From the IMG/VR virus record IMGVR_UViG_3300034108_000503, positions 1-64,000 of that record: a stretch of DNA of 64,000 nucleotides, one strand, 5' to 3'. The notes under the pieces are model-generated. The model searched no databases. It saw only the letters and a program-made list of their open reading frames with translations, and was not told the DNA's origin. Below, piece after piece: positions 1-64,000 of the stretch; the stretch's first letter is position 1, and each line of letters begins with the position of its first letter. The DNA is from a virus. The translations under genes were made by a program, and so were the position numbers.

Positions 1-2
1 GG

Positions 3-878
3 ACATGGACGCCAGCGGGAGCCGTCACCTCGGGCAATCTCACGGTTTCTCTTATCAGCAAAACGACCGGGACCGTGCTGGCAACACGCACGGCAGCACA
101 ACGTGCAGCGGCATCATCGGCTGGCAGCGGGCTGACGAAAAAATGCCTGTTTCTGGGCGATTCGCTAACTGCTGCCGGAACCATGACGCAGACGATCCTC
201 GACATCGCTGGTCCTGATGTGATGGACGTTGAGCTTTACGGGACGCAGGGAACGGCACCGAACAGGCACGAAGGGCGCGGAGGATGGTCCTGCACTAGCT
301 TTACCTCTGCCACGCATGTGGGGACTGCAAATCCGCTATGGGATGGTAGCGCGGTAAACTTCGGTTGGTATCTGTCGCAAAACAGTATTCCGGCGCTCGA
401 CTGGGTTTTCATCCAGCTGGGAACAAACGACGTTTTCAGCGCCACAACAGACGCGGCGGCGCTGACAACCACCAATGACCAGCAGACCAAGCTGGACATC
501 ATCATCAACAGCATCAAGGCGAGCAACGCCAGCACAAAAGTCGGCTTGCTCATCTCGCCTCCACCATCGTTCGACCAAGACTCATTCGGCGATGACTACG
601 GAGTCGGGCAAACTCGCCTGCGCTTTAAGCGGAATATCCTGATCTGGGCAAAGCAGATGGTTTCCAAGTATTCTGGGCAGGAGGCATCAAGAGTTTTTCT
701 ACTGTCCACCAGTGCCGCGCTGGACACTATCAACAACATGGAGCGCGCCGCATCGGCCCCGGTAAACAGCAGGTCATCCGTAAACGTCCAGCGGCAGAGC
801 AACGGAGTGCATCCAGCAACCTCCGGATACCAGCAGATCGCCGACTCGGTCTGGGCATTTCTAAAATACAACGCATAA
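3..878 (+). CDS. Tail fibre/tailspike C-terminal part with SGNH (GDSL) esterase domain, 5'-truncated by the window edge
   Basis: The frame is open from the first bases, so the true start lies outside the window; the first in-frame GTG (75) would give 267 residues. The esterase signature is complete: FLGDSLTA with the nucleophile Ser (about nt 157-165), GTND (nt 420-431) with the oxyanion-hole Asn, and GVHP (nt 805-816) with the catalytic His. SGNH enzymes remove acyl groups from polysaccharides. On phage fibres they deacetylate the surface glycan during adsorption. The Thr/Ala/Gly-rich upstream residues suggest the end of a fibre stalk. The first gene of the structural run, it ends 16 bases before a membrane protein gene. 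The esterase assignment is firm; the fibre role is inferred from position. Confidence 0.8.
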   Translation, partial: TWTPAGAVTSGNLTVSLISKTTGTVLATRTAAQRAAASSAGSGLTKKCLFLGDSLTAAGTMTQTILDIAGPDVMDVELYGTQGTAPNRHEGRGGWSCTSFTSATHVGTANPLWDGSAVNFGWYLSQNSIPALDWVFIQLGTNDVFSATTDAAALTTTNDQQTKLDIIINSIKASNASTKVGLLISPPPSFDQDSFGDDYGVGQTRLRFKRNILIWAKQMVSKYSGQEASRVFLLSTSAALDTINNMERAASAPVNSRSSVNVQRQSNGVHPATSGYQQIADSVWAFLKYNA

Positions 879-894
879 AAATTAACACCACCAG

Positions 895-1305
895 ATGCCA
901 CTCACCACTTCACTTTCAATCCTTCCTGTAATCCTTGCAGCAATGAGCCTGCCAACAGTGGCGGTGATTGCGGTCAAGGGACCAATAGTCGATGACATTT
1001 ATGCAGTACTTGGGGCAATCGTTGCTTCAATTCTTGCCGTCATGGAATCCCTCCAGAAACGCAGAGATTACTTCAACGCAGTCTCTACTTTTCTCGGAAG
1101 CGCTGTAGTTGGCGCATTTGCCCCCGGTGTTGTGTACCACACACTTTCATATATGAAGTGGATTCCTGCCGATGCTGCCGTATTTGGTCTTTGGCAAACG
1201 TGGGCAATTTCAGGATTTCTTTTCGGCCTGAATGGATGGTACATTATTCACAAAACAAACGACAGGCTTCGTGATTTCGTAGATAAATTCAAGAACAAAC
1301 CATGA
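895..1305 (+). CDS. Membrane protein, holin candidate
   Basis: The 136-residue protein has three to four hydrophobic stretches (about residues 5-27, 36-51, 66-88, 94-118) separated by short charged loops, and a basic Lys-rich C-terminus (DKFKNKP). Size and topology fit class I holins, which form the lysis pore in the inner membrane, but there is no family motif I can name. It overlaps the next membrane gene by ATGA, suggesting translational coupling and perhaps a holin/antiholin-type pair. The endolysin is far away at 51162 on the other strand, so the lysis assignment rests on topology only. Confidence 0.55.
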   Translation: MPLTTSLSILPVILAAMSLPTVAVIAVKGPIVDDIYAVLGAIVASILAVMESLQKRRDYFNAVSTFLGSAVVGAFAPGVVYHTLSYMKWIPADAAVFGLWQTWAISGFLFGLNGWYIIHKTNDRLRDFVDKFKNKP

Positions 1306-1526
1306 CAACCACCACTACCACTACCACCACCCAGACAGTCCCATCGGCAGCAGACATTGAAGCTGCCGGGAAAAAGCTCCGCGAAGATCTTACGAAGTTC
1401 TTCAAGTGGATGCGGTTTTTCATGAAGAACTCTGGCCCGCTAATTGCCTTTCATTTCTTTATGGCGATTGCATACGCCTCGAAAGATGCTCTTACTGACG
1501 AAGGTCAGACGGTAGACATTCCGTAA
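1302..1526 (+). CDS. Small single-pass membrane protein with poly-Thr N-terminus
   Basis: The 74-residue product begins with a run of nine threonines, encoded by an ACC/ACT repeat (about 1303-1330) that could slip in length. Then come a charged helix, a basic patch (KWMRFFMKN) and one hydrophobic segment around residues 47-60. The start ATG overlaps the upstream stop (ATGA), so it is probably translationally coupled to the holin candidate. It could be an accessory lysis or virion membrane protein; no family recognised. Confidence 0.6.
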   Translation: MTTTTTTTTTQTVPSAADIEAAGKKLREDLTKFFKWMRFFMKNSGPLIAFHFFMAIAYASKDALTDEGQTVDIP

Positions 1527-1538
1527 CCACAGAATCCA

Positions 1539-2750
1539 ATGCCAGATCTCACCACCAGTTCAGCGGTCGATACGTTCATGCAGTCTGTTGATCAGGCGGC
1601 AATGAGGTCTGCCATTGGCGTTACGTTCACCCAGCCAACCGGAGCATCTTTGATTCAGTCCGGTGGGTTCCCGGTGACATTGACTGCCACTGGATCCACG
1701 TCTGTCACGCTGCCGACAAGTGGAACCCTGGCATCCACGGCAGATAAGCTGAGTGCGTTTGCTGCCACCACGTCAGATGAACTTCGCGGAGTCATCAGCA
1801 ATGAAACCGGAACTGGATCTCTGGTCTTCGCTACGTCACCAACGCTGGTCACCCCGAATATCGGCGTGGCTTCAGCGACGAGCGTGAATAAGGTATTGAT
1901 CACGGCACCTGCTACTTCAGCCACGCTGACGATCACGAACGGCTCTTCGCTGACGGCATCCGGAAATGTCACACTGGCATCCAGCGGAACAATGACACTG
2001 ACGCTGGGGGCGAACAACATCACGCTCTCAACATCAGGGGCAACGGCAGTCACACTCCCTGTATCGGGAACTCTCGCGACACTTAGCGGATCAGAGACGC
2101 TTTCAAACAAGACCCTTTCAGGGTGTGAACTCGGAGAGCCAATTTCTGGCGCACTCACAAACTGCACGGATTACCCGGTTTCCGCTTTGGCAAATGCCGG
2201 GACAGGGGTAAATACTTTCCTTGCAACACCAAGCAGCGCAAACCTGCGGGCAGCAGTTACTGATGAAACGGGAACTGGATCACTGGTCTTTGCGAATACA
2301 CCAACACTGATTACTCCAAATATCGGAGCAGCAATCGGAGCAAGCCTTGCTGTCTCCGGTGCGCTTACAAGCAGTGGAGGAAATATCGGGTTTACAGCAG
2401 GGGCGGGCGGAACCGTTACGCAAGCCACATCATCGACAACATCTGTCACGATCAACGCAAGATGCGGGATGGTTCAGATGAATGCCAGCGTATCTATTGC
2501 GCCGGAAAACAAAGCTGTATTCCAAGTAGACAACAATACTGTAGCTCAGTCTGATGTCGTAATTCTTTCCATTCGCGGGGGAACCAACGGAGGAAATACC
2601 CAGGCGTCTGTCGTTGAAGTTGGTGCCGGGTATTTCAAGATCTGCGTGTCGAATAATAACGCGAGCGGAGGAACCACCGAAACAGGAACAGCCATCCAGA
2701 TCAACTTTGCCGTATTCAAAGCAACCACGTCCTCAACGCCTCCATCCTGA
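1539..2750 (+). CDS. Tail fibre-like protein with duplicated TGTGSLVF repeat
   Basis: The 403-residue protein is rich in Ser, Thr, Ala, Gly and Val with almost no charge clusters, typical of trimeric beta fibres. Two copies of a recognisable fibre repeat occur: ETGTGSLVFATSPTLVTPNI near residues 88-107 and a close second copy near residues 241-260. The phrase GTGSLVF...PTL.TPNIG is common in phage fibre and collar proteins. The C-terminal 100 residues are less repetitive and could be the head or chaperone domain. It lies in the structural run between membrane proteins and large virion proteins. Confidence 0.75.
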   Translation: MPDLTTSSAVDTFMQSVDQAAMRSAIGVTFTQPTGASLIQSGGFPVTLTATGSTSVTLPTSGTLASTADKLSAFAATTSDELRGVISNETGTGSLVFATSPTLVTPNIGVASATSVNKVLITAPATSATLTITNGSSLTASGNVTLASSGTMTLTLGANNITLSTSGATAVTLPVSGTLATLSGSETLSNKTLSGCELGEPISGALTNCTDYPVSALANAGTGVNTFLATPSSANLRAAVTDETGTGSLVFANTPTLITPNIGAAIGASLAVSGALTSSGGNIGFTAGAGGTVTQATSSTTSVTINARCGMVQMNASVSIAPENKAVFQVDNNTVAQSDVVILSIRGGTNGGNTQASVVEVGAGYFKICVSNNNASGGTTETGTAIQINFAVFKATTSSTPPS

Positions 2751-2753
2751 TAA

Positions 2754-4529
2754 ATGCCAGCAGTCCAGAGACCAGCATCGCAGGCACCGCAGCGTCAACG
2801 GACCAGGGTATTTCCTACTCCGAAGATTGCGGATGTCATCATCCGGCAGGTCTTTGAGTCAACTAGGACAACAGTCCCAGCATACGGAACTGCTCACCCG
2901 GATACGGCGAAGTACCCGAACCATAAACTGGTCCACGCAAAGGTCATTGATGAGCAGGGTCTGTTCCTTGAACTCTGGTACGCGGCAGACAGATCCAATC
3001 AGGAAGACTACAACTACTCGCTGACGTACCCATACGGTGGGAATCCTGCGTACCCACGGGTCACTAGGACATACATCCTTCCGCGTTCTCCTGATCCTCT
3101 TGCTCTTGGGTCCACCGATCCGGGTGGATCAATGTTTGGGATTGAGGGATACCGAAGACCAGACAGCACATCCAGATACCGTAGGCCGGACGGAGTATCT
3201 CAGTATTTCAGGGCAGGACTTCCTGCCGGGGTGCTTGTGGCGCAGTCGGAGCGTCCTCTCGGTGATGAACTCAACGGGTTGTACGTTGAGGTTACTCGGG
3301 TGTACGATGTGATCCCTGGACTTGAGGACCAAGGCTCCAGTAACGGACTTGGGCAAACAGACGACGGGTACTCGGTTGAGCGTCCGATGCAGGACAAGAA
3401 CTGGATCAGGCTGACGTGGAAGATCGTTCTTCCGAGAACCATTGCTGATGCATACAGGAGGGACAACTTTGATATCTGCCCGATTCCGAGATATCAGTTT
3501 CTCTATCTTGTCGATGAGCGGATTCAAGTAAACGAGGAGTCCAATCAGACCTCGACCATCGTGCGCGTGTACGAGGGAGATCAGCGTGACACCAAGGACA
3601 CCTCGGATGCCACCATCGTAGGCAAGAACAAGCAGTACCCTGGTATCATTCCACCAGAGAAGTTCCTTCTGGAGACAGAGAGCAAGCAACTCACGAAACG
3701 TATTCTGTCGCCTGAGTCCATTGATCTTGATGGCAATTCCATTCCTGCTGACTTCACCCTGGTTGAGTCCAAGGTTGATCCAGAAGGCACGAACTCTGGC
3801 AGTAAGACGGTCGTCGCCACAAGCTATAACAACATTGCTCCGCTCAACGGCAAGCAGTGGGACAACGAGACCCGAAGCTACATCCCGTACACGGTTCAGG
3901 TAATCCCAGCATCCGAGGCACTGAGCTTCCCTGAACCTGTTGGTGCCGAGTTATCAATTCAGCCAATCAACAGGTACTGGTCAATCGCAACCATTGAGAC
4001 ACCGTCATCCACTTCGACTTCGCTTCGTTCGTACTACAGCACGACCCCGTTCTCATGGCCCGCCGTTCTGCCTTCGTCAGGACAGGGTGCTTTGAAGTTT
4101 GGCGCAATCAAAAGAAAGGACAGGAGAACTGGAGAATTTACTGGAGAAGAAGTTCCTTGGTATGATTTTGAATTGATTCCGGCGTGGAGTGGGATCTGCA
4201 AGGCGTTCGTTGAGATCAGTTGGTCACCAACGCCACCAGATTTCGTCCCGATTCAAACCATGAATCCAACCGAGATTGTGATTTCATGGCCCGTTGGATC
4301 AGTCCGTATTCCGAAATGCCTGCATGCAGCATATGAATTCAAAGGAACAACCGGAACCGAAAATCCAGACTGGGATTTTGCTGATTTCAAAAGAATCGTT
4401 CCAGCGACAAACTACGAGACTTGGCCAGAAAGCATTGTCGCTGACTTTGACGTGACACCATACAAGGGTGGATTCAGGACAAGAAAGATCACTGTATTCA
4501 GACCATATAACTCTGTTCTCCAGTTCTAA
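2754..4529 (+). CDS. Structural protein of unknown function (591 aa)
   Basis: The ATG follows the previous TGA and a second in-frame TAA directly (TGATAAATG), so the genes are tightly packed. The protein is rich in Pro, Tyr, Ser and Arg, with a Gln/Arg/Pro-rich first 20 residues and mixed beta-like sequence afterwards. No transmembrane segment, coiled coil or enzyme motif is visible. Position among fibre and adaptor genes suggests a virion protein such as a baseplate, hub or fibre-attachment part. No family recognised. Confidence 0.7.
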   Translation: MPAVQRPASQAPQRQRTRVFPTPKIADVIIRQVFESTRTTVPAYGTAHPDTAKYPNHKLVHAKVIDEQGLFLELWYAADRSNQEDYNYSLTYPYGGNPAYPRVTRTYILPRSPDPLALGSTDPGGSMFGIEGYRRPDSTSRYRRPDGVSQYFRAGLPAGVLVAQSERPLGDELNGLYVEVTRVYDVIPGLEDQGSSNGLGQTDDGYSVERPMQDKNWIRLTWKIVLPRTIADAYRRDNFDICPIPRYQFLYLVDERIQVNEESNQTSTIVRVYEGDQRDTKDTSDATIVGKNKQYPGIIPPEKFLLETESKQLTKRILSPESIDLDGNSIPADFTLVESKVDPEGTNSGSKTVVATSYNNIAPLNGKQWDNETRSYIPYTVQVIPASEALSFPEPVGAELSIQPINRYWSIATIETPSSTSTSLRSYYSTTPFSWPAVLPSSGQGALKFGAIKRKDRRTGEFTGEEVPWYDFELIPAWSGICKAFVEISWSPTPPDFVPIQTMNPTEIVISWPVGSVRIPKCLHAAYEFKGTTGTENPDWDFADFKRIVPATNYETWPESIVADFDVTPYKGGFRTRKITVFRPYNSVLQF

Positions 4530-5255
4530 ATGCCTTTCCCTGATCTCAGTCACCTTCTTGATCCAGATCAAGTTCCGGATGGAATCCCCCAACCGGGACA
4601 ATCCGCAGCGCAGCCATTCCGAGTACTTGCCGGGGACGGGATTGATGTTGCTCAGTCCGGTGCTGAAGTAATCATCTCGCTTTCCAGTGACGTGCGCGAG
4701 GATATTGAGAACGTCCAGTCGCAGCAGGTTGATCCAGAGGATCCACTCCAGTACATGTCGTTCAGGATTGCGTACAGTGCTGGTGCCTCGCTGGTCAATA
4801 CAGGGTACATCTTTCACATGCACTGGGATCCAGATGCCAGAAAGTGGCTGGCGAAGGAGACTGAAGTAAACCAAGGTCTGATTGAGGCAGAGGCCCCGTT
4901 TTACATCTTTGCGGAGATTCCGATGAAGCAGTACACGGCTCTGACGGAAGTTCCAAACTATGAGGTCAAAAGCACCGTCTCGATTGAGGGTGTGAATTAT
5001 GAATCAACCATCAGCATAAAGACCGACTGGACTGGTATTGATGAGGATAAACTCCTTGATACATCAATCACGCCGCAGAGCATTTTCAAGATGTCGGTCA
5101 CGTCACCGGAGAACACGTTTTGGCCTGATGACGGGAAGTTCAGATTCGTGCTTGGGTTCGTTGATCCTGATGGAAACGTACAGCAAACCCACATCGGTGG
5201 ATTCACTCTGCCGCAGGCGTATTCACCAAACATCATAGCCTGGACCCTGACGTAA
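4530..5255 (+). CDS. Structural protein of unknown function (241 aa)
   Basis: It starts on the base after the stop of the 591-aa gene. The N-terminal stretch FRVLAGDGIDVAQSGAEVII resembles the short glycine-rich turns at the start of minor tail or fibre proteins; the rest looks like alternating beta strands without cysteines. It ends with TAATG, sharing one base with the next start, so the pair is probably co-translated. A virion role is inferred from context only. Confidence 0.65.
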   Translation: MPFPDLSHLLDPDQVPDGIPQPGQSAAQPFRVLAGDGIDVAQSGAEVIISLSSDVREDIENVQSQQVDPEDPLQYMSFRIAYSAGASLVNTGYIFHMHWDPDARKWLAKETEVNQGLIEAEAPFYIFAEIPMKQYTALTEVPNYEVKSTVSIEGVNYESTISIKTDWTGIDEDKLLDTSITPQSIFKMSVTSPENTFWPDDGKFRFVLGFVDPDGNVQQTHIGGFTLPQAYSPNIIAWTLT

Positions 5256-5899
5256 TGGCGGCACCAATAATCAAAGCAGGATCAGGGATTCAGTTCATGC
5301 AAGGCGAACTGGTGTCCATGCTGTCGATTGATCCTCTGTTCGCCGCAATCATCCGCAGGAGTACGCCGTCTGTGGTTGAGCCGATCCAGTACAACATCGA
5401 CTTCAATATTGAGGTTCAGGTTGTTGACGACAAAGATGTCATCGTCTGCTCGGCTGGAAACATTCAAGGGCTTGGCGATCCAGCAATTAATGTCTTCCGC
5501 AACACATTCGGCACTTCGTTTCGTGATCTTGAAAGCGAAACTGACGGTGTGATTTACATTGAGATGCCAATGGTTGAGCTTTGGCCGGATACGGAATCTG
5601 CTGCTGTTGGTCTTGTTGATATCTCAACCGTCCCTTACAACAACTCACTGAGAATCAGTTCTGCAAGGTTTTACCCGGTTCGCGACTCTGCGCTTTTCAA
5701 GATTGCTGCTGTCTTCCCGGAGCCAGACCCGGAGAAGTTCAGGGTGAGGGTGGCTGAGTATTCTGTTGATGAGAATGGATTCATTTCCATCAGGCTTCTG
5801 AAGTTTGGATCTATTGTAATCCCGAATGCAATCTACCTGCCGGGATCGTTTCCGGGAACTGATCTCTCGGGAGCAACAGTGTCATTCCGACCAGTATAA
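5255..5899 (+). CDS. Structural protein of unknown function (214 aa)
   Basis: The start overlaps the previous stop by one base (TAATG). The first residues (IKAGSGIQFMQGELVSMLSI) echo the AGDGIDV turn of the preceding protein, so the two may be related or bind the same partner. The remainder is beta-rich with no motif. It closes the cluster of three co-directional unassigned virion genes before the adaptor-like gene. Confidence 0.65.
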   Translation: MAAPIIKAGSGIQFMQGELVSMLSIDPLFAAIIRRSTPSVVEPIQYNIDFNIEVQVVDDKDVIVCSAGNIQGLGDPAINVFRNTFGTSFRDLESETDGVIYIEMPMVELWPDTESAAVGLVDISTVPYNNSLRISSARFYPVRDSALFKIAAVFPEPDPEKFRVRVAEYSVDENGFISIRLLKFGSIVIPNAIYLPGSFPGTDLSGATVSFRPV

Positions 5900-5938
5900 G
5901 CACTTGCATGAGAAACCACGGAATGTAACCTCCCAAAG

Positions 5939-6880
5939 ATGAGAACCGTAGCGCAGATCAACTCAGTCCTCTCCACATATCTCCCTGTGGCAGACGGTCA
6001 CTCTGCCGCTACAAGCATCCTGCCGATGCTCAATCAGGTTCTCCCGAGGCTTTACAACATGGGGAACTGGAGGGCATTGCAGCAGGAAGTTGAGCTTGAT
6101 GTCTCTGCCGGGTACATCTGTCTGCCGGAAGACTACGAATCCCTGCTGTCGGTGAGGATCAATGACATCCCGGCTGAGATCAGAGGGCAGCACTACGAGT
6201 ACCAGACAACTGGTCCTGGGTTTCTTGAGCGTCCTGTTTCTTTCTTCTTCGGTCTGACCGATGAAGGATTCATTCCGACAATGTCAGATCTTCCGATCAC
6301 CGGACTGGACGAAATGATCTTCACGCTGATCAATGGAACCTGGGATTCATCCGATTCAATCAGGGTCGAGTACGTCACTGAGGACGGAAGATTCGTCTGG
6401 ACTCCGACGCTCACCGGGCTTTCAACAATCACGCTTACCCCGGCGGAACCAATCCTTTCGGTTCAGAGTATCCAGTACACATCAATGCCAAACCGGGTGA
6501 CGGTCAAGGATTCCGATGACTACCTGTATGCCGTACTGATGGCTGGCGACGGTGTCACCGAATACCGCAGATACTCAGTTCCTCAAGTTCCGGACGATGC
6601 CACCGGGGAGTGGACAATCAGCGGAATCGCAAAACAGAAGTTCCGGCAACTCACGTCCAACACCGACATCGTCTACCTAGACAACACGACCGTCCTCAAG
6701 CATGCGTTCCTCGGGATTACTGCCGAAGATAACGCAGACCTCGACAGAGCCACATACCACTGGAGCCTCGTCGAACAGTCTCTCCAGAAGGAACTGTCGC
6801 AGTCTAGGGGTGGAGCCAAGGGGTATCCGCAGATTGAAATCTGGGGAGCGGGGAACAAACCAATCAATCCATACTTCTAA
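5939..6880 (+). CDS. Head-tail adaptor / tail tubular-like protein
   Basis: The 313-residue protein has the general layout of podovirus tail tubular protein A or head-tail adaptors: an N-terminal helical segment with paired Leu/Arg residues (about 20-50), then a beta stretch with LPEDYESLLSVRINDIPAEI (about 60-80), and a C-terminal helical domain ending WGAGNKPINPYF. Such proteins sit under the portal and bind the tail tube. The Tyr/Pro/Phe C-terminus is typical of interlocking adaptor arms. The assignment comes from architecture and place next to internal-virion-like genes; a collar protein is an alternative. Confidence 0.45.
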   Translation: MRTVAQINSVLSTYLPVADGHSAATSILPMLNQVLPRLYNMGNWRALQQEVELDVSAGYICLPEDYESLLSVRINDIPAEIRGQHYEYQTTGPGFLERPVSFFFGLTDEGFIPTMSDLPITGLDEMIFTLINGTWDSSDSIRVEYVTEDGRFVWTPTLTGLSTITLTPAEPILSVQSIQYTSMPNRVTVKDSDDYLYAVLMAGDGVTEYRRYSVPQVPDDATGEWTISGIAKQKFRQLTSNTDIVYLDNTTVLKHAFLGITAEDNADLDRATYHWSLVEQSLQKELSQSRGGAKGYPQIEIWGAGNKPINPYF

Positions 6881-6886
6881 AAAACC

Positions 6887-8092
6887 ATGGCTATCGGATC
6901 ACTTTCAGAACCTGATCAACTCAGGGCATCCAGAGACTTTGCCCGTCAACGCCAGTCGCTGCTGACGCAAGGCTACCGTCAGGCGAAGCGGAAGGGCGAC
7001 TACATGGGTGCGCTTGCCGTCACTGAGCTTGGCAGAAAAGCCGGACTCAAGATCGGAGGGACAGTCCGAGCCGAGGATGTCGCTGCCGCCGGGGAACGGG
7101 ATTACGAGCAAGGTTTCGAGAAACTCGGACAGACGCCTCCTCCTGTCAGCGGTCTTGATGCTTACAAGGCAATGCAACCGCAGGCTCGTATGGCACAGCA
7201 GGGAGGTAATCAGGCGACTACAGCAGCAACGCAAGCGGCGAAGCCAGCAATGCCGTCCCAGTCTGACATCACGCAGCAGTTCCGTGATCGGTACAAGGAT
7301 GCCGAAACGGATGAAGACCGCATGGGGATCGTGTCGGAAGCAAGGGGTGCAGGCGTTCCGCTTTCTAAGTACGGCAAAGACATGCTCGCCAGCAGGCAGC
7401 AGGTACTGACTCCTCCTTCTCCGAAGCTGACCGAGAATGTTGGTGGAAAGATCAAGTTCACAGAGGCTGGCAAGAAATACTATCAGGGCCTCAAGCAGAA
7501 CCTACCAGAGAGTTCCGTGAACATGCTTGCCGAGAGCAAGCAAATCAGGGACCGAAACGAGAGGCTTCGCAAGATCGGGAACCCAGAGGCAGACTATCGG
7601 ACGCAAATAAAAAATGAAGCTGACATTGCGAAGATCGAAAGCCAGTTTGCACGAGATGTTTCAAATCAACAATTCAAATACGACCAGTCTTCATTTAGGG
7701 GATTTGGCGTTCCGAGGCTTGAGGCTGAACAGGCAAGGATCAAAAGCAAACTAGGAGAAAACCTGCGAGACCAGGTTGATCTTGAGGCGAAAGACAGTTC
7801 TTTTGATATTTTTGATCGGATGGTTGGAGTTCCTAAACCAGCAACGCAGCTTGCCGCAGAAAGACCGGATCTGGTTGCTCCACCAAGAATTTCTCCACCG
7901 AGACCCACTGTAGCCAGTGAGGGTACATACATCCCAACGCCTGGTCCGTATCAGCTTGGCCGGAAAGCAAGGATTGAGAAAGAGAAGGAAGTCAATCCAG
8001 ACGAAGAGAAGTACCTCAAAGGCAAGGCTGAATACGACAAGCGTCAAAAAGCAATGCGAGAACGCCAGCAGAAACTTGTCGTCGGATTCTAA
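6887..8092 (+). CDS. Internal virion-like protein (401 aa, Gln/Ala/Lys-rich)
   Basis: The start ATG lies six bases after the previous stop, behind an A-rich leader (AAAAAACC). The protein is highly charged and helical, with Gln/Ala-rich low-complexity sequence around residues 95-125 and Lys/Glu-rich helices near the C-terminus. No membrane segment is seen. Together with the next gene and the giant protein it forms the usual three-gene set of ejected internal virion proteins in short-tailed phages. Function is inferred from order and composition. Confidence 0.55.
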   Translation: MAIGSLSEPDQLRASRDFARQRQSLLTQGYRQAKRKGDYMGALAVTELGRKAGLKIGGTVRAEDVAAAGERDYEQGFEKLGQTPPPVSGLDAYKAMQPQARMAQQGGNQATTAATQAAKPAMPSQSDITQQFRDRYKDAETDEDRMGIVSEARGAGVPLSKYGKDMLASRQQVLTPPSPKLTENVGGKIKFTEAGKKYYQGLKQNLPESSVNMLAESKQIRDRNERLRKIGNPEADYRTQIKNEADIAKIESQFARDVSNQQFKYDQSSFRGFGVPRLEAEQARIKSKLGENLRDQVDLEAKDSSFDIFDRMVGVPKPATQLAAERPDLVAPPRISPPRPTVASEGTYIPTPGPYQLGRKARIEKEKEVNPDEEKYLKGKAEYDKRQKAMRERQQKLVVGF

Positions 8093-8110
8093 AAGGTAAG
8101 CATCAAGACA

Positions 8111-9145
8111 ATGGCACCTCCTCCAAACAATATCCAGAAAGCCAGAGCAAGCCTCTACGGTGAGCCTGCGCCTTCTTCGTACTTCCAGTCAACCATCCCA
8201 GTTGGCGCGGCCCGCAATGCATTCGGAGGATCAATCAGTCCTCAGTATGCCGCAGAGTTGAAGATGGACACTGCGAAGTACAGGTCCGAGTACGACGACA
8301 TACAGACACGGATGGCGCAGAATGAAATGGAGCGGGCAAGAGCGGCAAGCGCTGGCAGGATTCTTCCGTTCTCCGAGGCGGCGGCTATCGCTCAGGCTCA
8401 ACTGAATGCAGAGCAGTATGGTGCCAGTCGTGGTCTCGTTCCTCTTCAGACGCAATCCTCTGCGAGCGCATTAAAGCTGGAGGGAGCGCAGGCAGAAGCC
8501 AGCATGGCGGATCTTCCGGCAAGGATGGAAGCAGAGCAGCAGCAGCGGATCCGTGACCAGCAGCGGTACGAGTCAGGTGTTGACTCAAATTTCATGGCAA
8601 GGCTCGGTGACAACCCAGCCGCCATGTCTGTGTTTCAGGCGTATCAGGACGGTGGTCCTCAGTCTGCAATGCTCACGCCGGAAGGAAGGCGCAAGCAGGC
8701 AATGATGAACGCCCTGAGCGTTTCGCAGTCGGCTCCGTACATTGAAGCTCTGGACTGGATGTCTCAGTCGAAGCCCGGTATCCGGGAGCAGTTCGTCGAA
8801 CAGATCGCTGACCCGGCTACAGGTCTTCCGATTGCTGAACGGCTCAAGCAGAACCTGACTCCTGCCCAGCGGGCGCAAATGGCATCCGCGTTCAGTCAGT
8901 ACAAAAGTCAGCGCACAAGGTTTGCCGAAGAGAAGGAGCAGCGGATTGCGAAGAGTCAGCAGGACGCAGAAAAGCTGCGTGCATTCTACAGGTTCTACGA
9001 AGATGCCTCCAACAGGTACAAGGATGACCAGGACCCAGAGGCGAAGAAGGAGATGGACATGTACAAGAAGCGCATTGAATCCATGATCGGTGACGGAGGA
9101 TCCGGCGGAATGCCTTCCGGTGGTGGTGCCGAAGACTCGTTCTGA
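8111..9145 (+). CDS. Internal virion-like helical protein (344 aa)
   Basis: The protein has long helix-forming stretches with regular Glu/Arg/Gln/Ala spacing (about residues 45-160 and 255-330), probably coiled coils, and a Gly/Ser-rich tail ending in GGGAEDSF. It begins 18 bases after the previous gene and ends 47 bases before the giant gene. Composition and position resemble ejection proteins (P22 gp7/gp20 or T7 gp15 type), but no homologous motif is visible, so this is inference. Confidence 0.55.
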   Translation: MAPPPNNIQKARASLYGEPAPSSYFQSTIPVGAARNAFGGSISPQYAAELKMDTAKYRSEYDDIQTRMAQNEMERARAASAGRILPFSEAAAIAQAQLNAEQYGASRGLVPLQTQSSASALKLEGAQAEASMADLPARMEAEQQQRIRDQQRYESGVDSNFMARLGDNPAAMSVFQAYQDGGPQSAMLTPEGRRKQAMMNALSVSQSAPYIEALDWMSQSKPGIREQFVEQIADPATGLPIAERLKQNLTPAQRAQMASAFSQYKSQRTRFAEEKEQRIAKSQQDAEKLRAFYRFYEDASNRYKDDQDPEAKKEMDMYKKRIESMIGDGGSGGMPSGGGAEDSF

Positions 9146-9192
9146 TCAATTCATACTTGATCTATTCCTACTCTGACGGTAAGCCGTGAGGC

Positions 9193-12100
9193 ATGGAATC
9201 GATTGATGGAACTGGTCTTCCTTCCCAACCGCAGACGCAGCCGCAGGCTCCAAAGAAGTGGAGCGAGATTGAACAGGAGAGCCTGATCTACTCGCTTCCG
9301 CCTGAGCAGCGGATGCCGATCTTCGACCAGTGGGTCAAGGACACCCAGAACTATCAGCTTCAGGCTGGAGGATTCGACAATCCGGAGTCCTTTCAGAAGT
9401 TCAAACTCAAGGAACTTCAGACCCGTCGCCGCCTCTCTTCCGAGATCGGTGCCGATCCGACTCCCGAGGAAGTCAATGCTGACTACGACAACTACGTCAA
9501 CATCATCAGCAGCGAGCAGCAGAGGCTTGCTGCGAAGGCACCGGATGAGAAGGCGTACAAGGATGTCATCGACGGAAACCGTGGCGCTGCCTTCGTGGGT
9601 GGTCAGATTGTATTCAATCCAAAGGTCACCAAGGATCCTACCGCTTATCGTAAAGCACTTGCAGAATCGGATGCTCCTGATGACATCAAGCTGATCTACG
9701 CCGGGAAGCGTGACGAGGAGGACAAGAAGTCTGTCGTCACAAGACGCAATGAACTTGCATCAAGGGTCATCACTCCGAAGGTTGCCGACAAGGTTGTCTC
9801 TGCAATCCAAGAAGGGAACGAGATCCTCGGCTTTGATGTCGGCACTCCTCAGTCACCTGCCATCGTCAAGGACAAGGCTGGAACATGGTCTGTGGTTGAT
9901 CCTGATTATGTGAACTGGGATGAATCCATTGTCGGTGGAATTGCCACCAAGGTTCTCCCTGCTGCCAATGCCCAGTACAAACCGATGCCGGAACTCAACG
10001 AGTTCCAGAAGAAGTACGGACTGACGGACGAAGAGATCCAGACCGACTACCTTGAAGCGCTCAAGCGAAGCGCACCGACATCCATTTCCCGCTGGGTCAC
10101 CAATGCTGACTCGCTGGAGGACTACGTCCCCGTTCTCAACTCCAAAGTCAGGGTTCTTGATCCTGACGTAAAGCCGAAGGTCTTCGTGCCGAATGCGGAT
10201 CTTGCCTTCGACAAGGAGGCTTACGATGCCGTCGTGGACAAGGCGAAGGCTCCGGATGAAGCAAAGGCTCTCGCCAAGGAAACCAGAACACAGATCGCTG
10301 AATCCATTGCGGCTCCGACATTCGACCTTCTCCTCCGCAACCGAGACGACTTTGCCCCGTATGCCAAGGACGCAAAGGATCCCCAGGCGAAGGTCGCTGC
10401 TGTGTCCAGGTACTACAAGGACAAGAAGGATCAGGCGTGGTACAATGACATCGGTGAGTTCTTCAGCCAGGGCATCGGCGGAATCGGGACCGGACTGACC
10501 AGACTGGTGAATCTTGCGAACGTGGTGCCTGCAATGTTTGGAGACGTGGAAGCTGCTGAACGTGCTGCCGCAGTCCAGAAAGCCGAAAACGAAAAGGCGC
10601 AGGCCGCTGAGATGGTTGGCAGCAGGATGGGTGCGCCAACTACCATCAAGCTGACCCGTGACGTTGCTGCCGTCCTTCCGGATCTCGCGGCTCAGATTGT
10701 GATCTCGATGGCTACCGGAGGTCTCGGTGCTTCCGCTGCTGCCGGATCTCTTGCAGCCAGGACCGGGGTTTCATACACCGCTGCCCGTGGAGCGATCAGT
10801 GCTGCCATGGCAAACGCCGAACGAGGTGCCGTCAGGGCTGCGGTTTCAAGGATCCCCAGCATCGCCGCTGGTTCCGTGGATGATCTTGCTGACGCAGCGA
10901 TTGCTACGGCAAAGCAGATGTCGTCGAAGAATCCTCTCAAGGGAGGACTTGGTCTTCAGCAGGCAGTTTCTGCCGCCACTGCCGGGATGAGCAGCATGGG
11001 AGGAACATTCCCCGAGGTGTACAGCCAGCTTCGGAATGAAGGCATGGCTCCAGCAAAAGCGCTGGATGCAGCAAGGAATGCTGCCGCAATCTCCGGTGCC
11101 ATCACCGGGTTGATCACATACGGATTCTCTGCCGCTGGTGCTGGTGGTGCCGAAGACATTGGCACGATGAGCCAGCGCAAGGCCGGGGACTTTACTGTTC
11201 GCGACTTGGTTGCTGCCGGACTTCCTGATGTACTCAGATCTGAATACGGAAAGCAGGCAGTCATCAAAACTGCGAGGGGAATCCTCGGAAAGGCTGGATC
11301 GGAAGGATTGGAAGAAGGCCTTGATCAGTTCATCGGCGGAATTTCCCAGTACCTCACTAACCCGTCAGCAGAAGCGCAGGACAAAAAGGTTTCGGACATC
11401 ATCCAGGAGTCGCTCTACGCTGGCGCACTTGGATTCATTGTCGGTGGTGGTGCTGCTGTCGGTGGACAGATCAGGCAGACTGCCGGGGGTCTTACTGCCG
11501 CTCAGATTGAAGCGGAGATGGCTGGACTCACTGGTGCGCCACCCGCGCCACCTGCACCTGCAACGCCGCCGCCACCAGTTGCTCCTGCTGCCGCACCTCC
11601 TGCTGCTGGTTCAACTCCACCTGCGCCTGCCGCTCCCGGTGCTGCTGCCGTTCCGCCAAGCCCAGCGCCACCACCAGCAGGTGCCGCCACTGTTGTCTCG
11701 CCAACCGGAACGACGACGGTATCCACTGCCGCGCCAAGTACCGTTGTGTCGGCTCAACCTCCGGGTGCAACAAGGCTTGCCACTCGTCTCGCGTCTCAGT
11801 TTGGAGTGGACATCACAACCGTCACTCCGTCCGGGGCAAACAACACCGTCACGCCGAATGACATCCGTAATGCTGCTCGGCAAAAGCAATTGGCAGAGGC
11901 AGAACAGAATGGCGTTGCGCCTCCTGAAGAACTTCCGCTTCCTCCACCTCCACCGAATCCGCTGCTCAGTGAAGCTGTCGGCATGCAGATTCAGTACGAA
12001 GGCTACGAAGGCACGCTGATTGATGACGAAGGCAGGCCCGCCTTGCAGACACCGGATGGAACGGTCATTGACATTCCGGCCACGTTTCTTGCTGACGAGG

Positions 12101-15100
12101 CAGTGAATGCCCTCGGCATTACAGTCACCGGAGATGCAGCGCAGGATAGAGCAGAAGTGCTTCGCATGTACGGCGAAACGGAAGGCGAGGCATTGCAGAT
12201 TATCTTTGGCGGCATCACGACGGACACTGATTCCGTTGTCGATATGGCTGAACTCGGCGTCTCACTGCTGCAACGCAAGGGACGCAAGACAATCAGGGTG
12301 CAGAACACACCAGAGTTCGCACGCATGGCGAGGGGAATCACGGACGAACAGATCCTCCTTGCCGAAGAGCAGATCACTCAGGCAATTGAAACCACTAGAA
12401 CCCAGACGGGAATCCCAGATGACCTCAAACAGAAAATCACAGCCAAACTTGAGGGAGACCTCAACATCCTCTCCCTCTTCATCGAGTCCCGCGACTCTTG
12501 GCAGAACGGACTCGTTCCTCGCGACATTGGCGTACCTTCGGAAACAAGGCAAGCCACAGCCGCAAGCCAAGCCCCAGCCCAGCAGACAAACCCCGCCGCA
12601 GTAAACGCAGCGTCAGTTGCTGCTGCCGTATCACAAGTTCCCGGCGCATCAATCACTGGTGCCGCGCTCCAACAGGCAGCGAATACTGCTCCTCCGGTTC
12701 CTGTTGAGGTACCTCCTGCTCCTGCTCAACAGCCAGTTGAAGCTGCTCCCGCTGCGACACCTGCCGCCCCGACCGTGGTCGAAGAGCCTGCTGCGGAAGC
12801 GAAGGCAGTCACCCGCGATGCGACGAAGCCGGAACAGATGACGAAAGATGAACTTTCGGCATTCAGAAAATCTGAGGCAATAAAAACAGCTAAAGATGAT
12901 CTTTCAAAAGCAAAAGACGGAACAGATAATCCGTATGCGTTTGGATTCAAAAGCAAAGCGGCGCTAGTAAGGGCAAGAGAAGATGCTTTACAAAAAGCAA
13001 CATCGGAAGATCAAGACCCTGATGTTTTCGGAACTGTCATTGAGGCGGCAAATCAAAAGCGCCCAATATTTGCCGGATTGATTGACTCTCTGAGTGATGT
13101 AGACCGGACAATTTCTCCCGGTCCAATGGGAGAACCAGGCGGTGTTGTGCGATCTGCAAGGAAGCAATTGATCGACAGTATTGAAGAAAAAGGATACGTC
13201 AAAGAAGGTGACCTGTATGTTTTCAAAGGAGAAAGCGAAACCGCTTCCGTAAAAGCAACAGAAGAGCCTGCCGTGGAAGCTCCGGTTGAAGCGACCGTGG
13301 AAACCAAACCAACAGAAGCACCAGTCGCTCCGGTTGAAGCTGCTACTGAACCTGTAGTCGAGCCTGCCGCTCCGAAGGAAGAAGCCCCAGCCACTGCCCC
13401 GAAGGCAGAGGCACCAGTCGAAGAGCCGAAGGCGGCGGTTGATATTGAGTTCGTAGAGGGAGACGCAGCGGAAGACGCTGATATTGTCTTTATGGTTTAC
13501 AGCGCAAATAACTATTACACCCTTTGGTTCAAGCAGAAATCCAAGGACAAGACAGCAAGACCAGTTTATGTAAAGAACCTACCATCAAACGAGAAGGATG
13601 CTTTCTCTGAAGCAAAGCAATACGCATCAAAAATTGCATCAACAGGCAAAATTCCGCAGGCTTTTGTCGGGAAAATTGATGTATACAAATTCAATACTGT
13701 CGGTCTCATCGACAAAGTTGTTGAAAGAGAAAAGCTCTCAACTCCAGTTTCACGGAATCTTGGTGATTCAGAAATCAGGTACGGCGAGTACGCTGGCAAA
13801 ACAATCAATCAACTTTTGTCCGGCGAAGAAAAGGAATTCGATTACGTTTTTTCCAATCTGATCAAAACCAACTTCTTTTCCAGCTACATTGCATCTCTGC
13901 CTGAGTTTGAGATCTTCAAGCAGAAACAAAAAGAGAAAGCCAAGCAAGTAGTCACAAGCGAAAGCAAGGCGGCTCTCAAAAAAGTTGGATTGAATGTATC
14001 AATCAACGAGGAAAGCGGGGAGATTCAGATCTCAGGCAAGACATTCGCATGGAGAGAAAAGCTCTCTTCCGTAAAAGGAAAATTCAACTATGAAGACAAA
14101 TTCTACTCAGTCACCCCAGAAGGATACAGACAACTTGCAGAAGAGATTGGAGGAATTAAGGTTTCTGATGGCGGATACGAGCGAGGCATCCCGGCTTATG
14201 TCACAGATGAAAGATATCGAAGACTTCGCAGAGAACGAGAACAGGATCCTGACAGAAGCGGACTACCTTCCGCTCCTGGACAGTATGTCTCGGTAGGAAC
14301 ACAAGATCTTCTCCGCAAAGGAGAGGAGTCCGGAATGCCTTCGTTTGTTATTGAGGAACAGATTGAAGATGTTGCCTTGATCAAAAGGGCATACACCGAA
14401 GGCAAACCTTTGTTCCTTCTTTCAAGCGAGCCGGGTTCAGGAAAAACCTACGTTCTTGGTGCAGCGATCAGGGAATTGATTGCCGCTGGCGCAAAGAAGA
14501 TCAATTACATTACTCTTAACGAAAACCTGATTGAGCAAATCAAAGCGGATCTTGCTGAGTATGGAATTCAGGATGTTTCGTTCTACACATACGACAGCAT
14601 CAAAAAGAAAGATGTTGGCGAAAGTGATGTTTTGATTTTTGATGAAGGTCACGCAATCAAGAATATCGGGAAAGGAACCGGGAGGGCAAAGAAAGGCGAG
14701 AACTTGATTCGCAGATCAAAGTTCACATTGGTTTCTTCCGCTACGCCATTTGAGAACCCGCTTGAGGTGGAGTATCTTGATGCGGCAGGTGTCTTTGATG
14801 ACAAGAACGAATTCCCGGAGGGGTTTGATGACTTCGTCTTGGCTTTTGGTGGATACGTTTTTTCAGTGACTGACTCAAGAGGAAACACGGTAAGTAAACT
14901 GGAGTTTGCAAGAAGCAAAGGATCAAACGAGGATCTCATGCAGGCCCGCGAGTTCTTCAGAAAGCGAGGAATGCTTACTACAAGAAGAACCAAGCTCGAC
15001 AGCAGCATGGTTGATGTTCAGCAAAAGAAAGTCCCTGCCGACAAATATTACGTTGATATTTTCAACGCCATCAACAAAGCCAAGGAAGACAAACAACTTA

Positions 15101-18100
15101 CCGTTTACGCGAGGCAGTGGTTCGTCAACTTCCAGAAACGACTTCTTGAAGCGTCAAAGATTGACTCTGCGATAGGTGAGGCGAGGAACGCAATCGACGA
15201 AGGAAGATACCCAATCATTTTTGTAGAAACGAAACAAGCAAAGGATTTCGATATCGACAAACTCGTAAAAGATGAGTTTGAGTACCAAAGGACAGTCGCA
15301 AGAGCGAAGATGATGGATGACTCCCCTCCTCCTCGTTCAGCATTTGATCTTCCTCCTGAAGGTGTTGTTGATGTTTTTGAAGAGGCAGTAAAGTCCTTCA
15401 AGATCAAGAATATTTCAATTCCTTCAATCAACGACAAGATCATATCGGCTTTTGGGAAGGAAACTGTTGCGTTCTTTACTGGAGATTTCACGGACCTTCA
15501 GGCGAAGAAGAATCTTTCCGAGTGGAGGAAGGGAACCAAGAAGCTGCTCGTCGCCACAATGGCAAAGGGTGGAACTGGTCTCTCATTGCATGACAAATCC
15601 GGTGATCATCCAACAACGCAGATCAATGTAAATCTTCCATGGTCGGCAACTCAATTCACACAGGTGGCCCAAAGATCCGCTAGGTACGGATTGAGATCGA
15701 AAGCCAAAATGATGTGGCTTTTCACCGACGAGATCGATTTCGACAGGAAGCTCGCAAATCTTGTTGGTGGAAGAATTCAAAGCATGAGCGCTTTGGTTGG
15801 CGGAAAAGAAAGCAAGATCGGAGAGACTCTTGAAGAGTGGAATATTGCAGACACGACTGACTCTGAGCGCAAGGACGTTAAGCCGACAGAGAAGCCAGCA
15901 GAGACAGCAGATGGATCGCCGGATCCAAATGCCACCGATGATCTGAGTGTTTCGCGAAGCACTGGTCTTCCGTACACTCCCGGAGAAGCACGCAAGGCAG
16001 GTGTCACCCGAATCGCCAGCGACCTTGGGTTGGTCAACGGGAACCAGGAATCTGTCTTCAGCGCTCTGGAGAAGATCTCTAAGTCCGGCAACCGCAGGCA
16101 CAGGAAGGTAGCCAAGGATCTGCTCAAGGTTCTGCAAGGCACTGATGTGACCGTCCAGATGATCTCAGTGGATCCATCCAAGAACGGATGGTTCGACCCG
16201 GCAACCGGAACGGTCTACCTCAACCTCGATGGGCCGCATGAAACTGGCATCGTCGAGACGCTGCTGCATGAACTGGTTCACGCCGGAACCGAGAGGGCAA
16301 TCAGCAATCCGGTCACCCCGGCGCAGAAAGCATTGGTGGATTCGCTCCAGAAGCAGATGGATTCCGCAAGGAAGGCGGCAGCGGATCTGATCAAGTCCAA
16401 GCTAGGCAAGGACGTGGATCTGACCAACTGGCGAGGACTGGTCAATGCGGCGAGGATGCTCAATGACTACGACTTCTTCGACGTGGTCTACGGTCTCTCC
16501 AGCCTGAGCGAGTTCGCAACCCATGCGACCACCAGCAAGGCGTTCCAGAAGTTCCTGAGCGGAGTCGGCAAGGATGGCAAACCGCTGGGTCTGTTTGATC
16601 GCTTTGTCCGTGTGATTGCCAAGTACTTCACCGGGCAAACAGACATTGCCACTGATGTCTACAACGACATCATCAGCCTCATTGGATCTGCCGACAAGGG
16701 ATCGGTGCGGATGCCGAACATCAACCGTGAGAAGTTTGGCGGGTTGGTTGGAAAGCCTGCGTCCGAATCCAGAGGTGTCACTCCTCAGATGGATGCGGAG
16801 TATATGTCCGCCGTTGAAGGCGGCGACACCAAGACCGCACAGAGATTGGTGGATCAGGCTGCGAAGGCGGCTGGGTATAATGGTGATCTTTGGCATGGAA
16901 CAAAATCTGAAAAAATAGGTGAGCTTTCCTTTGATGAATCAAATGAAGGATTTCATATCGGAACCAAAAAGGCCGCCGCAGAAAGACTGAAGTACATAAA
17001 TAAAACGCTTCCAGAAATGCGGCAGTCTAAGGATAACCTAATCAAAGTTTCAATAAAAGGAAACTACTTGACTGTTCCTGATGTCGGATACGGATATCTT
17101 GTTGACTGGATTGGAGCCGCTCAGGATGCGTTGCCAGTTGAAGGCCAGGAGATTGATGATCCATTCGATGTTACGCAGGAGCAATTCACTGAGTGGCTCA
17201 TGAAGAATGGGTACTCTGGGTTGAGATATGTAAACGAAATAGAAAATGCAGGAAGTACTAGTTATGCTGTATTTGATTTTGGTAGCGTGAAATCAACTGA
17301 GCCGATCATTAAGGACGACGCTGGTAACGTCATCCCGCTCTCCCAGCGCTTCAATCCTCAGTCTCCAGATATTCGCTTCTCCGAATCCAGAGGCATCATT
17401 GACCAGCAGCTTGCGCTCTACGCTCCGGACCTCAAGGTCTTCGTCGAGCCTGGGGTCAAAGATCCGATTGCGTACAATGGCATCGGCCTTGTGATCAACG
17501 AGGAAGCGGTCAGCGAGATGGACGAAGACGACGTGCGCCTCCAGACCCAGCGTGCCGCTCTTGCGTCGAGGTTTGCCGCTGACAACCCGCTGGCTGCGGA
17601 TGTGATCCAGAAGCCTGACCTGCTGTTCCCTGCGCTCATGGGTGATTCTGTGCGTGCTGGAGTGGCGAGATCGCTGATGGATGCCAGTCGCTTTGCTGCC
17701 GACAATGGGATGCAGCCTCTTGCGATGGATCTTGGGACCAAGGCTGATGCCTTTGGAGCCACCGGGATCATGCTGTCCGAGGCGAGAGGAGTGCCACCTG
17801 ATGGAGTCAGAAGGTTTGATCTTGTGGATGCTGTCCGCGCAGCAAAGGCTGGCGAAGCGTCCACTCCATTTGTTGCCCTGAACGAGGCGATCAACGCAAA
17901 CACCGAACTCACGCGACGGATCAGGGCTGAGAGTGAGCGGAGGAAAGCACCATACGCCAGAGGCAAAGGAGCGATCCTCCAGCAGATCATCACAGCAGGT
18001 AATTCCGGGCGTCTTCCAAAAGAGGCAATCAAGCCAATCACCGACTTTGTGAACTCGGTATCGGAGAAGGCTCTGGAGGATACGAGAATCTCACTGTCCG

Positions 18101-21100
18101 TAAAGCCAAAGAGCAGCACATTCGATTTCACGGAGTCCCTTGTGACTTTGGCTCTGAACGGTCTCGGTTCTTCTCCGAATGAGATTGACCGGACTGCTGT
18201 TCATGAATTCTGGCATGGTCTCTCCCGCTTTATTCCCGATGAGGAAATCGAGAAGATGCGCGTTGATTACGTCAAGTTCGTCAAGAAATACATCGCCAAG
18301 AATCCGTGGTTCGTTCCGTTCATTGGAAGGACGCACTTGAATGAGGATCAGTACGACGATTTCTCCAGGATGCTGTCCAAAGAGGAGATGGACTCAATCC
18401 CGTGGAAAGAATGGGAGACTCTTGATAACGGGAAGCGGGTGCGCGGAATCAAGTGGGACAAGGAGAACTACCGTCTCTTCCGCCTTGATGAGTGGGTGGT
18501 TGAAACCATGGCGGATCTGGTGCGCCGAAAGCAGGAAAGACCAACGACTGTCCTTGGTAAGATGGCTCGCCTGATCCGGGACTTCATTGACACGCTGAAG
18601 CAGGCTCTCGGTGATCCGTACCTGCGTGCGCTGGATGCGATGACCATTCCGGACGAGGCGTTCAATGCCGTTATCGAAAGGGATGGTCCAATTGAAAACA
18701 ATCCTCCCGTGATGTACGGAGGCGTAGCCGAAGGGATGAACAATCAGTTCGTCCTCGGAATGTACGCTGGCGAGAAGTCGCTGGAGAATATGCCAGAAGA
18801 ACGCAGGGCGTTCATGCAGGATTCCCTGAATTCAGCAAGAGCAATGGCTGCGGCTGGCAAGACAAGCGAGGAGATCCGTGCTGTGACCGGATGGTTCCCC
18901 GGAAAGTACGACGGCAAGATGCGGTGGGAAGTGCCGGATAATGAAGCGGAACTTAGGCTTTCTGAATACAGACAGAAAAGAAAGGACGGAAGCTCACAGG
19001 AGGATATTGTCCGTGAATTTTTTCAGGCAAAACAGCAATCCGCAATGGAGCTTGCATTAAAAAAAGCATACAATCTTAAAGGCAAAGACTTGATTGATTT
19101 TAGCCGTAGGTTTGATTCTGAAAAGAAAAAAGAAAATCTCGGGGTTTATTCGTTTTATCTAAATGAGGAGAATAGAAGCCGAGGAAGAATTCCTCTCAGC
19201 TATATTCTTAAGCATGATCAATTGTTTGATCTGTACCCAGAACTTAGGTTTATGCCAGTGTCGTTTAATGCAGACGACATGGAGGCAAGTCCATTTGCCA
19301 TTGGCGCATTCAACAGTAGTTTTAATGGAATTTCACTAAATCCAATATATGCTTTTGAAAATGAACAGGATGCTTTATCGACTGTTCTACATGAAATTCA
19401 GCACGCAATTCAAAAAACGGAGGATTTCGCAAAAGGAGCATCTCCGGATTCATATTTGTTTGCTGATGTTGCATATAAGGATTGGCTTCTCAGGGCAGAG
19501 CTTGTCCAGCTTTCAGATGAAATGAACAAGCCGCTATCTGAGGCTGTTGAAATGTATAAACCATTCCCTCAAGATTACGAATCATTGCAATCAGCACTCA
19601 AGGCTTATAATTCAGATAATGATTTCAAGGATTCCGTTTCAGTAAATATTAAATACTGGAAACCAAGGGGTTCTGTAAACATGTTTGATGCGTACACAAA
19701 CACCGCAGGCGAAATCGAAGCCCGTGATGTTCAGGCAAGGCAAGCATTGACACCCGAGCAGCGTGCCGCTGTTGCACCATACAGCAGCGAGAACATCGCT
19801 CCGGAAGATGCGATTGTCAGCTACTCAACCGCCAGAGGCTACACCCCGGCACCCGGCACATATGTTGCGGTCCCATCCAGCGGATGGATGGCGGCGACCG
19901 GATGGATTGCGTCGAAGTTCAGATCCAGAGGCAACCTCACTCAGGCTGGGCTTGAGGTCACGATCATGAACGAGCAGGAGAAGAAGGCGGCAGCAAACGC
20001 GGCACGCTTCCTTGGCAATAATCTCGGCAAGCAGATTGAGAAGGTCTTCGGAAGGACCGAGAAGGACACCAAGAACTTCCGGGTGTTCACGACTGATGCC
20101 AGCGGCAAGCCCTCGTTTACCAGACCGTATGCGTCTCGGGCCGAGGCCGATGCCTTTGCTGCGAAGATGGGGTACACCGACTTCATGGTAGCCACCCCGG
20201 AGGAACTGATGAACATCGCCCTCGGGAACAGCATGCCGTCGCTGACTCCGAAGCAGGAGGAGGAGCTTGAAGCTATTCGCGAGCGCGGGATTGCTGCCGT
20301 TCAGGCGAAGACCGACAAGCTCACCGAGCAGTACCTCCGCGATAACGCTGCCCTGATTGAGAAGATTCGCAAGTCCGGCGGAACTGCTGCGGAACTCGAC
20401 AAGCTCAAGGACAATCGTGAGATCTTCCAGAAGGAGATGCTCAAGTACAACGATTCCCTGAAGGCTCTCTTTGAGGAAAAGTACAAGGAAGTGAACCGCA
20501 AGTTCATGCTGGAGAACAAGGAGAAGTTCCTTTCGCTTCAGGCGAACGCCAAGATGTTCCTGCCGGATTCCATCCTCAATGAAATCGAAGAAGCCAGGGC
20601 GGCTATCGACGGCAGGTCCAGGGAGATTGCCGGGATCGACTACCTGATGAAGGACGGCATGATGCGGATCGTGTTCTCAGCACAGGAGGGAATCTACGTC
20701 ACCCGTGCATACGAGGCGTTTGAGGCGAAGAATCGTGAGGACTACGTTAACTTCCTGAACGAAGCGTACCGCTCCACGGTCGAAGGCGAGATGGTTGGCG
20801 GTAAACCGCTGAAGTACCGCGAGGTTGCGCGTGAGCGGATCACTCCGCTGGTGAACGTCCTCACCGGGAAGATCATTGAGAAGCGGGCAAAGGACATCAT
20901 TGCGGAGCAGAATGCTGACATGGTCAGCGATCTCCGTGATGAGATGAGGATCATGGATGAGAAGTCCATGTACAAGAAGGACAGGAAGGACAAGGAGATG
21001 GACATGTACTTGTACCTGAGCGACGAGTACATTCTGGTCAGGGCAAAGAATGAAGTGAAGCGCAGGCGGGCGCAGTACCGCAGGGAGTTCATCCGAGGGA

Positions 21101-23916
21101 TTGCCAACTACCTCGTCAGTAATCCCGCCCTTCTCAGCCTTCCTGCTGGTGCAGGGAAGAAGGAGATCCGTGCTGCTGCCATGAAGATGGGGCGGGATGC
21201 CTACAATGACCCTGATTCGTTTGATAAACTGATCACCGACTCCGCAATCGACCGGATCAAGCTGCTGAAGTACAAGCTGATGCCGCTGGGTGATGCGCTC
21301 ATTCAGGCTCAGAATGAATACCAGATTGCCGAGAAACTCCGGAGGGCTGGCAAGCCGGACACATCTGGAATCAAATGGCGCACGTCCATCGGGAACAATC
21401 AGAAGCAGAGCTTCATTGAAGCGCTCAACTCGGACTTCCAGAAGAACCTGGACTTCATCCTCGGTGCGCCAGTCAGCGGATCCGGCGGCAAGGGAGTAGC
21501 CGATAGCTGGCAGAAGCTGAACGATGAGATCCTGATGCATCGCGACAACATTCCGGCGTACATGCGGAAGTTTTGGGGAGAGACTGAGTCTCCGATTCAG
21601 CGGATCACCCAGACGATCACGAAGCAGGCATCGCTGATTGCCGACTCGGTGTTCCGCGAAAGGATCGCCAGCCTCGGACTGGAAGAGGGGTGGGCCGTGA
21701 AGAAGGAGGACTACGACAGTAACCCAAACAAGTACCCAGGCTACAAGCGAATCATCGAGGGCGACGAAGGCTACGAGGACAATCCTCTGGCTGACCTCTA
21801 CGTTGACGGCAACATCTACAACTCGCTGGAGATCCGCAGGTCCGGCAATCAACCATCCAACGATGCATTCAAGTTCATCGGATACTGGGTTGGTGCTGCT
21901 CTCTGGAATGCGACATCCGGTTTGATGCGTGGTGCTGTCCGGAACCTTGCGTCCTTCCCGGCATGGGGAATGAACTCTGGTCAGAACCTTGCCAACCCGA
22001 TCACCATGGCGCGTGTGATGTCCAACTTCGGTATCGCATCCGGAGCAATCGCTGAACACCTTGCCACCGTGCCAAGAGTGAAGGGTGGAACCGAAGGCGA
22101 ATTTGTCGGTTTGAGGTGGAGCAAGAACCTGATCGGCACTGCGCTTCAGGCATACTCATTCACTGGTCCTGGGTCGAAGATCTTCGGAGGAATCTCCGGT
22201 ATCCTCGGATCAATCTCCAATGTGACTGGCAGGGCGGAAAAGGAATCAGACCGCAAGGCGTTCCAGGATCTGTACACCAGGGCAGTCAATGTCGGTGTTG
22301 CTGACAACAACATTGAACGGAACGACATGGCAAGACTCCTCGGGTACGAGGACGAACTCACCCGCAGACCAATCACTGGAGGCAAACTTGCCCGCTTCCT
22401 GCCATCGTGGATGCGCCCTGATGACATGCAGGGTGCATTGGATTACCTCGTACAGACAGCCAAGTCCACGGCAGGGAACCGTACCGAGTACTACTCATCG
22501 ATGGACTCGCTGACCAAGATCACGTTCTGGCTCAGTGAGATGGAGGAGCAGGCGAAGATCCACGCCAAGGACAAGGCTCAGTTCAATGAGTGGCGCGGAG
22601 AGAACGGCATGTTCCAGAACCTTCCGAAGGAGCTTCAGATCAAGGCCGCGAACAACATCAATGACACCATCCAGTCTGACTCTCGGGTTCTGGAAGGCGT
22701 GAACCAGTTCCGTAAAGCCGGATGGGGTAAGATCCTCTCTCCGTTCCTTGCGTCGAAGACCGAATTCATCCGCACTGCCCAGAATTCCTACCGGATTGCG
22801 CTGGATGAAATGAAGAACGGTGTGAACAAGAAGGAGAAAGCCAGGGGCGCAAGGCGTCTGGTTGCTGCGCTGACTGGTCACATCGGATACTCTGCTGTCG
22901 CATCGTTCCTTGCGGTCACCGTCATGCGGATGGTTGGTGGCGGGGACGATGAGGAGAAGGAAGGCGTGACGCTCGACGGTTCGCAGATTGATTCGCTCCG
23001 GAAACTGCTGCCAGAGTGGGCGCAGAATAAGGTGCTGGCTGGACGAGCATACGCCAATGGCGAGATCGACTGGGCTGACGTTTCCTTCCAGCTTCCGTTT
23101 GGATGGATGAACGAAATCTTCATCTCCGGACAGAAGGCAATCGACAAGAGCAACGCGGAAGACATCCTCGCTGCCGAGGTCACGATGCAGATCGTGTCTG
23201 ACTTCATCGGCAACTTTGCCTCCAGGCAGATTGCAGTTGAGGCTGCATCCAATGCTCTTTCTGGCTTCGACCGGATCCGGAACAAGACGATCTGGGAAAA
23301 GGACGACAGTGTCTACGTCAAGATCGCTAAGGGGATCAAGTACTACTTGAATTCCGCAGGGTATCCCGGTGACGTTCGTGATGCCATCAAGATGTACAAG
23401 GCTGCATACGGGATCGAGGAGAATGGCAGCAAGTACAAGATGGATGCAGTCCTCCTGTCCATGCTCACTGGTCAGAGCATCCGCACCCAGAAGATCGACG
23501 AGATGTACCTCTCTCAGATGCGGCAAGCCCAGGATGATCTGCGTATCGTGAACCGATCCCTCTACCAGTCGGCTCTCCGGGATGCCAACAACGTGGAGCC
23601 TGAAGATGTCGCAGCCGACACGAAACTCGCCATGACCCGCCACGCCGAAACCATGCGTGAACTCGGGCAGATGTTCTCCTCGGCAACAAGCCTGCTGGAG
23701 ACTGGCGGCATGGCTCCAATGGATGCCAGAAAGAAGATCCTTGCGATCATGCGAAGCGAGAAGGTCAAACTCAGCCAGCGTGATGAGCGGGCAATCGCCA
23801 ACCAGTACATCCCGCCATGGCGAGGATCAGATGTCACCGAGAGGGAAATCCGCAGGCTCGACCGCAAGCATAACGACGGTCGCTTTGAGGCTTACCTTGA
23901 CGCGATCCGCAGGTAA
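9193..23916 (+). CDS. Giant polyvalent virion protein: helicase, ADP-ribosyltransferase-like and three metallopeptidase-like domains (4907 aa)
   Basis: One uninterrupted 14.7 kb frame. Domains in order: helical region with hydrophobic Ala/Gly-rich segments (about 490-770); Pro/Ala linkers (777-840, 1136-1206, 1357-1416); a SNF2/SF2 helicase with Walker A PGSGKT (about 1747-1752), DEGH box (1817-1820), SSATPFEN (about 1846) and a C-terminal lobe with AKGGTGLSLHD (about 2124) and QRSARYG (about 2160); zincin HELVH (2359-2363); ADP-ribosyltransferase-like domain with LWHGT and GFHIGT (2551-2729) ending PDIRFSESRG; zincin HEFWH (3004-3008); zincin HEIQH (3400-3404) with downstream GEIEARDVQ; coiled coils; C-terminal ejection-like region with hydrophobic segments (about 4230-4360, 4560-4590). 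This is the family of large polyvalent proteins injected with phage DNA, proposed to counter restriction and modify host targets. Short boundary motifs SESRG/SEARG/STARG separate modules. Confidence 0.85.
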   Translation: MESIDGTGLPSQPQTQPQAPKKWSEIEQESLIYSLPPEQRMPIFDQWVKDTQNYQLQAGGFDNPESFQKFKLKELQTRRRLSSEIGADPTPEEVNADYDNYVNIISSEQQRLAAKAPDEKAYKDVIDGNRGAAFVGGQIVFNPKVTKDPTAYRKALAESDAPDDIKLIYAGKRDEEDKKSVVTRRNELASRVITPKVADKVVSAIQEGNEILGFDVGTPQSPAIVKDKAGTWSVVDPDYVNWDESIVGGIATKVLPAANAQYKPMPELNEFQKKYGLTDEEIQTDYLEALKRSAPTSISRWVTNADSLEDYVPVLNSKVRVLDPDVKPKVFVPNADLAFDKEAYDAVVDKAKAPDEAKALAKETRTQIAESIAAPTFDLLLRNRDDFAPYAKDAKDPQAKVAAVSRYYKDKKDQAWYNDIGEFFSQGIGGIGTGLTRLVNLANVVPAMFGDVEAAERAAAVQKAENEKAQAAEMVGSRMGAPTTIKLTRDVAAVLPDLAAQIVISMATGGLGASAAAGSLAARTGVSYTAARGAISAAMANAERGAVRAAVSRIPSIAAGSVDDLADAAIATAKQMSSKNPLKGGLGLQQAVSAATAGMSSMGGTFPEVYSQLRNEGMAPAKALDAARNAAAISGAITGLITYGFSAAGAGGAEDIGTMSQRKAGDFTVRDLVAAGLPDVLRSEYGKQAVIKTARGILGKAGSEGLEEGLDQFIGGISQYLTNPSAEAQDKKVSDIIQESLYAGALGFIVGGGAAVGGQIRQTAGGLTAAQIEAEMAGLTGAPPAPPAPATPPPPVAPAAAPPAAGSTPPAPAAPGAAAVPPSPAPPPAGAATVVSPTGTTTVSTAAPSTVVSAQPPGATRLATRLASQFGVDITTVTPSGANNTVTPNDIRNAARQKQLAEAEQNGVAPPEELPLPPPPPNPLLSEAVGMQIQYEGYEGTLIDDEGRPALQTPDGTVIDIPATFLADEAVNALGITVTGDAAQDRAEVLRMYGETEGEALQIIFGGITTDTDSVVDMAELGVSLLQRKGRKTIRVQNTPEFARMARGITDEQILLAEEQITQAIETTRTQTGIPDDLKQKITAKLEGDLNILSLFIESRDSWQNGLVPRDIGVPSETRQATAASQAPAQQTNPAAVNAASVAAAVSQVPGASITGAALQQAANTAPPVPVEVPPAPAQQPVEAAPAATPAAPTVVEEPAAEAKAVTRDATKPEQMTKDELSAFRKSEAIKTAKDDLSKAKDGTDNPYAFGFKSKAALVRAREDALQKATSEDQDPDVFGTVIEAANQKRPIFAGLIDSLSDVDRTISPGPMGEPGGVVRSARKQLIDSIEEKGYVKEGDLYVFKGESETASVKATEEPAVEAPVEATVETKPTEAPVAPVEAATEPVVEPAAPKEEAPATAPKAEAPVEEPKAAVDIEFVEGDAAEDADIVFMVYSANNYYTLWFKQKSKDKTARPVYVKNLPSNEKDAFSEAKQYASKIASTGKIPQAFVGKIDVYKFNTVGLIDKVVEREKLSTPVSRNLGDSEIRYGEYAGKTINQLLSGEEKEFDYVFSNLIKTNFFSSYIASLPEFEIFKQKQKEKAKQVVTSESKAALKKVGLNVSINEESGEIQISGKTFAWREKLSSVKGKFNYEDKFYSVTPEGYRQLAEEIGGIKVSDGGYERGIPAYVTDERYRRLRREREQDPDRSGLPSAPGQYVSVGTQDLLRKGEESGMPSFVIEEQIEDVALIKRAYTEGKPLFLLSSEPGSGKTYVLGAAIRELIAAGAKKINYITLNENLIEQIKADLAEYGIQDVSFYTYDSIKKKDVGESDVLIFDEGHAIKNIGKGTGRAKKGENLIRRSKFTLVSSATPFENPLEVEYLDAAGVFDDKNEFPEGFDDFVLAFGGYVFSVTDSRGNTVSKLEFARSKGSNEDLMQAREFFRKRGMLTTRRTKLDSSMVDVQQKKVPADKYYVDIFNAINKAKEDKQLTVYARQWFVNFQKRLLEASKIDSAIGEARNAIDEGRYPIIFVETKQAKDFDIDKLVKDEFEYQRTVARAKMMDDSPPPRSAFDLPPEGVVDVFEEAVKSFKIKNISIPSINDKIISAFGKETVAFFTGDFTDLQAKKNLSEWRKGTKKLLVATMAKGGTGLSLHDKSGDHPTTQINVNLPWSATQFTQVAQRSARYGLRSKAKMMWLFTDEIDFDRKLANLVGGRIQSMSALVGGKESKIGETLEEWNIADTTDSERKDVKPTEKPAETADGSPDPNATDDLSVSRSTGLPYTPGEARKAGVTRIASDLGLVNGNQESVFSALEKISKSGNRRHRKVAKDLLKVLQGTDVTVQMISVDPSKNGWFDPATGTVYLNLDGPHETGIVETLLHELVHAGTERAISNPVTPAQKALVDSLQKQMDSARKAAADLIKSKLGKDVDLTNWRGLVNAARMLNDYDFFDVVYGLSSLSEFATHATTSKAFQKFLSGVGKDGKPLGLFDRFVRVIAKYFTGQTDIATDVYNDIISLIGSADKGSVRMPNINREKFGGLVGKPASESRGVTPQMDAEYMSAVEGGDTKTAQRLVDQAAKAAGYNGDLWHGTKSEKIGELSFDESNEGFHIGTKKAAAERLKYINKTLPEMRQSKDNLIKVSIKGNYLTVPDVGYGYLVDWIGAAQDALPVEGQEIDDPFDVTQEQFTEWLMKNGYSGLRYVNEIENAGSTSYAVFDFGSVKSTEPIIKDDAGNVIPLSQRFNPQSPDIRFSESRGIIDQQLALYAPDLKVFVEPGVKDPIAYNGIGLVINEEAVSEMDEDDVRLQTQRAALASRFAADNPLAADVIQKPDLLFPALMGDSVRAGVARSLMDASRFAADNGMQPLAMDLGTKADAFGATGIMLSEARGVPPDGVRRFDLVDAVRAAKAGEASTPFVALNEAINANTELTRRIRAESERRKAPYARGKGAILQQIITAGNSGRLPKEAIKPITDFVNSVSEKALEDTRISLSVKPKSSTFDFTESLVTLALNGLGSSPNEIDRTAVHEFWHGLSRFIPDEEIEKMRVDYVKFVKKYIAKNPWFVPFIGRTHLNEDQYDDFSRMLSKEEMDSIPWKEWETLDNGKRVRGIKWDKENYRLFRLDEWVVETMADLVRRKQERPTTVLGKMARLIRDFIDTLKQALGDPYLRALDAMTIPDEAFNAVIERDGPIENNPPVMYGGVAEGMNNQFVLGMYAGEKSLENMPEERRAFMQDSLNSARAMAAAGKTSEEIRAVTGWFPGKYDGKMRWEVPDNEAELRLSEYRQKRKDGSSQEDIVREFFQAKQQSAMELALKKAYNLKGKDLIDFSRRFDSEKKKENLGVYSFYLNEENRSRGRIPLSYILKHDQLFDLYPELRFMPVSFNADDMEASPFAIGAFNSSFNGISLNPIYAFENEQDALSTVLHEIQHAIQKTEDFAKGASPDSYLFADVAYKDWLLRAELVQLSDEMNKPLSEAVEMYKPFPQDYESLQSALKAYNSDNDFKDSVSVNIKYWKPRGSVNMFDAYTNTAGEIEARDVQARQALTPEQRAAVAPYSSENIAPEDAIVSYSTARGYTPAPGTYVAVPSSGWMAATGWIASKFRSRGNLTQAGLEVTIMNEQEKKAAANAARFLGNNLGKQIEKVFGRTEKDTKNFRVFTTDASGKPSFTRPYASRAEADAFAAKMGYTDFMVATPEELMNIALGNSMPSLTPKQEEELEAIRERGIAAVQAKTDKLTEQYLRDNAALIEKIRKSGGTAAELDKLKDNREIFQKEMLKYNDSLKALFEEKYKEVNRKFMLENKEKFLSLQANAKMFLPDSILNEIEEARAAIDGRSREIAGIDYLMKDGMMRIVFSAQEGIYVTRAYEAFEAKNREDYVNFLNEAYRSTVEGEMVGGKPLKYREVARERITPLVNVLTGKIIEKRAKDIIAEQNADMVSDLRDEMRIMDEKSMYKKDRKDKEMDMYLYLSDEYILVRAKNEVKRRRAQYRREFIRGIANYLVSNPALLSLPAGAGKKEIRAAAMKMGRDAYNDPDSFDKLITDSAIDRIKLLKYKLMPLGDALIQAQNEYQIAEKLRRAGKPDTSGIKWRTSIGNNQKQSFIEALNSDFQKNLDFILGAPVSGSGGKGVADSWQKLNDEILMHRDNIPAYMRKFWGETESPIQRITQTITKQASLIADSVFRERIASLGLEEGWAVKKEDYDSNPNKYPGYKRIIEGDEGYEDNPLADLYVDGNIYNSLEIRRSGNQPSNDAFKFIGYWVGAALWNATSGLMRGAVRNLASFPAWGMNSGQNLANPITMARVMSNFGIASGAIAEHLATVPRVKGGTEGEFVGLRWSKNLIGTALQAYSFTGPGSKIFGGISGILGSISNVTGRAEKESDRKAFQDLYTRAVNVGVADNNIERNDMARLLGYEDELTRRPITGGKLARFLPSWMRPDDMQGALDYLVQTAKSTAGNRTEYYSSMDSLTKITFWLSEMEEQAKIHAKDKAQFNEWRGENGMFQNLPKELQIKAANNINDTIQSDSRVLEGVNQFRKAGWGKILSPFLASKTEFIRTAQNSYRIALDEMKNGVNKKEKARGARRLVAALTGHIGYSAVASFLAVTVMRMVGGGDDEEKEGVTLDGSQIDSLRKLLPEWAQNKVLAGRAYANGEIDWADVSFQLPFGWMNEIFISGQKAIDKSNAEDILAAEVTMQIVSDFIGNFASRQIAVEAASNALSGFDRIRNKTIWEKDDSVYVKIAKGIKYYLNSAGYPGDVRDAIKMYKAAYGIEENGSKYKMDAVLLSMLTGQSIRTQKIDEMYLSQMRQAQDDLRIVNRSLYQSALRDANNVEPEDVAADTKLAMTRHAETMRELGQMFSSATSLLETGGMAPMDARKKILAIMRSEKVKLSQRDERAIANQYIPPWRGSDVTEREIRRLDRKHNDGRFEAYLDAIRR

Positions 23917-23931
23917 TTGTAATCCGGATTC

Positions 23932-24441
23932 ATGACCACCATCGACATCACAAAAGATACGCCAGAGATGGCGATCATCAACGCAACCATCACTGCCGTG
24001 GCGCAGTACGTTGGAACCAAGCACCAGATCCCGCTGACCTCAGTGGTATCCGGCATGAGCATGGGGAACCATATCATCCCGGCAGTGCAGGTTTCTCTGG
24101 CTGCACACCAGGATCGCATGCTTCAAGCCGCCAAGGCTGCGTCTGACGCTGCTCAGTACATTGCGCCTCCGGTTACTCAGCCACCACCGCAGCCTGCTCC
24201 TGCGCCAATTCCTGCGCGTCCTGAGCCTGTTCAGGAACTTCCGCCGCATCCGGTGTATGGAATGGCTGGAGCCACACTGGTCACCACTGGCAGGCCGGAA
24301 GCTATCCCCTCGGCGTTCACCCCGGCACCGGAGTATTCGCCGCCACCCCCTGCTCCAGCGCAACCAGCGCCAGTTCCGGTCGCGGAAGAGCAGGCTCCCG
24401 CTCCAGCGAAGAAGCGTGGCAGACCGAAGAAGACAGCCTGA
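23932..24441 (+). CDS. Pro/Ala-rich protein with C-terminal AT-hook-like tail
   Basis: The 169-residue protein has a folded-looking N-terminal half (about 1-75) and a disordered Pro/Ala-rich second half, ending in KKRGRPKKTA. That ending contains the RGRPKK core of an AT-hook, which binds the minor groove of AT-rich DNA. It is the last gene of the plus-strand structural run, 15 bases after the giant gene and just before a terminator. It might package with or condense DNA in the capsid; the sequence shows only the DNA-binding-like tail. Confidence 0.6.
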   Translation: MTTIDITKDTPEMAIINATITAVAQYVGTKHQIPLTSVVSGMSMGNHIIPAVQVSLAAHQDRMLQAAKAASDAAQYIAPPVTQPPPQPAPAPIPARPEPVQELPPHPVYGMAGATLVTTGRPEAIPSAFTPAPEYSPPPPAPAQPAPVPVAEEQAPAPAKKRGRPKKTA

Positions 24442-24461
24442 ACCACCAGAAACACCAAAGG

Positions 24462-24500
24462 CAAACCCCCAGCCGACCGAGATGGTTGACTGGGGGTTTG
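24462..24500. terminator. Bidirectional terminator between converging operons
   Basis: A perfect 11-bp stem, CAAACCCCCAG with CTGGGGGTTTG, encloses a 17-nt loop. It lies 20 bases after the last plus-strand structural gene and about 95 bases beyond the end of the minus-strand early region. The T-tract is short in both directions (GTTTGTT forward, GTTTGCCTTT reverse), so it probably serves both converging transcripts. Confidence 0.75.
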
Positions 24501-24595
24501 TTGCTGAATCCGTGGATTGCGGACCATTCAGCGGTGATCCTATGAACAAACAGCACTGGGAACCAAATACAAAACCCAGCACATCTCGCAAGCTC

Positions 24596-24868
24596 TCACG
24601 GTTTACTTCTGTCCGACCATTCTTCTGACTTCTTCTTTCTCTTTTTCTTCTTACGCTTCTTCGCTGGTCCTGTCGAGAGATTTCTTTTCACTCTCGCACA
24701 GGCGCACCAGGGAACCAGTTTCACTGATTTGTCATCCAGCATTACCAGTCTGACCTCATGAGGTTCAGCAGGATACTGGACTTTGTCGGTGACTCCGAGC
24801 CTCCCGGATTCGCCATCAACAGCGACAAGGACATGAACCACGACCCCTGTGTCCGGTCGCCTGTCCAT
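24596..24868 (-). CDS. Small protein with Lys/Arg-rich tail
   Basis: I chose the ATG at 24868 (90 residues) because AAGG lies four bases upstream and it avoids overlap with the upstream gene; an in-frame start at 24937 would add 23 residues. The sequence VQYPAEPHEVRLVMLDDKSV looks folded, followed by PWCACARVKR and a run of about a dozen Lys/Arg residues that could bind nucleic acid. It is the last gene of the early region before the terminator. No family recognised. Confidence 0.55.
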   Translation of the reverse strand: MDRRPDTGVVVHVLVAVDGESGRLGVTDKVQYPAEPHEVRLVMLDDKSVKLVPWCACARVKRNLSTGPAKKRKKKKRKKKSEEWSDRSKP

Positions 24869-24887
24869 GCACCTTGCCAGTTCTTCT

Positions 24888-25160
24888 TTACGTCTCACGG
24901 GATGCAGCTTCCCCGGCGAGCGCAAAATACGCTGCACCGTCCTCGTAGTTGTCCGCCTTGAATTGACCCTGGCGGGACCGGACCATCTTCAGTATGCCCA
25001 TGAACAACCATCCGTCTTCGTGGGTGAGGGAGTGTCCTGTCAGCGTATTGAACATATCAACAGTCTTTTCAATGGACCGCTCGCCATCTGGAGCGTCGTA
25101 CTGTTCCGCCCGGTCCTTCATGTGACCAACGGCATTCTCAAGAATCTCAATTGCATTCAT
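24888..25160 (-). CDS. DUF6378-type phage protein
   Basis: The 90 residues match the pattern I know for DUF6378: an N-terminal helix, R-A-E-Q-Y-D, a GERS segment, TVDMFNTLTG, LTHEDGWLFMGILKMVRS and a final DNYEDGAAYFALAGE. The family is widespread in phages, usually among replication and recombination genes, and has no established function. The acidic and aromatic residues of the last helices are the most conserved. It lies nine bases downstream of the SSB-like gene. Confidence 0.8.
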   Translation of the reverse strand: MNAIEILENAVGHMKDRAEQYDAPDGERSIEKTVDMFNTLTGHSLTHEDGWLFMGILKMVRSRQGQFKADNYEDGAAYFALAGEAASRET

Positions 25161-25168
25161 AGTTTTGA

Positions 25169-25561
25169 TCAGAATTCGATTTCATCTTCATCGCCACGGC
25201 CCGGTGACCAGTCCCCGGAAGGCTGCGGACCACGGCTCTTTTGCGGAAGCGGTTTCTGGTGGCGCTGCTTCTGCTTCGGCGCACCAGTGTCGATGCGCCA
25301 CGCTGTCAGATTGTTGTAGACCACTCCGGTATTTGCGTTCCGATGTCCGCGAACATTGAAGTGAACCGTGACTTCGTCCCCGGCTTCAAGGTTCTCAAGC
25401 TGCGACACACGGTCGCCAATCAACTCAAACCGAAGGGTCTGGTCGTACTTTCCGTCATTGAAGTCGATGACGAAGTCCTGCTTGGTGAGCTTTCCGAATT
25501 GCTTCTCAGGGTGAATCTCAGCGATCTTGCCGCTGACTTGGAATCCATTTGATGTAGCCAT
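25169..25561 (-). CDS. DUF3127-type single-strand DNA-binding-like protein
   Basis: Starting at ATG 25561 (130 residues; the longer frame adds an unlikely leader), the protein has an OB-fold-like domain: FQVSGKIAEIHPEKQFGKLT, KYDQTLRFELIGDRVSQL, GDEVTVHFNVRGH and YNNLTAWRID. These match DUF3127. A disordered Gln/Lys/Pro-rich linker follows, then an acidic tail DEDEIEF resembling the protein-interaction tip of bacterial SSB. It most likely coats single-stranded DNA during phage replication and recombination. DUF3127 is mostly known from Bacteroidota and their phages, a hint about the host. Confidence 0.75.
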   Translation of the reverse strand: MATSNGFQVSGKIAEIHPEKQFGKLTKQDFVIDFNDGKYDQTLRFELIGDRVSQLENLEAGDEVTVHFNVRGHRNANTGVVYNNLTAWRIDTGAPKQKQRHQKPLPQKSRGPQPSGDWSPGRGDEDEIEF

Positions 25562-25589
25562 GTTGTTTTTTATGTGTGATCTTTTTTGG

Positions 25590-25799
25590 TTACGCGCACC
25601 ACCTGCAAAATTCAATATCAAATGCTTTGAGTACGGCTTTGGCTTTTGCTGCCAATGATTTATCGGTGACGGCACAGAGATGTTTCACGAAATCCTTAAG
25701 CAATTCGTCCTCAAGAAAATGAGCCATCTCATCATCCACTTTACTTGATGCATATTGTTTGATTTCTTTGACGCGATTTCTGATTTCTTCAATGGTCAT
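25590..25799 (-). CDS. Small helical protein, unknown
   Basis: A 69-residue, all-helical, charged protein (IRNRVKEIKQYA, EDELLKDFVKHL) with a C-terminal CRWCA. The leader before ATG 25799 is A/T-rich with no Shine-Dalgarno sequence. It shares size and composition with the following 75-residue gene and lies four bases upstream of nothing else recognisable. No family assigned. Confidence 0.6.
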   Translation of the reverse strand: MTIEEIRNRVKEIKQYASSKVDDEMAHFLEDELLKDFVKHLCAVTDKSLAAKAKAVLKAFDIEFCRWCA

Positions 25800-25803
25800 A
25801 TTT

Positions 25804-26031
25804 TTATTTCAGGTGATCTTTGACGGTAGTAACCGCTCCATGCAGAGCAAGTTCAATATCCTTGAATGGTCTCTGTAGTTTTCTGTTTTCGTAGAACATG
25901 ACGAAGAAGTCTTCGATGACTTCCATGTCCGAGGTGAATTCATCAATCACTTCTTTGTCCCACTGCTTATGCTTGCATGTGGGATCATTAAGGATTTTCT
26001 CGGCAATGGCGATGAATTCGTGAACTTCCAT
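25804..26031 (-). CDS. Small acidic helical protein, unknown
   Basis: A 75-residue protein of alternating acidic and aromatic residues (EVIEDFFVMFYEN), predicted helical, no motif. It is separated by four bases from the downstream 69-residue gene. Probably part of the same transcript as the SSB-like gene. Function unknown. Confidence 0.6.
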   Translation of the reverse strand: MEVHEFIAIAEKILNDPTCKHKQWDKEVIDEFTSDMEVIEDFFVMFYENRKLQRPFKDIELALHGAVTTVKDHLK

Positions 26032-26037
26032 GGTATG

Positions 26038-26157
26038 TTACTGGCAGCTTTCGCAGTCTGGGTTGTCCATTGAGCAGGCAGGTCCAAGGGTGATGTCCCC
26101 GAAGTCGTCTTCGGGATCTGACTCAGGCTGATTATCGGTCTGTTGGTTTGGTTCCAT
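26038..26157 (-). CDS. Very small acidic, Cys-containing protein
   Basis: From ATG 26157 the product is 39 residues, Gln/Asp/Glu-rich, ending GPACSMDNPDCESCQ with three cysteines that could bind a metal. It overlaps the upstream membrane-protein gene by 26 bases in another frame. Start choice follows the first ATG with plausible composition; a longer frame to 26223 is less protein-like. Confidence 0.45.
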   Translation of the reverse strand: MEPNQQTDNQPESDPEDDFGDITLGPACSMDNPDCESCQ

Positions 26158-26347
26158 CTTCTTTGTGGGTGATAACGAAAATCGGTTCGCCGTTCTCATC
26201 GGCCCGGTACTCGGCAATGCCATTGCGAATCAGGACGGCCCTGTAGTGCTTCAGTTGGTCGTTCTGGGGGCTTGTGGCTGTGCAGAGAAAACCACCAACA
26301 AAGCCAATACCAGAGAAAAACAATCCAATAAGAAACTTATCATTCAT
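26132..26347 (-). CDS. Small membrane-anchored protein
   Basis: From ATG 26347 (71 residues) the N-terminus MNDKFLIGLFFSGIGFVGG is a single hydrophobic anchor, followed by a soluble part with HYRAVLIRNGIAEYRADENG. The start overlaps the upstream stop by ATGA. The soluble part (NGIAEYRADENGEPIFVITHK) resembles short conserved phage proteins seen next to replication genes; function unknown. Confidence 0.65.
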   Translation of the reverse strand: MNDKFLIGLFFSGIGFVGGFLCTATSPQNDQLKHYRAVLIRNGIAEYRADENGEPIFVITHKEDGTKPTDR

Positions 26348-26583
26348 GGTCTTGATTTCTGTCCTTTCACTCGCTTCCCGCCCCACTGAGGCTGGCACTT
26401 GTACAGCTTCCGCATTTTACGGATCGCGTGATAGCCCCACTCAAGCTCCCCGAACTCAGGATCCTTGACCATCTCAGCGATCACTTCGTTGTGGGTCTTC
26501 TCGCCGCAGAGCAGCACGAACTTCTTCCGAAGATCCTCCCTGTGCTTGAGGTGATGACCGAGTGTGTCCTTGGTGAGTTCCAT
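26344..26583 (-). CDS. Small basic protein, unknown
   Basis: A 79-residue basic protein with an N-terminal helix (LTKDTLGHHLKHREDLRKKF), a His/Lys-rich middle and a C-terminus KRVKGQKSRP that could bind nucleic acid. The start is preceded by a CA-rich leader (AACCACCAGCAACA). A TACG-N6-TGTA operator-like site lies 41 bases upstream, so this gene probably opens a transcript running to 24596. Confidence 0.6.
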   Translation of the reverse strand: MELTKDTLGHHLKHREDLRKKFVLLCGEKTHNEVIAEMVKDPEFGELEWGYHAIRKMRKLYKCQPQWGGKRVKGQKSRP

Positions 26584-26623
26584 TGTTGCTGGTGGTTATG
26601 ATTGATGTGGATTCAACGCAACA

Positions 26624-26637
26624 TACGCAATCATGTA
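26624..26637. promoter_or_regulatory. Operator-like near-palindrome TACGCAATCATGTA
   Basis: One of seven intergenic copies of TACG-CAA-NNN-CGTA, with one mismatch in the right arm. It lies in the 67-base gap between the helicase gene end and the start of the 79-aa gene, 41 bases upstream of that start on the minus strand. Confidence 0.5.
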
Positions 26638-26650
26638 CAAAGCGCCATGA

Positions 26651-28000
26651 CTATTTGCGCCATGCCTTCTGGGGTTTCTCCTGCTTCCTCCTTGGCGGAT
26701 CGTCGTCATCCTCGAAACGCTGGAGCGCACCATTCCGGCGGACTGCAACGCTGCGGTTGGATGCACCGAAGCGGTTCTTGAGGATCTTTATCCTCCCGGT
26801 ATCGGCAGTCTCCTCGTTTCCGTCCTCGCTTTCGTGGACATCCATGTCGATCCGAAGGAACACCTGCGGAGCATCAAGGATTGCCCTCGCGTCACGGATC
26901 ATGCCGTCGTCATTCAGTTGGACCGGAGCGATGAGCGTGCATCCCAGTTCCTTCCGCAACCTCTCTGCCGTCTCGGAGATTGTCTTGAGCATCTGATCCG
27001 CCCGCTCGCCGGAACGCTGGGCAACAGGCACAAGCTGAAGGTAGTCGATCACAATGAAGTCCAAGGGCTTCTTTCGGTGGAGGTTCCTGGCGTGGGAAGC
27101 AACGCCTTCCAGCGAGATGTACGGTGATTCGGTGTAGTGCAGATCCCATCTTCCGAGGGACTCAATGGCTTTCTGGATTCTGGTGAAGTCACCCTGTTCC
27201 CGCAGCGGGGTGCGGCCCATCACCTTGTCGAGAGGGATACCCGACTCCCGTGCCAGATCCCGCATCACGATCTGGATTGCTGACATCTCGTAGCCAACCA
27301 CGAACCCGCGCCTTCCAGCGCACGATAGTCTGCCAGCCATCTGCATCGCCAGCAGAGTCTTCCCGTGTCCCTGCTTTCCTCCGATCAGGATGTACTCCCG
27401 ACGGATCCCTCCAGCCAGCAATTCGTCCAGTCCTTTGATCCCGGTCGCGATGGCAGGATCAACGTCAGTCTCCACTCCCTGCTCGATGATGTCGATGTAG
27501 CGAAAGAGGACATCCTTGATTGGAATCAGGTTCGCGCTCCTGCTCTGGACGGTGGCGGTATCCAGTTCCCGGATCATTACTCCAACCTTTTCTCTCCAGT
27601 CATCCGGCCCATCGTAGGCGACAGCCTCCAGCCGGGACGCTATCTTTGCAACGCTACGGCGTCTGGATGCGCTCCTGACGGCTTCGCAGTATGATCGTAC
27701 CGCAGACGGCGCAGACGCTGCTGTGGCGATTTCCGAGATGGTTCCCGCGCCCCCCACGGAATCCAGCTTCTGAGCGTCAATCAGGTGGGCCGTAAGCGAG
27801 ACAGCATCCACCGGGTTTCCGTCAGCGTGGCGGGAGATGATCAGGTCGAACAGGTAGGCGCAGTGTCCGGTGACGAAGTCCGAGGACTTGATGATCTCAA
27901 TCGCCTGGTCGATGGCGTACTCCGGTGCCTGCATCAGGCAGGAGATGACTGCTCTGTCCATTTCCTCCGACCCCGGAGGCTTCTTCAGTTCATGGTTCAT
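26651..28000 (-). CDS. DnaB-type replicative DNA helicase
   Basis: The 449-residue protein has the DnaB layout: N-terminal helical domain (about 10-130), linker helix, then a RecA-like ATPase. Walker A GGKQGHGKT is at 207-215, Walker B FIVIDY at 315-320, the APVQLND sensor follows near 359, and KNRFG near 413 is the arginine-finger region. A Pro/Arg/Lys-rich tail ends the protein. It would unwind DNA ahead of the host polymerase as a hexamer. The upstream gene, 12 bases away, is an O-like replication protein that could act as initiator or loader. Confidence 0.92.
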   Translation of the reverse strand: MNHELKKPPGSEEMDRAVISCLMQAPEYAIDQAIEIIKSSDFVTGHCAYLFDLIISRHADGNPVDAVSLTAHLIDAQKLDSVGGAGTISEIATAASAPSAVRSYCEAVRSASRRRSVAKIASRLEAVAYDGPDDWREKVGVMIRELDTATVQSRSANLIPIKDVLFRYIDIIEQGVETDVDPAIATGIKGLDELLAGGIRREYILIGGKQGHGKTLLAMQMAGRLSCAGRRGFVVGYEMSAIQIVMRDLARESGIPLDKVMGRTPLREQGDFTRIQKAIESLGRWDLHYTESPYISLEGVASHARNLHRKKPLDFIVIDYLQLVPVAQRSGERADQMLKTISETAERLRKELGCTLIAPVQLNDDGMIRDARAILDAPQVFLRIDMDVHESEDGNEETADTGRIKILKNRFGASNRSVAVRRNGALQRFEDDDDPPRRKQEKPQKAWRK

Positions 28001-28012
28001 TTATTGATGTTG

Positions 28013-28939
28013 TCAGAATGGTGCCTTGATCCGCTGACGCTTCTCGTTGATCTCCACCCTCATCGTGGCAGCGACAACCTCCGCGTAGTTGAGGCAGAAG
28101 AACGACGGGTCGTGAGCTTTCGTCAAGCACCCTGGGGCATACGGTTTCGTGGATGCCTGCATCGCATCGTGGTACGCATCAAGAAATTCATCGGCAGTCC
28201 CGTTCCACCCGGCAAGGAAACGCTGGAGGACTTTGGCGAACTTTGGCGAGAACGGAAATGGTTTGCCTGTGACGTGGGTGTACGGCTGGGCGATCTGGGA
28301 AGTGATCTCATGGTGCCGGGGATCCTTGGTCTCGACCGGAGCAGTTGCTGGTCTTGCTGGTTCCTTCCGTGGAACGGAAACCTTCGCCACCACCTCGGTA
28401 TGTCCGTCAGGACCGAAGAGGAAATCTCCTTCCTCGGACTCCTTCCTCTTGTAGTTGTCTTTACTATTATCCTTATCCTTATCCTTACCTTTACTATTAC
28501 TATTACTATTACGTTGAAGGACTCCTTCAGGGACTCCTTCAAGGACTCCTTCAAGGACTCCTTCAAGGACTCCTTCAAGGACTCCTTCAAGGACTCCTTT
28601 GGATTGCACCTTGGATTTCCCACGAAGAAGACCACCCTTCTTTCCGCCTTCCCGTTTAGCCTTAACGACTTGCTCGCTCTCAATCGGGTAGCGCCACACA
28701 ATCAGGTCTCCATTCTCCCCCCAGGACCAGAGTGGGCATTGCTGGTCAACCTCGGATCGAGTCAGACCAAGAGCCAGCCACTGCCGATCAGTCCAAGAAC
28801 GTGCGTTACTGATAACTCCACCGTTCTCGTGGGTGCAGCAGTACTTCAAAAGATATAGCCAGGTCGCCCGTTGGACGGGTTCCGCGCCGATCATTTCCGG
28901 CTCTTCAAGCTGCGTGATCTTGATGTTGATCCAATTCAT
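28013..28939 (-). CDS. Replication protein O/DnaT-like, with VLEG tandem repeat
   Basis: The 308-residue protein starts with a winged-helix-like domain (WLYLLKYCCTHENGGVI, DRQWLALGLTRSEVDQ), typical of phage replication initiators and helicase loaders. The middle is low complexity: KREGGKKGG, six to seven copies of VLEG and a Lys/Asp/Asn/Ser repeat. A C-terminal domain carries FAKVLQRFLAGWNG and YAPGCLTKAHDPSFFC. Immediately upstream of DnaB, it most likely recruits the helicase to the origin. The repeat is encoded by seven 12-bp units, so copy-number changes stay in frame and would only lengthen or shorten the linker. Confidence 0.7.
   Translation of the reverse strand: MNWINIKITQLEEPEMIGAEPVQRATWLYLLKYCCTHENGGVISNARSWTDRQWLALGLTRSEVDQQCPLWSWGENGDLIVWRYPIESEQVVKAKREGGKKGGLLRGKSKVQSKGVLEGVLEGVLEGVLEGVLEGVPEGVLQRNSNSNSKGKDKDKDNSKDNYKRKESEEGDFLFGPDGHTEVVAKVSVPRKEPARPATAPVETKDPRHHEITSQIAQPYTHVTGKPFPFSPKFAKVLQRFLAGWNGTADEFLDAYHDAMQASTKPYAPGCLTKAHDPSFFCLNYAEVVAATMRVEINEKRQRIKAPF
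28517..28600. repeat. Seven tandem copies of a 12-bp repeat (AAGGACTCCTTC)
   Basis: Unit AAGGACTCCTTC occurs at 28517, 28529 (AGGGACTCCTTC), 28541, 28553, 28565, 28577 and 28589 (last ends TTT). Each unit is nearly palindromic (AAGGA-C-TCCTT) and encodes V-L-E-G on the minus strand. Next to it (about 28460-28513) is a second array of CCTTAT and ACTATT hexamers. Lambda-type initiator genes carry origin iterons inside the O gene, so an origin function is possible. Confidence 0.9.
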
Positions 28940-29137
28940 GAAAGTAAAAAACAGTAATCATTGAGTCACTGTACACGGCAACCATCAACTGCAAAGACTA
29001 AGAGAATTTCCCCTGCACCCTCTCCGGGGTGATTTTTCGACACTCCTGCCTTTCTATTTGGTGAAGGAGAACCCGGCCCACACAACAGGTGCGGGAGCGA
29101 GTGACGCAGGGGTGATCTATTCCGCAGTCTGATCGGC

Positions 29138-29974
29138 TCAGACCCCGCACATTCCTGTGCATTCGTTTCCGAACAGCGAAAGCTGCCCGCGGTCTTCCTC
29201 ACTGGAGAAATCCACGGTTTCGATGGGCTGGCAGGATTTGTGAAGAAATGGAATGCCTCGCATTGTGGTTGTCTGCTGCTTGGCTGCTTGGAATTGCTTT
29301 TCAAACGCCACGGCTGCCGCAAACGCTTCTGGCTCTTCGGTTTTAAGCCTGCGCCATTCGGCGTCGGAATGGTACGGGCAAAACACGCACGACGACCGCG
29401 GTGGCTTTGGGTATCCATTCCGCTCCATCCATGCGATGCAATCTCCGCGACGCATGCCAAGGTCAACGAGCGGCCATTTTGATTCCGTCCACGGGTCGCG
29501 GGATGGCTTCATTCTGTGGACTTCATCCAGCGAGATCCCAATCCACTGAACAACGCCCACGGTTTTCTGACCTCGTTTGATTCCGCCGAGTTCCCGAGCC
29601 TTTCGCAGAATTGGCGCAATCTTGAAGTCGTAGGTACAGGCGCGGGATGGCATCATGCCAATCTGGCCGCCCTGCCTGACGTGGCATGGGATGTTCCCGC
29701 CTGATATGATGTTGCCCGTTTTGCCAGTGTAAACCTTTGTCAGCTTATCGCTCAACCTGCCAGCCGTCACCCGGTGAATCGGGAACGGATGCGGGCTGCG
29801 CTGGATCTCTGCCTCTAGCCAGTCAAGCCAGCGGTAAACGGATGCAGGCTCATCTTGTGTGTCAGCGAAAATTGCGCCATCCAAGTGTGGATATCCGGGA
29901 ACTTCACCCCGTGCTGCCATGATAGCAAGAGTGCTGGATTGAACTCCAGCACCAAGAGAAAGAATATGTTTCAT
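29138..29974 (-). CDS. PP-loop enzyme, PAPS reductase / adenine nucleotide alpha-hydrolase-like
   Basis: From ATG 29974 the protein is 278 residues. The N-terminal PP-loop is SLGAGVQSSTL (about 6-16), followed by AIFADTQDEP, the usual second strand of this fold. Near the C-terminus is SSCVFCPYHSDAEW, the CxxC-type motif seen in phage phosphoadenosine-phosphosulfate-reductase-like proteins. The family activates a substrate with ATP; roles in sulfur transfer, or DNA or nucleotide modification, are proposed but not settled for phage members. A 198-base gap follows it and a TACGCAA near-palindrome sits 25 bases upstream. Confidence 0.75.
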   Translation of the reverse strand: MKHILSLGAGVQSSTLAIMAARGEVPGYPHLDGAIFADTQDEPASVYRWLDWLEAEIQRSPHPFPIHRVTAGRLSDKLTKVYTGKTGNIISGGNIPCHVRQGGQIGMMPSRACTYDFKIAPILRKARELGGIKRGQKTVGVVQWIGISLDEVHRMKPSRDPWTESKWPLVDLGMRRGDCIAWMERNGYPKPPRSSCVFCPYHSDAEWRRLKTEEPEAFAAAVAFEKQFQAAKQQTTTMRGIPFLHKSCQPIETVDFSSEEDRGQLSLFGNECTGMCGV

Positions 29975-29998
29975 TGAATTTATTTGCGTGATGACGTA

Positions 29999-30012
29999 TA
30001 CGCAACCCACGT
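29999..30012. promoter_or_regulatory. Operator-like near-palindrome TACGCAACCCACGT
   Basis: A degenerate copy of the TACG-CAA-NNN-CGTA motif with one extra base in the spacer. It overlaps a larger dyad TTGCGT(N10)ACGCAA at 29984-30005. It lies in the 47-base gap directly upstream of the PP-loop gene. Confidence 0.45.
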
Positions 30013-30021
30013 TTGTCTGTT

Positions 30022-30321
30022 TTACGCCGCAACCTCTTTCTTCCTGGCAGGCTTGTGCTGGCAAGTCTCCGGAGCGAACTTCTTGCGGGCCATGCTGACC
30101 GTTGTCGGCTTGATACCAAGCTGGGCGGCAATGTCAATGGTCCGCAGGGACCAATCAACAGTACTCCAGATGTGCTTCCGTGGAGGCTTCGGACCTCCGC
30201 TCTTTTTCCATCGCTGGTAGGCACCCATGTACTGCATGCCAGTTTCCTTGGCGGCAGTGGCGATGCTGGTCTTGGTCCAGTCGATTGTGGCGAAGTACTC
30301 GTCTCGTTCTTTCTTTGTCAT
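30022..30321 (-). CDS. Small DNA-binding protein with two tandem helix-turn-helix units
   Basis: The 99 residues contain two similar units: IDWTKTSIATAAKETGMQYM (about 13-32) and VDWSLRTIDIAAQLGIKPTT (about 55-74), each D-W-(T/S)-x5-IA-x-G-(I/M), a pattern typical of helix-turn-helix motifs that probe DNA. Each unit is followed by a basic segment. It could be a small regulator or nucleoid-like protein. It overlaps its upstream neighbour by ATGA; the leader is CA-rich. Confidence 0.6.
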   Translation of the reverse strand: MTKKERDEYFATIDWTKTSIATAAKETGMQYMGAYQRWKKSGGPKPPRKHIWSTVDWSLRTIDIAAQLGIKPTTVSMARKKFAPETCQHKPARKKEVAA

Positions 30322-30785
30322 GGGGTTGGTGGTTTGGGTGATTCTTTCTTGAGAGACGCCAGATAAATCCAGTGGTTCCTCACTCTGTCCGCCACGAGGT
30401 CAGTCGCTTCTGCCAGCTTCTTCTCTGCTTCTTCTGCGGCCCATGGTTTCCATTTCTCAAGTGCCTCCTCTAAGTTGTTCCTGATGTCGTACTGCGGATA
30501 CAGCATTTTCTCCGCATCAATCAGCATGAATGGACCCTTTAGGTTCCGAGTCCTGCGAATGAAATCCAAGTCTGCGCAGGATGCTTGAAACCCGGTGGTT
30601 CCTAGCTTTGATGCGACGTACTGAAAAGCCGCAACGGCAGCAAGGCTCATTGCGTAAGCGCAGGAACCATAATCGTGCGGGCGCTCAACGAGTGAATTGA
30701 TGTACTGCTGGAGTTGATCTAGCGAATCAAACCAAGGTGCTTCTTGGTTTTTTATTTCTTGTTCTGGTGTGGTTTCTTGTTCCAT
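30318..30785 (-). CDS. Conserved phage protein, unknown
   Basis: A 155-residue protein with a helical N-terminus (SLDQLQQYINSLVERPHDYG), a conserved-looking core (CAYAMSLAAVAAFQYVASKL, CADLDFIRRTRNLKGPFMLI) and a helical Lys/Glu-rich tail. I have seen this core in other phages without an assigned function. The leader before the ATG is CCAAACCACCAAATAT, CA-rich with no Shine-Dalgarno sequence. Confidence 0.7.
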   Translation of the reverse strand: MEQETTPEQEIKNQEAPWFDSLDQLQQYINSLVERPHDYGSCAYAMSLAAVAAFQYVASKLGTTGFQASCADLDFIRRTRNLKGPFMLIDAEKMLYPQYDIRNNLEEALEKWKPWAAEEAEKKLAEATDLVADRVRNHWIYLASLKKESPKPPTP

Positions 30786-30809
30786 ATATTTGGTGGTTTG
30801 GGTGATTCT

Positions 30810-31091
30810 TCAGACGACCTCCAGCCACTCGGTGACGCTTAGTCCTTGGGCTTTCCACTCGGCTGCTTGTTTTTCGTCATGGGTTGGATGACCACACGTC
30901 TGCCACATCCTGCGCGGCTCTGGCTTGATGCGAAATGTATCTGGATCGCTACCGCTACCCATGTCAGGGCCAATAAGCTCGGCTACTGGTATGTCCTGCC
31001 ATTTTTGTTGGAAGAATTCCTGCGCGGTCTTTCCTGCCGCCACAGCGCCGTAAAACTCGGCGAGCCATTTCGCTTTTTCGATTGGTGTCAT
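30810..31091 (-). CDS. Small protein, unknown (93 aa)
   Basis: Helical N-terminus (IEKAKWLAEFYGAVAAGKTA), central Gly/Asp/Pro region and a C-terminus with MWQTCGHPTHDEKQAAEW. The Cys and His could bind metal. The leader is CA-rich. Genes on both sides are co-directional with gaps of about 25 bases. No family recognised. Confidence 0.6.
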   Translation of the reverse strand: MTPIEKAKWLAEFYGAVAAGKTAQEFFQQKWQDIPVAELIGPDMGSGSDPDTFRIKPEPRRMWQTCGHPTHDEKQAAEWKAQGLSVTEWLEVV

Positions 31092-31115
31092 GTCTTTGGT
31101 TTTGGTTTGTGTGAT

Positions 31116-31544
31116 TCAGATGTATGTCCTTCGATTGTACTCAGCAATAAGCAAAGCATCCGCGATTGCGTGTGTCACCTTGATGTCCGGGAACAACCGC
31201 TGTGCCGCCGCCTTGGAGACGTTTTTGTCCCCCTTGGTCATGCAGCCGAGGAACTTCTGCCACTTCGCCGGGGTGATGAATTGGTACGGGATCTTCGCCG
31301 CGCACAGTGCCATCTGGAGCTTCCCGAAGCCCTCGCCAAAGGTGAAGGTCGATGTCACTCCCTGCCCCGGCATGGCGTGAACCTTCTCAAGCAGGGCGAA
31401 TCTTGGACTTCCGAGTGGACAGATGCTGTTGAGTAAATCCAGCAAGTCAGCGTCATCCGCTGGCATCTTGAACGCCTTGGCTCCGGATGGACTGATCACT
31501 GCGATGCCTCCGCTTTTCCCTGGGTCGATTCCGATGTAGTTCAT
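31116..31544 (-). CDS. RuvC-like crossover junction endodeoxyribonuclease
   Basis: The 142-residue protein has the RNase H-like fold signature of RuvC: IGIDPGKSGG with catalytic Asp7, LLEKVHAMPGQG with Glu53, TFTFGEGFGKLQMAL, the ITPAKWQKF segment and HAIADALLIAEY with His125 and Asp129. It resolves Holliday junctions formed during replication and recombination before packaging. It overlaps its upstream gene by ATGA and lies in the recombination cluster with an exonuclease. Confidence 0.9.
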   Translation of the reverse strand: MNYIGIDPGKSGGIAVISPSGAKAFKMPADDADLLDLLNSICPLGSPRFALLEKVHAMPGQGVTSTFTFGEGFGKLQMALCAAKIPYQFITPAKWQKFLGCMTKGDKNVSKAAAQRLFPDIKVTHAIADALLIAEYNRRTYI

Positions 31545-31762
31545 TCTGGTATTTCTTCCGATTGTGATTTGTTTACAATGACAAATTTCCCATTCGCTGC
31601 CTTCGTGATCATGTCGTTCCGGTCAGGGTCGTACCCATCCTGATCCGGAGCGATGGAGATGAACTGCACCACGGCACCCTGCCGCAGCACGGTCGTCGCA
31701 CTCGGATCTCCGATGCTCGCCCATAGCGGGTAGTGTCCAGTCTCAAGGATTTTCAGGCGCAT
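31541..31762 (-). CDS. Small protein, unknown (73 aa)
   Basis: From ATG 31762: a short beta-rich protein (LKILETGHYPLWASI, GAVVQFISIAPDQDGYDPDR, ANGKFVIVNKS). The longer upstream frame is a shadow of the exonuclease gene. Starts four bases after the exonuclease stop and overlaps the resolvase start by ATGA, so it is probably co-translated with both. Confidence 0.6.
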   Translation of the reverse strand: MRLKILETGHYPLWASIGDPSATTVLRQGAVVQFISIAPDQDGYDPDRNDMITKAANGKFVIVNKSQSEEIPE

Positions 31763-31766
31763 GGAT

Positions 31767-32561
31767 TCAGTCCTTCCACTTCGGCCATAGGAGGTTCTCA
31801 GGAGCGGCAGGATATCCCGGCCATACGCCTGTCTCGGTGCATTGCTTGTGCAGATCAATGATCTTGTCCATCTGCCGCTGCCCCTCCTCAATTGCCTCAT
31901 CAGGGAAGACGTATGGCTTCACTAGATACGGCTTGGCTGACTCAACCGCCAGCAGCATGTAGACTGGTTCCTCCTCCAGTCCTTCAGCCAGAGAGACTGC
32001 CTGCGTGTACCACTGACGCTGGATGTGATATCCCAGCTTCCGGCACTTCCGGGAAAACTCAGTAGGCGATGCGTCACCCGTGGTCTTCAGGTCGATGATC
32101 ATCCTTCGGCCTTGGGAATCATATCCCAGCATGTCCGGCAAAGCCTTGATTGGAACGCCACGGTACTCAGTCAGCACCGGAGTCTCGCGAACCGGGCAGA
32201 GTTGCATGACAGCCTGGAAGATCGGATCATCCTCCAGTGCCAGCCTCATGCCCATCACGTTGTCGTATTCCTCTTGGGAGAAGATCGGCAGAGTCTGTGC
32301 TGCCGTCCATTCCTTGCACCACTTCTTGGATCCATGCCATGCGTCTGCGGGGTCATCCTCCCGATGCGCTGGCTTGATTGCAAAGTCCCTGCTGATGCCT
32401 TGCAGCAGATCGTGGACTGCGGTTCCCATGCGGATGGCAATGGAGTCCAGTTCCTCTGGTTCCTCCTTCGCCTGCTGGAAATGCGCAGGGGTCTTGAATG
32501 CCAGCAACTTCGCGAGGCTGAAGTTCAGGGCGGGATGCGCCCGGTATTCATCAATTGTCAT
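31767..32561 (-). CDS. PD-(D/E)XK exonuclease (RecE/exodeoxyribonuclease VIII-like)
   Basis: The 264-residue protein shows the RecB-family nuclease core: GTAVHDLL (His50), LPDMLGY (Asp143), MIIDLKTT (Asp157, Lys159) and QRQWYTQA (Gln-x3-Tyr, about 181-186). This is the layout of RecE-type exonucleases in phages, which resect double-stranded ends for single-strand annealing. The protein at 34029-35033 is in the position of an annealing partner. It neighbours the resolvase and the staphylococcal-type nuclease. Confidence 0.88.
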   Translation of the reverse strand: MTIDEYRAHPALNFSLAKLLAFKTPAHFQQAKEEPEELDSIAIRMGTAVHDLLQGISRDFAIKPAHREDDPADAWHGSKKWCKEWTAAQTLPIFSQEEYDNVMGMRLALEDDPIFQAVMQLCPVRETPVLTEYRGVPIKALPDMLGYDSQGRRMIIDLKTTGDASPTEFSRKCRKLGYHIQRQWYTQAVSLAEGLEEEPVYMLLAVESAKPYLVKPYVFPDEAIEEGQRQMDKIIDLHKQCTETGVWPGYPAAPENLLWPKWKD

Positions 32562-32566
32562 GCCGT

Positions 32567-32914
32567 TCAGTATGTCTTGGCTTCTGCGTGTCCGGACTCA
32601 ATGAGATAGGCATTCAGCGTCTCATCCCCGTAGTGGATTACGCCGATGCTGCGTCCGTACTTGTCCAGATCCTTGGAATCCAGAACCAGACCACCCAGCT
32701 TCCGTGCGCCCAGCCACAGGCGTGTCGCTTCCTTCGCGGCCTTTGCCTTCTGCCGCAGTTCCTTGTCCTTGCTGTTTACCTCGGGGCAGTCCAATCCTGC
32801 CAGCCTGACGGTGACTTTCCTGTATGTGTGGTGACCTAGATCCAGTTCGCACTCAATTGTGTCGCCGTCCACGACCCGGAAGTCCCTGATCTCATTGATA
32901 TACTGCACCTTCAT
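32567..32914 (-). CDS. Staphylococcal nuclease-like (thermonuclease) protein
   Basis: The 115-residue protein has VVDGDTIECELDLG, VRLAGLDCPE with the catalytic Arg37 and Glu45, and KYGRSIGVI with the second catalytic Arg, then ETLNAYLIESGHA. These match the SNase fold. There is no signal peptide, so it acts in the cytoplasm, probably degrading or processing nucleic acid in the recombination cluster. Its start overlaps the upstream stop by one base (TAATG). Confidence 0.88.
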   Translation of the reverse strand: MKVQYINEIRDFRVVDGDTIECELDLGHHTYRKVTVRLAGLDCPEVNSKDKELRQKAKAAKEATRLWLGARKLGGLVLDSKDLDKYGRSIGVIHYGDETLNAYLIESGHAEAKTY

Positions 32915-33102
32915 TAGTTTGATTCTTGTGTTTTGGTTTTCTTGTTATTGATCCACTCGACTGCGCTGCGGATTTCATGTGCAATCTTCAGCGCAACATC
33001 CACGGTGACCGACTGACCCCCAGGAAGGATGACGTAGCTGCATACCGGGCTGTATACTGCATACACTTTCGTGGCTTGGATTTCCTCTGGTTCGTCACTC
33101 AC
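32914..33102 (-). CDS. Small protein, unknown (62 aa)
   Basis: Short protein with YAVYSPVCSYVILPGGQSVTV and a helical Lys-rich tail. It shares one base with the nuclease start and overlaps the upstream gene by ATGA, placing it in a coupled chain of four genes. No family recognised. Confidence 0.6.
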   Translation of the reverse strand: MSDEPEEIQATKVYAVYSPVCSYVILPGGQSVTVDVALKIAHEIRSAVEWINNKKTKTQESN

Positions 33103-33572
33103 TCAGCACCTCCTTTCGCCTTCGCGATGGCAGCGCGGGCTTGATCCCATGCATCAAGACTTGCAATCCCTGCCTTTCGTTCCACAACCAACCTTTCCAA
33201 CGCCTCCAGTAAATCCTGATCGGCCTGCCCAATGATCTTCGGTAGCGGCTCTTTGCTACTTTGCATCGGGTCATCGAAGTGGACATGCATCGGATTCCGC
33301 AGCCCTCCATTGCGCCGGATGGCAAGATCCTGCCGGATCACCTGCTGGATATCCCATGCCACCTTGGCATCTTGCGGAACGTCACCGAAGATCCCGTGCG
33401 CTGTGGGGACAATGGCTTTGAACGCAGTGGCTACCAATTCACGCGCCTCCGGTTCTGTCTTCCAGAACATCTCCAGAAGGACGATTTCCATCTGCCCCAT
33501 GTAAAGCCGCGAGAGGACATCGCATGCCTTGCAGATCACGTCTGCGTGCTTGTCGCTGATTTCAATTTTCAT
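33099..33572 (-). CDS. Conserved phage protein, unknown (157 aa)
   Basis: From ATG 33572 the N-terminus is MKIEISDKHADVICKACDVL followed by SRLYMGQMEIVLLEMFWK; this opening is familiar from many phage genomes without a known role. The C-terminus (ARAAIAKAKGG) resembles the end of the next gene, ARAAIAKAKP, a shared tail also common in phages. The frame to 33623 adds an implausible leader. Confidence 0.7.
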   Translation of the reverse strand: MKIEISDKHADVICKACDVLSRLYMGQMEIVLLEMFWKTEPEARELVATAFKAIVPTAHGIFGDVPQDAKVAWDIQQVIRQDLAIRRNGGLRNPMHVHFDDPMQSSKEPLPKIIGQADQDLLEALERLVVERKAGIASLDAWDQARAAIAKAKGGAE

Positions 33573-33583
33573 GGCGGTACTCG

Positions 33584-33901
33584 TTAGGGTTTCGCTTTCG
33601 CGATGGCGGCGCGGGCGATGCACCGCATATCATAAGCACGAAATGTCAGGTCATGCATTGATGTTGGCTCGGGATCTTCATAAATACGCGCAATCTTTTC
33701 CAACGCCTCCAGTAGCCTCGGCGCAGCGGCCATTAGTACGGCGTTGGCTTCGCTGGGTTGTCCTGTCTCTGGGTCAGTGATGTCGCTGGCAATGGCGACA
33801 GCATCGCCGTCCCGCCTGACGAACCACTCAAAGTACCCGCCTGCGCCTTGTGACCGCTCGGCCTGCCAGTCTCCATCAGTGTGTTTCCGGTTTTCGCTCA
33901 T
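33584..33901 (-). CDS. Conserved phage protein with ANAVLMAAAPRLLEAL motif (105 aa)
   Basis: The pattern GDWQ...WFVRRDGDAVAIASDI...SEANAVLMAAAPRLLEALEKI...ARAAIAKAKP is a frequent phage family seen beside recombination genes. It has an N-terminal beta part and C-terminal helices. Function unknown. It lies downstream of a structured 127-base gap with a long inverted repeat. Confidence 0.75.
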   Translation of the reverse strand: MSENRKHTDGDWQAERSQGAGGYFEWFVRRDGDAVAIASDITDPETGQPSEANAVLMAAAPRLLEALEKIARIYEDPEPTSMHDLTFRAYDMRCIARAAIAKAKP

Positions 33902-33925
33902 ATCTCAATTCAAAAGAAAAAGGTA

Positions 33926-34021
33926 TCCCGGCAGCGTCTCTGGGGTGCATCTAAACCACCAATTTTGTTGTTGGTTGTTTCCAGTTGATGCCAACACGAC
34001 ATCAAGCGACCACTGCCGGGA
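33926..34021 (-). terminator. Long-range stem with T-rich tail, possible terminator or structured leader
   Basis: The 9-base arms CTGCCGGGA (34013-34021) and TCCCGGCAG (33926-33934) pair across a 78-nt loop, which itself holds GTTGG/CCAAC arms. Read on the minus strand the closing arm is followed by TACCTTTTTCTTTT. It sits between the recombination gene at 34029 and the 105-aa gene and could end the upstream transcript or regulate the downstream gene. Confidence 0.5.
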
Positions 34022-34028
34022 AATCGTT

Positions 34029-35033
34029 TCAGCCAAGCAGCACCGTCTCCATGTCCTCCTGCTGCTCGCCAGTAATCGTATCAGGAGTCAGGTCATGATC
34101 CTTTAGGTAGGTAGTCACTTCCTCGACGGTCAGGCCCATCTCCCCGCTTCTGCGCCAGAACGCCTGCTCCTTCTCGCTCTGCTCGGACTGCGCTGCCTTC
34201 TTGGCAGCAGGCTTCTTGGCAGGGACCGCTGACGCTGACACCTCGATGACTGGTGCCGTGGCGGTATTCGGTGAGTCAAAGAAGTCGGAAGGCTTACCGA
34301 TCCCGTCACGGAGAGAGGCGAGGATCTTTCGCAGACTCACGACCTGGGCTGGCGTGATGGCATCAATCCGTCGCTGGATCCGCTTCTCGATTTGCTCCTG
34401 GGTGACACCCTCCTTGCCGAAGGCGGCGATGATCTTCTTCTGAGCATCCGGGGATGTGTCAGCTTTTGCGTGAAGCGTTTCCTGAACCTGATTCACAGCC
34501 ATCTCAACTACATGACCAGGGATGATCGCAAGGATCAGCGCACGGAGCCGCCGTTGCGCCATGTTTGCAATCAATTCATAGATATCACGCTCGTCAGCCA
34601 AGGGCTTTCCGCCAGTCTTCGTGTCACGCCAGTGACGCACCTGAAACTGAACGACCTTGCGGGAGTTGCGTTGTTGATCCCACGCCGAGGCTTCGACCTG
34701 ACTCACGGGGACTCCATCCTCTCCTTTGTGGACAGCGATGATTTTCCACCCGGTCACGATGTTGCCCCAGTACTGCGAGAGGCACTCAGCCAACCGGATC
34801 GACGGTCCCTCAATGTCTGTCCCGCCCCTGGCGAACTGATACAACGCTTGTTCCGCGAGGCTCTGGTTCTGACAGGCATTCAGGATCTCATCAATCGCTA
34901 GCTTCTCGTCGCGAGGGAAAGACTTGGCAATGACCAGTGCCGCCTGCACTTCCTGGATCGCCCGAGACTGTTCAGCCTGAGCGAGTGCCGTGATTTGTTG
35001 TGGTGATTTGATTGGCTGGATATCAAGTTGCAT
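34029..35033 (-). CDS. Conserved phage protein, probable recombination/annealing protein
   Basis: The 334-residue protein opens with an AEQSRAIQEVQAALVIAKSF helix, then NQSLAEQALYQFARGGTDIE and GPSIRLAECLSQYWGN, a core found in many phages near exonucleases and single-strand binding proteins. The central part has VKASAWD-like beta segments, HWRDTKTGGKPLADERDIYE and AQRRLRALILAIIPG. A Lys/Ala-rich linker (about 265-285) precedes a small C-terminal domain. By context it could be the annealing partner of the exonuclease, but I see no RecT/Erf signature I would trust. Confidence 0.55.
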   Translation of the reverse strand: MQLDIQPIKSPQQITALAQAEQSRAIQEVQAALVIAKSFPRDEKLAIDEILNACQNQSLAEQALYQFARGGTDIEGPSIRLAECLSQYWGNIVTGWKIIAVHKGEDGVPVSQVEASAWDQQRNSRKVVQFQVRHWRDTKTGGKPLADERDIYELIANMAQRRLRALILAIIPGHVVEMAVNQVQETLHAKADTSPDAQKKIIAAFGKEGVTQEQIEKRIQRRIDAITPAQVVSLRKILASLRDGIGKPSDFFDSPNTATAPVIEVSASAVPAKKPAAKKAAQSEQSEKEQAFWRRSGEMGLTVEEVTTYLKDHDLTPDTITGEQQEDMETVLLG

Positions 35034-35045
35034 ATGCTCTGAGGA

Positions 35046-35492
35046 TTATTGCTGGCTTTGCTTTTCGCCACTGGTTTCGTTGTACGCATTTACGGTAGCC
35101 TTTACTGGAGCGACCTTCGCAGCGGCAGCGGCTACCATTTGCGATGCATTCTCGCTCACGTCTTCATGCTCAATCATCCGCACCTTCGCGGCAGGCTTGA
35201 GCGCACCGGGGATCACGGCAGCACCAGCACCCGGACCCTCCAGTCCAGGCTCAATCGGTCGCCGCTGACCAGGCGTTCCCATGGTCTGTTCGACAAGGAG
35301 TTCCAGCACCCTCAGCCGGGTGTAGTTGTCCGGTTCCTGGATCGGAGTGCCATCCCGACCGATGGTGATCTTCTTGGCCCCAAGAAGTTCGACCGTCGTC
35401 TTCGTGATCAGTTCAATCGGGATCTCATTCAGAGCATCTGCCAATGCGGCAGCACGGTCAGAGAGCTTCGTTGCGGTTTTATCCTTCTTCAT
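35046..35492 (-). CDS. Small Ala-rich protein, unknown (148 aa)
   Basis: N-terminal helices (SDRAAALADALNEIPIELITK), NYTRLRVLELLVEQTMGTPG, a Pro/Gly linker and an Ala/Val-rich C-terminal half. The TRLRVLELLVEQ segment resembles helices of DNA-binding small terminase subunits, but the gene lies far from the large terminase, so I leave it unassigned. It starts nine bases upstream from the HNH gene end. Confidence 0.6.
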   Translation of the reverse strand: MKKDKTATKLSDRAAALADALNEIPIELITKTTVELLGAKKITIGRDGTPIQEPDNYTRLRVLELLVEQTMGTPGQRRPIEPGLEGPGAGAAVIPGALKPAAKVRMIEHEDVSENASQMVAAAAAKVAPVKATVNAYNETSGEKQSQQ

Positions 35493-35501
35493 AAAAGAAA
35501 A

Positions 35502-36140
35502 TTATTTCTTATTTAATGTCACCAATTTACACAACTCAATGAACCGATCAATACTCAATGGTCCTCGCATCATGTTTATGTCTTTATGAACCCATTGTAT
35601 GTTTTTAGGCTCGTAACCTTTGTTGTTATCAATTCTATCAAGGCTTGCCGTTTGATCAGAATAATATAAACTTATAGGCAAGCCAGTCATTGAGCATGCA
35701 TTATTAAAAGATTCGTACATTTCTTCTTGGGTTAAATTCCATGTCAATCCTCTTGATATGGCTGACTTTTTGAACTTATTGAAAGTTCTTGCATTCGGTC
35801 CTGTTGGATTGTTTTCAGAAAAGTATTTCAGCTTTGAGGCGCAAGGCTTGCACTTCCATTTCCCTCTGCTGCTTGATTCTGCGTGAGATTTTCGCGTGTA
35901 CGCTTGCTCTGCTCCGCAAGAATGACAATTAGAACACCATTTCCCATCGCTTCTTTTGTATACACCATGAATTTCTACTAGTTTTTTTCTGTAGTCTATT
36001 TTACATGATTTACATGATCCACGGTAAACCATTTTAAGAGCAGAGCTTTTATTCCTAAAATCATTAAACGATCCGCATATACATGCAGCGGTGAATCCGT
36101 CTTTGGTTTTAGTGATTCTGTCGCTTATTATTGGTCTCAT
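35502..36140 (-). CDS. HNH endonuclease with zinc ribbons (free-standing homing-type)
   Basis: From ATG 36140 (212 residues; a TTG at 36176 is possible) the protein has Cys pairs CICGS, CKSCK, CSNCHSCG and CKPC, then a C-terminal HNH core: SLDRIDNNKGYEPKNIQW and VHKDINMMRGP. This arrangement is known from phage HNH homing-type endonucleases that cut DNA at specific sites. The gene is visibly more A/T-rich than its neighbours, with runs such as TTTTT and AT-rich codons, suggesting recent arrival. Confidence 0.8.
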   Translation of the reverse strand: MRPIISDRITKTKDGFTAACICGSFNDFRNKSSALKMVYRGSCKSCKIDYRKKLVEIHGVYKRSDGKWCSNCHSCGAEQAYTRKSHAESSSRGKWKCKPCASKLKYFSENNPTGPNARTFNKFKKSAISRGLTWNLTQEEMYESFNNACSMTGLPISLYYSDQTASLDRIDNNKGYEPKNIQWVHKDINMMRGPLSIDRFIELCKLVTLNKK

Positions 36141-36176
36141 GTGACTTGTTTTACCATTTAACCACAAGCCAGTCAA

Positions 36177-36455
36177 TCACCATTTATATCTATTAGACCA
36201 CCAAGCCGCAGAAAGTTTGCCCTTTGCGATATTCTTTGCATGCCTCGCCTTGAAGGAAAGCCTCCGCTTGCGATACGATTCCGACTCGCCCTCCTTCTTC
36301 GGTGATCCACTGACCCCCTGCTGCCCGAAGCGGATGGTCTTCACCGTATCGCCGGACTTCGCCACTACGACATGGCTTTTCGTTGGATGATTCGGGGTCC
36401 GCTTCGGCTTGTTGTAAGCCGTCACGCCGATGCGCTGAAGGATCGAGTCTCTCAT
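36177..36455 (-). CDS. Conserved phage basic protein (KRTPNHPTKSHVVVAK family)
   Basis: The 92 residues match a phage family I recognise: YNKPKRTPNHPTKSHVVVAK, VKTIRFGQQGVSGS, and KARHAKNIAKGKLSAAWW. It is strongly basic and may bind nucleic acid. It occurs widely in podoviruses, including marine ones, but its role is unknown. It lies one base before the possible TTG start of the HNH gene. Confidence 0.8.
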   Translation of the reverse strand: MRDSILQRIGVTAYNKPKRTPNHPTKSHVVVAKSGDTVKTIRFGQQGVSGSPKKEGESESYRKRRLSFKARHAKNIAKGKLSAAWWSNRYKW

Positions 36456-36470
36456 TCGGCAGAGATTACA

Positions 36471-36692
36471 TCAGGCATTCTGATTCTCAACACGGAAGAT
36501 CCGCAGTCTGTACTGCGATCCGGTTTCCGGGTCAGGCGACTCCAGATGACAGATGGATGCCGCCAGTCTGGCGCTGTACCGGGAGACCACTTCCTCCCCG
36601 GTGACAGGAATCCTTGGGACCAGGAATGCTTTCGCAAACCTCTCGGCATCGGAGCGCGATGCAATTCTGGATGACAGATCCTTGCCGTTCAT
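36471..36692 (-). CDS. Small protein, unknown (73 aa)
   Basis: Helical N-terminus (LSSRIASRSDAERFAKAFLV) and a beta-like C-terminus (LRIFRVENQNA). Its start overlaps the upstream stop by ATGA, supporting translation. Both longer frames in this stretch on the other frame are shadows. No family. Confidence 0.55.
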   Translation of the reverse strand: MNGKDLSSRIASRSDAERFAKAFLVPRIPVTGEEVVSRYSARLAASICHLESPDPETGSQYRLRIFRVENQNA

Positions 36693-36853
36693 GATTCCTC
36701 CTTCCGGCTCATGTGGATCACCATCTCATCCTCCCGGAGATGCTGCTCTTGGACGATCACCATGGCGTGATCAATCGTGATCCCGCGCACCTCAACCGTG
36801 CGATTCAGTCCCGATGCAAGGATCGGGCCGATGACTGCAATGAACGTGAGCAT
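36689..36853 (-). CDS. Short membrane-anchored protein (54 aa)
   Basis: From ATG 36853 the first residues MLTFIAVIGPILASGLN form a hydrophobic anchor, followed by a short soluble segment (VRGITIDHAMVIVQEQH). It overlaps its downstream neighbour by ATGA and starts two bases after the upstream stop (TGATCATG). Function unknown. Confidence 0.5.
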   Translation of the reverse strand: MLTFIAVIGPILASGLNRTVEVRGITIDHAMVIVQEQHLREDEMVIHMSRKEES

Positions 36854-36855
36854 GA

Positions 36856-37089
36856 TCAGCGGGCGGTTGAGTGAAGTTGCAGGACCGTGACGTGATACGA
36901 TGGTTCGCCCTCGCCGTCGAAGATGATCTCGTTCACCTGCCAGGAGCATCCTTTGTTCTCCGGTTTCTCGCGATGCATCTCCCAGACGCTGTGAGCGTAT
37001 GCGACGGCGGAATCCAGATTGTGGAATCCGTGGAGTCCTGCGATAAAACTGGTTTTATTACAGAGATCTACATGATATCGATGTTTCAT
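36856..37089 (-). CDS. Small protein, unknown (77 aa)
   Basis: Mixed alpha/beta protein (FHNLDSAVAYAHSVWEMHRE, EIIFDGEGEPSYHVTVLQ) with several His residues. Leader is CA-rich. The preceding 110 bases to 37199 are non-coding. No family recognised. Confidence 0.6.
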   Translation of the reverse strand: MKHRYHVDLCNKTSFIAGLHGFHNLDSAVAYAHSVWEMHREKPENKGCSWQVNEIIFDGEGEPSYHVTVLQLHSTAR

Positions 37090-37199
37090 ATTTGTGCGAT
37101 GCGTTTGCGGTTTGATTTAGCGGGTGCCTCTCTGGCACTCCCTGCTGCCCCCGTGCGGCGTCTGAGCCACTCCAGAGGCAGTGTGGGAGGGTCATTTGG

Positions 37200-37712
37200 T
37201 CACCCCCGCCCAGAAAGCCCGCTAAGGGCATCCTGGACGGTTTCGTAGCTTCCCAGTACCTCGGACAACGGGAACTGGGTGGCGAGCGGGTCGAAGGCGT
37301 ACACAAGCACGACTGGCTCAACCGTCTTCGTGGTTGGTGCCAGCAGATAGATGGTGCCGTCCTCCCTCGACCGGACTGTCCGGTACGACGTGATGTTGAT
37401 TCCGACCAACTGCATGAAGTCTCGATGGAACTGCACCGGGCGGAACGGACGTGCGATGCGTTTGACGGTCGCAGCAGAGGGTGGCGCGATCCTGCCCCAG
37501 TCCGGCCCGCCATGCGCCTCGACCAGTCTCTGGATCTCCCCATCCGCCATCGGCCCGCAGGAGGTAGCAAGTACCTCCCACGGACCAGTGGATCCCGCTG
37601 GGATTGCACCATCGTAATCCCCAGCCCAGACCCGGATCCAGGTGCCATCCCGCATGATGATGCGTGGCGGTTTCGCCGGGTAAAACTCCCGCAGGAATCG
37701 GTGGAGGTTCAT
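37200..37712 (-). CDS. Unknown protein (170 aa)
   Basis: From ATG 37712: LHRFLREFYPAKPPRIIMRD, WIRVWAGDYDGAIPAG, HGGPDWGRIAPPSAATVKRI, then a beta-like C-terminal half. Trp- and Pro-rich. Overlaps the upstream gene by ATGA. No family; the antisense and alternate frames over it look like shadows. Confidence 0.6.
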   Translation of the reverse strand: MNLHRFLREFYPAKPPRIIMRDGTWIRVWAGDYDGAIPAGSTGPWEVLATSCGPMADGEIQRLVEAHGGPDWGRIAPPSAATVKRIARPFRPVQFHRDFMQLVGINITSYRTVRSREDGTIYLLAPTTKTVEPVVLVYAFDPLATQFPLSEVLGSYETVQDALSGLSGRG

Positions 37713-37963
37713 ACTTGGACTTGCGTGATGCTGATCACCTTCGGGCATGAGATGATGAATTCACTGTTCTCACGATCCAGACCGTCCATTATTGCCTGCA
37801 CGGCTTTCATTACGCGGGCCTCGTCAACCACCTCTCCATCCGCGTATGTAATCGCATACCTTTGCGTGATGCCGTAGTTGGGAATTCCCAGATCGGCGGC
37901 TGCGATGAGTTTTGAGATGCCACGAAACCCGACTAGCCACTCGACGATTGCAATAGTTTTCAT
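37709..37963 (-). CDS. Small protein, unknown (84 aa)
   Basis: Compact alpha/beta protein (MKTIAIVEWLVGFRGISKLI, YAITYADGEVVDEARVMKAV) with ATGA overlaps at both ends, so it is the middle of a coupled chain of three. No family. Confidence 0.6.
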   Translation of the reverse strand: MKTIAIVEWLVGFRGISKLIAAADLGIPNYGITQRYAITYADGEVVDEARVMKAVQAIMDGLDRENSEFIISCPKVISITQVQV

Positions 37964-38205
37964 TCTGCGATTTTGTAGAGTCCCATGATGACCAATTCCG
38001 GGATGCCGTAAACCTTATGCGCGTCGCAGGAATCGCAACGGTATCTTCTGGCGTTTGGCTCAACGTTGTCGCCGGACATCTCCCCGCAGGCTAAACAGAA
38101 TCCTTCGCCGGATGAGTCTGTCATGTAGCCAGCCATTTCATCATCGGTCAGAACTGGCATGTATTGCTCTGCGCCGCCTCTGGATTTGTATTTTTGCGTT
38201 CTCAT
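37960..38205 (-). CDS. Zinc-ribbon phage protein (81 aa)
   Basis: The C-terminal half has FCLACGEMSGDNVEPNARRY followed by RCDSCDAHKVYG: two CxxC pairs forming a zinc ribbon, a shape common in small phage proteins. The N-terminus (LTDDEMAGYMTDSSGE) is acidic. Probably a DNA- or protein-binding accessory. Leader has AAAACCAAAAACTCAAAAC before the ATG. Confidence 0.7.
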   Translation of the reverse strand: MRTQKYKSRGGAEQYMPVLTDDEMAGYMTDSSGEGFCLACGEMSGDNVEPNARRYRCDSCDAHKVYGIPELVIMGLYKIAE

Positions 38206-38229
38206 GTTTTGAGTTTTTGGTTTTGAGGT

Positions 38230-38424
38230 TCAGGATCCCGTCCCGGTTTGGTGAATGCAGTGCGGTGATACGCCAGATGACGACTTCCAGACTTCGCAGT
38301 AGACGCCTGGCTTCTTTAGCCGATTGGCTATGAAGATTGCGAGGCGTTTATTTTTCAGGTCAACGCCGTATTGCCTGCGCTTCCCCGTGTGGATGTCGTG
38401 GATTATGATGGTGTACAGGTTCAT
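38230..38424 (-). CDS. Small protein, unknown (64 aa)
   Basis: From ATG 38424: beta-like start (MNLYTIIIHDIHTGKRRQYG) then a helix (LAIFIANRLKKPGVYCEVW). The leader contains AAACCGAATCGCAATCAA, closely matching the leader of the 66-aa gene at 38959 (AAACTGAATCGCAAT). No family. Confidence 0.6.
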   Translation of the reverse strand: MNLYTIIIHDIHTGKRRQYGVDLKNKRLAIFIANRLKKPGVYCEVWKSSSGVSPHCIHQTGTGS

Positions 38425-38450
38425 TTGATTGCGATTCGGTTTGGGTTGAG

Positions 38451-38714
38451 TTACTTGCCTTCGACCCACCACTGAACGCACTCCCCGAGTTCCGGTGCGC
38501 CGTTCCAGAACTCCAGATTACTGCCGTCGCCGTCCTCCCATGTCGGGTCAATGTAGAGACCGAACGAGTCCGGAGAGCCTGCCACGCGGCAGCGCTCTAC
38601 GATGCACGCAGAGGTGCTGTCGGCATCGTGGGTGGCGTAGCTGTACTCGACCATCTGCCCTTGGCATTCGGGCGGGGTGACAAATTTGAGACTGGAGGTA
38701 TCGATGGATGTCAT
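38451..38714 (-). CDS. Small acidic protein, unknown (87 aa)
   Basis: From ATG 38714 the protein is Ser/Asp-rich (MTSIDTSSLKFVTPPECQG) with DSFGLYIDPTWEDGDG and LGECVQWWVEGK. Two Cys pairs are possible. The longer reading from 38756 is probably not used. Function unknown. Confidence 0.6.
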   Translation of the reverse strand: MTSIDTSSLKFVTPPECQGQMVEYSYATHDADSTSACIVERCRVAGSPDSFGLYIDPTWEDGDGSNLEFWNGAPELGECVQWWVEGK

Positions 38715-38758
38715 GGTTTGCGGGGGGTTGGGGTTGCTGGTGAGGTAGTGGCGCATGG

Positions 38759-38959
38759 TTAGCGGGAGTAAATAACTGTTTGCACCATACAGACGCTGAC
38801 GGACGGGTCTGCGTCGTATTCCGCGCAGCCGCGCTCAAACATGCGCTGGATTCCACGCTCCGACAGGCGTCGCGAGCGAGTCAGTGACCGTGTAAATTGG
38901 ACGTGTGCGCCGTATGCGTCCGAGTAGCGGGAACAGGTGATGGTGTGCAGGATTTTCAT
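38759..38959 (-). CDS. Small basic Arg/Ser-rich protein (66 aa)
   Basis: Short protein rich in Arg, Ser and Tyr (RSRRLSERGIQRMFERGCAE). The leader shares AAACTGAATCGCAAT with the leader of the 64-aa gene. Coding support is moderate: no homologous family known. Confidence 0.45.
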   Translation of the reverse strand: MKILHTITCSRYSDAYGAHVQFTRSLTRSRRLSERGIQRMFERGCAEYDADPSVSVCMVQTVIYSR

Positions 38960-39043
38960 ATTGCGATTCAGTTTGAGTTTATTGCGGAGTCGTCATGACT
39001 CCCCGCTGCCCATCCGGCGATTGACCAGATGGGCAGACGGGAA

Positions 39044-39409
39044 TCATGGGATCGAGTAGATGATTGGATTGTGCTCCTGATATGCTTCTGCGGTTTCCTG
39101 CGCCTCCTCGGCAGTGTCGCATGGTTCGTACTTGTAGCGAATCTCCGGATCCTCAGCCTCCCAGTCAGTCCATTCGACGGCCCATAGGAGGCGGGTCTGG
39201 TTGCGATCCGATACCGCGACGGTGACCCATTCCTGATCCCCATCCCCCTCATCGACTGCTTCCAGGATGACATCCGTGTAATACTTGAAATCCTCCAGTC
39301 TCGCAGTCTGGACTGCCATAACGTACTCCATGTATGCCTCGCCACGACGAGGGCCGAAATATGCTTCGGTGTCCCCGCTTAGGGATTTTAGTGCAACTCT
39401 GTAGATCAT
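39044..39409 (-). CDS. Acidic protein, unknown (121 aa)
   Basis: Acidic, Glu/Asp/Tyr-rich: PRRGEAYMEYVMAVQTARLE, YYTDVILEAVDEGDGDQEW, AEEAQETAEAYQEHNPIIYS. A hairpin with 9-bp arms (CTGCCCATC/GATGGGCAG, 39006-39036) lies just downstream of its stop and may help terminate or stabilise its transcript. No family. Confidence 0.6.
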   Translation of the reverse strand: MIYRVALKSLSGDTEAYFGPRRGEAYMEYVMAVQTARLEDFKYYTDVILEAVDEGDGDQEWVTVAVSDRNQTRLLWAVEWTDWEAEDPEIRYKYEPCDTAEEAQETAEAYQEHNPIIYSIP

Positions 39410-39412
39410 GGC

Positions 39413-39802
39413 TCAGGCTTCAAAATTGGAGATGCTGGTGATAACACAGGTGACATCGCTCTCGGGAACCTCGGTATTCTCGCCATCGGCGAATACCTCG
39501 ACAGCTTTGGCGACCCATTCGCAGTGGCGGAAATCGGGATGATCCCGGTTCTGGCGAGCGTCGAACTGCATGCGGGCGATGCATTCCTCGCGAGACTCGT
39601 AGGTTCCGAGTTCGATGATGTTTGCGTGCTGGTGCAGTTCCAGGGAATAGATAATCCCGGTGGCAGGCACCTGTTCGACGGTGTACTCGGTTTCCGCGCA
39701 GATGGCGGAAACGATCTCCTCATGTGAGGAGCATGGAGTCTGCTCCCCGTCTGGGTGCGTGAGCAGAAAGAGGCTGGCTTTCGGAAGGACGAATTGTTTC
39801 AT
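39413..39802 (-). CDS. Unknown protein (129 aa)
   Basis: From ATG 39802: MKQFVLPKASLFLLTHPDGE, EEIVSAICAETEYTVEQVPA, YESREECIARMQFDARQNRD. Cys and acidic residues, no clear motif. The much longer frame to 40171 reads through the leader and is unlikely. Leader is CA-rich (AACCAAACACAAACCA). Confidence 0.65.
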   Translation of the reverse strand: MKQFVLPKASLFLLTHPDGEQTPCSSHEEIVSAICAETEYTVEQVPATGIIYSLELHQHANIIELGTYESREECIARMQFDARQNRDHPDFRHCEWVAKAVEVFADGENTEVPESDVTCVITSISNFEA

Positions 39803-39836
39803 TGGTTTGTGTTTGGTTTGGGGTTTGGGGATTTGA

Positions 39837-40067
39837 TCAGCATGCGAGGCAGTTCCGGGGAATAGAGAGACCCATGCGGAGGGCGTGAAACACGTCACCA
39901 GAGTGACGAATCGGGATACTGATTGGACCAACCTCGCCGTTGCGGGGATACTCAACCACTCCGGTTGAGTGCCGATCATTGGGATATGTGGTGAGAGCGA
40001 CTCCGCTCGGGAACGTGTGCGTGACTTGCCCCCGTTCATCGGTGGTGGTAATGATTGAGTCTTCCAT
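39837..40067 (-). CDS. Small protein, unknown (76 aa)
   Basis: Beta-rich small protein (IITTTDERGQVTHTFPSGVA, GDVFHALRMGLSIPR). It is the first gene downstream of the 385-base non-coding stretch and of a TACGCAA near-palindrome 85 bases upstream. The leader is a long run of AAACC and CAAACC units. Confidence 0.6.
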   Translation of the reverse strand: MEDSIITTTDERGQVTHTFPSGVALTTYPNDRHSTGVVEYPRNGEVGPISIPIRHSGDVFHALRMGLSIPRNCLAC

Positions 40068-40151
40068 GTTTTGAGTTTGGTTTGTGTTTGGTTTGCCCTG
40101 TGGCGTGTGAAGTAAACGCGATACCGTTCCACACGTCTACGTTTTTTTATG

Positions 40152-40165
40152 TACGCAAACACGGA
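40152..40165. promoter_or_regulatory. Operator-like near-palindrome TACGCAAACACGGA
   Basis: Copy of the TACG-CAA-NNN-CGTA motif with one mismatch. Eighty-five bases upstream of the minus-strand gene at 40067, next to a promoter-like GTGGAAC...TCGCGTTTACTT (40109-40132, minus strand). Confidence 0.5.
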
Positions 40166-40401
40166 TGCCATGCGATGCCATGCAGTTGCGGCGATGCCAT
40201 GCAGTTAAGTACCGGCACCGGCTCCATGCCGGCTCTCCCCGGTGGTGCCTCCCCTGCCCCCCCTCCCCGGCGGGGTCTGCCTCTGCCTCTGCCCTCTCAC
40301 GCTCCACGCTCCACGCTCCACGCCTCCCCGGCATCTATGCATTGCCACGCTTCCCGCGCCTCCCTCCCGATGCTGCCGCTTCTCCCCGGCACGCTGGCAC
40401 G

Positions 40402-40432
40402 AAAAAGGGGAGAGGCTCGCGCCCCTCCCCTT
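40402..40432 (-). terminator. Rho-independent terminator after the gp88-like gene
   Basis: Stem of 10 pairs with one A-C mismatch (40405-40432, AAGGGGAGAGG/CCCCTCCCCTT, loop CTCGCG). On the minus strand it is followed by a T-tract (plus-strand A run 40402-40406). It ends the transcript of the 252-aa gene. Confidence 0.8.
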
Positions 40433-40452
40433 CCGCATCGCTGGCGCTTGTG

Positions 40453-41211
40453 TCAGACTCTGATCACAAACCCGCTTTTATCCGCTTTCGCTTTTCCTTT
40501 TGTCAGCAACCCGAACACCGTGCCGCCTGGTCGCAGAAACGTCAGGTCTTCCTTGTCGCCATCGATGACCGGACAACCCGCCCAACGCTCCGGGAGGCGC
40601 GGAGCAAAAACCGCAGCGACGCATCCCCCTGATTGCAGGAATGAACGGGAGAGCCTGTCACTCTCGGGCGTCTCAGAGCGTGACCAGGTCAGATGGTAAT
40701 TCGCCGGAAAATCCCCGATGAGAAAACGGCTCATCCGGCCTTTTACTTTTGTGTAGTCGTAAAACTGAACGCCCTTAAACCGTTCCGGCAGCGTCTCACC
40801 GTTTGCCGTTTTGATTGATTCCCAGGATTGATCGCTTGTCAGATTCAAGCGGATGGCGGGGCGGAGGCGGTGACGGTCTGCGAGCCTAAGAAACGCCTCT
40901 AGTTCCCTCACCAGTTGATCCATGAATTGCGCTCTGTCTCGAAGGAAATAGAGCGTTCTGGCAAGGCGTGCTATTTGCACCTGAGGAAACGCACCATGCC
41001 CGGCAGTGACCAAGCAGACTTCCCGGCAACCCTCAGACGACCCAGGGCAGACGTTTTTCCCTGACAGGCTAGCCGGGGAAAAATGAATTCCAGTGGTAAT
41101 CCATCCGACAGCATGCCCCTTTTCTAGTTTTGGGTTGTTCGCAGTGAGTATGGCGCGGAGTTGCGCCTTATAGGCAGCGTAAGCGGCTTCGATTTCTTGA
41201 GAGAATTTCAT
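40453..41211 (-). CDS. Gp88-like phage protein with conserved Cys and Asn motifs
   Basis: The 252-residue protein has LSGKNVCPGSSEGCREVCLV, IRLNLTSDQSWE and GVQFYDYTKVKGRM, a set I recognise from the Gp88 family first named in mycobacteriophages. Three cysteines near residues 54-66 may bind metal or iron-sulfur; a catalytic role is likely but unknown. It is followed by a good terminator, so it may form a separately expressed unit with the five small genes upstream. Confidence 0.7.
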   Translation of the reverse strand: MKFSQEIEAAYAAYKAQLRAILTANNPKLEKGHAVGWITTGIHFSPASLSGKNVCPGSSEGCREVCLVTAGHGAFPQVQIARLARTLYFLRDRAQFMDQLVRELEAFLRLADRHRLRPAIRLNLTSDQSWESIKTANGETLPERFKGVQFYDYTKVKGRMSRFLIGDFPANYHLTWSRSETPESDRLSRSFLQSGGCVAAVFAPRLPERWAGCPVIDGDKEDLTFLRPGGTVFGLLTKGKAKADKSGFVIRV

Positions 41212-41230
41212 TTCTTGAGTAGGTGGGGAT

Positions 41231-41314
41231 TTAGTAGGGGCGCGAGAGTGCGAGCATGAAGCAAATCACGACAAGCACAAGGAGGAGGGAGATCAGGAAG
41301 TCGGGGATTCTCAT
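41231..41314 (-). CDS. Tiny membrane protein (27 aa)
   Basis: ATG at 41314 overlaps the previous stop by ATGA. The product MRIPDFLISLLLVLVVICFM is a single hydrophobic helix with a short LALSRPY tail. It is too short for most gene finders. Its evidence is the coupled start, hydrophobic pattern and stop before the next gene. Function unknown, perhaps inserted in the inner membrane. Confidence 0.5.
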   Translation of the reverse strand: MRIPDFLISLLLVLVVICFMLALSRPY

Positions 41315-41739
41315 GCCCGCACCTCCTTGAATCCTTCAAGGGTTGCGATATCAGCCCGGACGCGTTCCAGGCAAACGGCGACGGAACCGTTCCCGCGCCC
41401 TTCTTCGATCTCCTTTTCCAGGCTTGCAGCCGACTCCCTCAATTCCTCAATTGAGGAAGCAAGGGCCGAGCGGACGCAATGCGGGAGAGGATCCCGGACT
41501 AGGTAGGAATTGCCAGTGGCGTTTCTTCCGTCTTCCGGAAGCCTGACTTCCTCGAGGGTGCAGCCGGGGAAGTACTCGGCGAGGAATTGAGCGGCGGCGG
41601 AATCATGGGCGCGCCCCGCGTAGTCGTAGGAATAGACGCGGCGGATAATCCCGCGACCGGGGACAAATCCCCGAACGGAGATCCGGGAGCCTTTGCAGTC
41701 GGTTGGGCCGTGGTATTTGGTGACCAATATCGTTTTCAT
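41311..41739 (-). CDS. Unknown protein (142 aa)
   Basis: From ATG 41739: MKTILVTKYHGPTDCKGSRI, a beta-rich core, SAAAQFLAEYFPGCTLEE, RDPLPHCVRSALASSIEELR, then a coiled-coil-like helix. Leader is CA-rich (AAACCGAAAAACCGAAAAT). No known family. Confidence 0.65.
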   Translation of the reverse strand: MKTILVTKYHGPTDCKGSRISVRGFVPGRGIIRRVYSYDYAGRAHDSAAAQFLAEYFPGCTLEEVRLPEDGRNATGNSYLVRDPLPHCVRSALASSIEELRESAASLEKEIEEGRGNGSVAVCLERVRADIATLEGFKEVRA

Positions 41740-41825
41740 ATTTTCGGTTTTTCGGTTTGGGTTTAGGAGCGGCACCGCTCCCCGCTCCCCACTCCGAAGA
41801 ATGGAGAGACGGGAACGGGGGTGGC

Positions 41826-42092
41826 TTAGAGGGTGGTGAAATACGGATCAATTTCTCCCCGGCGGATCAATTCCTCCCGAAGCAAATCCCGAGCGCCAGA
41901 TTTAGCGGCTGCATACTCGGGGAAGGTCGGTCCGCCTACTTCATCGTACTCTTCCCACAGTCTTTCAGATGGGAGCGCCAGCATGGCCGCCAGCCTTTCC
42001 CGGCTGCCGTACCAGTCGACTGCTTGGGAGAGAATCACGCCAGCCTGGCCGACTGTTGCAAGGAGAAGGGGATTTGTTTTTTTGGTTTTCAT
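41826..42092 (-). CDS. Small helical protein, unknown (88 aa)
   Basis: From ATG 42092: MKTKKTNPLLLATVGQAGVI, ALPSERLWEEYDEVGGPTFP, a helical C-terminus (KSGARDLLREELIRRGEID). The leader contains several AACC units. The longer frame to 42311 reads through a small membrane gene and is rejected. Confidence 0.65.
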   Translation of the reverse strand: MKTKKTNPLLLATVGQAGVILSQAVDWYGSRERLAAMLALPSERLWEEYDEVGGPTFPEYAAAKSGARDLLREELIRRGEIDPYFTTL

Positions 42093-42118
42093 GGTTGGTT
42101 GGTTGGTTTTTTGGGTGA

Positions 42119-42289
42119 TTACTTGGAGGAAATGCAGAATGAGAACCGGAGTTTCCCGCAGCGGATGAACCAGATTCCTCCCACGCGCCGCCATGAGAGC
42201 GACCGGAGAAGAAACCAGCACGGAATCCCGGAGAGGAATGCACCTGCTGACATACAGCAGGCGAGGGAGAGGAGGTCGGGGGCGTTCAT
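42119..42289 (-). CDS. Short membrane protein (56 aa)
   Basis: ATG 42289 lies two bases after the upstream stop (TAACCATG). The N-terminus MNAPDLLSLACCMSAGAFLS is hydrophobic, then a basic segment (SLSWRRVGGIW) and further hydrophobic residues. A likely inner-membrane protein. Too short for most gene finders; supported by tight spacing. Confidence 0.5.
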   Translation of the reverse strand: MNAPDLLSLACCMSAGAFLSGIPCWFLLRSLSWRRVGGIWFIRCGKLRFSFCISSK

Positions 42290-42291
42290 GG

Positions 42292-42630
42292 TTAATCCTC
42301 ATAGCCTTCAAATGCTGAAAAGCAGGATTGAAAGTATGCCAGCGATTCCGGCTCGAAGCAATTCTCTCTCACGGAGTCGTCCGCGTTGCACTCCGCATTG
42401 CATGCGGCGTGGAAATCCCGCAGCCGATCAGGCTGATCCCATCCCTCCCCGGTAGCGGAATCGTAAACCTCCCGCCACCGTTTCCGCGTCCGGTCGAAGA
42501 TATCCCCGAGAATGCTGATTTTCTCCAGATCAGTCTCCTGATCAGGATCAAACCCATAAGGGTATGCCTTCCGGCTGGCGGCATAGAATTCGTCTGAGCG
42601 AATCCACCGTTCTGCTTGTCTTTTAGTCAT
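42292..42630 (-). CDS. Unknown acidic protein (112 aa)
   Basis: From ATG 42630: MTKRQAERWIRSDEFYAASR, FDPDQETDLEKISILGDIFD, RLRDFHAACNAECNADDSVR. Acidic with four cysteines. The first gene downstream of the promoter/operator region at 42.69-42.82 kb on the minus strand, with a long leader of 57 or 160 bases. Confidence 0.65.
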   Translation of the reverse strand: MTKRQAERWIRSDEFYAASRKAYPYGFDPDQETDLEKISILGDIFDRTRKRWREVYDSATGEGWDQPDRLRDFHAACNAECNADDSVRENCFEPESLAYFQSCFSAFEGYED

Positions 42631-42686
42631 TTGCTTGTCGTGAGTAGGTTTTACGGTTCCGCGCATCATGCGCTTCCCCGGTGCAA

Positions 42687-42715
42687 GGTATCGGTGAAAG
42701 TCTGATTTATGTCAA
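42687..42715 (-). promoter_or_regulatory. Sigma70-like promoter P-a (TTGACA, 17 bp, GATACC)
   Basis: The minus-strand -35 TTGACA (42710-42715) and a weak -10 GATACC (42687-42692) with 17 bp between. The block GCTTGACA...CTTTCACC is shared with the promoter before 57850. Directly downstream of the operator-like TACG-N6-CGTA, so binding there would probably affect it. Drives the 42630 gene. Confidence 0.5.
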
Positions 42716-42718
42716 GCC

Positions 42719-42732
42719 TACGCAATCACGTA
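42719..42732. promoter_or_regulatory. Operator-like palindrome TACGCAATCACGTA
   Basis: A perfect TACG-N6-CGTA dyad, one of three perfect copies. It lies between two promoter-like sequences and upstream of the gene at 42630. Confidence 0.55.
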
Positions 42733-42792
42733 GAACAGTGTAATGCGTTGTATTTCAACGGTTGAGAGATGTTCTTTTTCTTTCTAGTACAA

Positions 42793-42821
42793 GTAATATA
42801 CGCGAATGCGGGTTTTGTCAA
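42793..42821 (-). promoter_or_regulatory. Sigma70-like promoter P-b (TTGACA, 17 bp, TATTAC)
   Basis: On the minus strand: -35 TTGACA (42816-42821), 17 bp, -10 TATTAC (42793-42798; a TATATT at 15 bp spacing overlaps). The 10-mer TTACTTGTAC over the -10 is repeated exactly at 54751-54760 on the plus strand. Confidence 0.6.
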
Positions 42822-43508
42822 TGGCAAAGGTAAATCAGTCGCAACCCGTTGAAACAGAAGAGCCTGACAAAGAGTGAAACCGCGAAATGGCACGGAAAAG
42901 CGGAGGCGAGAAAATGAACCGATGGACGGCAGAACCCGCAGAACCGTGATTCACTGAGTCCACTCACTGATTCCACTCAATTCCCGCGCAATTGACGGAC
43001 AGGAGGAAACCCCGGAACCCCAGCCCGAAGCGGCAACCTGAGCAACCCGGAGCGGACACGGTGCCGGAAGCAGAGAAGCGGAAGGACAGAAGCGGAAGCG
43101 GACAGAAGAACGGATGGAAACGCTTCCCCGGAATGACGCTGGCGAGGTTCTGAAACCATCCCGCCCAGCTACCCTCCTATGGTCTCGCCTCCCCCGGCCC
43201 AGCATCGCGCTCCTGGTCTGCATCAGATCGATTCCCCAGCCCTCGCCATGACAGTCCCGCGCCGCATCGGCTGATCATTCCCCGGCATGATCAAGAGCCG
43301 GAAACGGAAAGATTACGGGGTGGATTTTGCATGACGGTTATTAAATCAAGTTATGACCTCACCGGAAAAGCCCGATTTCCCCCAGTGCGAGCGGCAGCGG
43401 ATCGGGATTCTGACGGGCAGGCAAGCCCCGCAGATGACAGGCCTAGACGCTGGCAAGGAGGGGGTGGGAGAGAGTGCAGGCCCGCGCAGAGGTGGGGAGG
43501 GACCACCA

Positions 43509-43528
43509 GGGGTGGGGGAGGGGAGGGG
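43509..43528 (+). other. G-quadruplex motif
   Basis: Four runs of four to five G with single-base loops: GGGG-T-GGGGG-A-GGGG-A-GGGG. An AT-rich TTTATATATA box follows within 15 bases. Such a sequence can form a very stable four-stranded structure on the plus strand. Confidence 0.85.
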
Positions 43529-43692
43529 CGCTGCGCCGTGATCATTTATATATACCCCCCTCTTCAAAAAATTCTCATCACTGGATCTCTGGTGTTACTA
43601 CAGTCCATTTGAAAAAATTCCTCCTTCGCTGACACCCTCCTTTTGGTCCCTCTCTTTGGACTCCTTTTTGTTTTGATCCCTGTGACAGTGGG

Positions 43693-43729
43693 AAGAGCCA
43701 CGGGAGTTGTTGATTCTCCGGTGGCTCTT
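43693..43729. terminator. Hairpin after the 175-aa gene
   Basis: Nine-bp stem AAGAGCCAC/GTGGCTCTT extended by GGAG/CTCC around one mismatch, loop TTGTTGATT. It lies 28 bases past the stop of the minus-strand gene at 43758. The T-tract is short on both strands, so termination is probable but not certain. Confidence 0.5.
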
Positions 43730-43757
43730 TGGGGTGGTGGTTGGTGTGGGTGTCTTC

Positions 43758-44285
43758 TTACGCCTGCGGTGGTTCTCCTGTACCTCCGTGATTGGATTCG
43801 GCTACTGGTTTCGGTGGTTGCGGCTGATGTGCTGCTGTGGTGATTGCGTGGAGGGCGTCTGAGAGGTTGAGGATGGCGAGGGTGTCTTCCTGTTTTGGGA
43901 TGGTGAGTTCCTCACTGGATGCCGTGTAGAACTCCTTGTCTGCGATGTTCCTGATGAGATTGAGCTTTGCGAGGAGTGCGCCGATGATGGTGGTGACTTC
44001 TGTCTGTGGGAGTTCGATGAAGCTGTCAAAGCCTGCTTCGATTCTCTGAGTGACGGTGAAGAATCCGAGGATGGACTCTGTGATTTCTGTGGTTCGTGCT
44101 GTGTTTCTGGAGATTGTCTGTTCCAGGAACTGGATATGTGGATCCTGGCTATCGATTGACTTGCGGATCCTGATTTCGTTTTGGGTTTGCTGGCTGTCGT
44201 AGTCCTTCTGGTTTCTGAGGTCCAGGAGGGTATCTGTGATTGTTTTTGCCTGTGCTGCTGTGAATTGGATGGTGTATGTATTCAT
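43758..44285 (-). CDS. Helical protein, unknown (175 aa)
   Basis: Gln/Thr/Ile-rich, mostly helical (MNTYTIQFTAAQAKTITDTL, FLEQTISRNTARTTEITESI), with a disordered Pro/Gln tail. DNA in this gene and the next few is unusually G/T-rich on the plus strand, meaning strong C/A bias in the coding strand, different from the left part of the region. No family. Confidence 0.65.
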   Translation of the reverse strand: MNTYTIQFTAAQAKTITDTLLDLRNQKDYDSQQTQNEIRIRKSIDSQDPHIQFLEQTISRNTARTTEITESILGFFTVTQRIEAGFDSFIELPQTEVTTIIGALLAKLNLIRNIADKEFYTASSEELTIPKQEDTLAILNLSDALHAITTAAHQPQPPKPVAESNHGGTGEPPQA

Positions 44286-44291
44286 GGTGAT

Positions 44292-44537
44292 TTACTCTTG
44301 GTCCTTCTTGAGTTCGACTGCTGCTTCGTTGATGATCTTGAGCAGGTCTTTGTCTTCACGGTTGAAGATCCTCCTGAAGATGTCCCAGTCATCGGATTCG
44401 ATGTAGTGCTTTCCGAAGAAGTTGTACGCTTCCTCTGCGATTGGCCCTGAGAATTCGTATTCTACTTCTGCCCAGAGGACGTTGTTCCTCAGCCAGAATC
44501 TGACTTCCTTTCCGTCGATGATCTTTGTGATGTGCAT
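44292..44537 (-). CDS. Small acidic protein, unknown (81 aa)
   Basis: From ATG 44537 (or 44552, overlapping the upstream stop): MHITKIIDGKEVRFWLRNNV, SGPIAEEAYNFFGKHYIESD and a Lys/Glu-rich helix. A GGGAG lies nine bases before the chosen start. No family. Confidence 0.6.
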   Translation of the reverse strand: MHITKIIDGKEVRFWLRNNVLWAEVEYEFSGPIAEEAYNFFGKHYIESDDWDIFRRIFNREDKDLLKIINEAAVELKKDQE

Positions 44538-44542
44538 ACTGG

Positions 44543-44983
44543 TTACTCCCATGCGCCGCTGATCTGTTCTGGGGTGATCTTTGGGAAGTCCGTTGTGAGC
44601 CTGAAGAAGATGAGGTCCGAGAGGGATCCGATTTCGTCTTGGATTGCTTTTATGGAGTTTGCTCCTGCGGTGTGTGAGTTTCCTACATAGAAGCAGAACT
44701 TGTCCTTGTGCTGGATGTACCAGTACGGGGCTTTCGTTTCGCTTCTTGGTTCTGTGTCGAAGTGGAGGACTCGGACCGTGCGGTCTTCCGGGGTTTGGTT
44801 TGCTGCCAGTTGCTGGACTGAGCCTTTTGGTGAGACCCTTCTTGGGATATCCAGGATGAAGAGGTACAGCTTTGTGAATGCCTCACGGATTGGGATCACC
44901 TCTTCCCTGCCCTGGAAGTCTCTGGCGATGATGTTGTTGTCCTCCTTGGTGGCGGTGAGCCATGGGTGGTGTTGGGTGTTCAT
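44543..44983 (-). CDS. Unknown protein (146 aa)
   Basis: From ATG 44983: MNTQHHPWLTATKEDNNIIA, REEVIPIREAFTKLYLFILD, YWYIQHKDKFCFYVGNSHTA. Alpha/beta, no motif. Upstream frame to 45145 overlaps the next gene and is rejected. Confidence 0.6.
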   Translation of the reverse strand: MNTQHHPWLTATKEDNNIIARDFQGREEVIPIREAFTKLYLFILDIPRRVSPKGSVQQLAANQTPEDRTVRVLHFDTEPRSETKAPYWYIQHKDKFCFYVGNSHTAGANSIKAIQDEIGSLSDLIFFRLTTDFPKITPEQISGAWE

Positions 44984-44991
44984 GATTTGAG

Positions 44992-45372
44992 TTATGAGAA
45001 GATTTGGTTGAATGCGTGGCGGGTGAGATCCTTGAATGTTCCGTAAAAGATGGTGAGTTTTCCGTCTTCGGTTGTGACCCATGGGCCGATTTTTGATTTG
45101 GCTGTGGCTCTGACTTGGGATCCTTTCTGGACTTCCTTGATCCACTGTAGTGGTGTGTGTTCAGATTCATCTGGGATCAGGGGGTGGAGCTTGTCTGCGA
45201 GTCTTTCGACCATATCGTCGATGAGCGAATCCCTGTGCTTTGAATATGCTACTTCGGCAGGGTCGAACCTGACCTCGACCCCGCTTCTCTGGATTCTGAT
45301 CCCGAAAACCCGAGACGGTTCGCACAAATCAGCCCAGGTGTAGAATGTGATTTCTAGTGGTTGCTGGGTCAT
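44992..45372 (-). CDS. Unknown protein (126 aa)
   Basis: Beta-like N-terminus (PLEITFYTWADLCEPSRVFG), helical centre (RDSLIDDMVERLADKLHPLI) and a beta C-terminus (IGPWVTTEDGKLTIFYGTFK). Its start overlaps a newly recognised upstream small gene by ATGA. Confidence 0.65.
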   Translation of the reverse strand: MTQQPLEITFYTWADLCEPSRVFGIRIQRSGVEVRFDPAEVAYSKHRDSLIDDMVERLADKLHPLIPDESEHTPLQWIKEVQKGSQVRATAKSKIGPWVTTEDGKLTIFYGTFKDLTRHAFNQIFS

Positions 45373-45548
45373 GATATGATCTGCGGATGTACCTTCGGGA
45401 CGAGTGCTTCCCGGATGTGTTGGTTATTTGAGATGAAGTCTTCGATGTCGTTGAGGGCGTCTTTGACGTGTTCGATTGAGCGTTCAGCCTCTTCGATGGA
45501 TTCCTTGGCCTTACTGATGAGCCTGAGGATGTATGGGATATCGTTCAT
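45369..45548 (-). CDS. Small coiled-coil protein (59 aa)
   Basis: ATG 45548 overlaps the upstream stop by ATGA and the stop overlaps the next start by ATGA. The product MNDIPYILRLISKAKESIEE continues as an amphipathic helix with heptad-like Ile/Leu spacing. It fills a 172-base gap and is below the usual length cut-off of gene finders. Confidence 0.65.
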   Translation of the reverse strand: MNDIPYILRLISKAKESIEEAERSIEHVKDALNDIEDFISNNQHIREALVPKVHPQIIS

Positions 45549-45904
45549 TTTCCGGTCTCCTTCTGCTTCTGGTATGCGTGCTTGATCTCAATGAAGGTTT
45601 CGACAGCCTTTTGCTGCGCTTGTCTGGCGTATTCCGCTCCCTGCGGGTGGTGGACCGGGAGTTCGCTGGCGTAGCACAGCAGCTTGAGAACCTCAAACAT
45701 CTTGTCTGTGGCGGCTCTTTTTGGGCATCCGATCCCTGCTGCAATCAGGAATTGATCAGCGAGCATGAATGCGTATTGGGACAGCCAGCGTGCCTCCGTT
45801 ATTGTGGTATCATTCACGAATCTGGAATCATTGTTCGCCGGAAGCAGCGCGGCCATGAACTGGGCGGCGATCTGGATGCGGTCTGGTGGTGCTTCCTGGT
45901 TCAT
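45545..45904 (-). CDS. Helical protein, unknown (119 aa)
   Basis: From ATG 45904: MNQEAPPDRIQIAAQFMAAL, a helical ADQFLIAAGIGCPKRAA segment and a long Gln/Glu/Lys helix. The MNQE start is shared with its upstream neighbour (MNQETPP), suggesting related N-terminal leaders. Coupled by ATGA to the 59-aa gene. Confidence 0.65.
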   Translation of the reverse strand: MNQEAPPDRIQIAAQFMAALLPANNDSRFVNDTTITEARWLSQYAFMLADQFLIAAGIGCPKRAATDKMFEVLKLLCYASELPVHHPQGAEYARQAQQKAVETFIEIKHAYQKQKETGK

Positions 45905-45908
45905 GGTA

Positions 45909-46121
45909 TTACTCTGGAACGAGTCTGAACCTCCGCCATTCGGCTCCGGGGACGAGTTCAACCAGTTCGTCGTCGAACGGTTCAATGTTCAGCATATCGA
46001 CATTCCCTGTCTTGGTATTTACGGCAGCCCAGACGAAGAGATCCGGCGTCTTTGTTTCGACTATCTTCCCATCGACAACTGGGTACTGGGTCCGGAATAG
46101 TGGTGGTGTTTCCTGGTTCAT
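45909..46121 (-). CDS. Small protein, unknown (70 aa)
   Basis: From ATG 46121: MNQETPPLFRTQYPVVDGKI, FVWAAVNTKTGNVDMLNIEP and a DDELVELVPGAEW segment. The long frame upstream is a shadow of the ASCH-like gene. It overlaps the next gene by ATGA. Confidence 0.6.
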   Translation of the reverse strand: MNQETPPLFRTQYPVVDGKIVETKTPDLFVWAAVNTKTGNVDMLNIEPFDDELVELVPGAEWRRFRLVPE

Positions 46122-46321
46122 TTCCTCACTTGTTTTGGTTTGGTTTCTTCTTCTTCGATTCTGCCAAGGCCCATGCATTCTGGGCAGTGTGATCCTGCGG
46201 CTTTGAGTCCGCCTTCCTGTTCGCCGAAGTGACCTTGGCCTGACCATAGCCAGCCTTGGCCGTGGCAGGTTTTGCAGATTGCCGCCTGTGGTTTCCTGGG
46301 GTGCTTCTTCTTTGCTTTCAT
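46118..46321 (-). CDS. Small zinc-finger protein, DnaJ-type CxxCxGxG
   Basis: The 67-residue protein has CKTCHGQGW and CPECMGLGR, two CxxCxGxG half-sites like the zinc-finger domain of DnaJ, surrounded by Lys/Glu-rich tails. The domain binds unfolded protein or zinc; here it is stand-alone. ATGA overlaps at both ends couple it to the ASCH-like gene. Confidence 0.7.
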   Translation of the reverse strand: MKAKKKHPRKPQAAICKTCHGQGWLWSGQGHFGEQEGGLKAAGSHCPECMGLGRIEEEETKPKQVRK

Positions 46322-46932
46322 TCATGCCCTCCTTCCACCACGCGGAACTCGACCACCCAGACCCATGGGTTTTCGTGCCATAGGTCTCCCCATAGTTGGG
46401 CGATTTCGTCGCGCCTATCTGGACGCGGGTTCTTGCATCCGCATGGCTCAGGCATCCCGCAGCTAAGGCATCCTCCGTCCGTGATTCCTTCTGCGGTGGC
46501 GTCCTCCTCGGTAATGTCCTGCAACCGCTCAACGCGGACGCTTTGGATCTCCAGCAGGATGCGGGAAAGTTCCCGAGGCATCTGAGTTGAGGATCTCCAT
46601 TTCGTCCCTTTACCGCCACACTGCACATCGGCCCGATACACCGTTGAGGCTTCACGGTACGGCTTAATGGACAAAGCGTGATCGTACTCGGCGGCCTCAT
46701 GCAGGAATGTCTCCCTCGCCCACAGGCGATCTCCCGGTTGTCCGTATGGGCAAGCCCATCTTCCGCTTGCCCCGGCGGGGTATGAAAACGTGCCGAATGA
46801 ATCCAGCTTCGGTGGACCATCATAGCTCCGACAGTCTGGCTGCGGCTTGATGATCCTCCGGAACTGCGTCTTGCGACCGTCGCGGATGGCGCGGACTTCC
46901 AGCGCATTGAATGTGATGGGGCGTTCTTTCAT
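46318..46932 (-). CDS. ASCH-like phage protein
   Basis: The 204 residues match the widespread phage/prophage pattern: KERPITFNALEVRAIRDGRK, CPYGQPGDRLWARETFLHEA, MPRELSRILLEIQSVRVERL, DITEEDATAEGI and NPWVWVVEFRVV. The ASCH fold resembles PUA domains that bind RNA. The exact role is unknown; it commonly sits among small early genes. Its neighbour upstream (RCVGYGSD...CETCLRR) is usually found next to it. Confidence 0.75.
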   Translation of the reverse strand: MKERPITFNALEVRAIRDGRKTQFRRIIKPQPDCRSYDGPPKLDSFGTFSYPAGASGRWACPYGQPGDRLWARETFLHEAAEYDHALSIKPYREASTVYRADVQCGGKGTKWRSSTQMPRELSRILLEIQSVRVERLQDITEEDATAEGITDGGCLSCGMPEPCGCKNPRPDRRDEIAQLWGDLWHENPWVWVVEFRVVEGGHE

Positions 46933-47120
46933 GGTTTTTCCTCCTCGGGCTCAATTAGGAACTCGCATTCAAAGACGATGATCGGCGGCGGTTCAATTGT
47001 GGGACCGATGCCTTCTCTGGGAGCAGTCCTGCGCAGGCATGTCTCACACCCTTCGCGCCATCCCTCGGCATCGCTGCCGTATCCAACGCAGCGCTCCTTG
47101 TCGTTTGGGAGCCAGTTCAT
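46929..47120 (-). CDS. Small Cys-containing protein accompanying ASCH-like gene
   Basis: From ATG 47120 (63 residues): RCVGYGSDAEGWREGCETCL followed by PPIIVFECEFLIEPEEEKP. I recall this pair with the ASCH-like gene in phages. ATGA overlap with the downstream gene. The long frame to 47237 includes a poor leader. Confidence 0.65.
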   Translation of the reverse strand: MNWLPNDKERCVGYGSDAEGWREGCETCLRRTAPREGIGPTIEPPPIIVFECEFLIEPEEEKP

Positions 47121-47229
47121 TCCGCCCTCCTTTCTTGGCTTCGGCTTCCGTGTCGTAATGATTTCATTGCAAAAACCTATGAAAATAAGAAATACTTGTC
47201 CGCGGTAAGAAAAATCTGGCGGCGTGGCT

Positions 47230-47475
47230 TCATTCAACCAGTTCCCAGTCGGTGGCGAGCATTGCCTTGCCGTGGATGATGGCGGCGCGGAATCGTGTGC
47301 CGGGGTAGCTTGCGAGATTCTCGACGACTTCAGCCCCGTCCTTCAGTCGCAGCTTTTCCTCCTTGGTTGACACCGTCTCATGGACTGTGCCGAGCCTGTA
47401 GATGCGGTCGGGCGATGACTCGCGCCGGATCGTCCTGCCTGCCATTAGGTATCGGAGTGCGGTGGGAAAGTCCAT
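47230..47475 (-). CDS. DUF2829/Tad2-like protein
   Basis: The 81 residues follow the DUF2829 layout: MDFPTALRYLMAGRTIRRES at the start (F-x2-AL-x-x-L-x-x-G-x2-xR), a central beta stretch, and LATDWELVE at the C-terminus, the family's DW box. Members include Tad2, which sequesters the Thoeris signal molecule, so an anti-defence role is plausible. The central tryptophan region is less clear here, so I keep it tentative. Confidence 0.55.
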   Translation of the reverse strand: MDFPTALRYLMAGRTIRRESSPDRIYRLGTVHETVSTKEEKLRLKDGAEVVENLASYPGTRFRAAIIHGKAMLATDWELVE

Positions 47476-47681
47476 TAGTCGGAAGCGTGGGGGTAGTCGC
47501 GGACGAATTCCGGCGGGGCGGCAGGCACCTTGGCTGAGTGCTGCTTGAGGATGGCAATGGCCTGCTTGAGTTCGGCGATCTGAGCCTTGATGTGTTCGTT
47601 CATGTGCGCCGCTGACGGCTCCTCAAGCAGGTCTTCTCGGCTTGTCAGTTCGTAATCAAGATAGCTAATTGCTAGGTCCAT
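47475..47681 (-). CDS. Small helical protein, unknown (68 aa)
   Basis: ATG 47681 follows AAAGGAG by seven bases, one of the few good Shine-Dalgarno sites here. The protein is helical (ISYLDYELTSREDLLEEPSA, HIKAQIAELKQAIAILKQHS). Shares one base with the Tad2-like start. Confidence 0.55.
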   Translation of the reverse strand: MDLAISYLDYELTSREDLLEEPSAAHMNEHIKAQIAELKQAIAILKQHSAKVPAAPPEFVRDYPHASD

Positions 47682-47682
47682 C

Positions 47683-47805
47683 TCAAAACTCCTTTCCATG
47701 CATGGGTGGGCAACCCGCGTTGTACTGGATCTTCGCGAGCAATGCGCCCGCAATGTCCTGGACGACGAGCGCTTCAATGCCTGTTGGTGTAGTTGGTTCT
47801 GTCAT
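47683..47805 (-). CDS. Very small protein (40 aa)
   Basis: ATG 47805 to TGA 47683: MTEPTTPTGIEALVVQDIAG then ALLAKIQYNAGCPPMHGKEF. The next gene starts one base after the stop. Its codon pattern is normal and the frame fills an otherwise empty 120-base gap. No family. Confidence 0.5.
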   Translation of the reverse strand: MTEPTTPTGIEALVVQDIAGALLAKIQYNAGCPPMHGKEF

Positions 47806-47808
47806 AAT

Positions 47809-48039
47809 TCAATCGGTCGGTAGTTTCGGGATCGCATCAGCATCCCACTGGACCGTCGTCCTGATGTCGCAAATTGTAAATCCTGCGCTTGGGTGGTAGG
47901 TTGTCCATCCGGTTATCCCTGGCAGCATGCTGGATTTTGGGTTTCCGGTACGCAGCGCATCTGGGAATCCTGATAAATCAACGGCCCTGACAAAAACAGG
48001 GCGGTCTTTCGGCGCCGTCTTAATGGGTTGCCAGTTCAT
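47809..48039 (-). CDS. DUF551-like protein
   Basis: The 76-residue protein begins MNWQPIKTAPKDRPVFVRAV, the W-x-x-I-x-x-A-P-x-D opening of DUF551-type proteins, and continues with a Trp-containing segment (GITGWTTYHPSAGF) and a WDADAIPKLP ending. Function unknown, common in phages. ATGA overlap with the upstream gene. Confidence 0.7.
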   Translation of the reverse strand: MNWQPIKTAPKDRPVFVRAVDLSGFPDALRTGNPKSSMLPGITGWTTYHPSAGFTICDIRTTVQWDADAIPKLPTD

Positions 48040-48188
48040 GAGTCCCCCCTTTCCCGGTCAAGGTCGCAGCCGTCCTGATCTTCCGCAGCGCATCCGATGT
48101 GCATTCGTTCCCCAGCGTCCCCCCATTGGTCCGGGACCGTTGGTTGCCCTGCTGTGATCTCCTCTCCGCAATAGGCGCAGACGCTCAT
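48036..48188 (-). CDS. Small zinc-ribbon protein (50 aa)
   Basis: From ATG 48188: MSVCAYCGEEITAGQPTVPD with CxxC, then MHIGCAAEDQDGCD. A zinc-ribbon-like cysteine set. Coupled by ATGA at both ends. Function unknown. Confidence 0.6.
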   Translation of the reverse strand: MSVCAYCGEEITAGQPTVPDQWGDAGERMHIGCAAEDQDGCDLDRERGDS

Positions 48189-48412
48189 GGCTGCACCTCC
48201 TGTTTGATCGGGCATCCGCTGCATGGGCGCAGATACCCGTCAGATAGTTCCACCAGTTGCTGCTGAGTGCGGTTGCAGAAATAGTCTAGTTGCGACCTGT
48301 AGCGACCCCATTTCAGGAATGGACATGTGTCTGTGATCCGTTTCCCGGCGCAGGTGTGCCTTCCTTCCGGAGTCCGGTAAACCGGGATTTCAATCGTGGC
48401 GGTTTCAGTCAT
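48185..48412 (-). CDS. Small Cys-rich protein (75 aa)
   Basis: From ATG 48412: MTETATIEIPVYRTPEGRHT then CAGKRITDTCPFLKWGRYRS, a YFC and LRPCSGCP. Six cysteines suggest metal binding. It lies eight bases downstream of the regulator gene. A start at 48436 is possible. Function unknown. Confidence 0.6.
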   Translation of the reverse strand: MTETATIEIPVYRTPEGRHTCAGKRITDTCPFLKWGRYRSQLDYFCNRTQQQLVELSDGYLRPCSGCPIKQEVQP

Positions 48413-48419
48413 TGTTGAT

Positions 48420-48782
48420 TTATTTTCGTTTTGCATATGCGCGTGTGGTTCTGTGGAACTGGTGCTGACTGGTCCAGCCTTTCTTCTCGACGGCTTCGAT
48501 GAACGCCTTGAGCGGACAGAAGAAGAGCGCTGGTGGGACGGCAAGGGCTTCAGCGATACGCAAGACTGTATCCACCCTGGTGTTCACGGCCCCTCGTTCT
48601 GCGGATGAGAGGGTGTTGATGTGGATTCCTGCTTTCTCGCAGATGGTTTCCGGGGTGACCGGGAACTTCGTGCCGTCCTTTGAGGACGTTGCCATTCTGA
48701 TCCAGCGGATCCTTTGGTTCCACGTCTCGGCATCCTTGGCTGGGAAGGAGTAGTCCTTCGGCGGTTTTGGTTTGCGTGGCAT
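48420..48782 (-). CDS. Cro/C1-type (XRE) helix-turn-helix regulator
   Basis: From ATG 48782 (120 residues) the protein has PVTPETICEKAGIHINTLSS (the helix-turn-helix, about 46-65), then VLRIAEALAVPPALFFCPL, the usual fourth and fifth helices. XRE proteins bind near-palindromic DNA as dimers. This is the only such regulator in the window. The operator-like TACG-N6-CGTA sites could be its targets; that link is inferred. Confidence 0.8.
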   Translation of the reverse strand: MPRKPKPPKDYSFPAKDAETWNQRIRWIRMATSSKDGTKFPVTPETICEKAGIHINTLSSAERGAVNTRVDTVLRIAEALAVPPALFFCPLKAFIEAVEKKGWTSQHQFHRTTRAYAKRK

Positions 48783-48783
48783 A

Positions 48784-49236
48784 TCAGGAAACAAGATCGT
48801 CCTCGGTGTTTCGGCGGAAGTCCAAGACCGGGAAGTTTGCGATAAGTTCCACGATCTTTGGGCAATCTGCCGGAAACAGCTTCCTCCTTATGATTTCAAC
48901 AAGGTTCATGATATGGAGTTGATCCAGACGTGGAATGTGCGTTCTGTTCTCCATTCCGTTCCAGTTGAGCCTCCAGAGGTAGCCATCGGAATCCTGCTCA
49001 ATAAGGAACACCTCGACGATATTCGGATCTGAATGTTCCCAAGGAGTATTCTCGCCTTGGTTATCAAAATTCAATATGTCTTTGGACAGAATCTCCGGGA
49101 ACTCAAAAGCCACCCACCCGCGACGGTTGAAGGATTTTGGAACGCCGGGGATTCCGTATGGCACTTCGGTCACATAGGTCTCAAATTTTGATGTGACTGT
49201 GATTTTGTCTTTTTCTCTTTTGATGATTAGTTTCAT
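48784..49236 (-). CDS. Unknown protein (150 aa)
   Basis: Beta-rich (MKLIIKREKDKITVTSKFET, FEFPEILSKDILNFDNQGEN, DSDGYLWRLNWNGMENR) with a helical C-terminus. It lies one base upstream of the regulator gene. No family. Overlaps the small membrane gene by ATGA. Confidence 0.65.
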   Translation of the reverse strand: MKLIIKREKDKITVTSKFETYVTEVPYGIPGVPKSFNRRGWVAFEFPEILSKDILNFDNQGENTPWEHSDPNIVEVFLIEQDSDGYLWRLNWNGMENRTHIPRLDQLHIMNLVEIIRRKLFPADCPKIVELIANFPVLDFRRNTEDDLVS

Positions 49237-49367
49237 GATTTACTGAAGTGATCAACTACGATGAAGGAGAGTGCTGAGATATAGATTATGTACATCAGGC
49301 AGTAGAACGGGTGGTCGAGATACCACCTGAGTTCCTCTTTCAGGTGATTGATGAGTGACGGTTTCAT
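49233..49367 (-). CDS. Short membrane protein (44 aa)
   Basis: ATG 49367: MKPSLINHLKEELRWYLDHP followed by one hydrophobic stretch FYCLMYIIYISALSFIVV. Stop overlaps the next start by ATGA. It is below usual gene-finder length. Function unknown. Confidence 0.6.
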   Translation of the reverse strand: MKPSLINHLKEELRWYLDHPFYCLMYIIYISALSFIVVDHFSKS

Positions 49368-49370
49368 GGC

Positions 49371-49808
49371 TCAACTGATTTCCCGGTATCCAGTGAGTCC
49401 ATCATAGTATCCGTTTGAATCGTTGATGTGCCGGATCAGCGCCATTCCTGTTGTGGTTCTTAGGACGACATTCCAGATTGAAAGGCAATACGGATCCTCA
49501 AACTTACTGACGCTGATGTTTTCTTGCCGGACCCTTTTCAGTGCGGTTTCCTCATCGTCTGCGGTGGTTGCCGACAGCAGGTTTTTCGGGTATCCGCCTT
49601 CGACGATATCAAGCAGTTCGCCGCCGATTGCGTCTCCGGGATCAATTGCGTAGAACACTGAGTACGAGCAGCAGTCCCCCTCGACGCTTACGGTCCATGC
49701 CGTTCCGTCTGTGAACCGAATGTCTACTTCGCAGTCAGATCTGCGGGTCAGCGACTCAAGCGTTTTGCCGAGCATTTTTCTTTTCGTGGAATCAAGGTGG
49801 TGTCTCAT
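49371..49808 (-). CDS. Unknown protein (145 aa)
   Basis: From ATG 49808: basic start (MRHHLDSTKRKMLGKTLESL), DIRFTDGTAWTVSVEGDCCS, a central SATTADDEETALKRVRQENI and the ending YCLSIWNVVLRTTTGMALIR. The DCCSYS segment resembles the DUF7448 style of phage proteins; I cannot confirm this. An operator-like TACGCAA site lies 76 bases upstream. Confidence 0.6.
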   Translation of the reverse strand: MRHHLDSTKRKMLGKTLESLTRRSDCEVDIRFTDGTAWTVSVEGDCCSYSVFYAIDPGDAIGGELLDIVEGGYPKNLLSATTADDEETALKRVRQENISVSKFEDPYCLSIWNVVLRTTTGMALIRHINDSNGYYDGLTGYREIS

Positions 49809-49883
49809 ATTGTTTATTCTAGTGCTGCTTTGATGACACATCCACGCTCATCCACGCCAGTATCCCGGCAAGGAGATTCAGTT

Positions 49884-49897
49884 TACGCAAACAGGTA
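49884..49897. promoter_or_regulatory. Operator-like near-palindrome TACGCAAACAGGTA
   Basis: Copy of the seven-site motif with one mismatch. In the 94-base gap between the 58-aa membrane gene and the gene starting at 49808. Confidence 0.5.
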
Positions 49898-49902
49898 GAC
49901 GG

Positions 49903-50079
49903 TCAGAGCCTGCGCCTTGGAGAGAGCATGGTGTCCGACCTCTTGTTGAGTGCATTGCCAACAGCGGCAAACATGGCTCCGATTCCGGCGAAGAAGACAG
50001 CGAAGAGCCACATAGGGATGGCACACAGACCGATGACTCCTCCGAGGATCACTTCGGCCCAGCCGAGGATGCTCTTCAC
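49903..50079 (-). CDS. Short membrane protein (58 aa, GTG start)
   Basis: GTG at 50079 overlaps the upstream stop as GTGA. Product begins MKSILGWAEVILGGVIGLCA and contains a second hydrophobic stretch (MWLFAVFFAGIGAMFAAVG), then a basic RRRL tail. Two transmembrane helices. It fills a gap that would otherwise be empty. Confidence 0.65.
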   Translation of the reverse strand: MKSILGWAEVILGGVIGLCAIPMWLFAVFFAGIGAMFAAVGNALNKRSDTMLSPRRRL

Positions 50080-50321
50080 GATTCCTCTCCTTCTTCCAGT
50101 TCCATCTGTCCTTCAGCCTCCATGTCCTCGTCTTCCCCCTCTTTGTCCTCCATCTCCTCGTCGAGGAAGGCATCGTGCTTCCGCTTGAGGCGTTCGACAC
50201 CGAAGGAGGCGTACTCACGTTCGTTCTTGTCTGAGATCGTGACGTAGAAGTCCATCCCAGGGTAGCTATCCTTGAGGTACTGGGTGATGGAATCCTTGGA
50301 CTGCTGGAGTTTCGGGGACAT
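50076..50321 (-). CDS. Small protein with acidic tail (81 aa)
   Basis: N-terminal alpha/beta domain (SITQYLKDSYPGMDFYVTIS) and a C-terminal half made of Glu, Asp and Met. Acidic tails often mimic DNA or bind basic proteins. No family recognised. Overlaps the next gene by GTGA. Confidence 0.6.
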   Translation of the reverse strand: MSPKLQQSKDSITQYLKDSYPGMDFYVTISDKNEREYASFGVERLKRKHDAFLDEEMEDKEGEDEDMEAEGQMELEEGEES

Positions 50322-50331
50322 GATCTCTGGA

Positions 50332-50487
50332 TTATCTGCTGACGTTGTTCTCGCTGCAACTGGTTCCTCGTTTTCTGGATACCACGAACAGCATCCAGAT
50401 GAAGATCAGTCCGGTGGTGAGCATGGATACAAAGAACGAGGGAGCCATGAGCATGGCTGAGATGAATGCGATGGTGGCGATTTTCAT
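50332..50487 (-). CDS. Short two-pass membrane protein (51 aa)
   Basis: From ATG 50487: MKIATIAFISAMLMAPSFFV, SMLTTGLIFIWMLFVV, then a polar tail. Two hydrophobic helices. Fills the gap between two coupled genes and starts two bases after the next gene's stop. Function unknown. Confidence 0.6.
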   Translation of the reverse strand: MKIATIAFISAMLMAPSFFVSMLTTGLIFIWMLFVVSRKRGTSCSENNVSR

Positions 50488-50489
50488 GT

Positions 50490-50693
50490 TTATCTGAACA
50501 GTTCCGGGGTTTGTTCTTCGTGCGTCCGCCTTGTCTGGTCCCGGAGCCAGAGAAGGCAGGATTTGAGATCCTCGATAATAATTTCGGCCTGATGCGGTCT
50601 GATCAGATCTGGGTTTGATGTCGGGCAGACGATGAGCGTTTCGTTCTCCGAGGTGAAAACGGCCCGGTAGTTACCAAATGTCTTTTCCTTCAT
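50490..50693 (-). CDS. Small protein, unknown (67 aa)
   Basis: Beta start (TFGNYRAVFTSENETLIVCP), helix (QAEIIIEDLKSCLLWLRDQT). ATGA overlap with the upstream gene. No family. Confidence 0.55.
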   Translation of the reverse strand: MKEKTFGNYRAVFTSENETLIVCPTSNPDLIRPHQAEIIIEDLKSCLLWLRDQTRRTHEEQTPELFR

Positions 50694-51013
50694 TTGAGTT
50701 TCAGCGTAATCATCCAGAACCAGTTGCTGCCGATCTGAGCCGGGGTTGCTGCGACCACCTCAACGACGGTCCTGCGTGTGCCTTCGGCTTTGACCTTCAG
50801 GCTGTCTCCTGGTTTCCCGATCTCGCACTCCCACTTCTCGACGTGGATTCCTCCGACTTCTCTCCATGGGTACTGCTCAGGTGTGCCGTCATCGGATTCA
50901 ACGCAGAACGACTTCGGTTCCGGGTTCATGCTCCGGGTGATCGTGATCTGCCCGGATGATTCAAGGTACTGGACCTGCGGAATATTGAGTTCGATGGATT
51001 TCATTTGTGTCAT
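50690..51013 (-). CDS. Beta-rich protein, unknown (107 aa)
   Basis: From ATG 51013 (ATGA overlap with the upstream stop): MTQMKSIELNIPQVQYLESS, GQITITRSMNPEPKSFCVES, GDSLKVKAEGTRRTVVEVVA. Probably a small beta barrel. Coupled at both ends. No family. Confidence 0.6.
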   Translation of the reverse strand: MTQMKSIELNIPQVQYLESSGQITITRSMNPEPKSFCVESDDGTPEQYPWREVGGIHVEKWECEIGKPGDSLKVKAEGTRRTVVEVVAATPAQIGSNWFWMITLKLK

Positions 51014-51159
51014 GCACAGTATGTACAGATCACTCCGAAGGTTCTCCCTGGCGAGATTGAGCTTGGCATCTGGTAGATCCCGGTGCCTTTGCATTTCTCG
51101 CAGAGAGCCTTCTTCTTTGCCAGTTTCCGCTGGGTCTTTGTGTTCTGTATCTTATTCAT
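51010..51159 (-). CDS. Small zinc-binding protein (49 aa)
   Basis: ATG 51159: basic start (KTQRKLAKKKALCEKCKGTG) with CEKCKGTG and a final CTYCA. A short CxxCxGxG/CxxC zinc ribbon like the 67-aa protein at 46118. It starts two bases after the endolysin stop, so it is co-transcribed with the lysis genes. Confidence 0.6.
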   Translation of the reverse strand: MNKIQNTKTQRKLAKKKALCEKCKGTGIYQMPSSISPGRTFGVICTYCA

Positions 51160-51161
51160 TA

Positions 51162-51728
51162 TCAGGGTTTTGTAGCCTGCGAATGCATGGCATCCCTTCC
51201 CCAGAAAGCCCCGGCGGAAAGCCAGCCTTCCTGAGCAAACATCTCCATGACTTCAAGCGGCATGCTGGCGCGGACGGGCCATGACGTGGCATTGCCGTTG
51301 CTTCCAGCCATGAAGTCGATAGCTGCACCCCTGGCATGAAGCGATGGTAGCGATCCTCCGCGCATGTTCCGGTTGTTGTAGCACCCATTGAAGTCCCGCA
51401 GGACATAGCTGAATGGACTTCTTGCGATTGAGCGAAGAACCCGCTCCAATGACTTTGCGGTCTTTGCGTGGCATTGAATGATTCGGACGGGCTTGCCTTC
51501 GTACTGAATATAAAGTCCAGATACATTGAGGTTTACCAGTTTCGACTTGTCACCAGGTGAACCGTAGAATCGCTGGAGGCTGCGCTGGTCCTGTGCGGGC
51601 CATGGGTTGGGTGTTGGCATCATCCGCAGCAAGTGAGTCTTGCATGCGGCGATTGATCGTGGACCCCAGAAGCCATCGGCGACGACACCGATGCGGGCCT
51701 GCATTGCTTTGATTTGGGACTGATTCAT
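51162..51728 (-). CDS. Endolysin: peptidoglycan-binding domain plus M15-type peptidase
   Basis: From ATG 51728 (188 residues): an N-terminal peptidoglycan-binding-like repeat (MQARIGVVADGFWGPRSIAA), then an M15 peptidase core with the zinc ligands His131 and Asp138 in SLHARGAAIDF and His182 near the C-terminus (RDAMHSQ). M15 enzymes cleave peptide bonds of peptidoglycan and are common phage endolysins. No signal peptide is seen, so export would need a holin. The adjacent lipoprotein suggests a lysis cassette. Confidence 0.85.
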   Translation of the reverse strand: MNQSQIKAMQARIGVVADGFWGPRSIAACKTHLLRMMPTPNPWPAQDQRSLQRFYGSPGDKSKLVNLNVSGLYIQYEGKPVRIIQCHAKTAKSLERVLRSIARSPFSYVLRDFNGCYNNRNMRGGSLPSLHARGAAIDFMAGSNGNATSWPVRASMPLEVMEMFAQEGWLSAGAFWGRDAMHSQATKP

Positions 51729-51913
51729 TTCTGTCCGATTGGGAAGAGGGTTGAGTCTGGCTGTGGATCGGCTGTCCAGCGGGGGAGATCGGTGCTGATC
51801 TCGATCACGCCTTTCCCTCCGGGGAGCAGGTACTTGGCGGACAACTGCACCGGAGGCATCGTGATGCAGGACGGGATGAAGGCAGCGACTGCCAGAAGGA
51901 TTGCGGTTTTCAT
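51725..51913 (-). CDS. Lipoprotein, outer-membrane spanin-like (62 aa)
   Basis: From ATG 51913: MKTAILLAVAAFIPSCITMP, a lipoprotein signal with the cysteine of the lipobox (FIPSC), followed by a short soluble part rich in Pro and Thr. A small lipoprotein beside the endolysin fits an o-spanin, which links the outer membrane during lysis in Gram-negative hosts. No inner-membrane spanin partner was identified; the 71-aa neighbour lacks an N-terminal anchor. ATGA overlaps at both ends. Confidence 0.55.
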   Translation of the reverse strand: MKTAILLAVAAFIPSCITMPPVQLSAKYLLPGGKGVIEISTDLPRWTADPQPDSTLFPIGQK

Positions 51914-52125
51914 GCGGTTCTCCATACCCGGAACTCTTTATCGCCAATCCGGCGGGGTTCAATCTCAATCCCGGAATGTTTGGCGCAGCGCATCATGATG
52001 CTGATGTCGTCCAGTCCGATTGCGACCGAGTCACCAACATTCATCAAAAGGAATGTTGCGGTGAGTTCCTGCTGGCGATCCGAGTACTGGATCGGAGGAA
52101 TGATGGTGTCTGTGCTGATTTCCAT
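51910..52125 (-). CDS. Small protein, unknown (71 aa)
   Basis: From ATG 52125: MEISTDTIIPPIQYSDRQQE, LLMNVGDSVAIGLDDISIMM, and a C-terminus DKEFRVWRTA. Soluble, beta-like. Overlaps the lipoprotein start by ATGA. The closest lysis neighbour but with no recognisable role. Confidence 0.55.
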   Translation of the reverse strand: MEISTDTIIPPIQYSDRQQELTATFLLMNVGDSVAIGLDDISIMMRCAKHSGIEIEPRRIGDKEFRVWRTA

Positions 52126-52144
52126 GGTGTCTGTTGGGTTGTGA

Positions 52145-52627
52145 TTAGGAAGTGAAGTGACGGGACCAGAATGCGTCATCCGTCCTCATGATGATTTCAC
52201 GGCTCGGGAACTTGTCTTCAATCTCAGGAAAGAACGCATCCGTGTAATTTACGTCGTAATTCAGCATCGTCAGGTACAGTTCGTCGAGATTTGATTCAAG
52301 CAGCGTCCAGATCTCCACACCTCCGATCACCCAGATGCTGCCTGGGTATTCCGGCTTATCAATGGCAGTGAGCGCAGAAAGCTCATCCATGTCTCTCGCA
52401 ATCTCAATCCCGTCGCACGGCTTCATCGTTCTGCTCATCACGATGTTCCTCCTGCCTTTCAGAACGGACGGTAGAGATTCCCAGGTCTTCCGGCCCATGA
52501 TGACGGTTCCCCCCATGGTCATCCTCCTGAAGAACCTGAGGTCTTCCGGTAGATACCAAGGGATGGTTCCGTTCAGTCCGACTGCCCGGTTCTGCGCCAT
52601 GGCGGCGATTCCAATCCACTTCTTCAT
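52145..52627 (-). CDS. folA: Dihydrofolate reductase
   Basis: The 160-residue protein follows DHFR throughout: MKKWIGIAAMAQNRAVGLNG, TIPWYLPEDLRFFRRMTMGG, VIMGRKTWESLP, IWVIGGVEIW and LYLTMLNYDV, with the substrate acid in PEDLRFF. It reduces dihydrofolate made by thymidylate synthase. Overlap with thyA by ATGA couples the two enzymes. Confidence 0.95.
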   Translation of the reverse strand: MKKWIGIAAMAQNRAVGLNGTIPWYLPEDLRFFRRMTMGGTVIMGRKTWESLPSVLKGRRNIVMSRTMKPCDGIEIARDMDELSALTAIDKPEYPGSIWVIGGVEIWTLLESNLDELYLTMLNYDVNYTDAFFPEIEDKFPSREIIMRTDDAFWSRHFTS

Positions 52628-53436
52628 ACGGCTACCTTTCCTTTGATTGCTGGATGCGGATCGTACCCGACAAGGTCGAAGTCCTCAAACTCAAAGCTGT
52701 CGATGTCCCAGTGGCGACCGTGGATCGCAAGAATCGGGGGAGCCTTGATTGGTCGCGAGATCTGCTCCCTGACTTGGTCGTAGTGGTTGCTGTAGATGTG
52801 GGCATCTCCCACGCTGATCGTAAGGATCCCCGGTGTCAGTCCGGTGATGTGAGCCACCATGTGCGTCAGCAGGGCGTAGCTGGCAATGTTGAACGGCATC
52901 CCGAGGAACATGTCGGCAGACCGCTGCGTCAGCATGCAGTCCAGACGATTGCCTGAGCGCACCGAGAACTGGTAGAGCATGTGGCATGGAGGCAGTGCCA
53001 TCTTTGGGATATCGACTGGATTCCATGCGCTCACAATGATCCGGCGGGAATACCGATCCTGCTCAATGAGGCGGATTGCTTCCTTCAACTGGTCGATCCC
53101 CTCCTTGCCCCAGTTCCTCCACTGCTTGCCGTACACCGGGCCGAGTTCTCCATCGGTCGATGCCCACTCGTCCCATATGGAGACTCCGTGCTTCTGTAGA
53201 TCCACGATGTTGGTGCTTCCGGAGATGAACCACAGGAGTTCGTGGACCACGGACTTCATGTGGACTTTCTTCGTGGTGAGGAGCGGGAATCCTTTGGAAA
53301 GATCAAACTTCATCATTTCCCCAAAGATGCTGGACGTTCCCGTGCCAGTGCGGTCATATCGTTTTTCTCCGTAATTCAGGATATTACTGATTGCGTTGAT
53401 GTACTCTTCTTCGTTCGATGTATCAAGTCTGTTCAT
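52624..53436 (-). CDS. thyA: Thymidylate synthase
   Basis: The 270-residue ThyA has RYDRTGTGTSSIFGEMMKFD (phosphate-binding Arg), WDEWA, the catalytic Cys151 in MALPPCHMLYQF, the QRSADMFLGMPFNIASYALL segment and the conserved C-terminus (IKGKVAV). It makes dTMP and dihydrofolate from dUMP, supporting phage DNA synthesis. It lies between a zinc-binding gene and DHFR. Confidence 0.96.
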   Translation of the reverse strand: MNRLDTSNEEEYINAISNILNYGEKRYDRTGTGTSSIFGEMMKFDLSKGFPLLTTKKVHMKSVVHELLWFISGSTNIVDLQKHGVSIWDEWASTDGELGPVYGKQWRNWGKEGIDQLKEAIRLIEQDRYSRRIIVSAWNPVDIPKMALPPCHMLYQFSVRSGNRLDCMLTQRSADMFLGMPFNIASYALLTHMVAHITGLTPGILTISVGDAHIYSNHYDQVREQISRPIKAPPILAIHGRHWDIDSFEFEDFDLVGYDPHPAIKGKVAV

Positions 53437-53774
53437 TTTTTTGCTGAGTTGAATCCAGCGACATACGCACGAATCATGTCGTTCATGTGCTTTTTGTCTG
53501 CTGGTTTCATGATTACCATCGGAGGAAGCACGTTCTCCCGATACCAGATCTCTGCCTCGGCTTCGATGTTTCCATCAGCAGCTTCGCTTCCAAGTCTCTC
53601 CATCAGGAGATCCTCGTCTTGGTTCCCGCACCGTTCGCAGCACTCCACGGGATGTGCTTCGGTGTTCCAGCACACGTCGCACTGGTAGAGAACTCCCGAG
53701 TCGCATCCGCATGGTCCTTCCATGTACTTCCCTGGACCCTGGGAGCAGACATGGCATTTCACTAGGTGATTCAT
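53433..53774 (-). CDS. Cys-rich zinc-binding protein (113 aa)
   Basis: The N-terminal half has eight cysteines: KCHVCSQGPGKYMEGPCGCD, YQCDVCWNTEAHPVECCERC. They can form two zinc ribbons like DnaJ or RING-type folds. The C-terminal half is helical (DKKHMNDMIRAYVAGFNSAK). Coupled by ATGA to thyA. Function unknown. Confidence 0.65.
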   Translation of the reverse strand: MNHLVKCHVCSQGPGKYMEGPCGCDSGVLYQCDVCWNTEAHPVECCERCGNQDEDLLMERLGSEAADGNIEAEAEIWYRENVLPPMVIMKPADKKHMNDMIRAYVAGFNSAKK

Positions 53775-53977
53775 GCGATTCGCGTGAGGTGTGCGTACTT
53801 GGTATTCCTGCCGCCATTGTAGACCTGATTGCAGCGCATGCAGCGTTCACGCTTCTGCCACTCCTTCCAGCTACAGTGCTTCGTGGGCCATATCTTCTCC
53901 CGGCAGTCAATGCAGTGATGGATCGCGTGATCCCTCCAGCCGACTGGCGGTTTCTCCAGTGATCGGTCGATCTTCAT
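53771..53977 (-). CDS. Small zinc-finger protein (68 aa)
   Basis: HHCIDCREKIWPTKHCSWKE followed by RERCMRCNQVY: C-x2-C-x4-WP-x2-H...W...R-x2-C-x2-C. The protein at 56595 on the opposite strand has the same pattern, so they look like paralogues. Possibly nucleic-acid binding. ATGA overlaps at both ends. Confidence 0.65.
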   Translation of the reverse strand: MKIDRSLEKPPVGWRDHAIHHCIDCREKIWPTKHCSWKEWQKRERCMRCNQVYNGGRNTKYAHLTRIA

Positions 53978-54534
53978 TCGGCTCCAGTGGCTGAGTTCTT
54001 CTTCCAGTCCCGCTTCGACACGATGGACTCCCAGGTCTCAATGATCGTGGCAGTCAGATCAACGCCAACCTTGTTCGCTACCCGGTAGACCAGCGCCATG
54101 AAGTCGGTGATCTGATACCGGACGGCATCCACGAAGACCGCATCCTCAATGCTCATCAGGTACGCAACCTGAAGGTGCTTTACCCCGCAGGTCAGCCGGA
54201 TCAGTTCCGTCTCGGTCGAGTGTTCGCTGACGTAGCTGTTCTCAGCACGCAGAAGGACATCCACGAACCGGACCCCTGCCTTCGTGCAGAAGTGCATAAG
54301 GTAGATGGACACGTCAGCCAGAGCATCGCGCATGTTCGCCTGATGTTCCTCCGGGGTGCCACGGATTCCCTGCTTCCGCTTCAGGAATGAGTGGGAGAAC
54401 TCACCGATCTCCTCAATCACTCCGAGGACCGGGTCGATCTGGTTCTCGGCAGTATTCGCGCCGAAGTTCTGGAAAGCCCACTCCTTGTGCTGGTCCTGGA
54501 CTTCGTTGATTTTCGCAATGGTTTCCGATGTCAT
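53974..54534 (-). CDS. MazG-like nucleotide pyrophosphohydrolase
   Basis: The 186 residues include the MazG helix pair: VLGVIEEIGEFSHSF (EEIGE about 41-45) and MRDALADVSIYLMHF (D70 and D74), the metal-binding acidic residues with Asp replacing Glu at one point. MazG enzymes hydrolyse nucleoside triphosphates or alarmones. It heads the thyA-folA cluster, consistent with nucleotide-pool control. Longer than minimal MazG, with a helical C-terminal half. Confidence 0.75.
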   Translation of the reverse strand: MTSETIAKINEVQDQHKEWAFQNFGANTAENQIDPVLGVIEEIGEFSHSFLKRKQGIRGTPEEHQANMRDALADVSIYLMHFCTKAGVRFVDVLLRAENSYVSEHSTETELIRLTCGVKHLQVAYLMSIEDAVFVDAVRYQITDFMALVYRVANKVGVDLTATIIETWESIVSKRDWKKNSATGAE

Positions 54535-54539
54535 ATTCT

Positions 54540-54674
54540 TCAGTCTCTGATGTAACTGCTTTGCGCTTCGGCCCGCATGATTGCGGAACTGAGCTTCATT
54601 CCGAAGTAGAACACAATGGACATCAGTATCACAAGGATGCCAATCACGACTTTTTCAATAGGAGTCATTTTCAT
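54540..54674 (-). CDS. Short membrane protein (44 aa)
   Basis: From ATG 54674: MKMTPIEKVVIGILVILMSI, hydrophobic to about residue 28, then SSAIMRAEAQSSYIRD. First gene of the minus-strand early region, directly downstream of the divergent promoter region. The 127-codon frame above it reads through the promoter and the opposite gene and is rejected. Confidence 0.6.
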   Translation of the reverse strand: MKMTPIEKVVIGILVILMSIVFYFGMKLSSAIMRAEAQSSYIRD

Positions 54675-54714
54675 GAGGAGGCACCAGTCCGGCAGGATGA
54701 AGAAAAATGCAATG

Positions 54715-54728
54715 TACGGTTTTGCGTA
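54715..54728. promoter_or_regulatory. Operator-like palindrome TACGGTTTTGCGTA
   Basis: A perfect TACG-N6-CGTA dyad in the 91-base gap between divergent genes (54674 minus, 54766 plus). On the minus strand it reads TACGCAAAACCGTA. It may control both directions. Confidence 0.6.
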
Positions 54729-54740
54729 TTTGCGCTGAAA

Positions 54741-54760
54741 GTGGAATCGTTTACTTGTAC
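54741..54760 (+). promoter_or_regulatory. Promoter-like box GTGGAATCGTTTACTTGTAC
   Basis: TTACTTGTAC (54751-54760) is repeated exactly over the -10 of the promoter at 42.79 kb (minus strand), and GTGGAA...TCG..TTTACTT recurs at 40109-40132 (minus strand). If TTTACT is a -10, transcription would start within a few bases of the ATG at 54766, giving a nearly leaderless mRNA. Confidence 0.45.
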
Positions 54761-54765
54761 GGCCT

Positions 54766-55149
54766 ATGCAAGATACACCAAAACCTGATCGTGAGTCCGT
54801 TCTGAAAGAAGCCGAGAAGGCACTTCTGGCAATCAATGATGCCGGATACCACGCTGCCATCGTCGTCGTGGACAATGACAAGAAGGCGGCATGCCTGATT
54901 GGCATGTCCGAGATGAGTGGCACCCGTGCCGATTACATCGGCAAATGCTTTGAGATTCTGATCCGCATGGGGGAAACCATCAACGACAAGATCCCCGATA
55001 CGATGGACGAGATCTTCCTGCAAGCCTGCGATGGTGACAAGGAGAAAGCCGCAGAAGCCCAGCAGATCTTCAAGGAGTGCATTGCCGAAACCCTCGCCGA
55101 GATGGCAATCGGCAATGTTGAGCAGACCGAGAACCAAACCAATAACTGA
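54766..55149 (+). CDS. Unknown protein (127 aa)
   Basis: First gene of the rightward block. Alpha/beta: ESVLKEAEKALLAINDAGYH, AIVVVDNDKKAACLIGMSEM, then an acidic helical C-terminus (KEKAAEAQQIFKECIAETL). Ends with Gln/Asn-rich residues. No family recognised. Confidence 0.65.
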   Translation: MQDTPKPDRESVLKEAEKALLAINDAGYHAAIVVVDNDKKAACLIGMSEMSGTRADYIGKCFEILIRMGETINDKIPDTMDEIFLQACDGDKEKAAEAQQIFKECIAETLAEMAIGNVEQTENQTNN

Positions 55150-55159
55150 TTTAGAACCA

Positions 55160-55660
55160 ATGAAAAAAGGAAGAAAGACAACTGAAGAGAAGCTCAAGAA
55201 AGGGCAGGATGCATGGATCCGCGAGAACCTCATCGAGGTTGGCGGGGTCATCTACAAGAAAGCATGCGTCATCGGAGGGAAATACCCATCCGTGCGTATC
55301 CCAGGAAAAACAGTCCGGGTTTCAAAACTCGTCTGGGCGATCCACAATGAAGGCAAGGTTCCCGATGCCCACGTCTGGCACAAGGACGGCGATGTCGAGA
55401 ACAACATCATCAGCAATCTGGACATCGGAACCAAGCCGATCAGCAGAAATCTGATGGTTGAATACAAGAAGCGGATCGCTGAAGGCAAGGACTACCCAGG
55501 GGTCACATGGCACAAGTCGCATGAAAAGTGGATGGCATGGTGGCGCGGACCAAACAAGACCACCATCTACATCGGTCACCACGCCACCGAGAGGGATGCA
55601 GCAGATGCCGTGAAGGAATACTGCGAGAAGAACTGCCCGCAGGACAACCCATACGCCTGA
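55160..55660 (+). CDS. HNH endonuclease with C-terminal AP2 DNA-binding domain
   Basis: From ATG 55160 (166 residues): a basic start, the HNH-type core VSKLVWAIHNEGKVPDAHVW, HKDGDVENNIISNLDIGTK, and then PGVTWHKSHEKWMAWW with IYIGHHATERDAADAVKEYC, matching the AP2 DNA-binding fold. HNH-AP2 proteins are phage homing-type nucleases. It lies between two ordinary genes. The N-terminal Lys-rich tail may add DNA binding. Confidence 0.85.
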   Translation: MKKGRKTTEEKLKKGQDAWIRENLIEVGGVIYKKACVIGGKYPSVRIPGKTVRVSKLVWAIHNEGKVPDAHVWHKDGDVENNIISNLDIGTKPISRNLMVEYKKRIAEGKDYPGVTWHKSHEKWMAWWRGPNKTTIYIGHHATERDAADAVKEYCEKNCPQDNPYA

Positions 55661-55673
55661 CCATCAACCCGCT

Positions 55674-56435
55674 ATGGCATACATCGAAACATCCATCCCT
55701 CCCATGAAGGTCTTCGTCCGGAGATCCTTCCTTAATGGGAACATTGACGACAAGTCCTACGAACAGGCAGTCCTGATCTCAGTCCGCTGCCTTGAAGGTT
55801 CCGCTGCCCTTTTCCAGATCCTCACGGAGACCGGGAGAATGCGGGACAAGCTGCCACTCTCGGCGTTCTGCTGGAAGATCCCTGACTCCGAGGATGTCTG
55901 GGAGAAGTATCCATTTCACAGTCTCCAGCTTTGGGACTGCTTCAGCCGGGACTTCTCAATCGTCCAGTTGTCCTACGTCTACAACTGCCGCACCACCATC
56001 CTCATGAAGGACAGGTCTCAACTTGAGGGGCAGTACCAGTGGACCATCCAGTGGGCCGGAAACACCAACCTCGGAGGCGCAGACATCACGCTGGCTGAAG
56101 ATGGATCTGAGCATAAGTGCCACCACTTCATCCGGCTGGACAACGGTCTGTTCGCTCTCCAGCCAAACAACCGGATCCTGAAGTGGAATGAGCCTTCCTT
56201 CTGCACCAAGCCCATCGGCAAGGATGAAGCCCCATGGGTGGTCAACGAAGCCGAGTATTGCTGCGAACAGCACGAAAAGTGGACGACCGAGGACTCAAGG
56301 TCGTACTTCTACGAACTCGCAAAGAAGATGGAAGAAGAAGGACCGCTTCCTGAGATCCCTGAGACTGTTTCGTTTGTTTCGTTTGAGCGTGACATCAGCA
56401 AACCAGAAGAGCTGAAAGAAGCGGCAGGCATCTGA
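55674..56435 (+). CDS. Conserved phage protein near terminase (253 aa)
   Basis: A pattern familiar from many phages: FQILTETGRMRDKLPLSAFC, LQLWDCFSRDFSIVQLSYVY, YQWTIQWAG, DGSEHKCHHFIRLDNGLFAL, QPNNRILKWNEPSF. Function unknown. Often near packaging genes. It is followed by a good terminator, so it ends the first rightward transcript. Confidence 0.75.
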   Translation: MAYIETSIPPMKVFVRRSFLNGNIDDKSYEQAVLISVRCLEGSAALFQILTETGRMRDKLPLSAFCWKIPDSEDVWEKYPFHSLQLWDCFSRDFSIVQLSYVYNCRTTILMKDRSQLEGQYQWTIQWAGNTNLGGADITLAEDGSEHKCHHFIRLDNGLFALQPNNRILKWNEPSFCTKPIGKDEAPWVVNEAEYCCEQHEKWTTEDSRSYFYELAKKMEEEGPLPEIPETVSFVSFERDISKPEELKEAAGI

Positions 56436-56512
56436 ATGAATGATCAGGGTGAGATCGTGCCTCCTCCGTATCCCAAAGGGGAATTCTGACCACCACCAGA
56501 AACAACGCAGGG

Positions 56513-56549
56513 CCGCTCCTCGGGATCACCTCTCAGGGAGCGGTCTTTT
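56513..56549 (+). terminator. Rho-independent terminator
   Basis: Stem CCGCTCC/GGAGCGG (56513-56519 with 56537-56543) enclosing an 17-base loop, then TCTTTT. It lies 78 bases after the 253-aa gene. Good T-tract on the plus strand. Confidence 0.8.
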
Positions 56550-56594
56550 CACGTTTGATAATCATCCGCCCCCGCAGTACAGCCATGCCCCACG

Positions 56595-56786
56595 ATGCCG
56601 AAGGGGTTCAAAGTATGTCCGCCAAACTGGAAAGAGGAAGCAGTCAAAGTCTGCATCTTCTGCGGCGAGAACTTCTGGCCCAGCACCCACAGCCACTACC
56701 TCTCCTGGATCAAACGCCAGCACTGCGACCAGAAATGCTCGAAACGCCACGAACAGGCAATCAAGACTGGTTCACGGAAACCTTGA
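56595..56786 (+). CDS. Small zinc-finger protein (63 aa), paralogue of 53771-53977
   Basis: VKVCIFCGENFWPSTHSHYL followed by WIKRQHCDQKCSKRHEQ: C-x2-C...WP-x2-H...W...R-x2-C-x3-C. The same pattern as the 68-aa protein on the opposite strand, so the two probably arose by duplication. It lies after the terminator, so it needs its own promoter. Function unknown. Confidence 0.65.
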   Translation: MPKGFKVCPPNWKEEAVKVCIFCGENFWPSTHSHYLSWIKRQHCDQKCSKRHEQAIKTGSRKP

Positions 56787-57128
56787 GATCAGGATCCACG
56801 CAGGCACAGGCTTCATCCTGAAGATACCTCCCGAGTCCGTACCAGCACCGAGGACATGCGTTGTGCGGACATGCCGCACTCCCTCTCCGGTTTCTGTCTT
56901 TCGTCTCAGTCTTCGGTTTCGTTGAGGTCTCTGGATCCATTCAAGCGACCTACGATTCCCGTTGACGATCCGCAAGCACTTCGCATTGTTCCGTCGATTG
57001 CATCTGAACAGTAACCGAAGCCGGGTTCATTCCGCGTGTTGCTGTGGAGGCAAACATAACGCTCGCCCTAGTGCCATACGGGGCGAAGCCAAAAGCAAGA
57101 CGGTGAGCAGTAATGATCACCCGAAGCG

Positions 57129-57174
57129 GAAACCCCCGGATGTCTTCATGACAGCGGGGGTTTCTTTTGTTCTT
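57129..57174 (+). terminator. Rho-independent terminator
   Basis: Perfect 10-bp stem GAAACCCCCG/CGGGGGTTTC (57129-57138 with 57155-57164), followed by TTTTGTTCTT. Strong T-tract on the plus strand, 14 or so bases past the stop of a coding-like fragment. Confidence 0.85.
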
Positions 57175-57483
57175 GGATCTCTCGCTCTTCATTCTCTGAT
57201 TCCTACAGGGAGAGGCAAACTTCCGACAACGCGAGCGAGGATCGAAGGCACGATGATCCCTGCGAAGGGAATCATCATGCTCAGAGAGGAGACTTCCGCA
57301 TAACGGTCGCTCGGATCCTGAGTCACGCCGGAAACAAATCCGGACCAGGATTCTCGCCAGCAGGCACGCTCATCGGACTGGCTCAAGTGAATCCCGGCAT
57401 TGACCCCAGCATTGCTGCTGGCGCGTCTTACGTCACACTGATTCATCTGTCCATGTGACTGCCTGGAACCCCACCGATCACTC

Positions 57484-57506
57484 CCCAGTTCTCAGGCTGG
57501 GCTTTT
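57484..57506 (+). terminator. Weak terminator-like hairpin
   Basis: Five-bp stem CCCAG/CTGGG (57484-57488 with 57497-57501), loop of eight bases, followed by CTTTT. It lies 26 bases after the stop of a coding-like fragment at 57456. Weaker than the neighbouring ones. Confidence 0.4.
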
Positions 57507-57584
57507 CGGCTGTCAGCAGGAGGGTCTGCCGAACGTCCGGAATCTTTTCCCTTCGCCACTCGCTTAACGGTATCAGCGCAAAGA

Positions 57585-57619
57585 AAAACCCCGGCGGGTA
57601 AGAGGACCACCGGGGTTTT
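57585..57619 (+). terminator. Hairpin, probable terminator
   Basis: Perfect 10-bp stem AAAACCCCGG/CCGGGGTTTT (57585-57594 with 57610-57619), 15-base loop. The T-run is inside the stem arm (GTTTTC), as in many bidirectional terminators. It separates the fragments on the left from the promoter of the 155-aa gene. Confidence 0.65.
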
Positions 57620-57777
57620 CGTTGAGACTTGCCTTTCGGCTAATCACGAAGAAATCTCTCAGCGTTGCCTCTTACACAACGTCGGTCGTACCGTTATGCA
57701 CAGGAGGCAGCGAGTCAAGAGTTTTCTGTCGCGCTCCTTCAATCGTCCAGCATCACATCGAATCAATGTATTCCTGA

Positions 57778-57791
57778 TACGCAAAAACGTA
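57778..57791. promoter_or_regulatory. Operator-like palindrome TACGCAAAAACGTA
   Basis: A perfect TACG-N6-CGTA dyad, four bases upstream of the TTGACA -35 of the promoter for the gene at 57850. A bound protein would contact the promoter. Confidence 0.6.
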
Positions 57792-57795
57792 TCGC

Positions 57796-57824
57796 TTGAC
57801 ACGGAAAGGCTCTCACCAGAACAT
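57796..57824 (+). promoter_or_regulatory. Sigma70-like promoter of the 155-aa gene
   Basis: The -35 TTGACA (57796-57801), 17 bp, -10 GAACAT (57819-57824, weak). GCTTGACA...CTCTCACC matches the promoter at 42.69 kb (GCTTGACA...CTTTCACC). The -10 is poor, so an activator may be needed or the -10 may lie elsewhere. Confidence 0.45.
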
Positions 57825-57849
57825 CGCCGCAGATTCACAAAACAACATC

Positions 57850-58317
57850 ATGGATACCAGTCTCTTCATCGCAGGTGGCAACCCACTTGAATTCGTCACT
57901 TCCGGTCCAACCAAGCTGGCTCTTCCGCAGAGCGGAGGTCTTGAAGTGTACGAAATCGCATCAACCGCAACGACTGTCACCTCCGCTGATTTCGGCAAGA
58001 CGTATCTTCTGTCTGCCGCTGCTGGTTTTACCGTGACCCTTCCTGCTCCCACGTTTGGGGCGCGAGTTTCGTTCATTGTGCGGACAAGCCCGACATCCAA
58101 CGGTTACATCATTGCTGGCACGGCTTTCCGTGGAAGCGTCTCGACCGCTGACGTTGACGGTGCCGATGCCGCAGTCGCAAACAACAACAACCGTGCGACC
58201 CTCGTTGCGAACGCTGCGCTCGCCGGGGACAAGTTGATGTTTGAAAGCGATGGCTCCAGTTGGTTCGTCACCGGACAGTGTACTGCCCGTACTGGAATCA
58301 CTTTCGCGAGCGTGTAA
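57850..58317 (+). CDS. Probable structural protein (decoration or fibre-like, 155 aa)
   Basis: From ATG 57850: MDTSLFIAGGNPLEFVTSGP, FGKTYLLSAAAGFTVTLPAP, FGARVSFIVRTSPTSNGYII, DGSSWFVTGQCTARTGITFA. Rich in Gly, Ala, Thr, Ser and Val, as in capsid decoration or fibre proteins. It is alone between its own promoter and a strong terminator, so it can be made at high level and independently of the terminase operon. Confidence 0.6.
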   Translation: MDTSLFIAGGNPLEFVTSGPTKLALPQSGGLEVYEIASTATTVTSADFGKTYLLSAAAGFTVTLPAPTFGARVSFIVRTSPTSNGYIIAGTAFRGSVSTADVDGADAAVANNNNRATLVANAALAGDKLMFESDGSSWFVTGQCTARTGITFASV

Positions 58318-58342
58318 TCCCCTCCCGAACCACCACCCCAAG

Positions 58343-58376
58343 AAAGCCAGCGACCCTGAAAGTTGCTGGCTTTTTT
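58343..58376 (+). terminator. Rho-independent terminator
   Basis: AAAGCCAGC (58343-58351) pairs with GCTGGCTTT (58365-58373), loop of 13 bases, followed by a run of T. It closes the transcript of the 155-aa gene 26 bases after its stop and just upstream of the terminase gene. Confidence 0.85.
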
Positions 58377-58402
58377 GTGCCTGTTGATATATACCCGGAA
58401 AG

Positions 58403-60253
58403 ATGGAAGAAATCATCATCACACGAATGCCTGGGGATTCACCGAATCCTCCGATTTTCGACTACGATGCGTGGGGGCAGGATAACGAAGGCAACATATA
58501 TCATGAGCTTTACGGCAGATGGTGGTCCCGTGAAGTCAATGCCACCAGAGACGACATCGAACTCTGGGCATTCAAGGAAGAACTCGGTCCGGAAGACGGA
58601 GGGCTTGGCAAGTACCAGCACCTGCGGGAATTCATCGACCTGACGTGGAACGCTGACGGCAAGACGATTGTCGAATGGAATCCATGGCTGGAGAAACTGC
58701 TGGAGGAAGCATGCTCCAATGAATTCCTCGCAGTCGGTGGGTGTTCGTCATCAGGCAAGTCCTGGGGTGGCGCACTCTACGGCATCGTGTCATTCCTCGC
58801 AGACCCGGAAGGCACGCTTGTGCTGGTGACATCCACATCAATCTCGGCAGCAAAGAAGCGGATCTGGAAAGGTGTCATTCAACTCTGGAATTCCCTCCCG
58901 GAGAAGTACAAGAAGCTGGGCCGGATCAAGCCGTCAGTGAACATGATTCACTACCAGCCACCGGATGGAACGGTCGCATCTGACGCATCCTCAATCAACC
59001 TAGTGGCAGCAGAGCAGAAGCAGGAAGCATCTGCCGTGGCGAAACTGGTTGGTCTCAAGAACAGTACGGTCATCCTGATTGCGGACGAATTGTGCGAACT
59101 CTCACCAGCCGTCATCGCAGCAACGGACAACCTGATCTCCAATCCTAGATTCCAGATGATTGCCATGAGCAATCCAAAGGATCCCGAGGATCCATTCGGA
59201 ATCATGTTCAAACCGAAGGCTGGCTGGAGTACCATCGACGAGACCTGCTACGAATGGGAGACTGACTACGGCAAGGCGATCAGGTTCGACGTTCTCCAGT
59301 CCCCGAACTACCTTGAGCAGGAGTGCATCTACAAGTACATGCTCACCTACGAGAAGATCGAGGCGAAGCGCAAGCAGCTTGGGGATAACTCCTCGGCGTT
59401 CTACCGATTCTACCGTGGATTCATTCCGCTTCAGGGATCCGAGAACAATCTCTACACCACGACGGACTTCAATGCCTACATGGCGGACGACGTTGAGTGG
59501 AAGAATCCGCCGAAGAAGGTCGTCGGAATCGACTTGTCGTTCACATCATCCGGTGACCGCACAATCCTTGCCGTCTGCCTCTTCGGTGAAAGCAAGGAAG
59601 GCAAGAAGTGCCTGAAGTTTGAAAGGTACTATTCCATCAAGGAGAATGCCCAGGACAAGGTAAACCCGAGAACTGAACAGATCGTCGATGAGGTGAAGCG
59701 CATCCTGGACCGGGAAGGCGTGACCTACGACAACGTCGCAATCGACAACTCCGGTGGCGGCATCTCGGCAGTGGACCGATTCACGCAGAAGCTCTCAAGG
59801 GATCTCCTGCGTGTGAACTTCGGCGGGAAGGCATCAGACAAACCAGTCTCGGCAAACGAGCGGATTCCGTCTTGGAAGAAGTACACCAACAGAGTCTCGG
59901 AACTCTGGGGGGTTGGCGTGGAATTCATGCGAGGCGGACAGTTCGCCGGATTCAACACATGCACGGAGCTTATCGGTGAGATGAAAGCCAGACGCTATGA
60001 GATCGTCAAAGGAGGCGACGGTGAGCGGATTATGGTTGAGCCGAAACCGAAGATGAAGGCAAGAACTGGAAGATCGCCTGACATCAGTGATGCCGTCATG
60101 CTCGCCATTGAATTGTGCAGAGCCAAGCACCACTGGGTATCAGAGGAGCGCGGAGAACACGTTCTGTCTAAATCAGATTACCTACAGAAAATAAGAAGGT
60201 TTGATATCAATACCCTTTCCGGTGGTGGTCATGACTGGCAACCATCCTTTTGA
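58403..60253 (+). CDS. terL: Terminase large subunit
   Basis: The 616-residue protein has an N-terminal ATPase with Walker A GGCSSSGKS (112-120) and Walker B VILIADE (223-229), and a C-terminal RNase H-like nuclease with VVGIDLSF (about 372-379), the IDNSGGG segment (about 447) and SPDISDAVML (about 557), providing the metal-binding acids. It pumps DNA into the prohead and cuts the concatemer. The portal gene follows at 60301. Confidence 0.93.
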   Translation: MEEIIITRMPGDSPNPPIFDYDAWGQDNEGNIYHELYGRWWSREVNATRDDIELWAFKEELGPEDGGLGKYQHLREFIDLTWNADGKTIVEWNPWLEKLLEEACSNEFLAVGGCSSSGKSWGGALYGIVSFLADPEGTLVLVTSTSISAAKKRIWKGVIQLWNSLPEKYKKLGRIKPSVNMIHYQPPDGTVASDASSINLVAAEQKQEASAVAKLVGLKNSTVILIADELCELSPAVIAATDNLISNPRFQMIAMSNPKDPEDPFGIMFKPKAGWSTIDETCYEWETDYGKAIRFDVLQSPNYLEQECIYKYMLTYEKIEAKRKQLGDNSSAFYRFYRGFIPLQGSENNLYTTTDFNAYMADDVEWKNPPKKVVGIDLSFTSSGDRTILAVCLFGESKEGKKCLKFERYYSIKENAQDKVNPRTEQIVDEVKRILDREGVTYDNVAIDNSGGGISAVDRFTQKLSRDLLRVNFGGKASDKPVSANERIPSWKKYTNRVSELWGVGVEFMRGGQFAGFNTCTELIGEMKARRYEIVKGGDGERIMVEPKPKMKARTGRSPDISDAVMLAIELCRAKHHWVSEERGEHVLSKSDYLQKIRRFDINTLSGGGHDWQPSF

Positions 60254-60300
60254 ACAGGTCATTGACTTACATCAACACTGATGTTACGACCACAATCCAA

Positions 60301-62643
60301 ATGACCTCGTCCATCGCAGATCTGCTGCTCGAAAATATTGAGCCGGATGAAAAGTCCGCACCGGAACAACGCATCAAAGATGCATCAACCGGACGTGAAC
60401 TGTTCCGTTCCATGCTCAATGCAGACCGGGCATCTGCGGAGCAGCGAGTAAGGCAGCAGGCAATGCTGGACGGTCAACCACCTTGGGATCAGGCTGCACT
60501 CATTGCTTCAGGTCAGGGATCGCTCACAAACCTCAACTGGGGTGACGCTGAGAATATCGTAGAGTTTACAAAAGCAGGGATGATCGACCTGATCAACTCA
60601 GTGGAAAGACTGGTCAAGATTCCACTGCAATCTCAATTCTTTGAAGATCAGGAAACCCGCCGGGAGATGGAGGAAATCCTCTCAGATGAAGTCTCCAAAG
60701 CATTCCGCCGATGGGAAGGATTTGATTTCAACTACCTCAACCTGATCCATCACTGGCTCTGTTTCGGTGTCGGCATCACATACTGGGAAGATGCCATCGA
60801 CTGGAGGTGGAAGACATCCGGTCTCTCCGACTTCTGCATTCCACGCCAGACACTTGCCTCGGAGGAAAGGATCACGATTGCCGGGTGCAGGCGCAGGTAC
60901 GAACTACACGAACTCTACGCCAAGATCCGGGACGAGGAGAAGGCAACAAAGCTGGGATGGAACGTGCCTGCCGTGAAGCAGGCAATGATGCGTGCGGACA
61001 GTGTGTACGCTACAGGAAACGGATGGAGCGACACCCAATGGGAACGCCTCCAGGCTCAATTCAAGAACAACGATCTCGGAACCGGAGCATCCGGCAAAAC
61101 GCAGACCGTGGAGATCATTCACCTCTGGGTGCAGGAATTCGACGGCACTATCTCGATGTACCTCGTCTCCGACAATGCCCTGGTGGACGACGGAAAAGGA
61201 GACCCGTGGCTGTTTGAAAGGCGGCACGAATACAAGGAAGTCCGCTCCGCGTTCAACTTCTTTTGCTACGGCATCGGAACCAACGGAACCTACCACTCAA
61301 TCTCCGGGATTCTCCGCAAGATCTTCCCTCAGGTCCAGGTCTCCAACAGGCTCCGGTCGAAGATGGTGGACTCTGCCGCCATTTCCGCTGGCATCATGAT
61401 CCAGCCTTTGTCCGAGACGGCATACGACCGGATGCAGCTCACCACGCTCGGGCCGTATACGATGCTGCCATCCGCAGATGTTGCTACGTTTGTTCAGCAG
61501 CAGTCACCAAACATCGGAAACAACGTCACCCCGATCCTTGCCGACATGGAGCGGGCGATCAATCAGAGGGCTGGGCAATTCCAGGGAACCTCTCCGTTTG
61601 GTCAGCAGGCAGAGAAGACAAGGTTCCAAGTTCAGGCCGAAATCGAAAGCCTGAGCCGGGTTGGTGCATCGCAACTCAACCTGTTCTACCCGGCATGGGG
61701 ACGGCACCTCAAAGAAGCTGTCCGGCGAATCTGCCGCGAGAACTACTCCGATGCCGCACCGGGAGGAAGGGAAGCACAGGACTTCCGCAGACGCCTTGAG
61801 ATGCGTGGATTCCCACTGGAAGCACTGAAGTACATCGACTTCGACATGGTCACATGCGAGAAGGCAGTCGGCTCCGGTTCGTTCGCCCAGCGGACGGCAA
61901 TGCTACTGGAACTGACAGAGGTCTCTGGCGCATACGACGAAGTGGGTCGCCACAATCTTATGCGGGACAGAACCGCTGCTGCGCTCAAGTCATACGATCT
62001 GGCAGACCGATACATTCCGAGGATGCCGGGAGATGTCCGCCCGCCGATGGACAAGAAGATCGCAGAACTGGAGAACGCCTCCATGAAGGACGGCAACCAG
62101 ATCAACGTCGAGATGAACGAGAAGCACGTCGTTCACTTGGACGCACACCTGCCGTATATGGCGACGATCCTGCAAGCCGTCGAGCAGGGGCAGATGGATC
62201 TGATGCAGGCTCTGCCGATCACGCAGATCATCTACGAACACTGCAACATGCATCTGGAGCAGATCGCTCCGGACATCATGATCCAGGAACGTGTCGCATC
62301 GTACAGGCAGGCTTTGCAGCAGGCCGGGGAAATCATCTGGAATGGGCAGAAGAAGCTCATGAAGATGCAGCGTGATGGTGAACAGCAGGCAATGGAAGGC
62401 GCAGAAGGTCAGCCTCCGCAGCAGCAGGACACCGTTGATGACGACATGAGAAGGAAGCTCATTGAGTTCCAGACGAAACTCCAGATGCGCCAGGAGGAGT
62501 CGGCAGTGAAACGCCAGATCATGCTTGAAGACGCCGCAGCCAAGAGGCAGATTGAAATGGCGAAGGCGCAGCAGAATGCGGCTCTCACTGATGCCAAGAC
62601 CGCTGCCGGAATCCTCGCTCAAACACAGCAACGTCTTCAATGA
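60301..62643 (+). CDS. Portal protein
   Basis: I use ATG 60301 (780 residues); a TTG at 60250 would overlap terL and extend by 17 residues. The leader (ACGACCACAATCCAA) is CA-rich like other starts. Features: ELFRSMLNADRASAEQRVRQ, a central beta region, FQVQAEIESLSRVGASQLNL with the portal stem, and a Gln/Met/Lys-rich C-terminal helix. Typical length for podovirus portals, which form the dodecameric ring at the capsid vertex. It overlaps the next gene by ATGA. Confidence 0.85.
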   Translation: MTSSIADLLLENIEPDEKSAPEQRIKDASTGRELFRSMLNADRASAEQRVRQQAMLDGQPPWDQAALIASGQGSLTNLNWGDAENIVEFTKAGMIDLINSVERLVKIPLQSQFFEDQETRREMEEILSDEVSKAFRRWEGFDFNYLNLIHHWLCFGVGITYWEDAIDWRWKTSGLSDFCIPRQTLASEERITIAGCRRRYELHELYAKIRDEEKATKLGWNVPAVKQAMMRADSVYATGNGWSDTQWERLQAQFKNNDLGTGASGKTQTVEIIHLWVQEFDGTISMYLVSDNALVDDGKGDPWLFERRHEYKEVRSAFNFFCYGIGTNGTYHSISGILRKIFPQVQVSNRLRSKMVDSAAISAGIMIQPLSETAYDRMQLTTLGPYTMLPSADVATFVQQQSPNIGNNVTPILADMERAINQRAGQFQGTSPFGQQAEKTRFQVQAEIESLSRVGASQLNLFYPAWGRHLKEAVRRICRENYSDAAPGGREAQDFRRRLEMRGFPLEALKYIDFDMVTCEKAVGSGSFAQRTAMLLELTEVSGAYDEVGRHNLMRDRTAAALKSYDLADRYIPRMPGDVRPPMDKKIAELENASMKDGNQINVEMNEKHVVHLDAHLPYMATILQAVEQGQMDLMQALPITQIIYEHCNMHLEQIAPDIMIQERVASYRQALQQAGEIIWNGQKKLMKMQRDGEQQAMEGAEGQPPQQQDTVDDDMRRKLIEFQTKLQMRQEESAVKRQIMLEDAAAKRQIEMAKAQQNAALTDAKTAAGILAQTQQRLQ

Positions 62644-62966
62644 ATATTCAAACCAGAATCAACAGAATCAAAGATGAGTTCAAAAGCAACGCCGCGCTCC
62701 GGTCCGAGTGGGAAACTGTCGTCCAGAGCGAATCGTATTCTAAAATATGTGAACTCGTATATCTTGAGGCTACAGTCAAAGCGGCACAATCATCTCAGAT
62801 TGCAGAACACGACGCCATGGCAGCAAGGAAACTTTTCAAACTCCAAGCCGTTCAGGAAACCCTGAAGAGCCTTTCCGAAGCACACTACCCGCAGGCGACC
62901 GTCAGTGAACTCCCGGATGGATGGGATCACTACAAGCCAGAGAACACTGACTCCACGGAGTCCTGA
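62640..62966 (+). CDS. Small head-region protein (108 aa)
   Basis: Helical, charged (MNIQTRINRIKDEFKSNAAL, YSKICELVYLEATVKAAQSS, KLFKLQAVQETLKSLSEAHY). Coupled to the portal gene by ATGA. Position suggests a portal accessory or scaffold partner. No family. Confidence 0.65.
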   Translation: MNIQTRINRIKDEFKSNAALRSEWETVVQSESYSKICELVYLEATVKAAQSSQIAEHDAMAARKLFKLQAVQETLKSLSEAHYPQATVSELPDGWDHYKPENTDSTES

Positions 62967-62990
62967 TCATTTCCCAGAACCACAACCACC

Positions 62991-64000
62991 ATGCCAGACA
63001 CACCATCAGAATCAGTAGGATCATCGGAAGGCAGCTTTCTTTCCGTGATGAGCGGAGTCATCGACTCCATGAGTCAGTCGCCGGGAGCAATTAGTATCCC
63101 GGTTCCACAACAGCAGGAAGAGGCTCCGCAGGAAGCACCGAAGGAGACGCCAGTCGAAGAAACCAAGCAGACGGAATCCAAGCCAGTCAAGAAAGGCGTT
63201 GATGCCCTTCTGGATGACGCTCCGGATCAGGAGCAGGATCAGCAGAAGACTGAAGCCACCGAAGACGCCGAGGAGATCCCGGAGAACATTAAGGACAATC
63301 CAAAGGCCGTTGCCAAGTGGGGTGAGATCCGAGCCGAGAAGAAGGCTCTCGAAAAGAAACTCGCCCAAGCCGAAGCCCAGCTTGCCGAGAAGTCCAAGCT
63401 CCAGGACGCAGATCCTCTCCGCAAGGAAGCGGAAGAGTACAAGCAGAAGTACGAAGAACTGGAGAAGGAAGCGGCAACGTGGCGGATTGAAAAGACATCC
63501 GCGTACCGTACCGAAATCACTGAGCCTCTGCTTCAGATTGAAGACGAGGTAACCGAGATCGCCAAGAAGCACGACATTGATGCCGACAAACTCCTCGCTG
63601 CGTTCAATGAGTCAGACCCTGCATCCAGAGAAAAGATGCTGGAGGAACTCACCGAGTTCATGTCCCAGTCCTCGCGCTACGAGACATTCGCCCTCAATAA
63701 GAAGTGCCTGAGTGTATTCAAGCGTGCCGGGGAACTTCAGGCGAACGCACAGGCTGCGATGAAGGAGATCATGGAGCGGGAGCAGGTGATGAGCCAGCAA
63801 TCCAAGACCGAAGCGAAAGCCCAGGAGATGCGTGCGATTGAAGCGAATCTCGAAAAGATCAAGAAGGTCGCCGCAGACTTTGTCGCCAAGGATCAGTCTC
63901 CAGAGAAGTTCATTGAGGAATTGAAAAACGAGGCAAGCGAAACGTCGTTCGACGACCTCTCCCCGGAAGACAAAGCATTCGCTGTGATTGCATCCACAAG
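62991..64000 (+). CDS. Scaffold-like protein, 3'-truncated by the window edge
   Basis: Open from ATG 62991 to the end of the window (at least 336 codons, no stop). After a Ser/Gln/Glu/Pro-rich acidic start, it is a long Lys/Glu/Ala coiled coil (KKALEKKLAQAEAQLAEKSK, YEELEKEAAT). Acidic, helical, downstream of the portal gene: the profile of a capsid scaffold. The leader is CCACAACCACC. Its stop lies outside the window, which is why a stop-to-stop search misses it. Confidence 0.75.
   Translation, partial: MPDTPSESVGSSEGSFLSVMSGVIDSMSQSPGAISIPVPQQQEEAPQEAPKETPVEETKQTESKPVKKGVDALLDDAPDQEQDQQKTEATEDAEEIPENIKDNPKAVAKWGEIRAEKKALEKKLAQAEAQLAEKSKLQDADPLRKEAEEYKQKYEELEKEAATWRIEKTSAYRTEITEPLLQIEDEVTEIAKKHDIDADKLLAAFNESDPASREKMLEELTEFMSQSSRYETFALNKKCLSVFKRAGELQANAQAAMKEIMEREQVMSQQSKTEAKAQEMRAIEANLEKIKKVAADFVAKDQSPEKFIEELKNEASETSFDDLSPEDKAFAVIAST

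What the first reader, a model, noticed from the sequence alone, without database searches (positions are those of the whole stretch)
26624..57791. Seven intergenic copies of a TACG-CAA-NNN-CGTA near-palindrome
Three perfect TACG-N6-CGTA dyads (42719, 54715, 57778) and four near-matches (26624, 29999, 40152, 49884) were found, all in intergenic gaps and all within about 25-110 bases upstream of a start codon. Six copies keep CAA (or TTG on the other strand) in the spacer. Three lie beside or between promoter-like sequences. A 14-base palindrome with 4-bp arms is a common operator shape for Cro/C1-type dimers, and a single XRE-type regulator is encoded at 48420. That pairing is inference.
Basis: partly seen in the sequence, partly recalled or inferred. 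Interest (0 to 1): 0.85.

Follow-up and report, generated by a model that had tools for sequence, protein, structure and literature searches.

The report
Phage-wide palindromic operator at promoters
A short mirror-image DNA word sits in front of many transcription units of this unclassified lake phage and of its distant relatives, and is most likely the landing site of one phage gene-control protein, a familiar kind of switch with a new recognition sequence.

Summary
The motif is real. The three exact dyads alone would not stand out in this genome. In the window's record plus two relatives with about 68% identical portal and TerL proteins, TACG-N6-CGTA is the most intergenic of 2,816 palindromes tested (16 intergenic, 3 coding; next best 6). 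The seventh place, 49884, ranks 12th. Sites recur upstream of orthologous genes. They lie just upstream of a predicted -35 box (centre about -42) or between -35 and -10, as for CI/Cro-like dimers. The binding factor is unproven. But its recognition helix does not resemble the relatives', and the host is unknown. In passing: a roughly 540-nt structured RNA lies just upstream of site 57778, with two hypervariable but always complementary 8-nt hairpin loops and no Rfam match.

The parts
26624..26637 (+). operator-like site TACGCAATCATGTA, upstream of the minus-strand gene run 26583->24888; also present in close relatives G011-G014
   Evidence: score 13.7
   Evidence: score 12.1
40152..40165 (+). 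operator-like site TACGCAAACACGGA, upstream of genes 39837-40067 / 39413-39802
   Evidence: score 12.7
42719..42732 (+). exact site TACGCAATCACGTA; on the minus strand a TTGACA -35 box starts 3 bp beyond it; upstream of 42292-42669
   Evidence: (14.1)
   Evidence: (score 15.7)
49884..49897 (+). weakest accepted site, TACGCAAACAGGTA; heads the minus-strand gene run 49808->48420 whose last gene is the XRE regulator
   Evidence: score 10.3
54715..54728 (-). exact site TACGCAAAACCGTA between divergent genes 54674 (-) and 54766 (+)
   Evidence: 17.8
57778..57791 (+). exact site TACGCAAAAACGTA, 4 bp upstream of a TTGACA -35 box; precedes gene 57850-58317 and the terminase large subunit; a site is conserved at this place in all relatives checked
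   Evidence: (17.9)
48420..48782 (-). XRE-type HTH protein, 120 aa, candidate regulator (Pfam HTH_3, 27 bits, above cut-off)

Best explanation
The palindrome, consensus (CAAA)TACG[C/T]N4[A/G]CGTA(TTTG), is the operator of one dimeric, phage-encoded helix-turn-helix regulator that coordinates many transcription units of a so far unclassified phage group. The dimer would bind the two TACG arms on one face of the DNA. Where the site lies between -35 and -10 it would block RNA polymerase; where it abuts the -35 box (centre about -42) it could repress or, like lambda CI at PRM, help polymerase. Shown here: the motif, its intergenic enrichment, its conservation upstream of orthologous genes and its position relative to predicted promoters. 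Inferred: that a protein binds it, that this protein is the XRE-type regulator, and the direction of regulation.
For: TACG-N6-CGTA is the most intergenic of 2,816 arm/spacer combinations in G000+G008+G010 (16 intergenic, 3 coding, about 2.3 copies expected in all; binomial p 1.1e-12, about 3e-9 after correction). A matrix from relatives only: top 7 of 7 hits in G000 are intergenic, 9% of the DNA being intergenic (p 5.6e-8). 7 of 25 transcription-unit heads have a site within 150 bp, against 2.3% of random windows. Same place upstream of orthologous genes: the 57850 gene in all loci checked, gene 29138 in G000 and G002, portal and 64420-type structural genes among relatives. Predicted -35 boxes start at +15 or a little beyond from the motif start, or at -10 to -2. 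Relatives have a pair of sites 25 bp apart in a divergent promoter region beside the lysis genes. An XRE gene is the last gene of a site-headed run in G000, G002, G005, G006, G008 and G010. The G008 XRE protein matches 434 repressor best among solved structures, weakly (E 0.03).
Against: No protein-DNA evidence. XRE recognition helices differ: GIHINTLSSAERG in G000, GCTDGVISKIEHG in G005/G008, EANDDLVRKIENG in G002/G006 and DCRDDLVRRIENG in G010, while the motif stays the same. Among relatives the residues at 434 positions 28 (D) and 33 (K/R) are kept, but not in G000. Portal and 64420-gene promoters of G000 lack the site their orthologs have. Promoter predictions use E. coli hexamers for an unknown host and their mean score is only modestly above shuffles (6.9 against 5.8). 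Structure models of the XRE proteins have low confidence and gave no useful match.
Confidence: 0.55

Rival explanations
1. The palindrome is part of the phage promoters themselves: a box for a phage activator that redirects host RNA polymerase, as T4 MotA does at middle promoters, so that it marks promoters to be switched on.
For: Five sites have a -35-like box starting exactly 15 bases from the motif start, and the gene-proximal half-site is better conserved. Several relatives' promoters look like copies of one cassette.
Against: Spacing to the -35 box is not fixed. In the portal, 5939-gene and 42799 promoters the motif overlaps the -35/-10 spacer, where an ordinary activator would not sit. 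Both orientations of the asymmetric CAA occur.
Confidence: 0.2
2. The sites are bound by a host transcription factor, and the phage has copied the host operator to tie its genes to host physiology.
For: The motif is unchanged while the phage XRE recognition helix varies. The geometry with AAA/TTT flanks also fits other dimeric regulators.
Against: The host is unknown and no host genome could be searched. A host factor commanding this many phage operons, including packaging and lysis genes, would be unusual.
Confidence: 0.15
3. The sites serve DNA maintenance (partition sites, a modification or packaging recognition sequence) rather than transcription.
For: Scattered palindromes also occur in plasmid-phage partition systems (general knowledge).
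Against: Sites are upstream of genes and next to predicted promoters. No ParA/ParB-like protein was seen in the part of the family search that was displayed.
Confidence: 0.04
4. Chance recurrence of a short palindrome.
For: In the window's genome alone three exact copies are not exceptional among all palindromes.
Against: Enrichment in independent relatives, the cross-trained matrix and positional conservation.
Confidence: 0.01

Closest known systems
434 phage operators (bound by 434 CI and Cro, XRE family)
   Same: 14-bp dyad with two 4-bp arms and a 6-bp spacer; single and closely paired sites at promoters resemble lambdoid operators (general knowledge).
   Different: Arm sequence TACG instead of ACAA; sites are spread over many transcription units rather than two operator regions; binding untested.
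Stoperators of cluster A mycobacteriophages (L5, Bxb1; PMC6550527)
   Same: One repressor-type motif repeated across a phage genome.
   Different: Stoperators are 13-bp sites, mostly not promoter-associated, predominantly oriented with transcription, and the motif drifts with the repressor. Here the motif is palindromic, lies next to predicted promoters, occurs in both orientations, and stays constant while the candidate regulator's helix changes.
T4 MotA boxes (middle promoters; general knowledge)
   Same: A repeated phage motif near -35 of many promoters.
   Different: MotA boxes are not dyads and sit at a fixed distance from -10; these sites are dyads with variable placement.

Membership tests
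CI/Cro-type (XRE) operator system | dyad-symmetric site with arms one helical turn apart | tested here: met
   TACG-N6-CGTA, arm centres 10 bp apart, symmetric AAA/TTT flanks
CI/Cro-type (XRE) operator system | sites overlap or abut promoters | tested here: inconclusive
   bimodal placement around predicted -35 boxes, but by E. coli consensus scan only, with scores modestly above shuffles and an unknown host
CI/Cro-type (XRE) operator system | phage encodes an XRE-type HTH regulator | tested here: met
   HTH_3 hit above cut-off in G000; orthologous XRE proteins in five relatives
CI/Cro-type (XRE) operator system | that regulator binds the site | not testable with these tools
   no binding data; recognition helices not conserved between G000 and relatives
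CI/Cro-type (XRE) operator system | the regulator gene is under the control of a site (autoregulation) | tested here: inconclusive
   site-headed gene runs end in the XRE gene in six genomes, but site-headed runs are common in this genome
Mycobacteriophage stoperators | asymmetric site, mostly outside promoters, oriented with transcription | tested here: not met
   symmetric motif, both orientations, upstream of genes
MotA-type activator box | fixed distance to the -10 element | tested here: not met
   bimodal, variable offsets in predicted promoters

The most novel reading that the evidence does not exclude
One small XRE-type protein acts as a dual regulator of most of an otherwise uncharacterised phage genome. 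It represses where its palindrome lies between -35 and -10 and activates where the palindrome abuts the -35 box, and in some relatives it also controls the promoter region of a large structured phage RNA with hypervariable kissing loops.
Probability: 0.2. Interest if true: 0.6.

Novelty: new member of a known kind. Interest (0 to 1): 0.4.

Why it matters
It gives a first regulatory map for a phage group with no isolate and no match in the annotated phage collection beyond a faint terminase similarity. It supplies an exact recognition sequence that can be tested with one protein and one oligonucleotide. If the same regulator binds in all relatives despite altered recognition helices, it would also be a case for studying how XRE specificity is encoded.

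Tried and rejected
Chance: rejected by the cross-trained scan and the relatives. Site 48557 inside the XRE gene: low matrix score, treated as chance. Site 29999: replaced by 29985. Known motif in the literature: no listed paper holds TACGNNNNNNCGTA, TACG-N6-CGTA or TACGN6CGTA; the hits listed for TACGCAA concern unrelated topics. Host search through the portal and TerL proteins in bacterial genomes: nothing. Close phage isolates: none. Relatives of the window's XRE in viral contigs: none. Phage RNA polymerase in the 4,907-aa protein: not recognised; helicase and large-polyvalent-protein domains instead. XRE structure models: low confidence, fold search uninformative. I first took the helix differences among relatives as excluding XRE, then softened this because D28 and K/R33 are kept among them and the XRE genes are distal in site-headed runs. 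A MAFFT alignment of the hairpin loops alone was too gapped to use; the loop pairing rests.

Full report
What the record is. The window is bases 1-64000 of a 72,271-base virus record from IMG/VR, GC about 0.54. It encodes a DnaB helicase, thymidylate synthase, a terminase large subunit and a 4,907-aa polyvalent protein. There is no match to annotated phages by DNA, none for the 64420-66009 structural protein, and only one faint terminase match. Close relatives (95-100% identical DnaB) and a more distant group (about 66-69% identical portal and TerL) exist as viral contigs. I use G002, G005, G006, G008 and G010 as the distant group. G002, G005, G006 and G008 share many sites with one another, so the statistics use G000, G008 and G010 only. 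No host was found.

Observation. Exact dyads at 42719, 54715 and 57778 and one-mismatch copies at 26624, 40152 and 49884 are present. The copy at 29999 is out of register; 29985 is the near-match. Twenty matches with up to one mismatch compare with 6.2 in shuffles.

Is it more than chance? I called genes with a simple codon-usage script of my own, so coding boundaries are approximate. In G000 alone three exact intergenic copies tie with another palindrome. Over G000, G008 and G010, TACG-N6-CGTA has 16 intergenic and 3 coding copies, far ahead of the next palindrome (6 intergenic) among 2,816 arm/spacer combinations. About 2.3 copies in all are expected; the binomial p is 1.1e-12, about 3e-9 after correction. 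A 22-bp symmetric matrix built from relatives only, scanned over G000, gives as its top seven hits 57778, 54715, 42799, 42719, 26624, 40152 and 29985. All are intergenic, in a genome that is 9% intergenic (p 5.6e-8). Eight of the 12 hits scoring at least 10 by its table are intergenic. In G000 seven of 25 transcription-unit heads carry a site within 150 bp, against 2.3% of random windows. The first row is an artefact of an empty window and is left out, although the printed total of 8 of 26 includes it; two of the seven are the divergent pair that shares site 54715.

Conservation in place. Upstream of the 57850-gene orthologs a site is present in all 14 sequences compared, G000 included, as TACGCAAAAACGTA in G000 and L019 and TCCGCATTCACGTA or TCCGCATTCGCGTA in the others. 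The 29138-gene ortholog in G002 (75% identical) has a site too. Portal, 64420-gene and 5939-gene orthologs have sites in relatives but not in G000, so the set of controlled promoters has shifted.

Anatomy. Gene-oriented alignment of 34 sites gives TACG[C/T]N4[A/G]CGTA with symmetric flanking C.AA and TTTG, the gene-proximal half better conserved. A scan with E. coli sigma-70 hexamers puts the best -35 box mostly at +15 or a little beyond from the motif start (site centre about -42 and upstream) or at -10 to -2 (site overlapping the spacer). Both placements fit a dimeric repressor that may also activate. The promoter scores exceed shuffles only modestly and 21 of 33 sites exceed their own shuffle mean, so individual assignments are tentative. 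Relatives carry two sites 25 bp apart in a divergent region beside a predicted lysis gene.

Which protein? Pfam and PHROG scans of 80 G000 proteins and 89 from G008 and G010 show an XRE-type regulator as the main recognisable transcription factor; only the first 25 families are displayed for some of these scans. The relatives' XRE proteins are 70-95% identical to the G008 protein, which matches 434 repressor best among solved structures, weakly. They sit last in gene runs headed by a site. G000's XRE is last in the run headed by 49884. It shares 24-27% identity with them, including the N-terminal MPRK..KD stretch and the TK.P.T insertion (hhalign P 4.5e-4). The recognition-helix residues differ. 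I rate XRE binding in G000 as plausible but unproven, a little under even odds, within a larger confidence that some phage-encoded dimeric regulator binds.

Side finding. Directly upstream of site 57778, at about 57190-57725 in G000, and at the same place in 13 other loci, lies a non-coding stretch of about 540 nt that looks like a structured RNA. RNAalifold on seven relatives gives 132 pairs, 37 with compensatory double changes. G000 folds better than shuffles (z -2.9 for 536 nt, -4.05 for 991 nt). Two hairpins near its 3' end carry 8-nt loops that differ between phages yet are complementary 8 of 8 in five distinct versions: GTAAGAGG/CCTCTTAC, TGTAGGAC/GTCCTACA, AAGGGACG/CGTCCCTT, CTGAGGGG/CCCCTCAG and CTAGAGAC/GTCTCTAG. 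Cross-pairings give mostly 2-5, with single cases of 6 and 7. The first two versions come from phages whose TerL proteins are 98% identical (G000 and L019). The loop pairs were picked by eye before they were counted. No Rfam family matches. Kissing loops between RNA copies help build the GOLLD and ROOL cages (PMC12286853); whether this RNA does anything similar is unknown. It deserves its own study.

Noticed in passing
window 57190-57725 (+), and loci L008, L010, L018, L019, L020, L045, L046, L047, L048, L049, L050, L051, L052: Probable new structured RNA of about 540 nt just upstream of the 57850-gene/terminase, with two hairpins whose 8-nt loops are hypervariable but always complementary (five distinct versions); no Rfam match. 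Resembles in style the kissing loops of GOLLD/ROOL RNAs.
   Followed up: partly
L026:9059-9337, L026:9348-9560 (G008 28559-29060) and G010 15812-16299: Small proteins ending in PEP-CTERM-like sorting signals (VPEPSSPIVLLTAAGAVLLMRR), unexpected in a phage, hinting at a host with an exosortase such as Verrucomicrobiota or Planctomycetota (inference; Pfam PEP-CTERM weak).
   Followed up: no
G008 (51.9 kb) intergenic DNA, e.g. around 42400-43800: A second enriched word, CACAATC / CAATCGC (CAATCGC: 16 intergenic, 25 coding in 12% intergenic DNA), downstream of several palindromes; perhaps a promoter element or second operator.
   Followed up: no
window 9193-23916 (+): 4,907-aa polyvalent protein with helicase, LPD23 and possible metallopeptidase domains.
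   Followed up: partly
window record, right end 72064-72271: The record stops inside an endolysin-like gene; in relatives the XRE gene lies next to the endolysin, so a second, closer XRE ortholog could lie just off the end of this record.
   Followed up: partly
window 60254-60300, and the 64169-64420 gap: Portal and 64420-gene promoter regions of G000 carry other palindromes (ACATCA-N4-TGATGT and ATGTG-N6-CACAT) where relatives have TACG-N6-CGTA.
   Followed up: no
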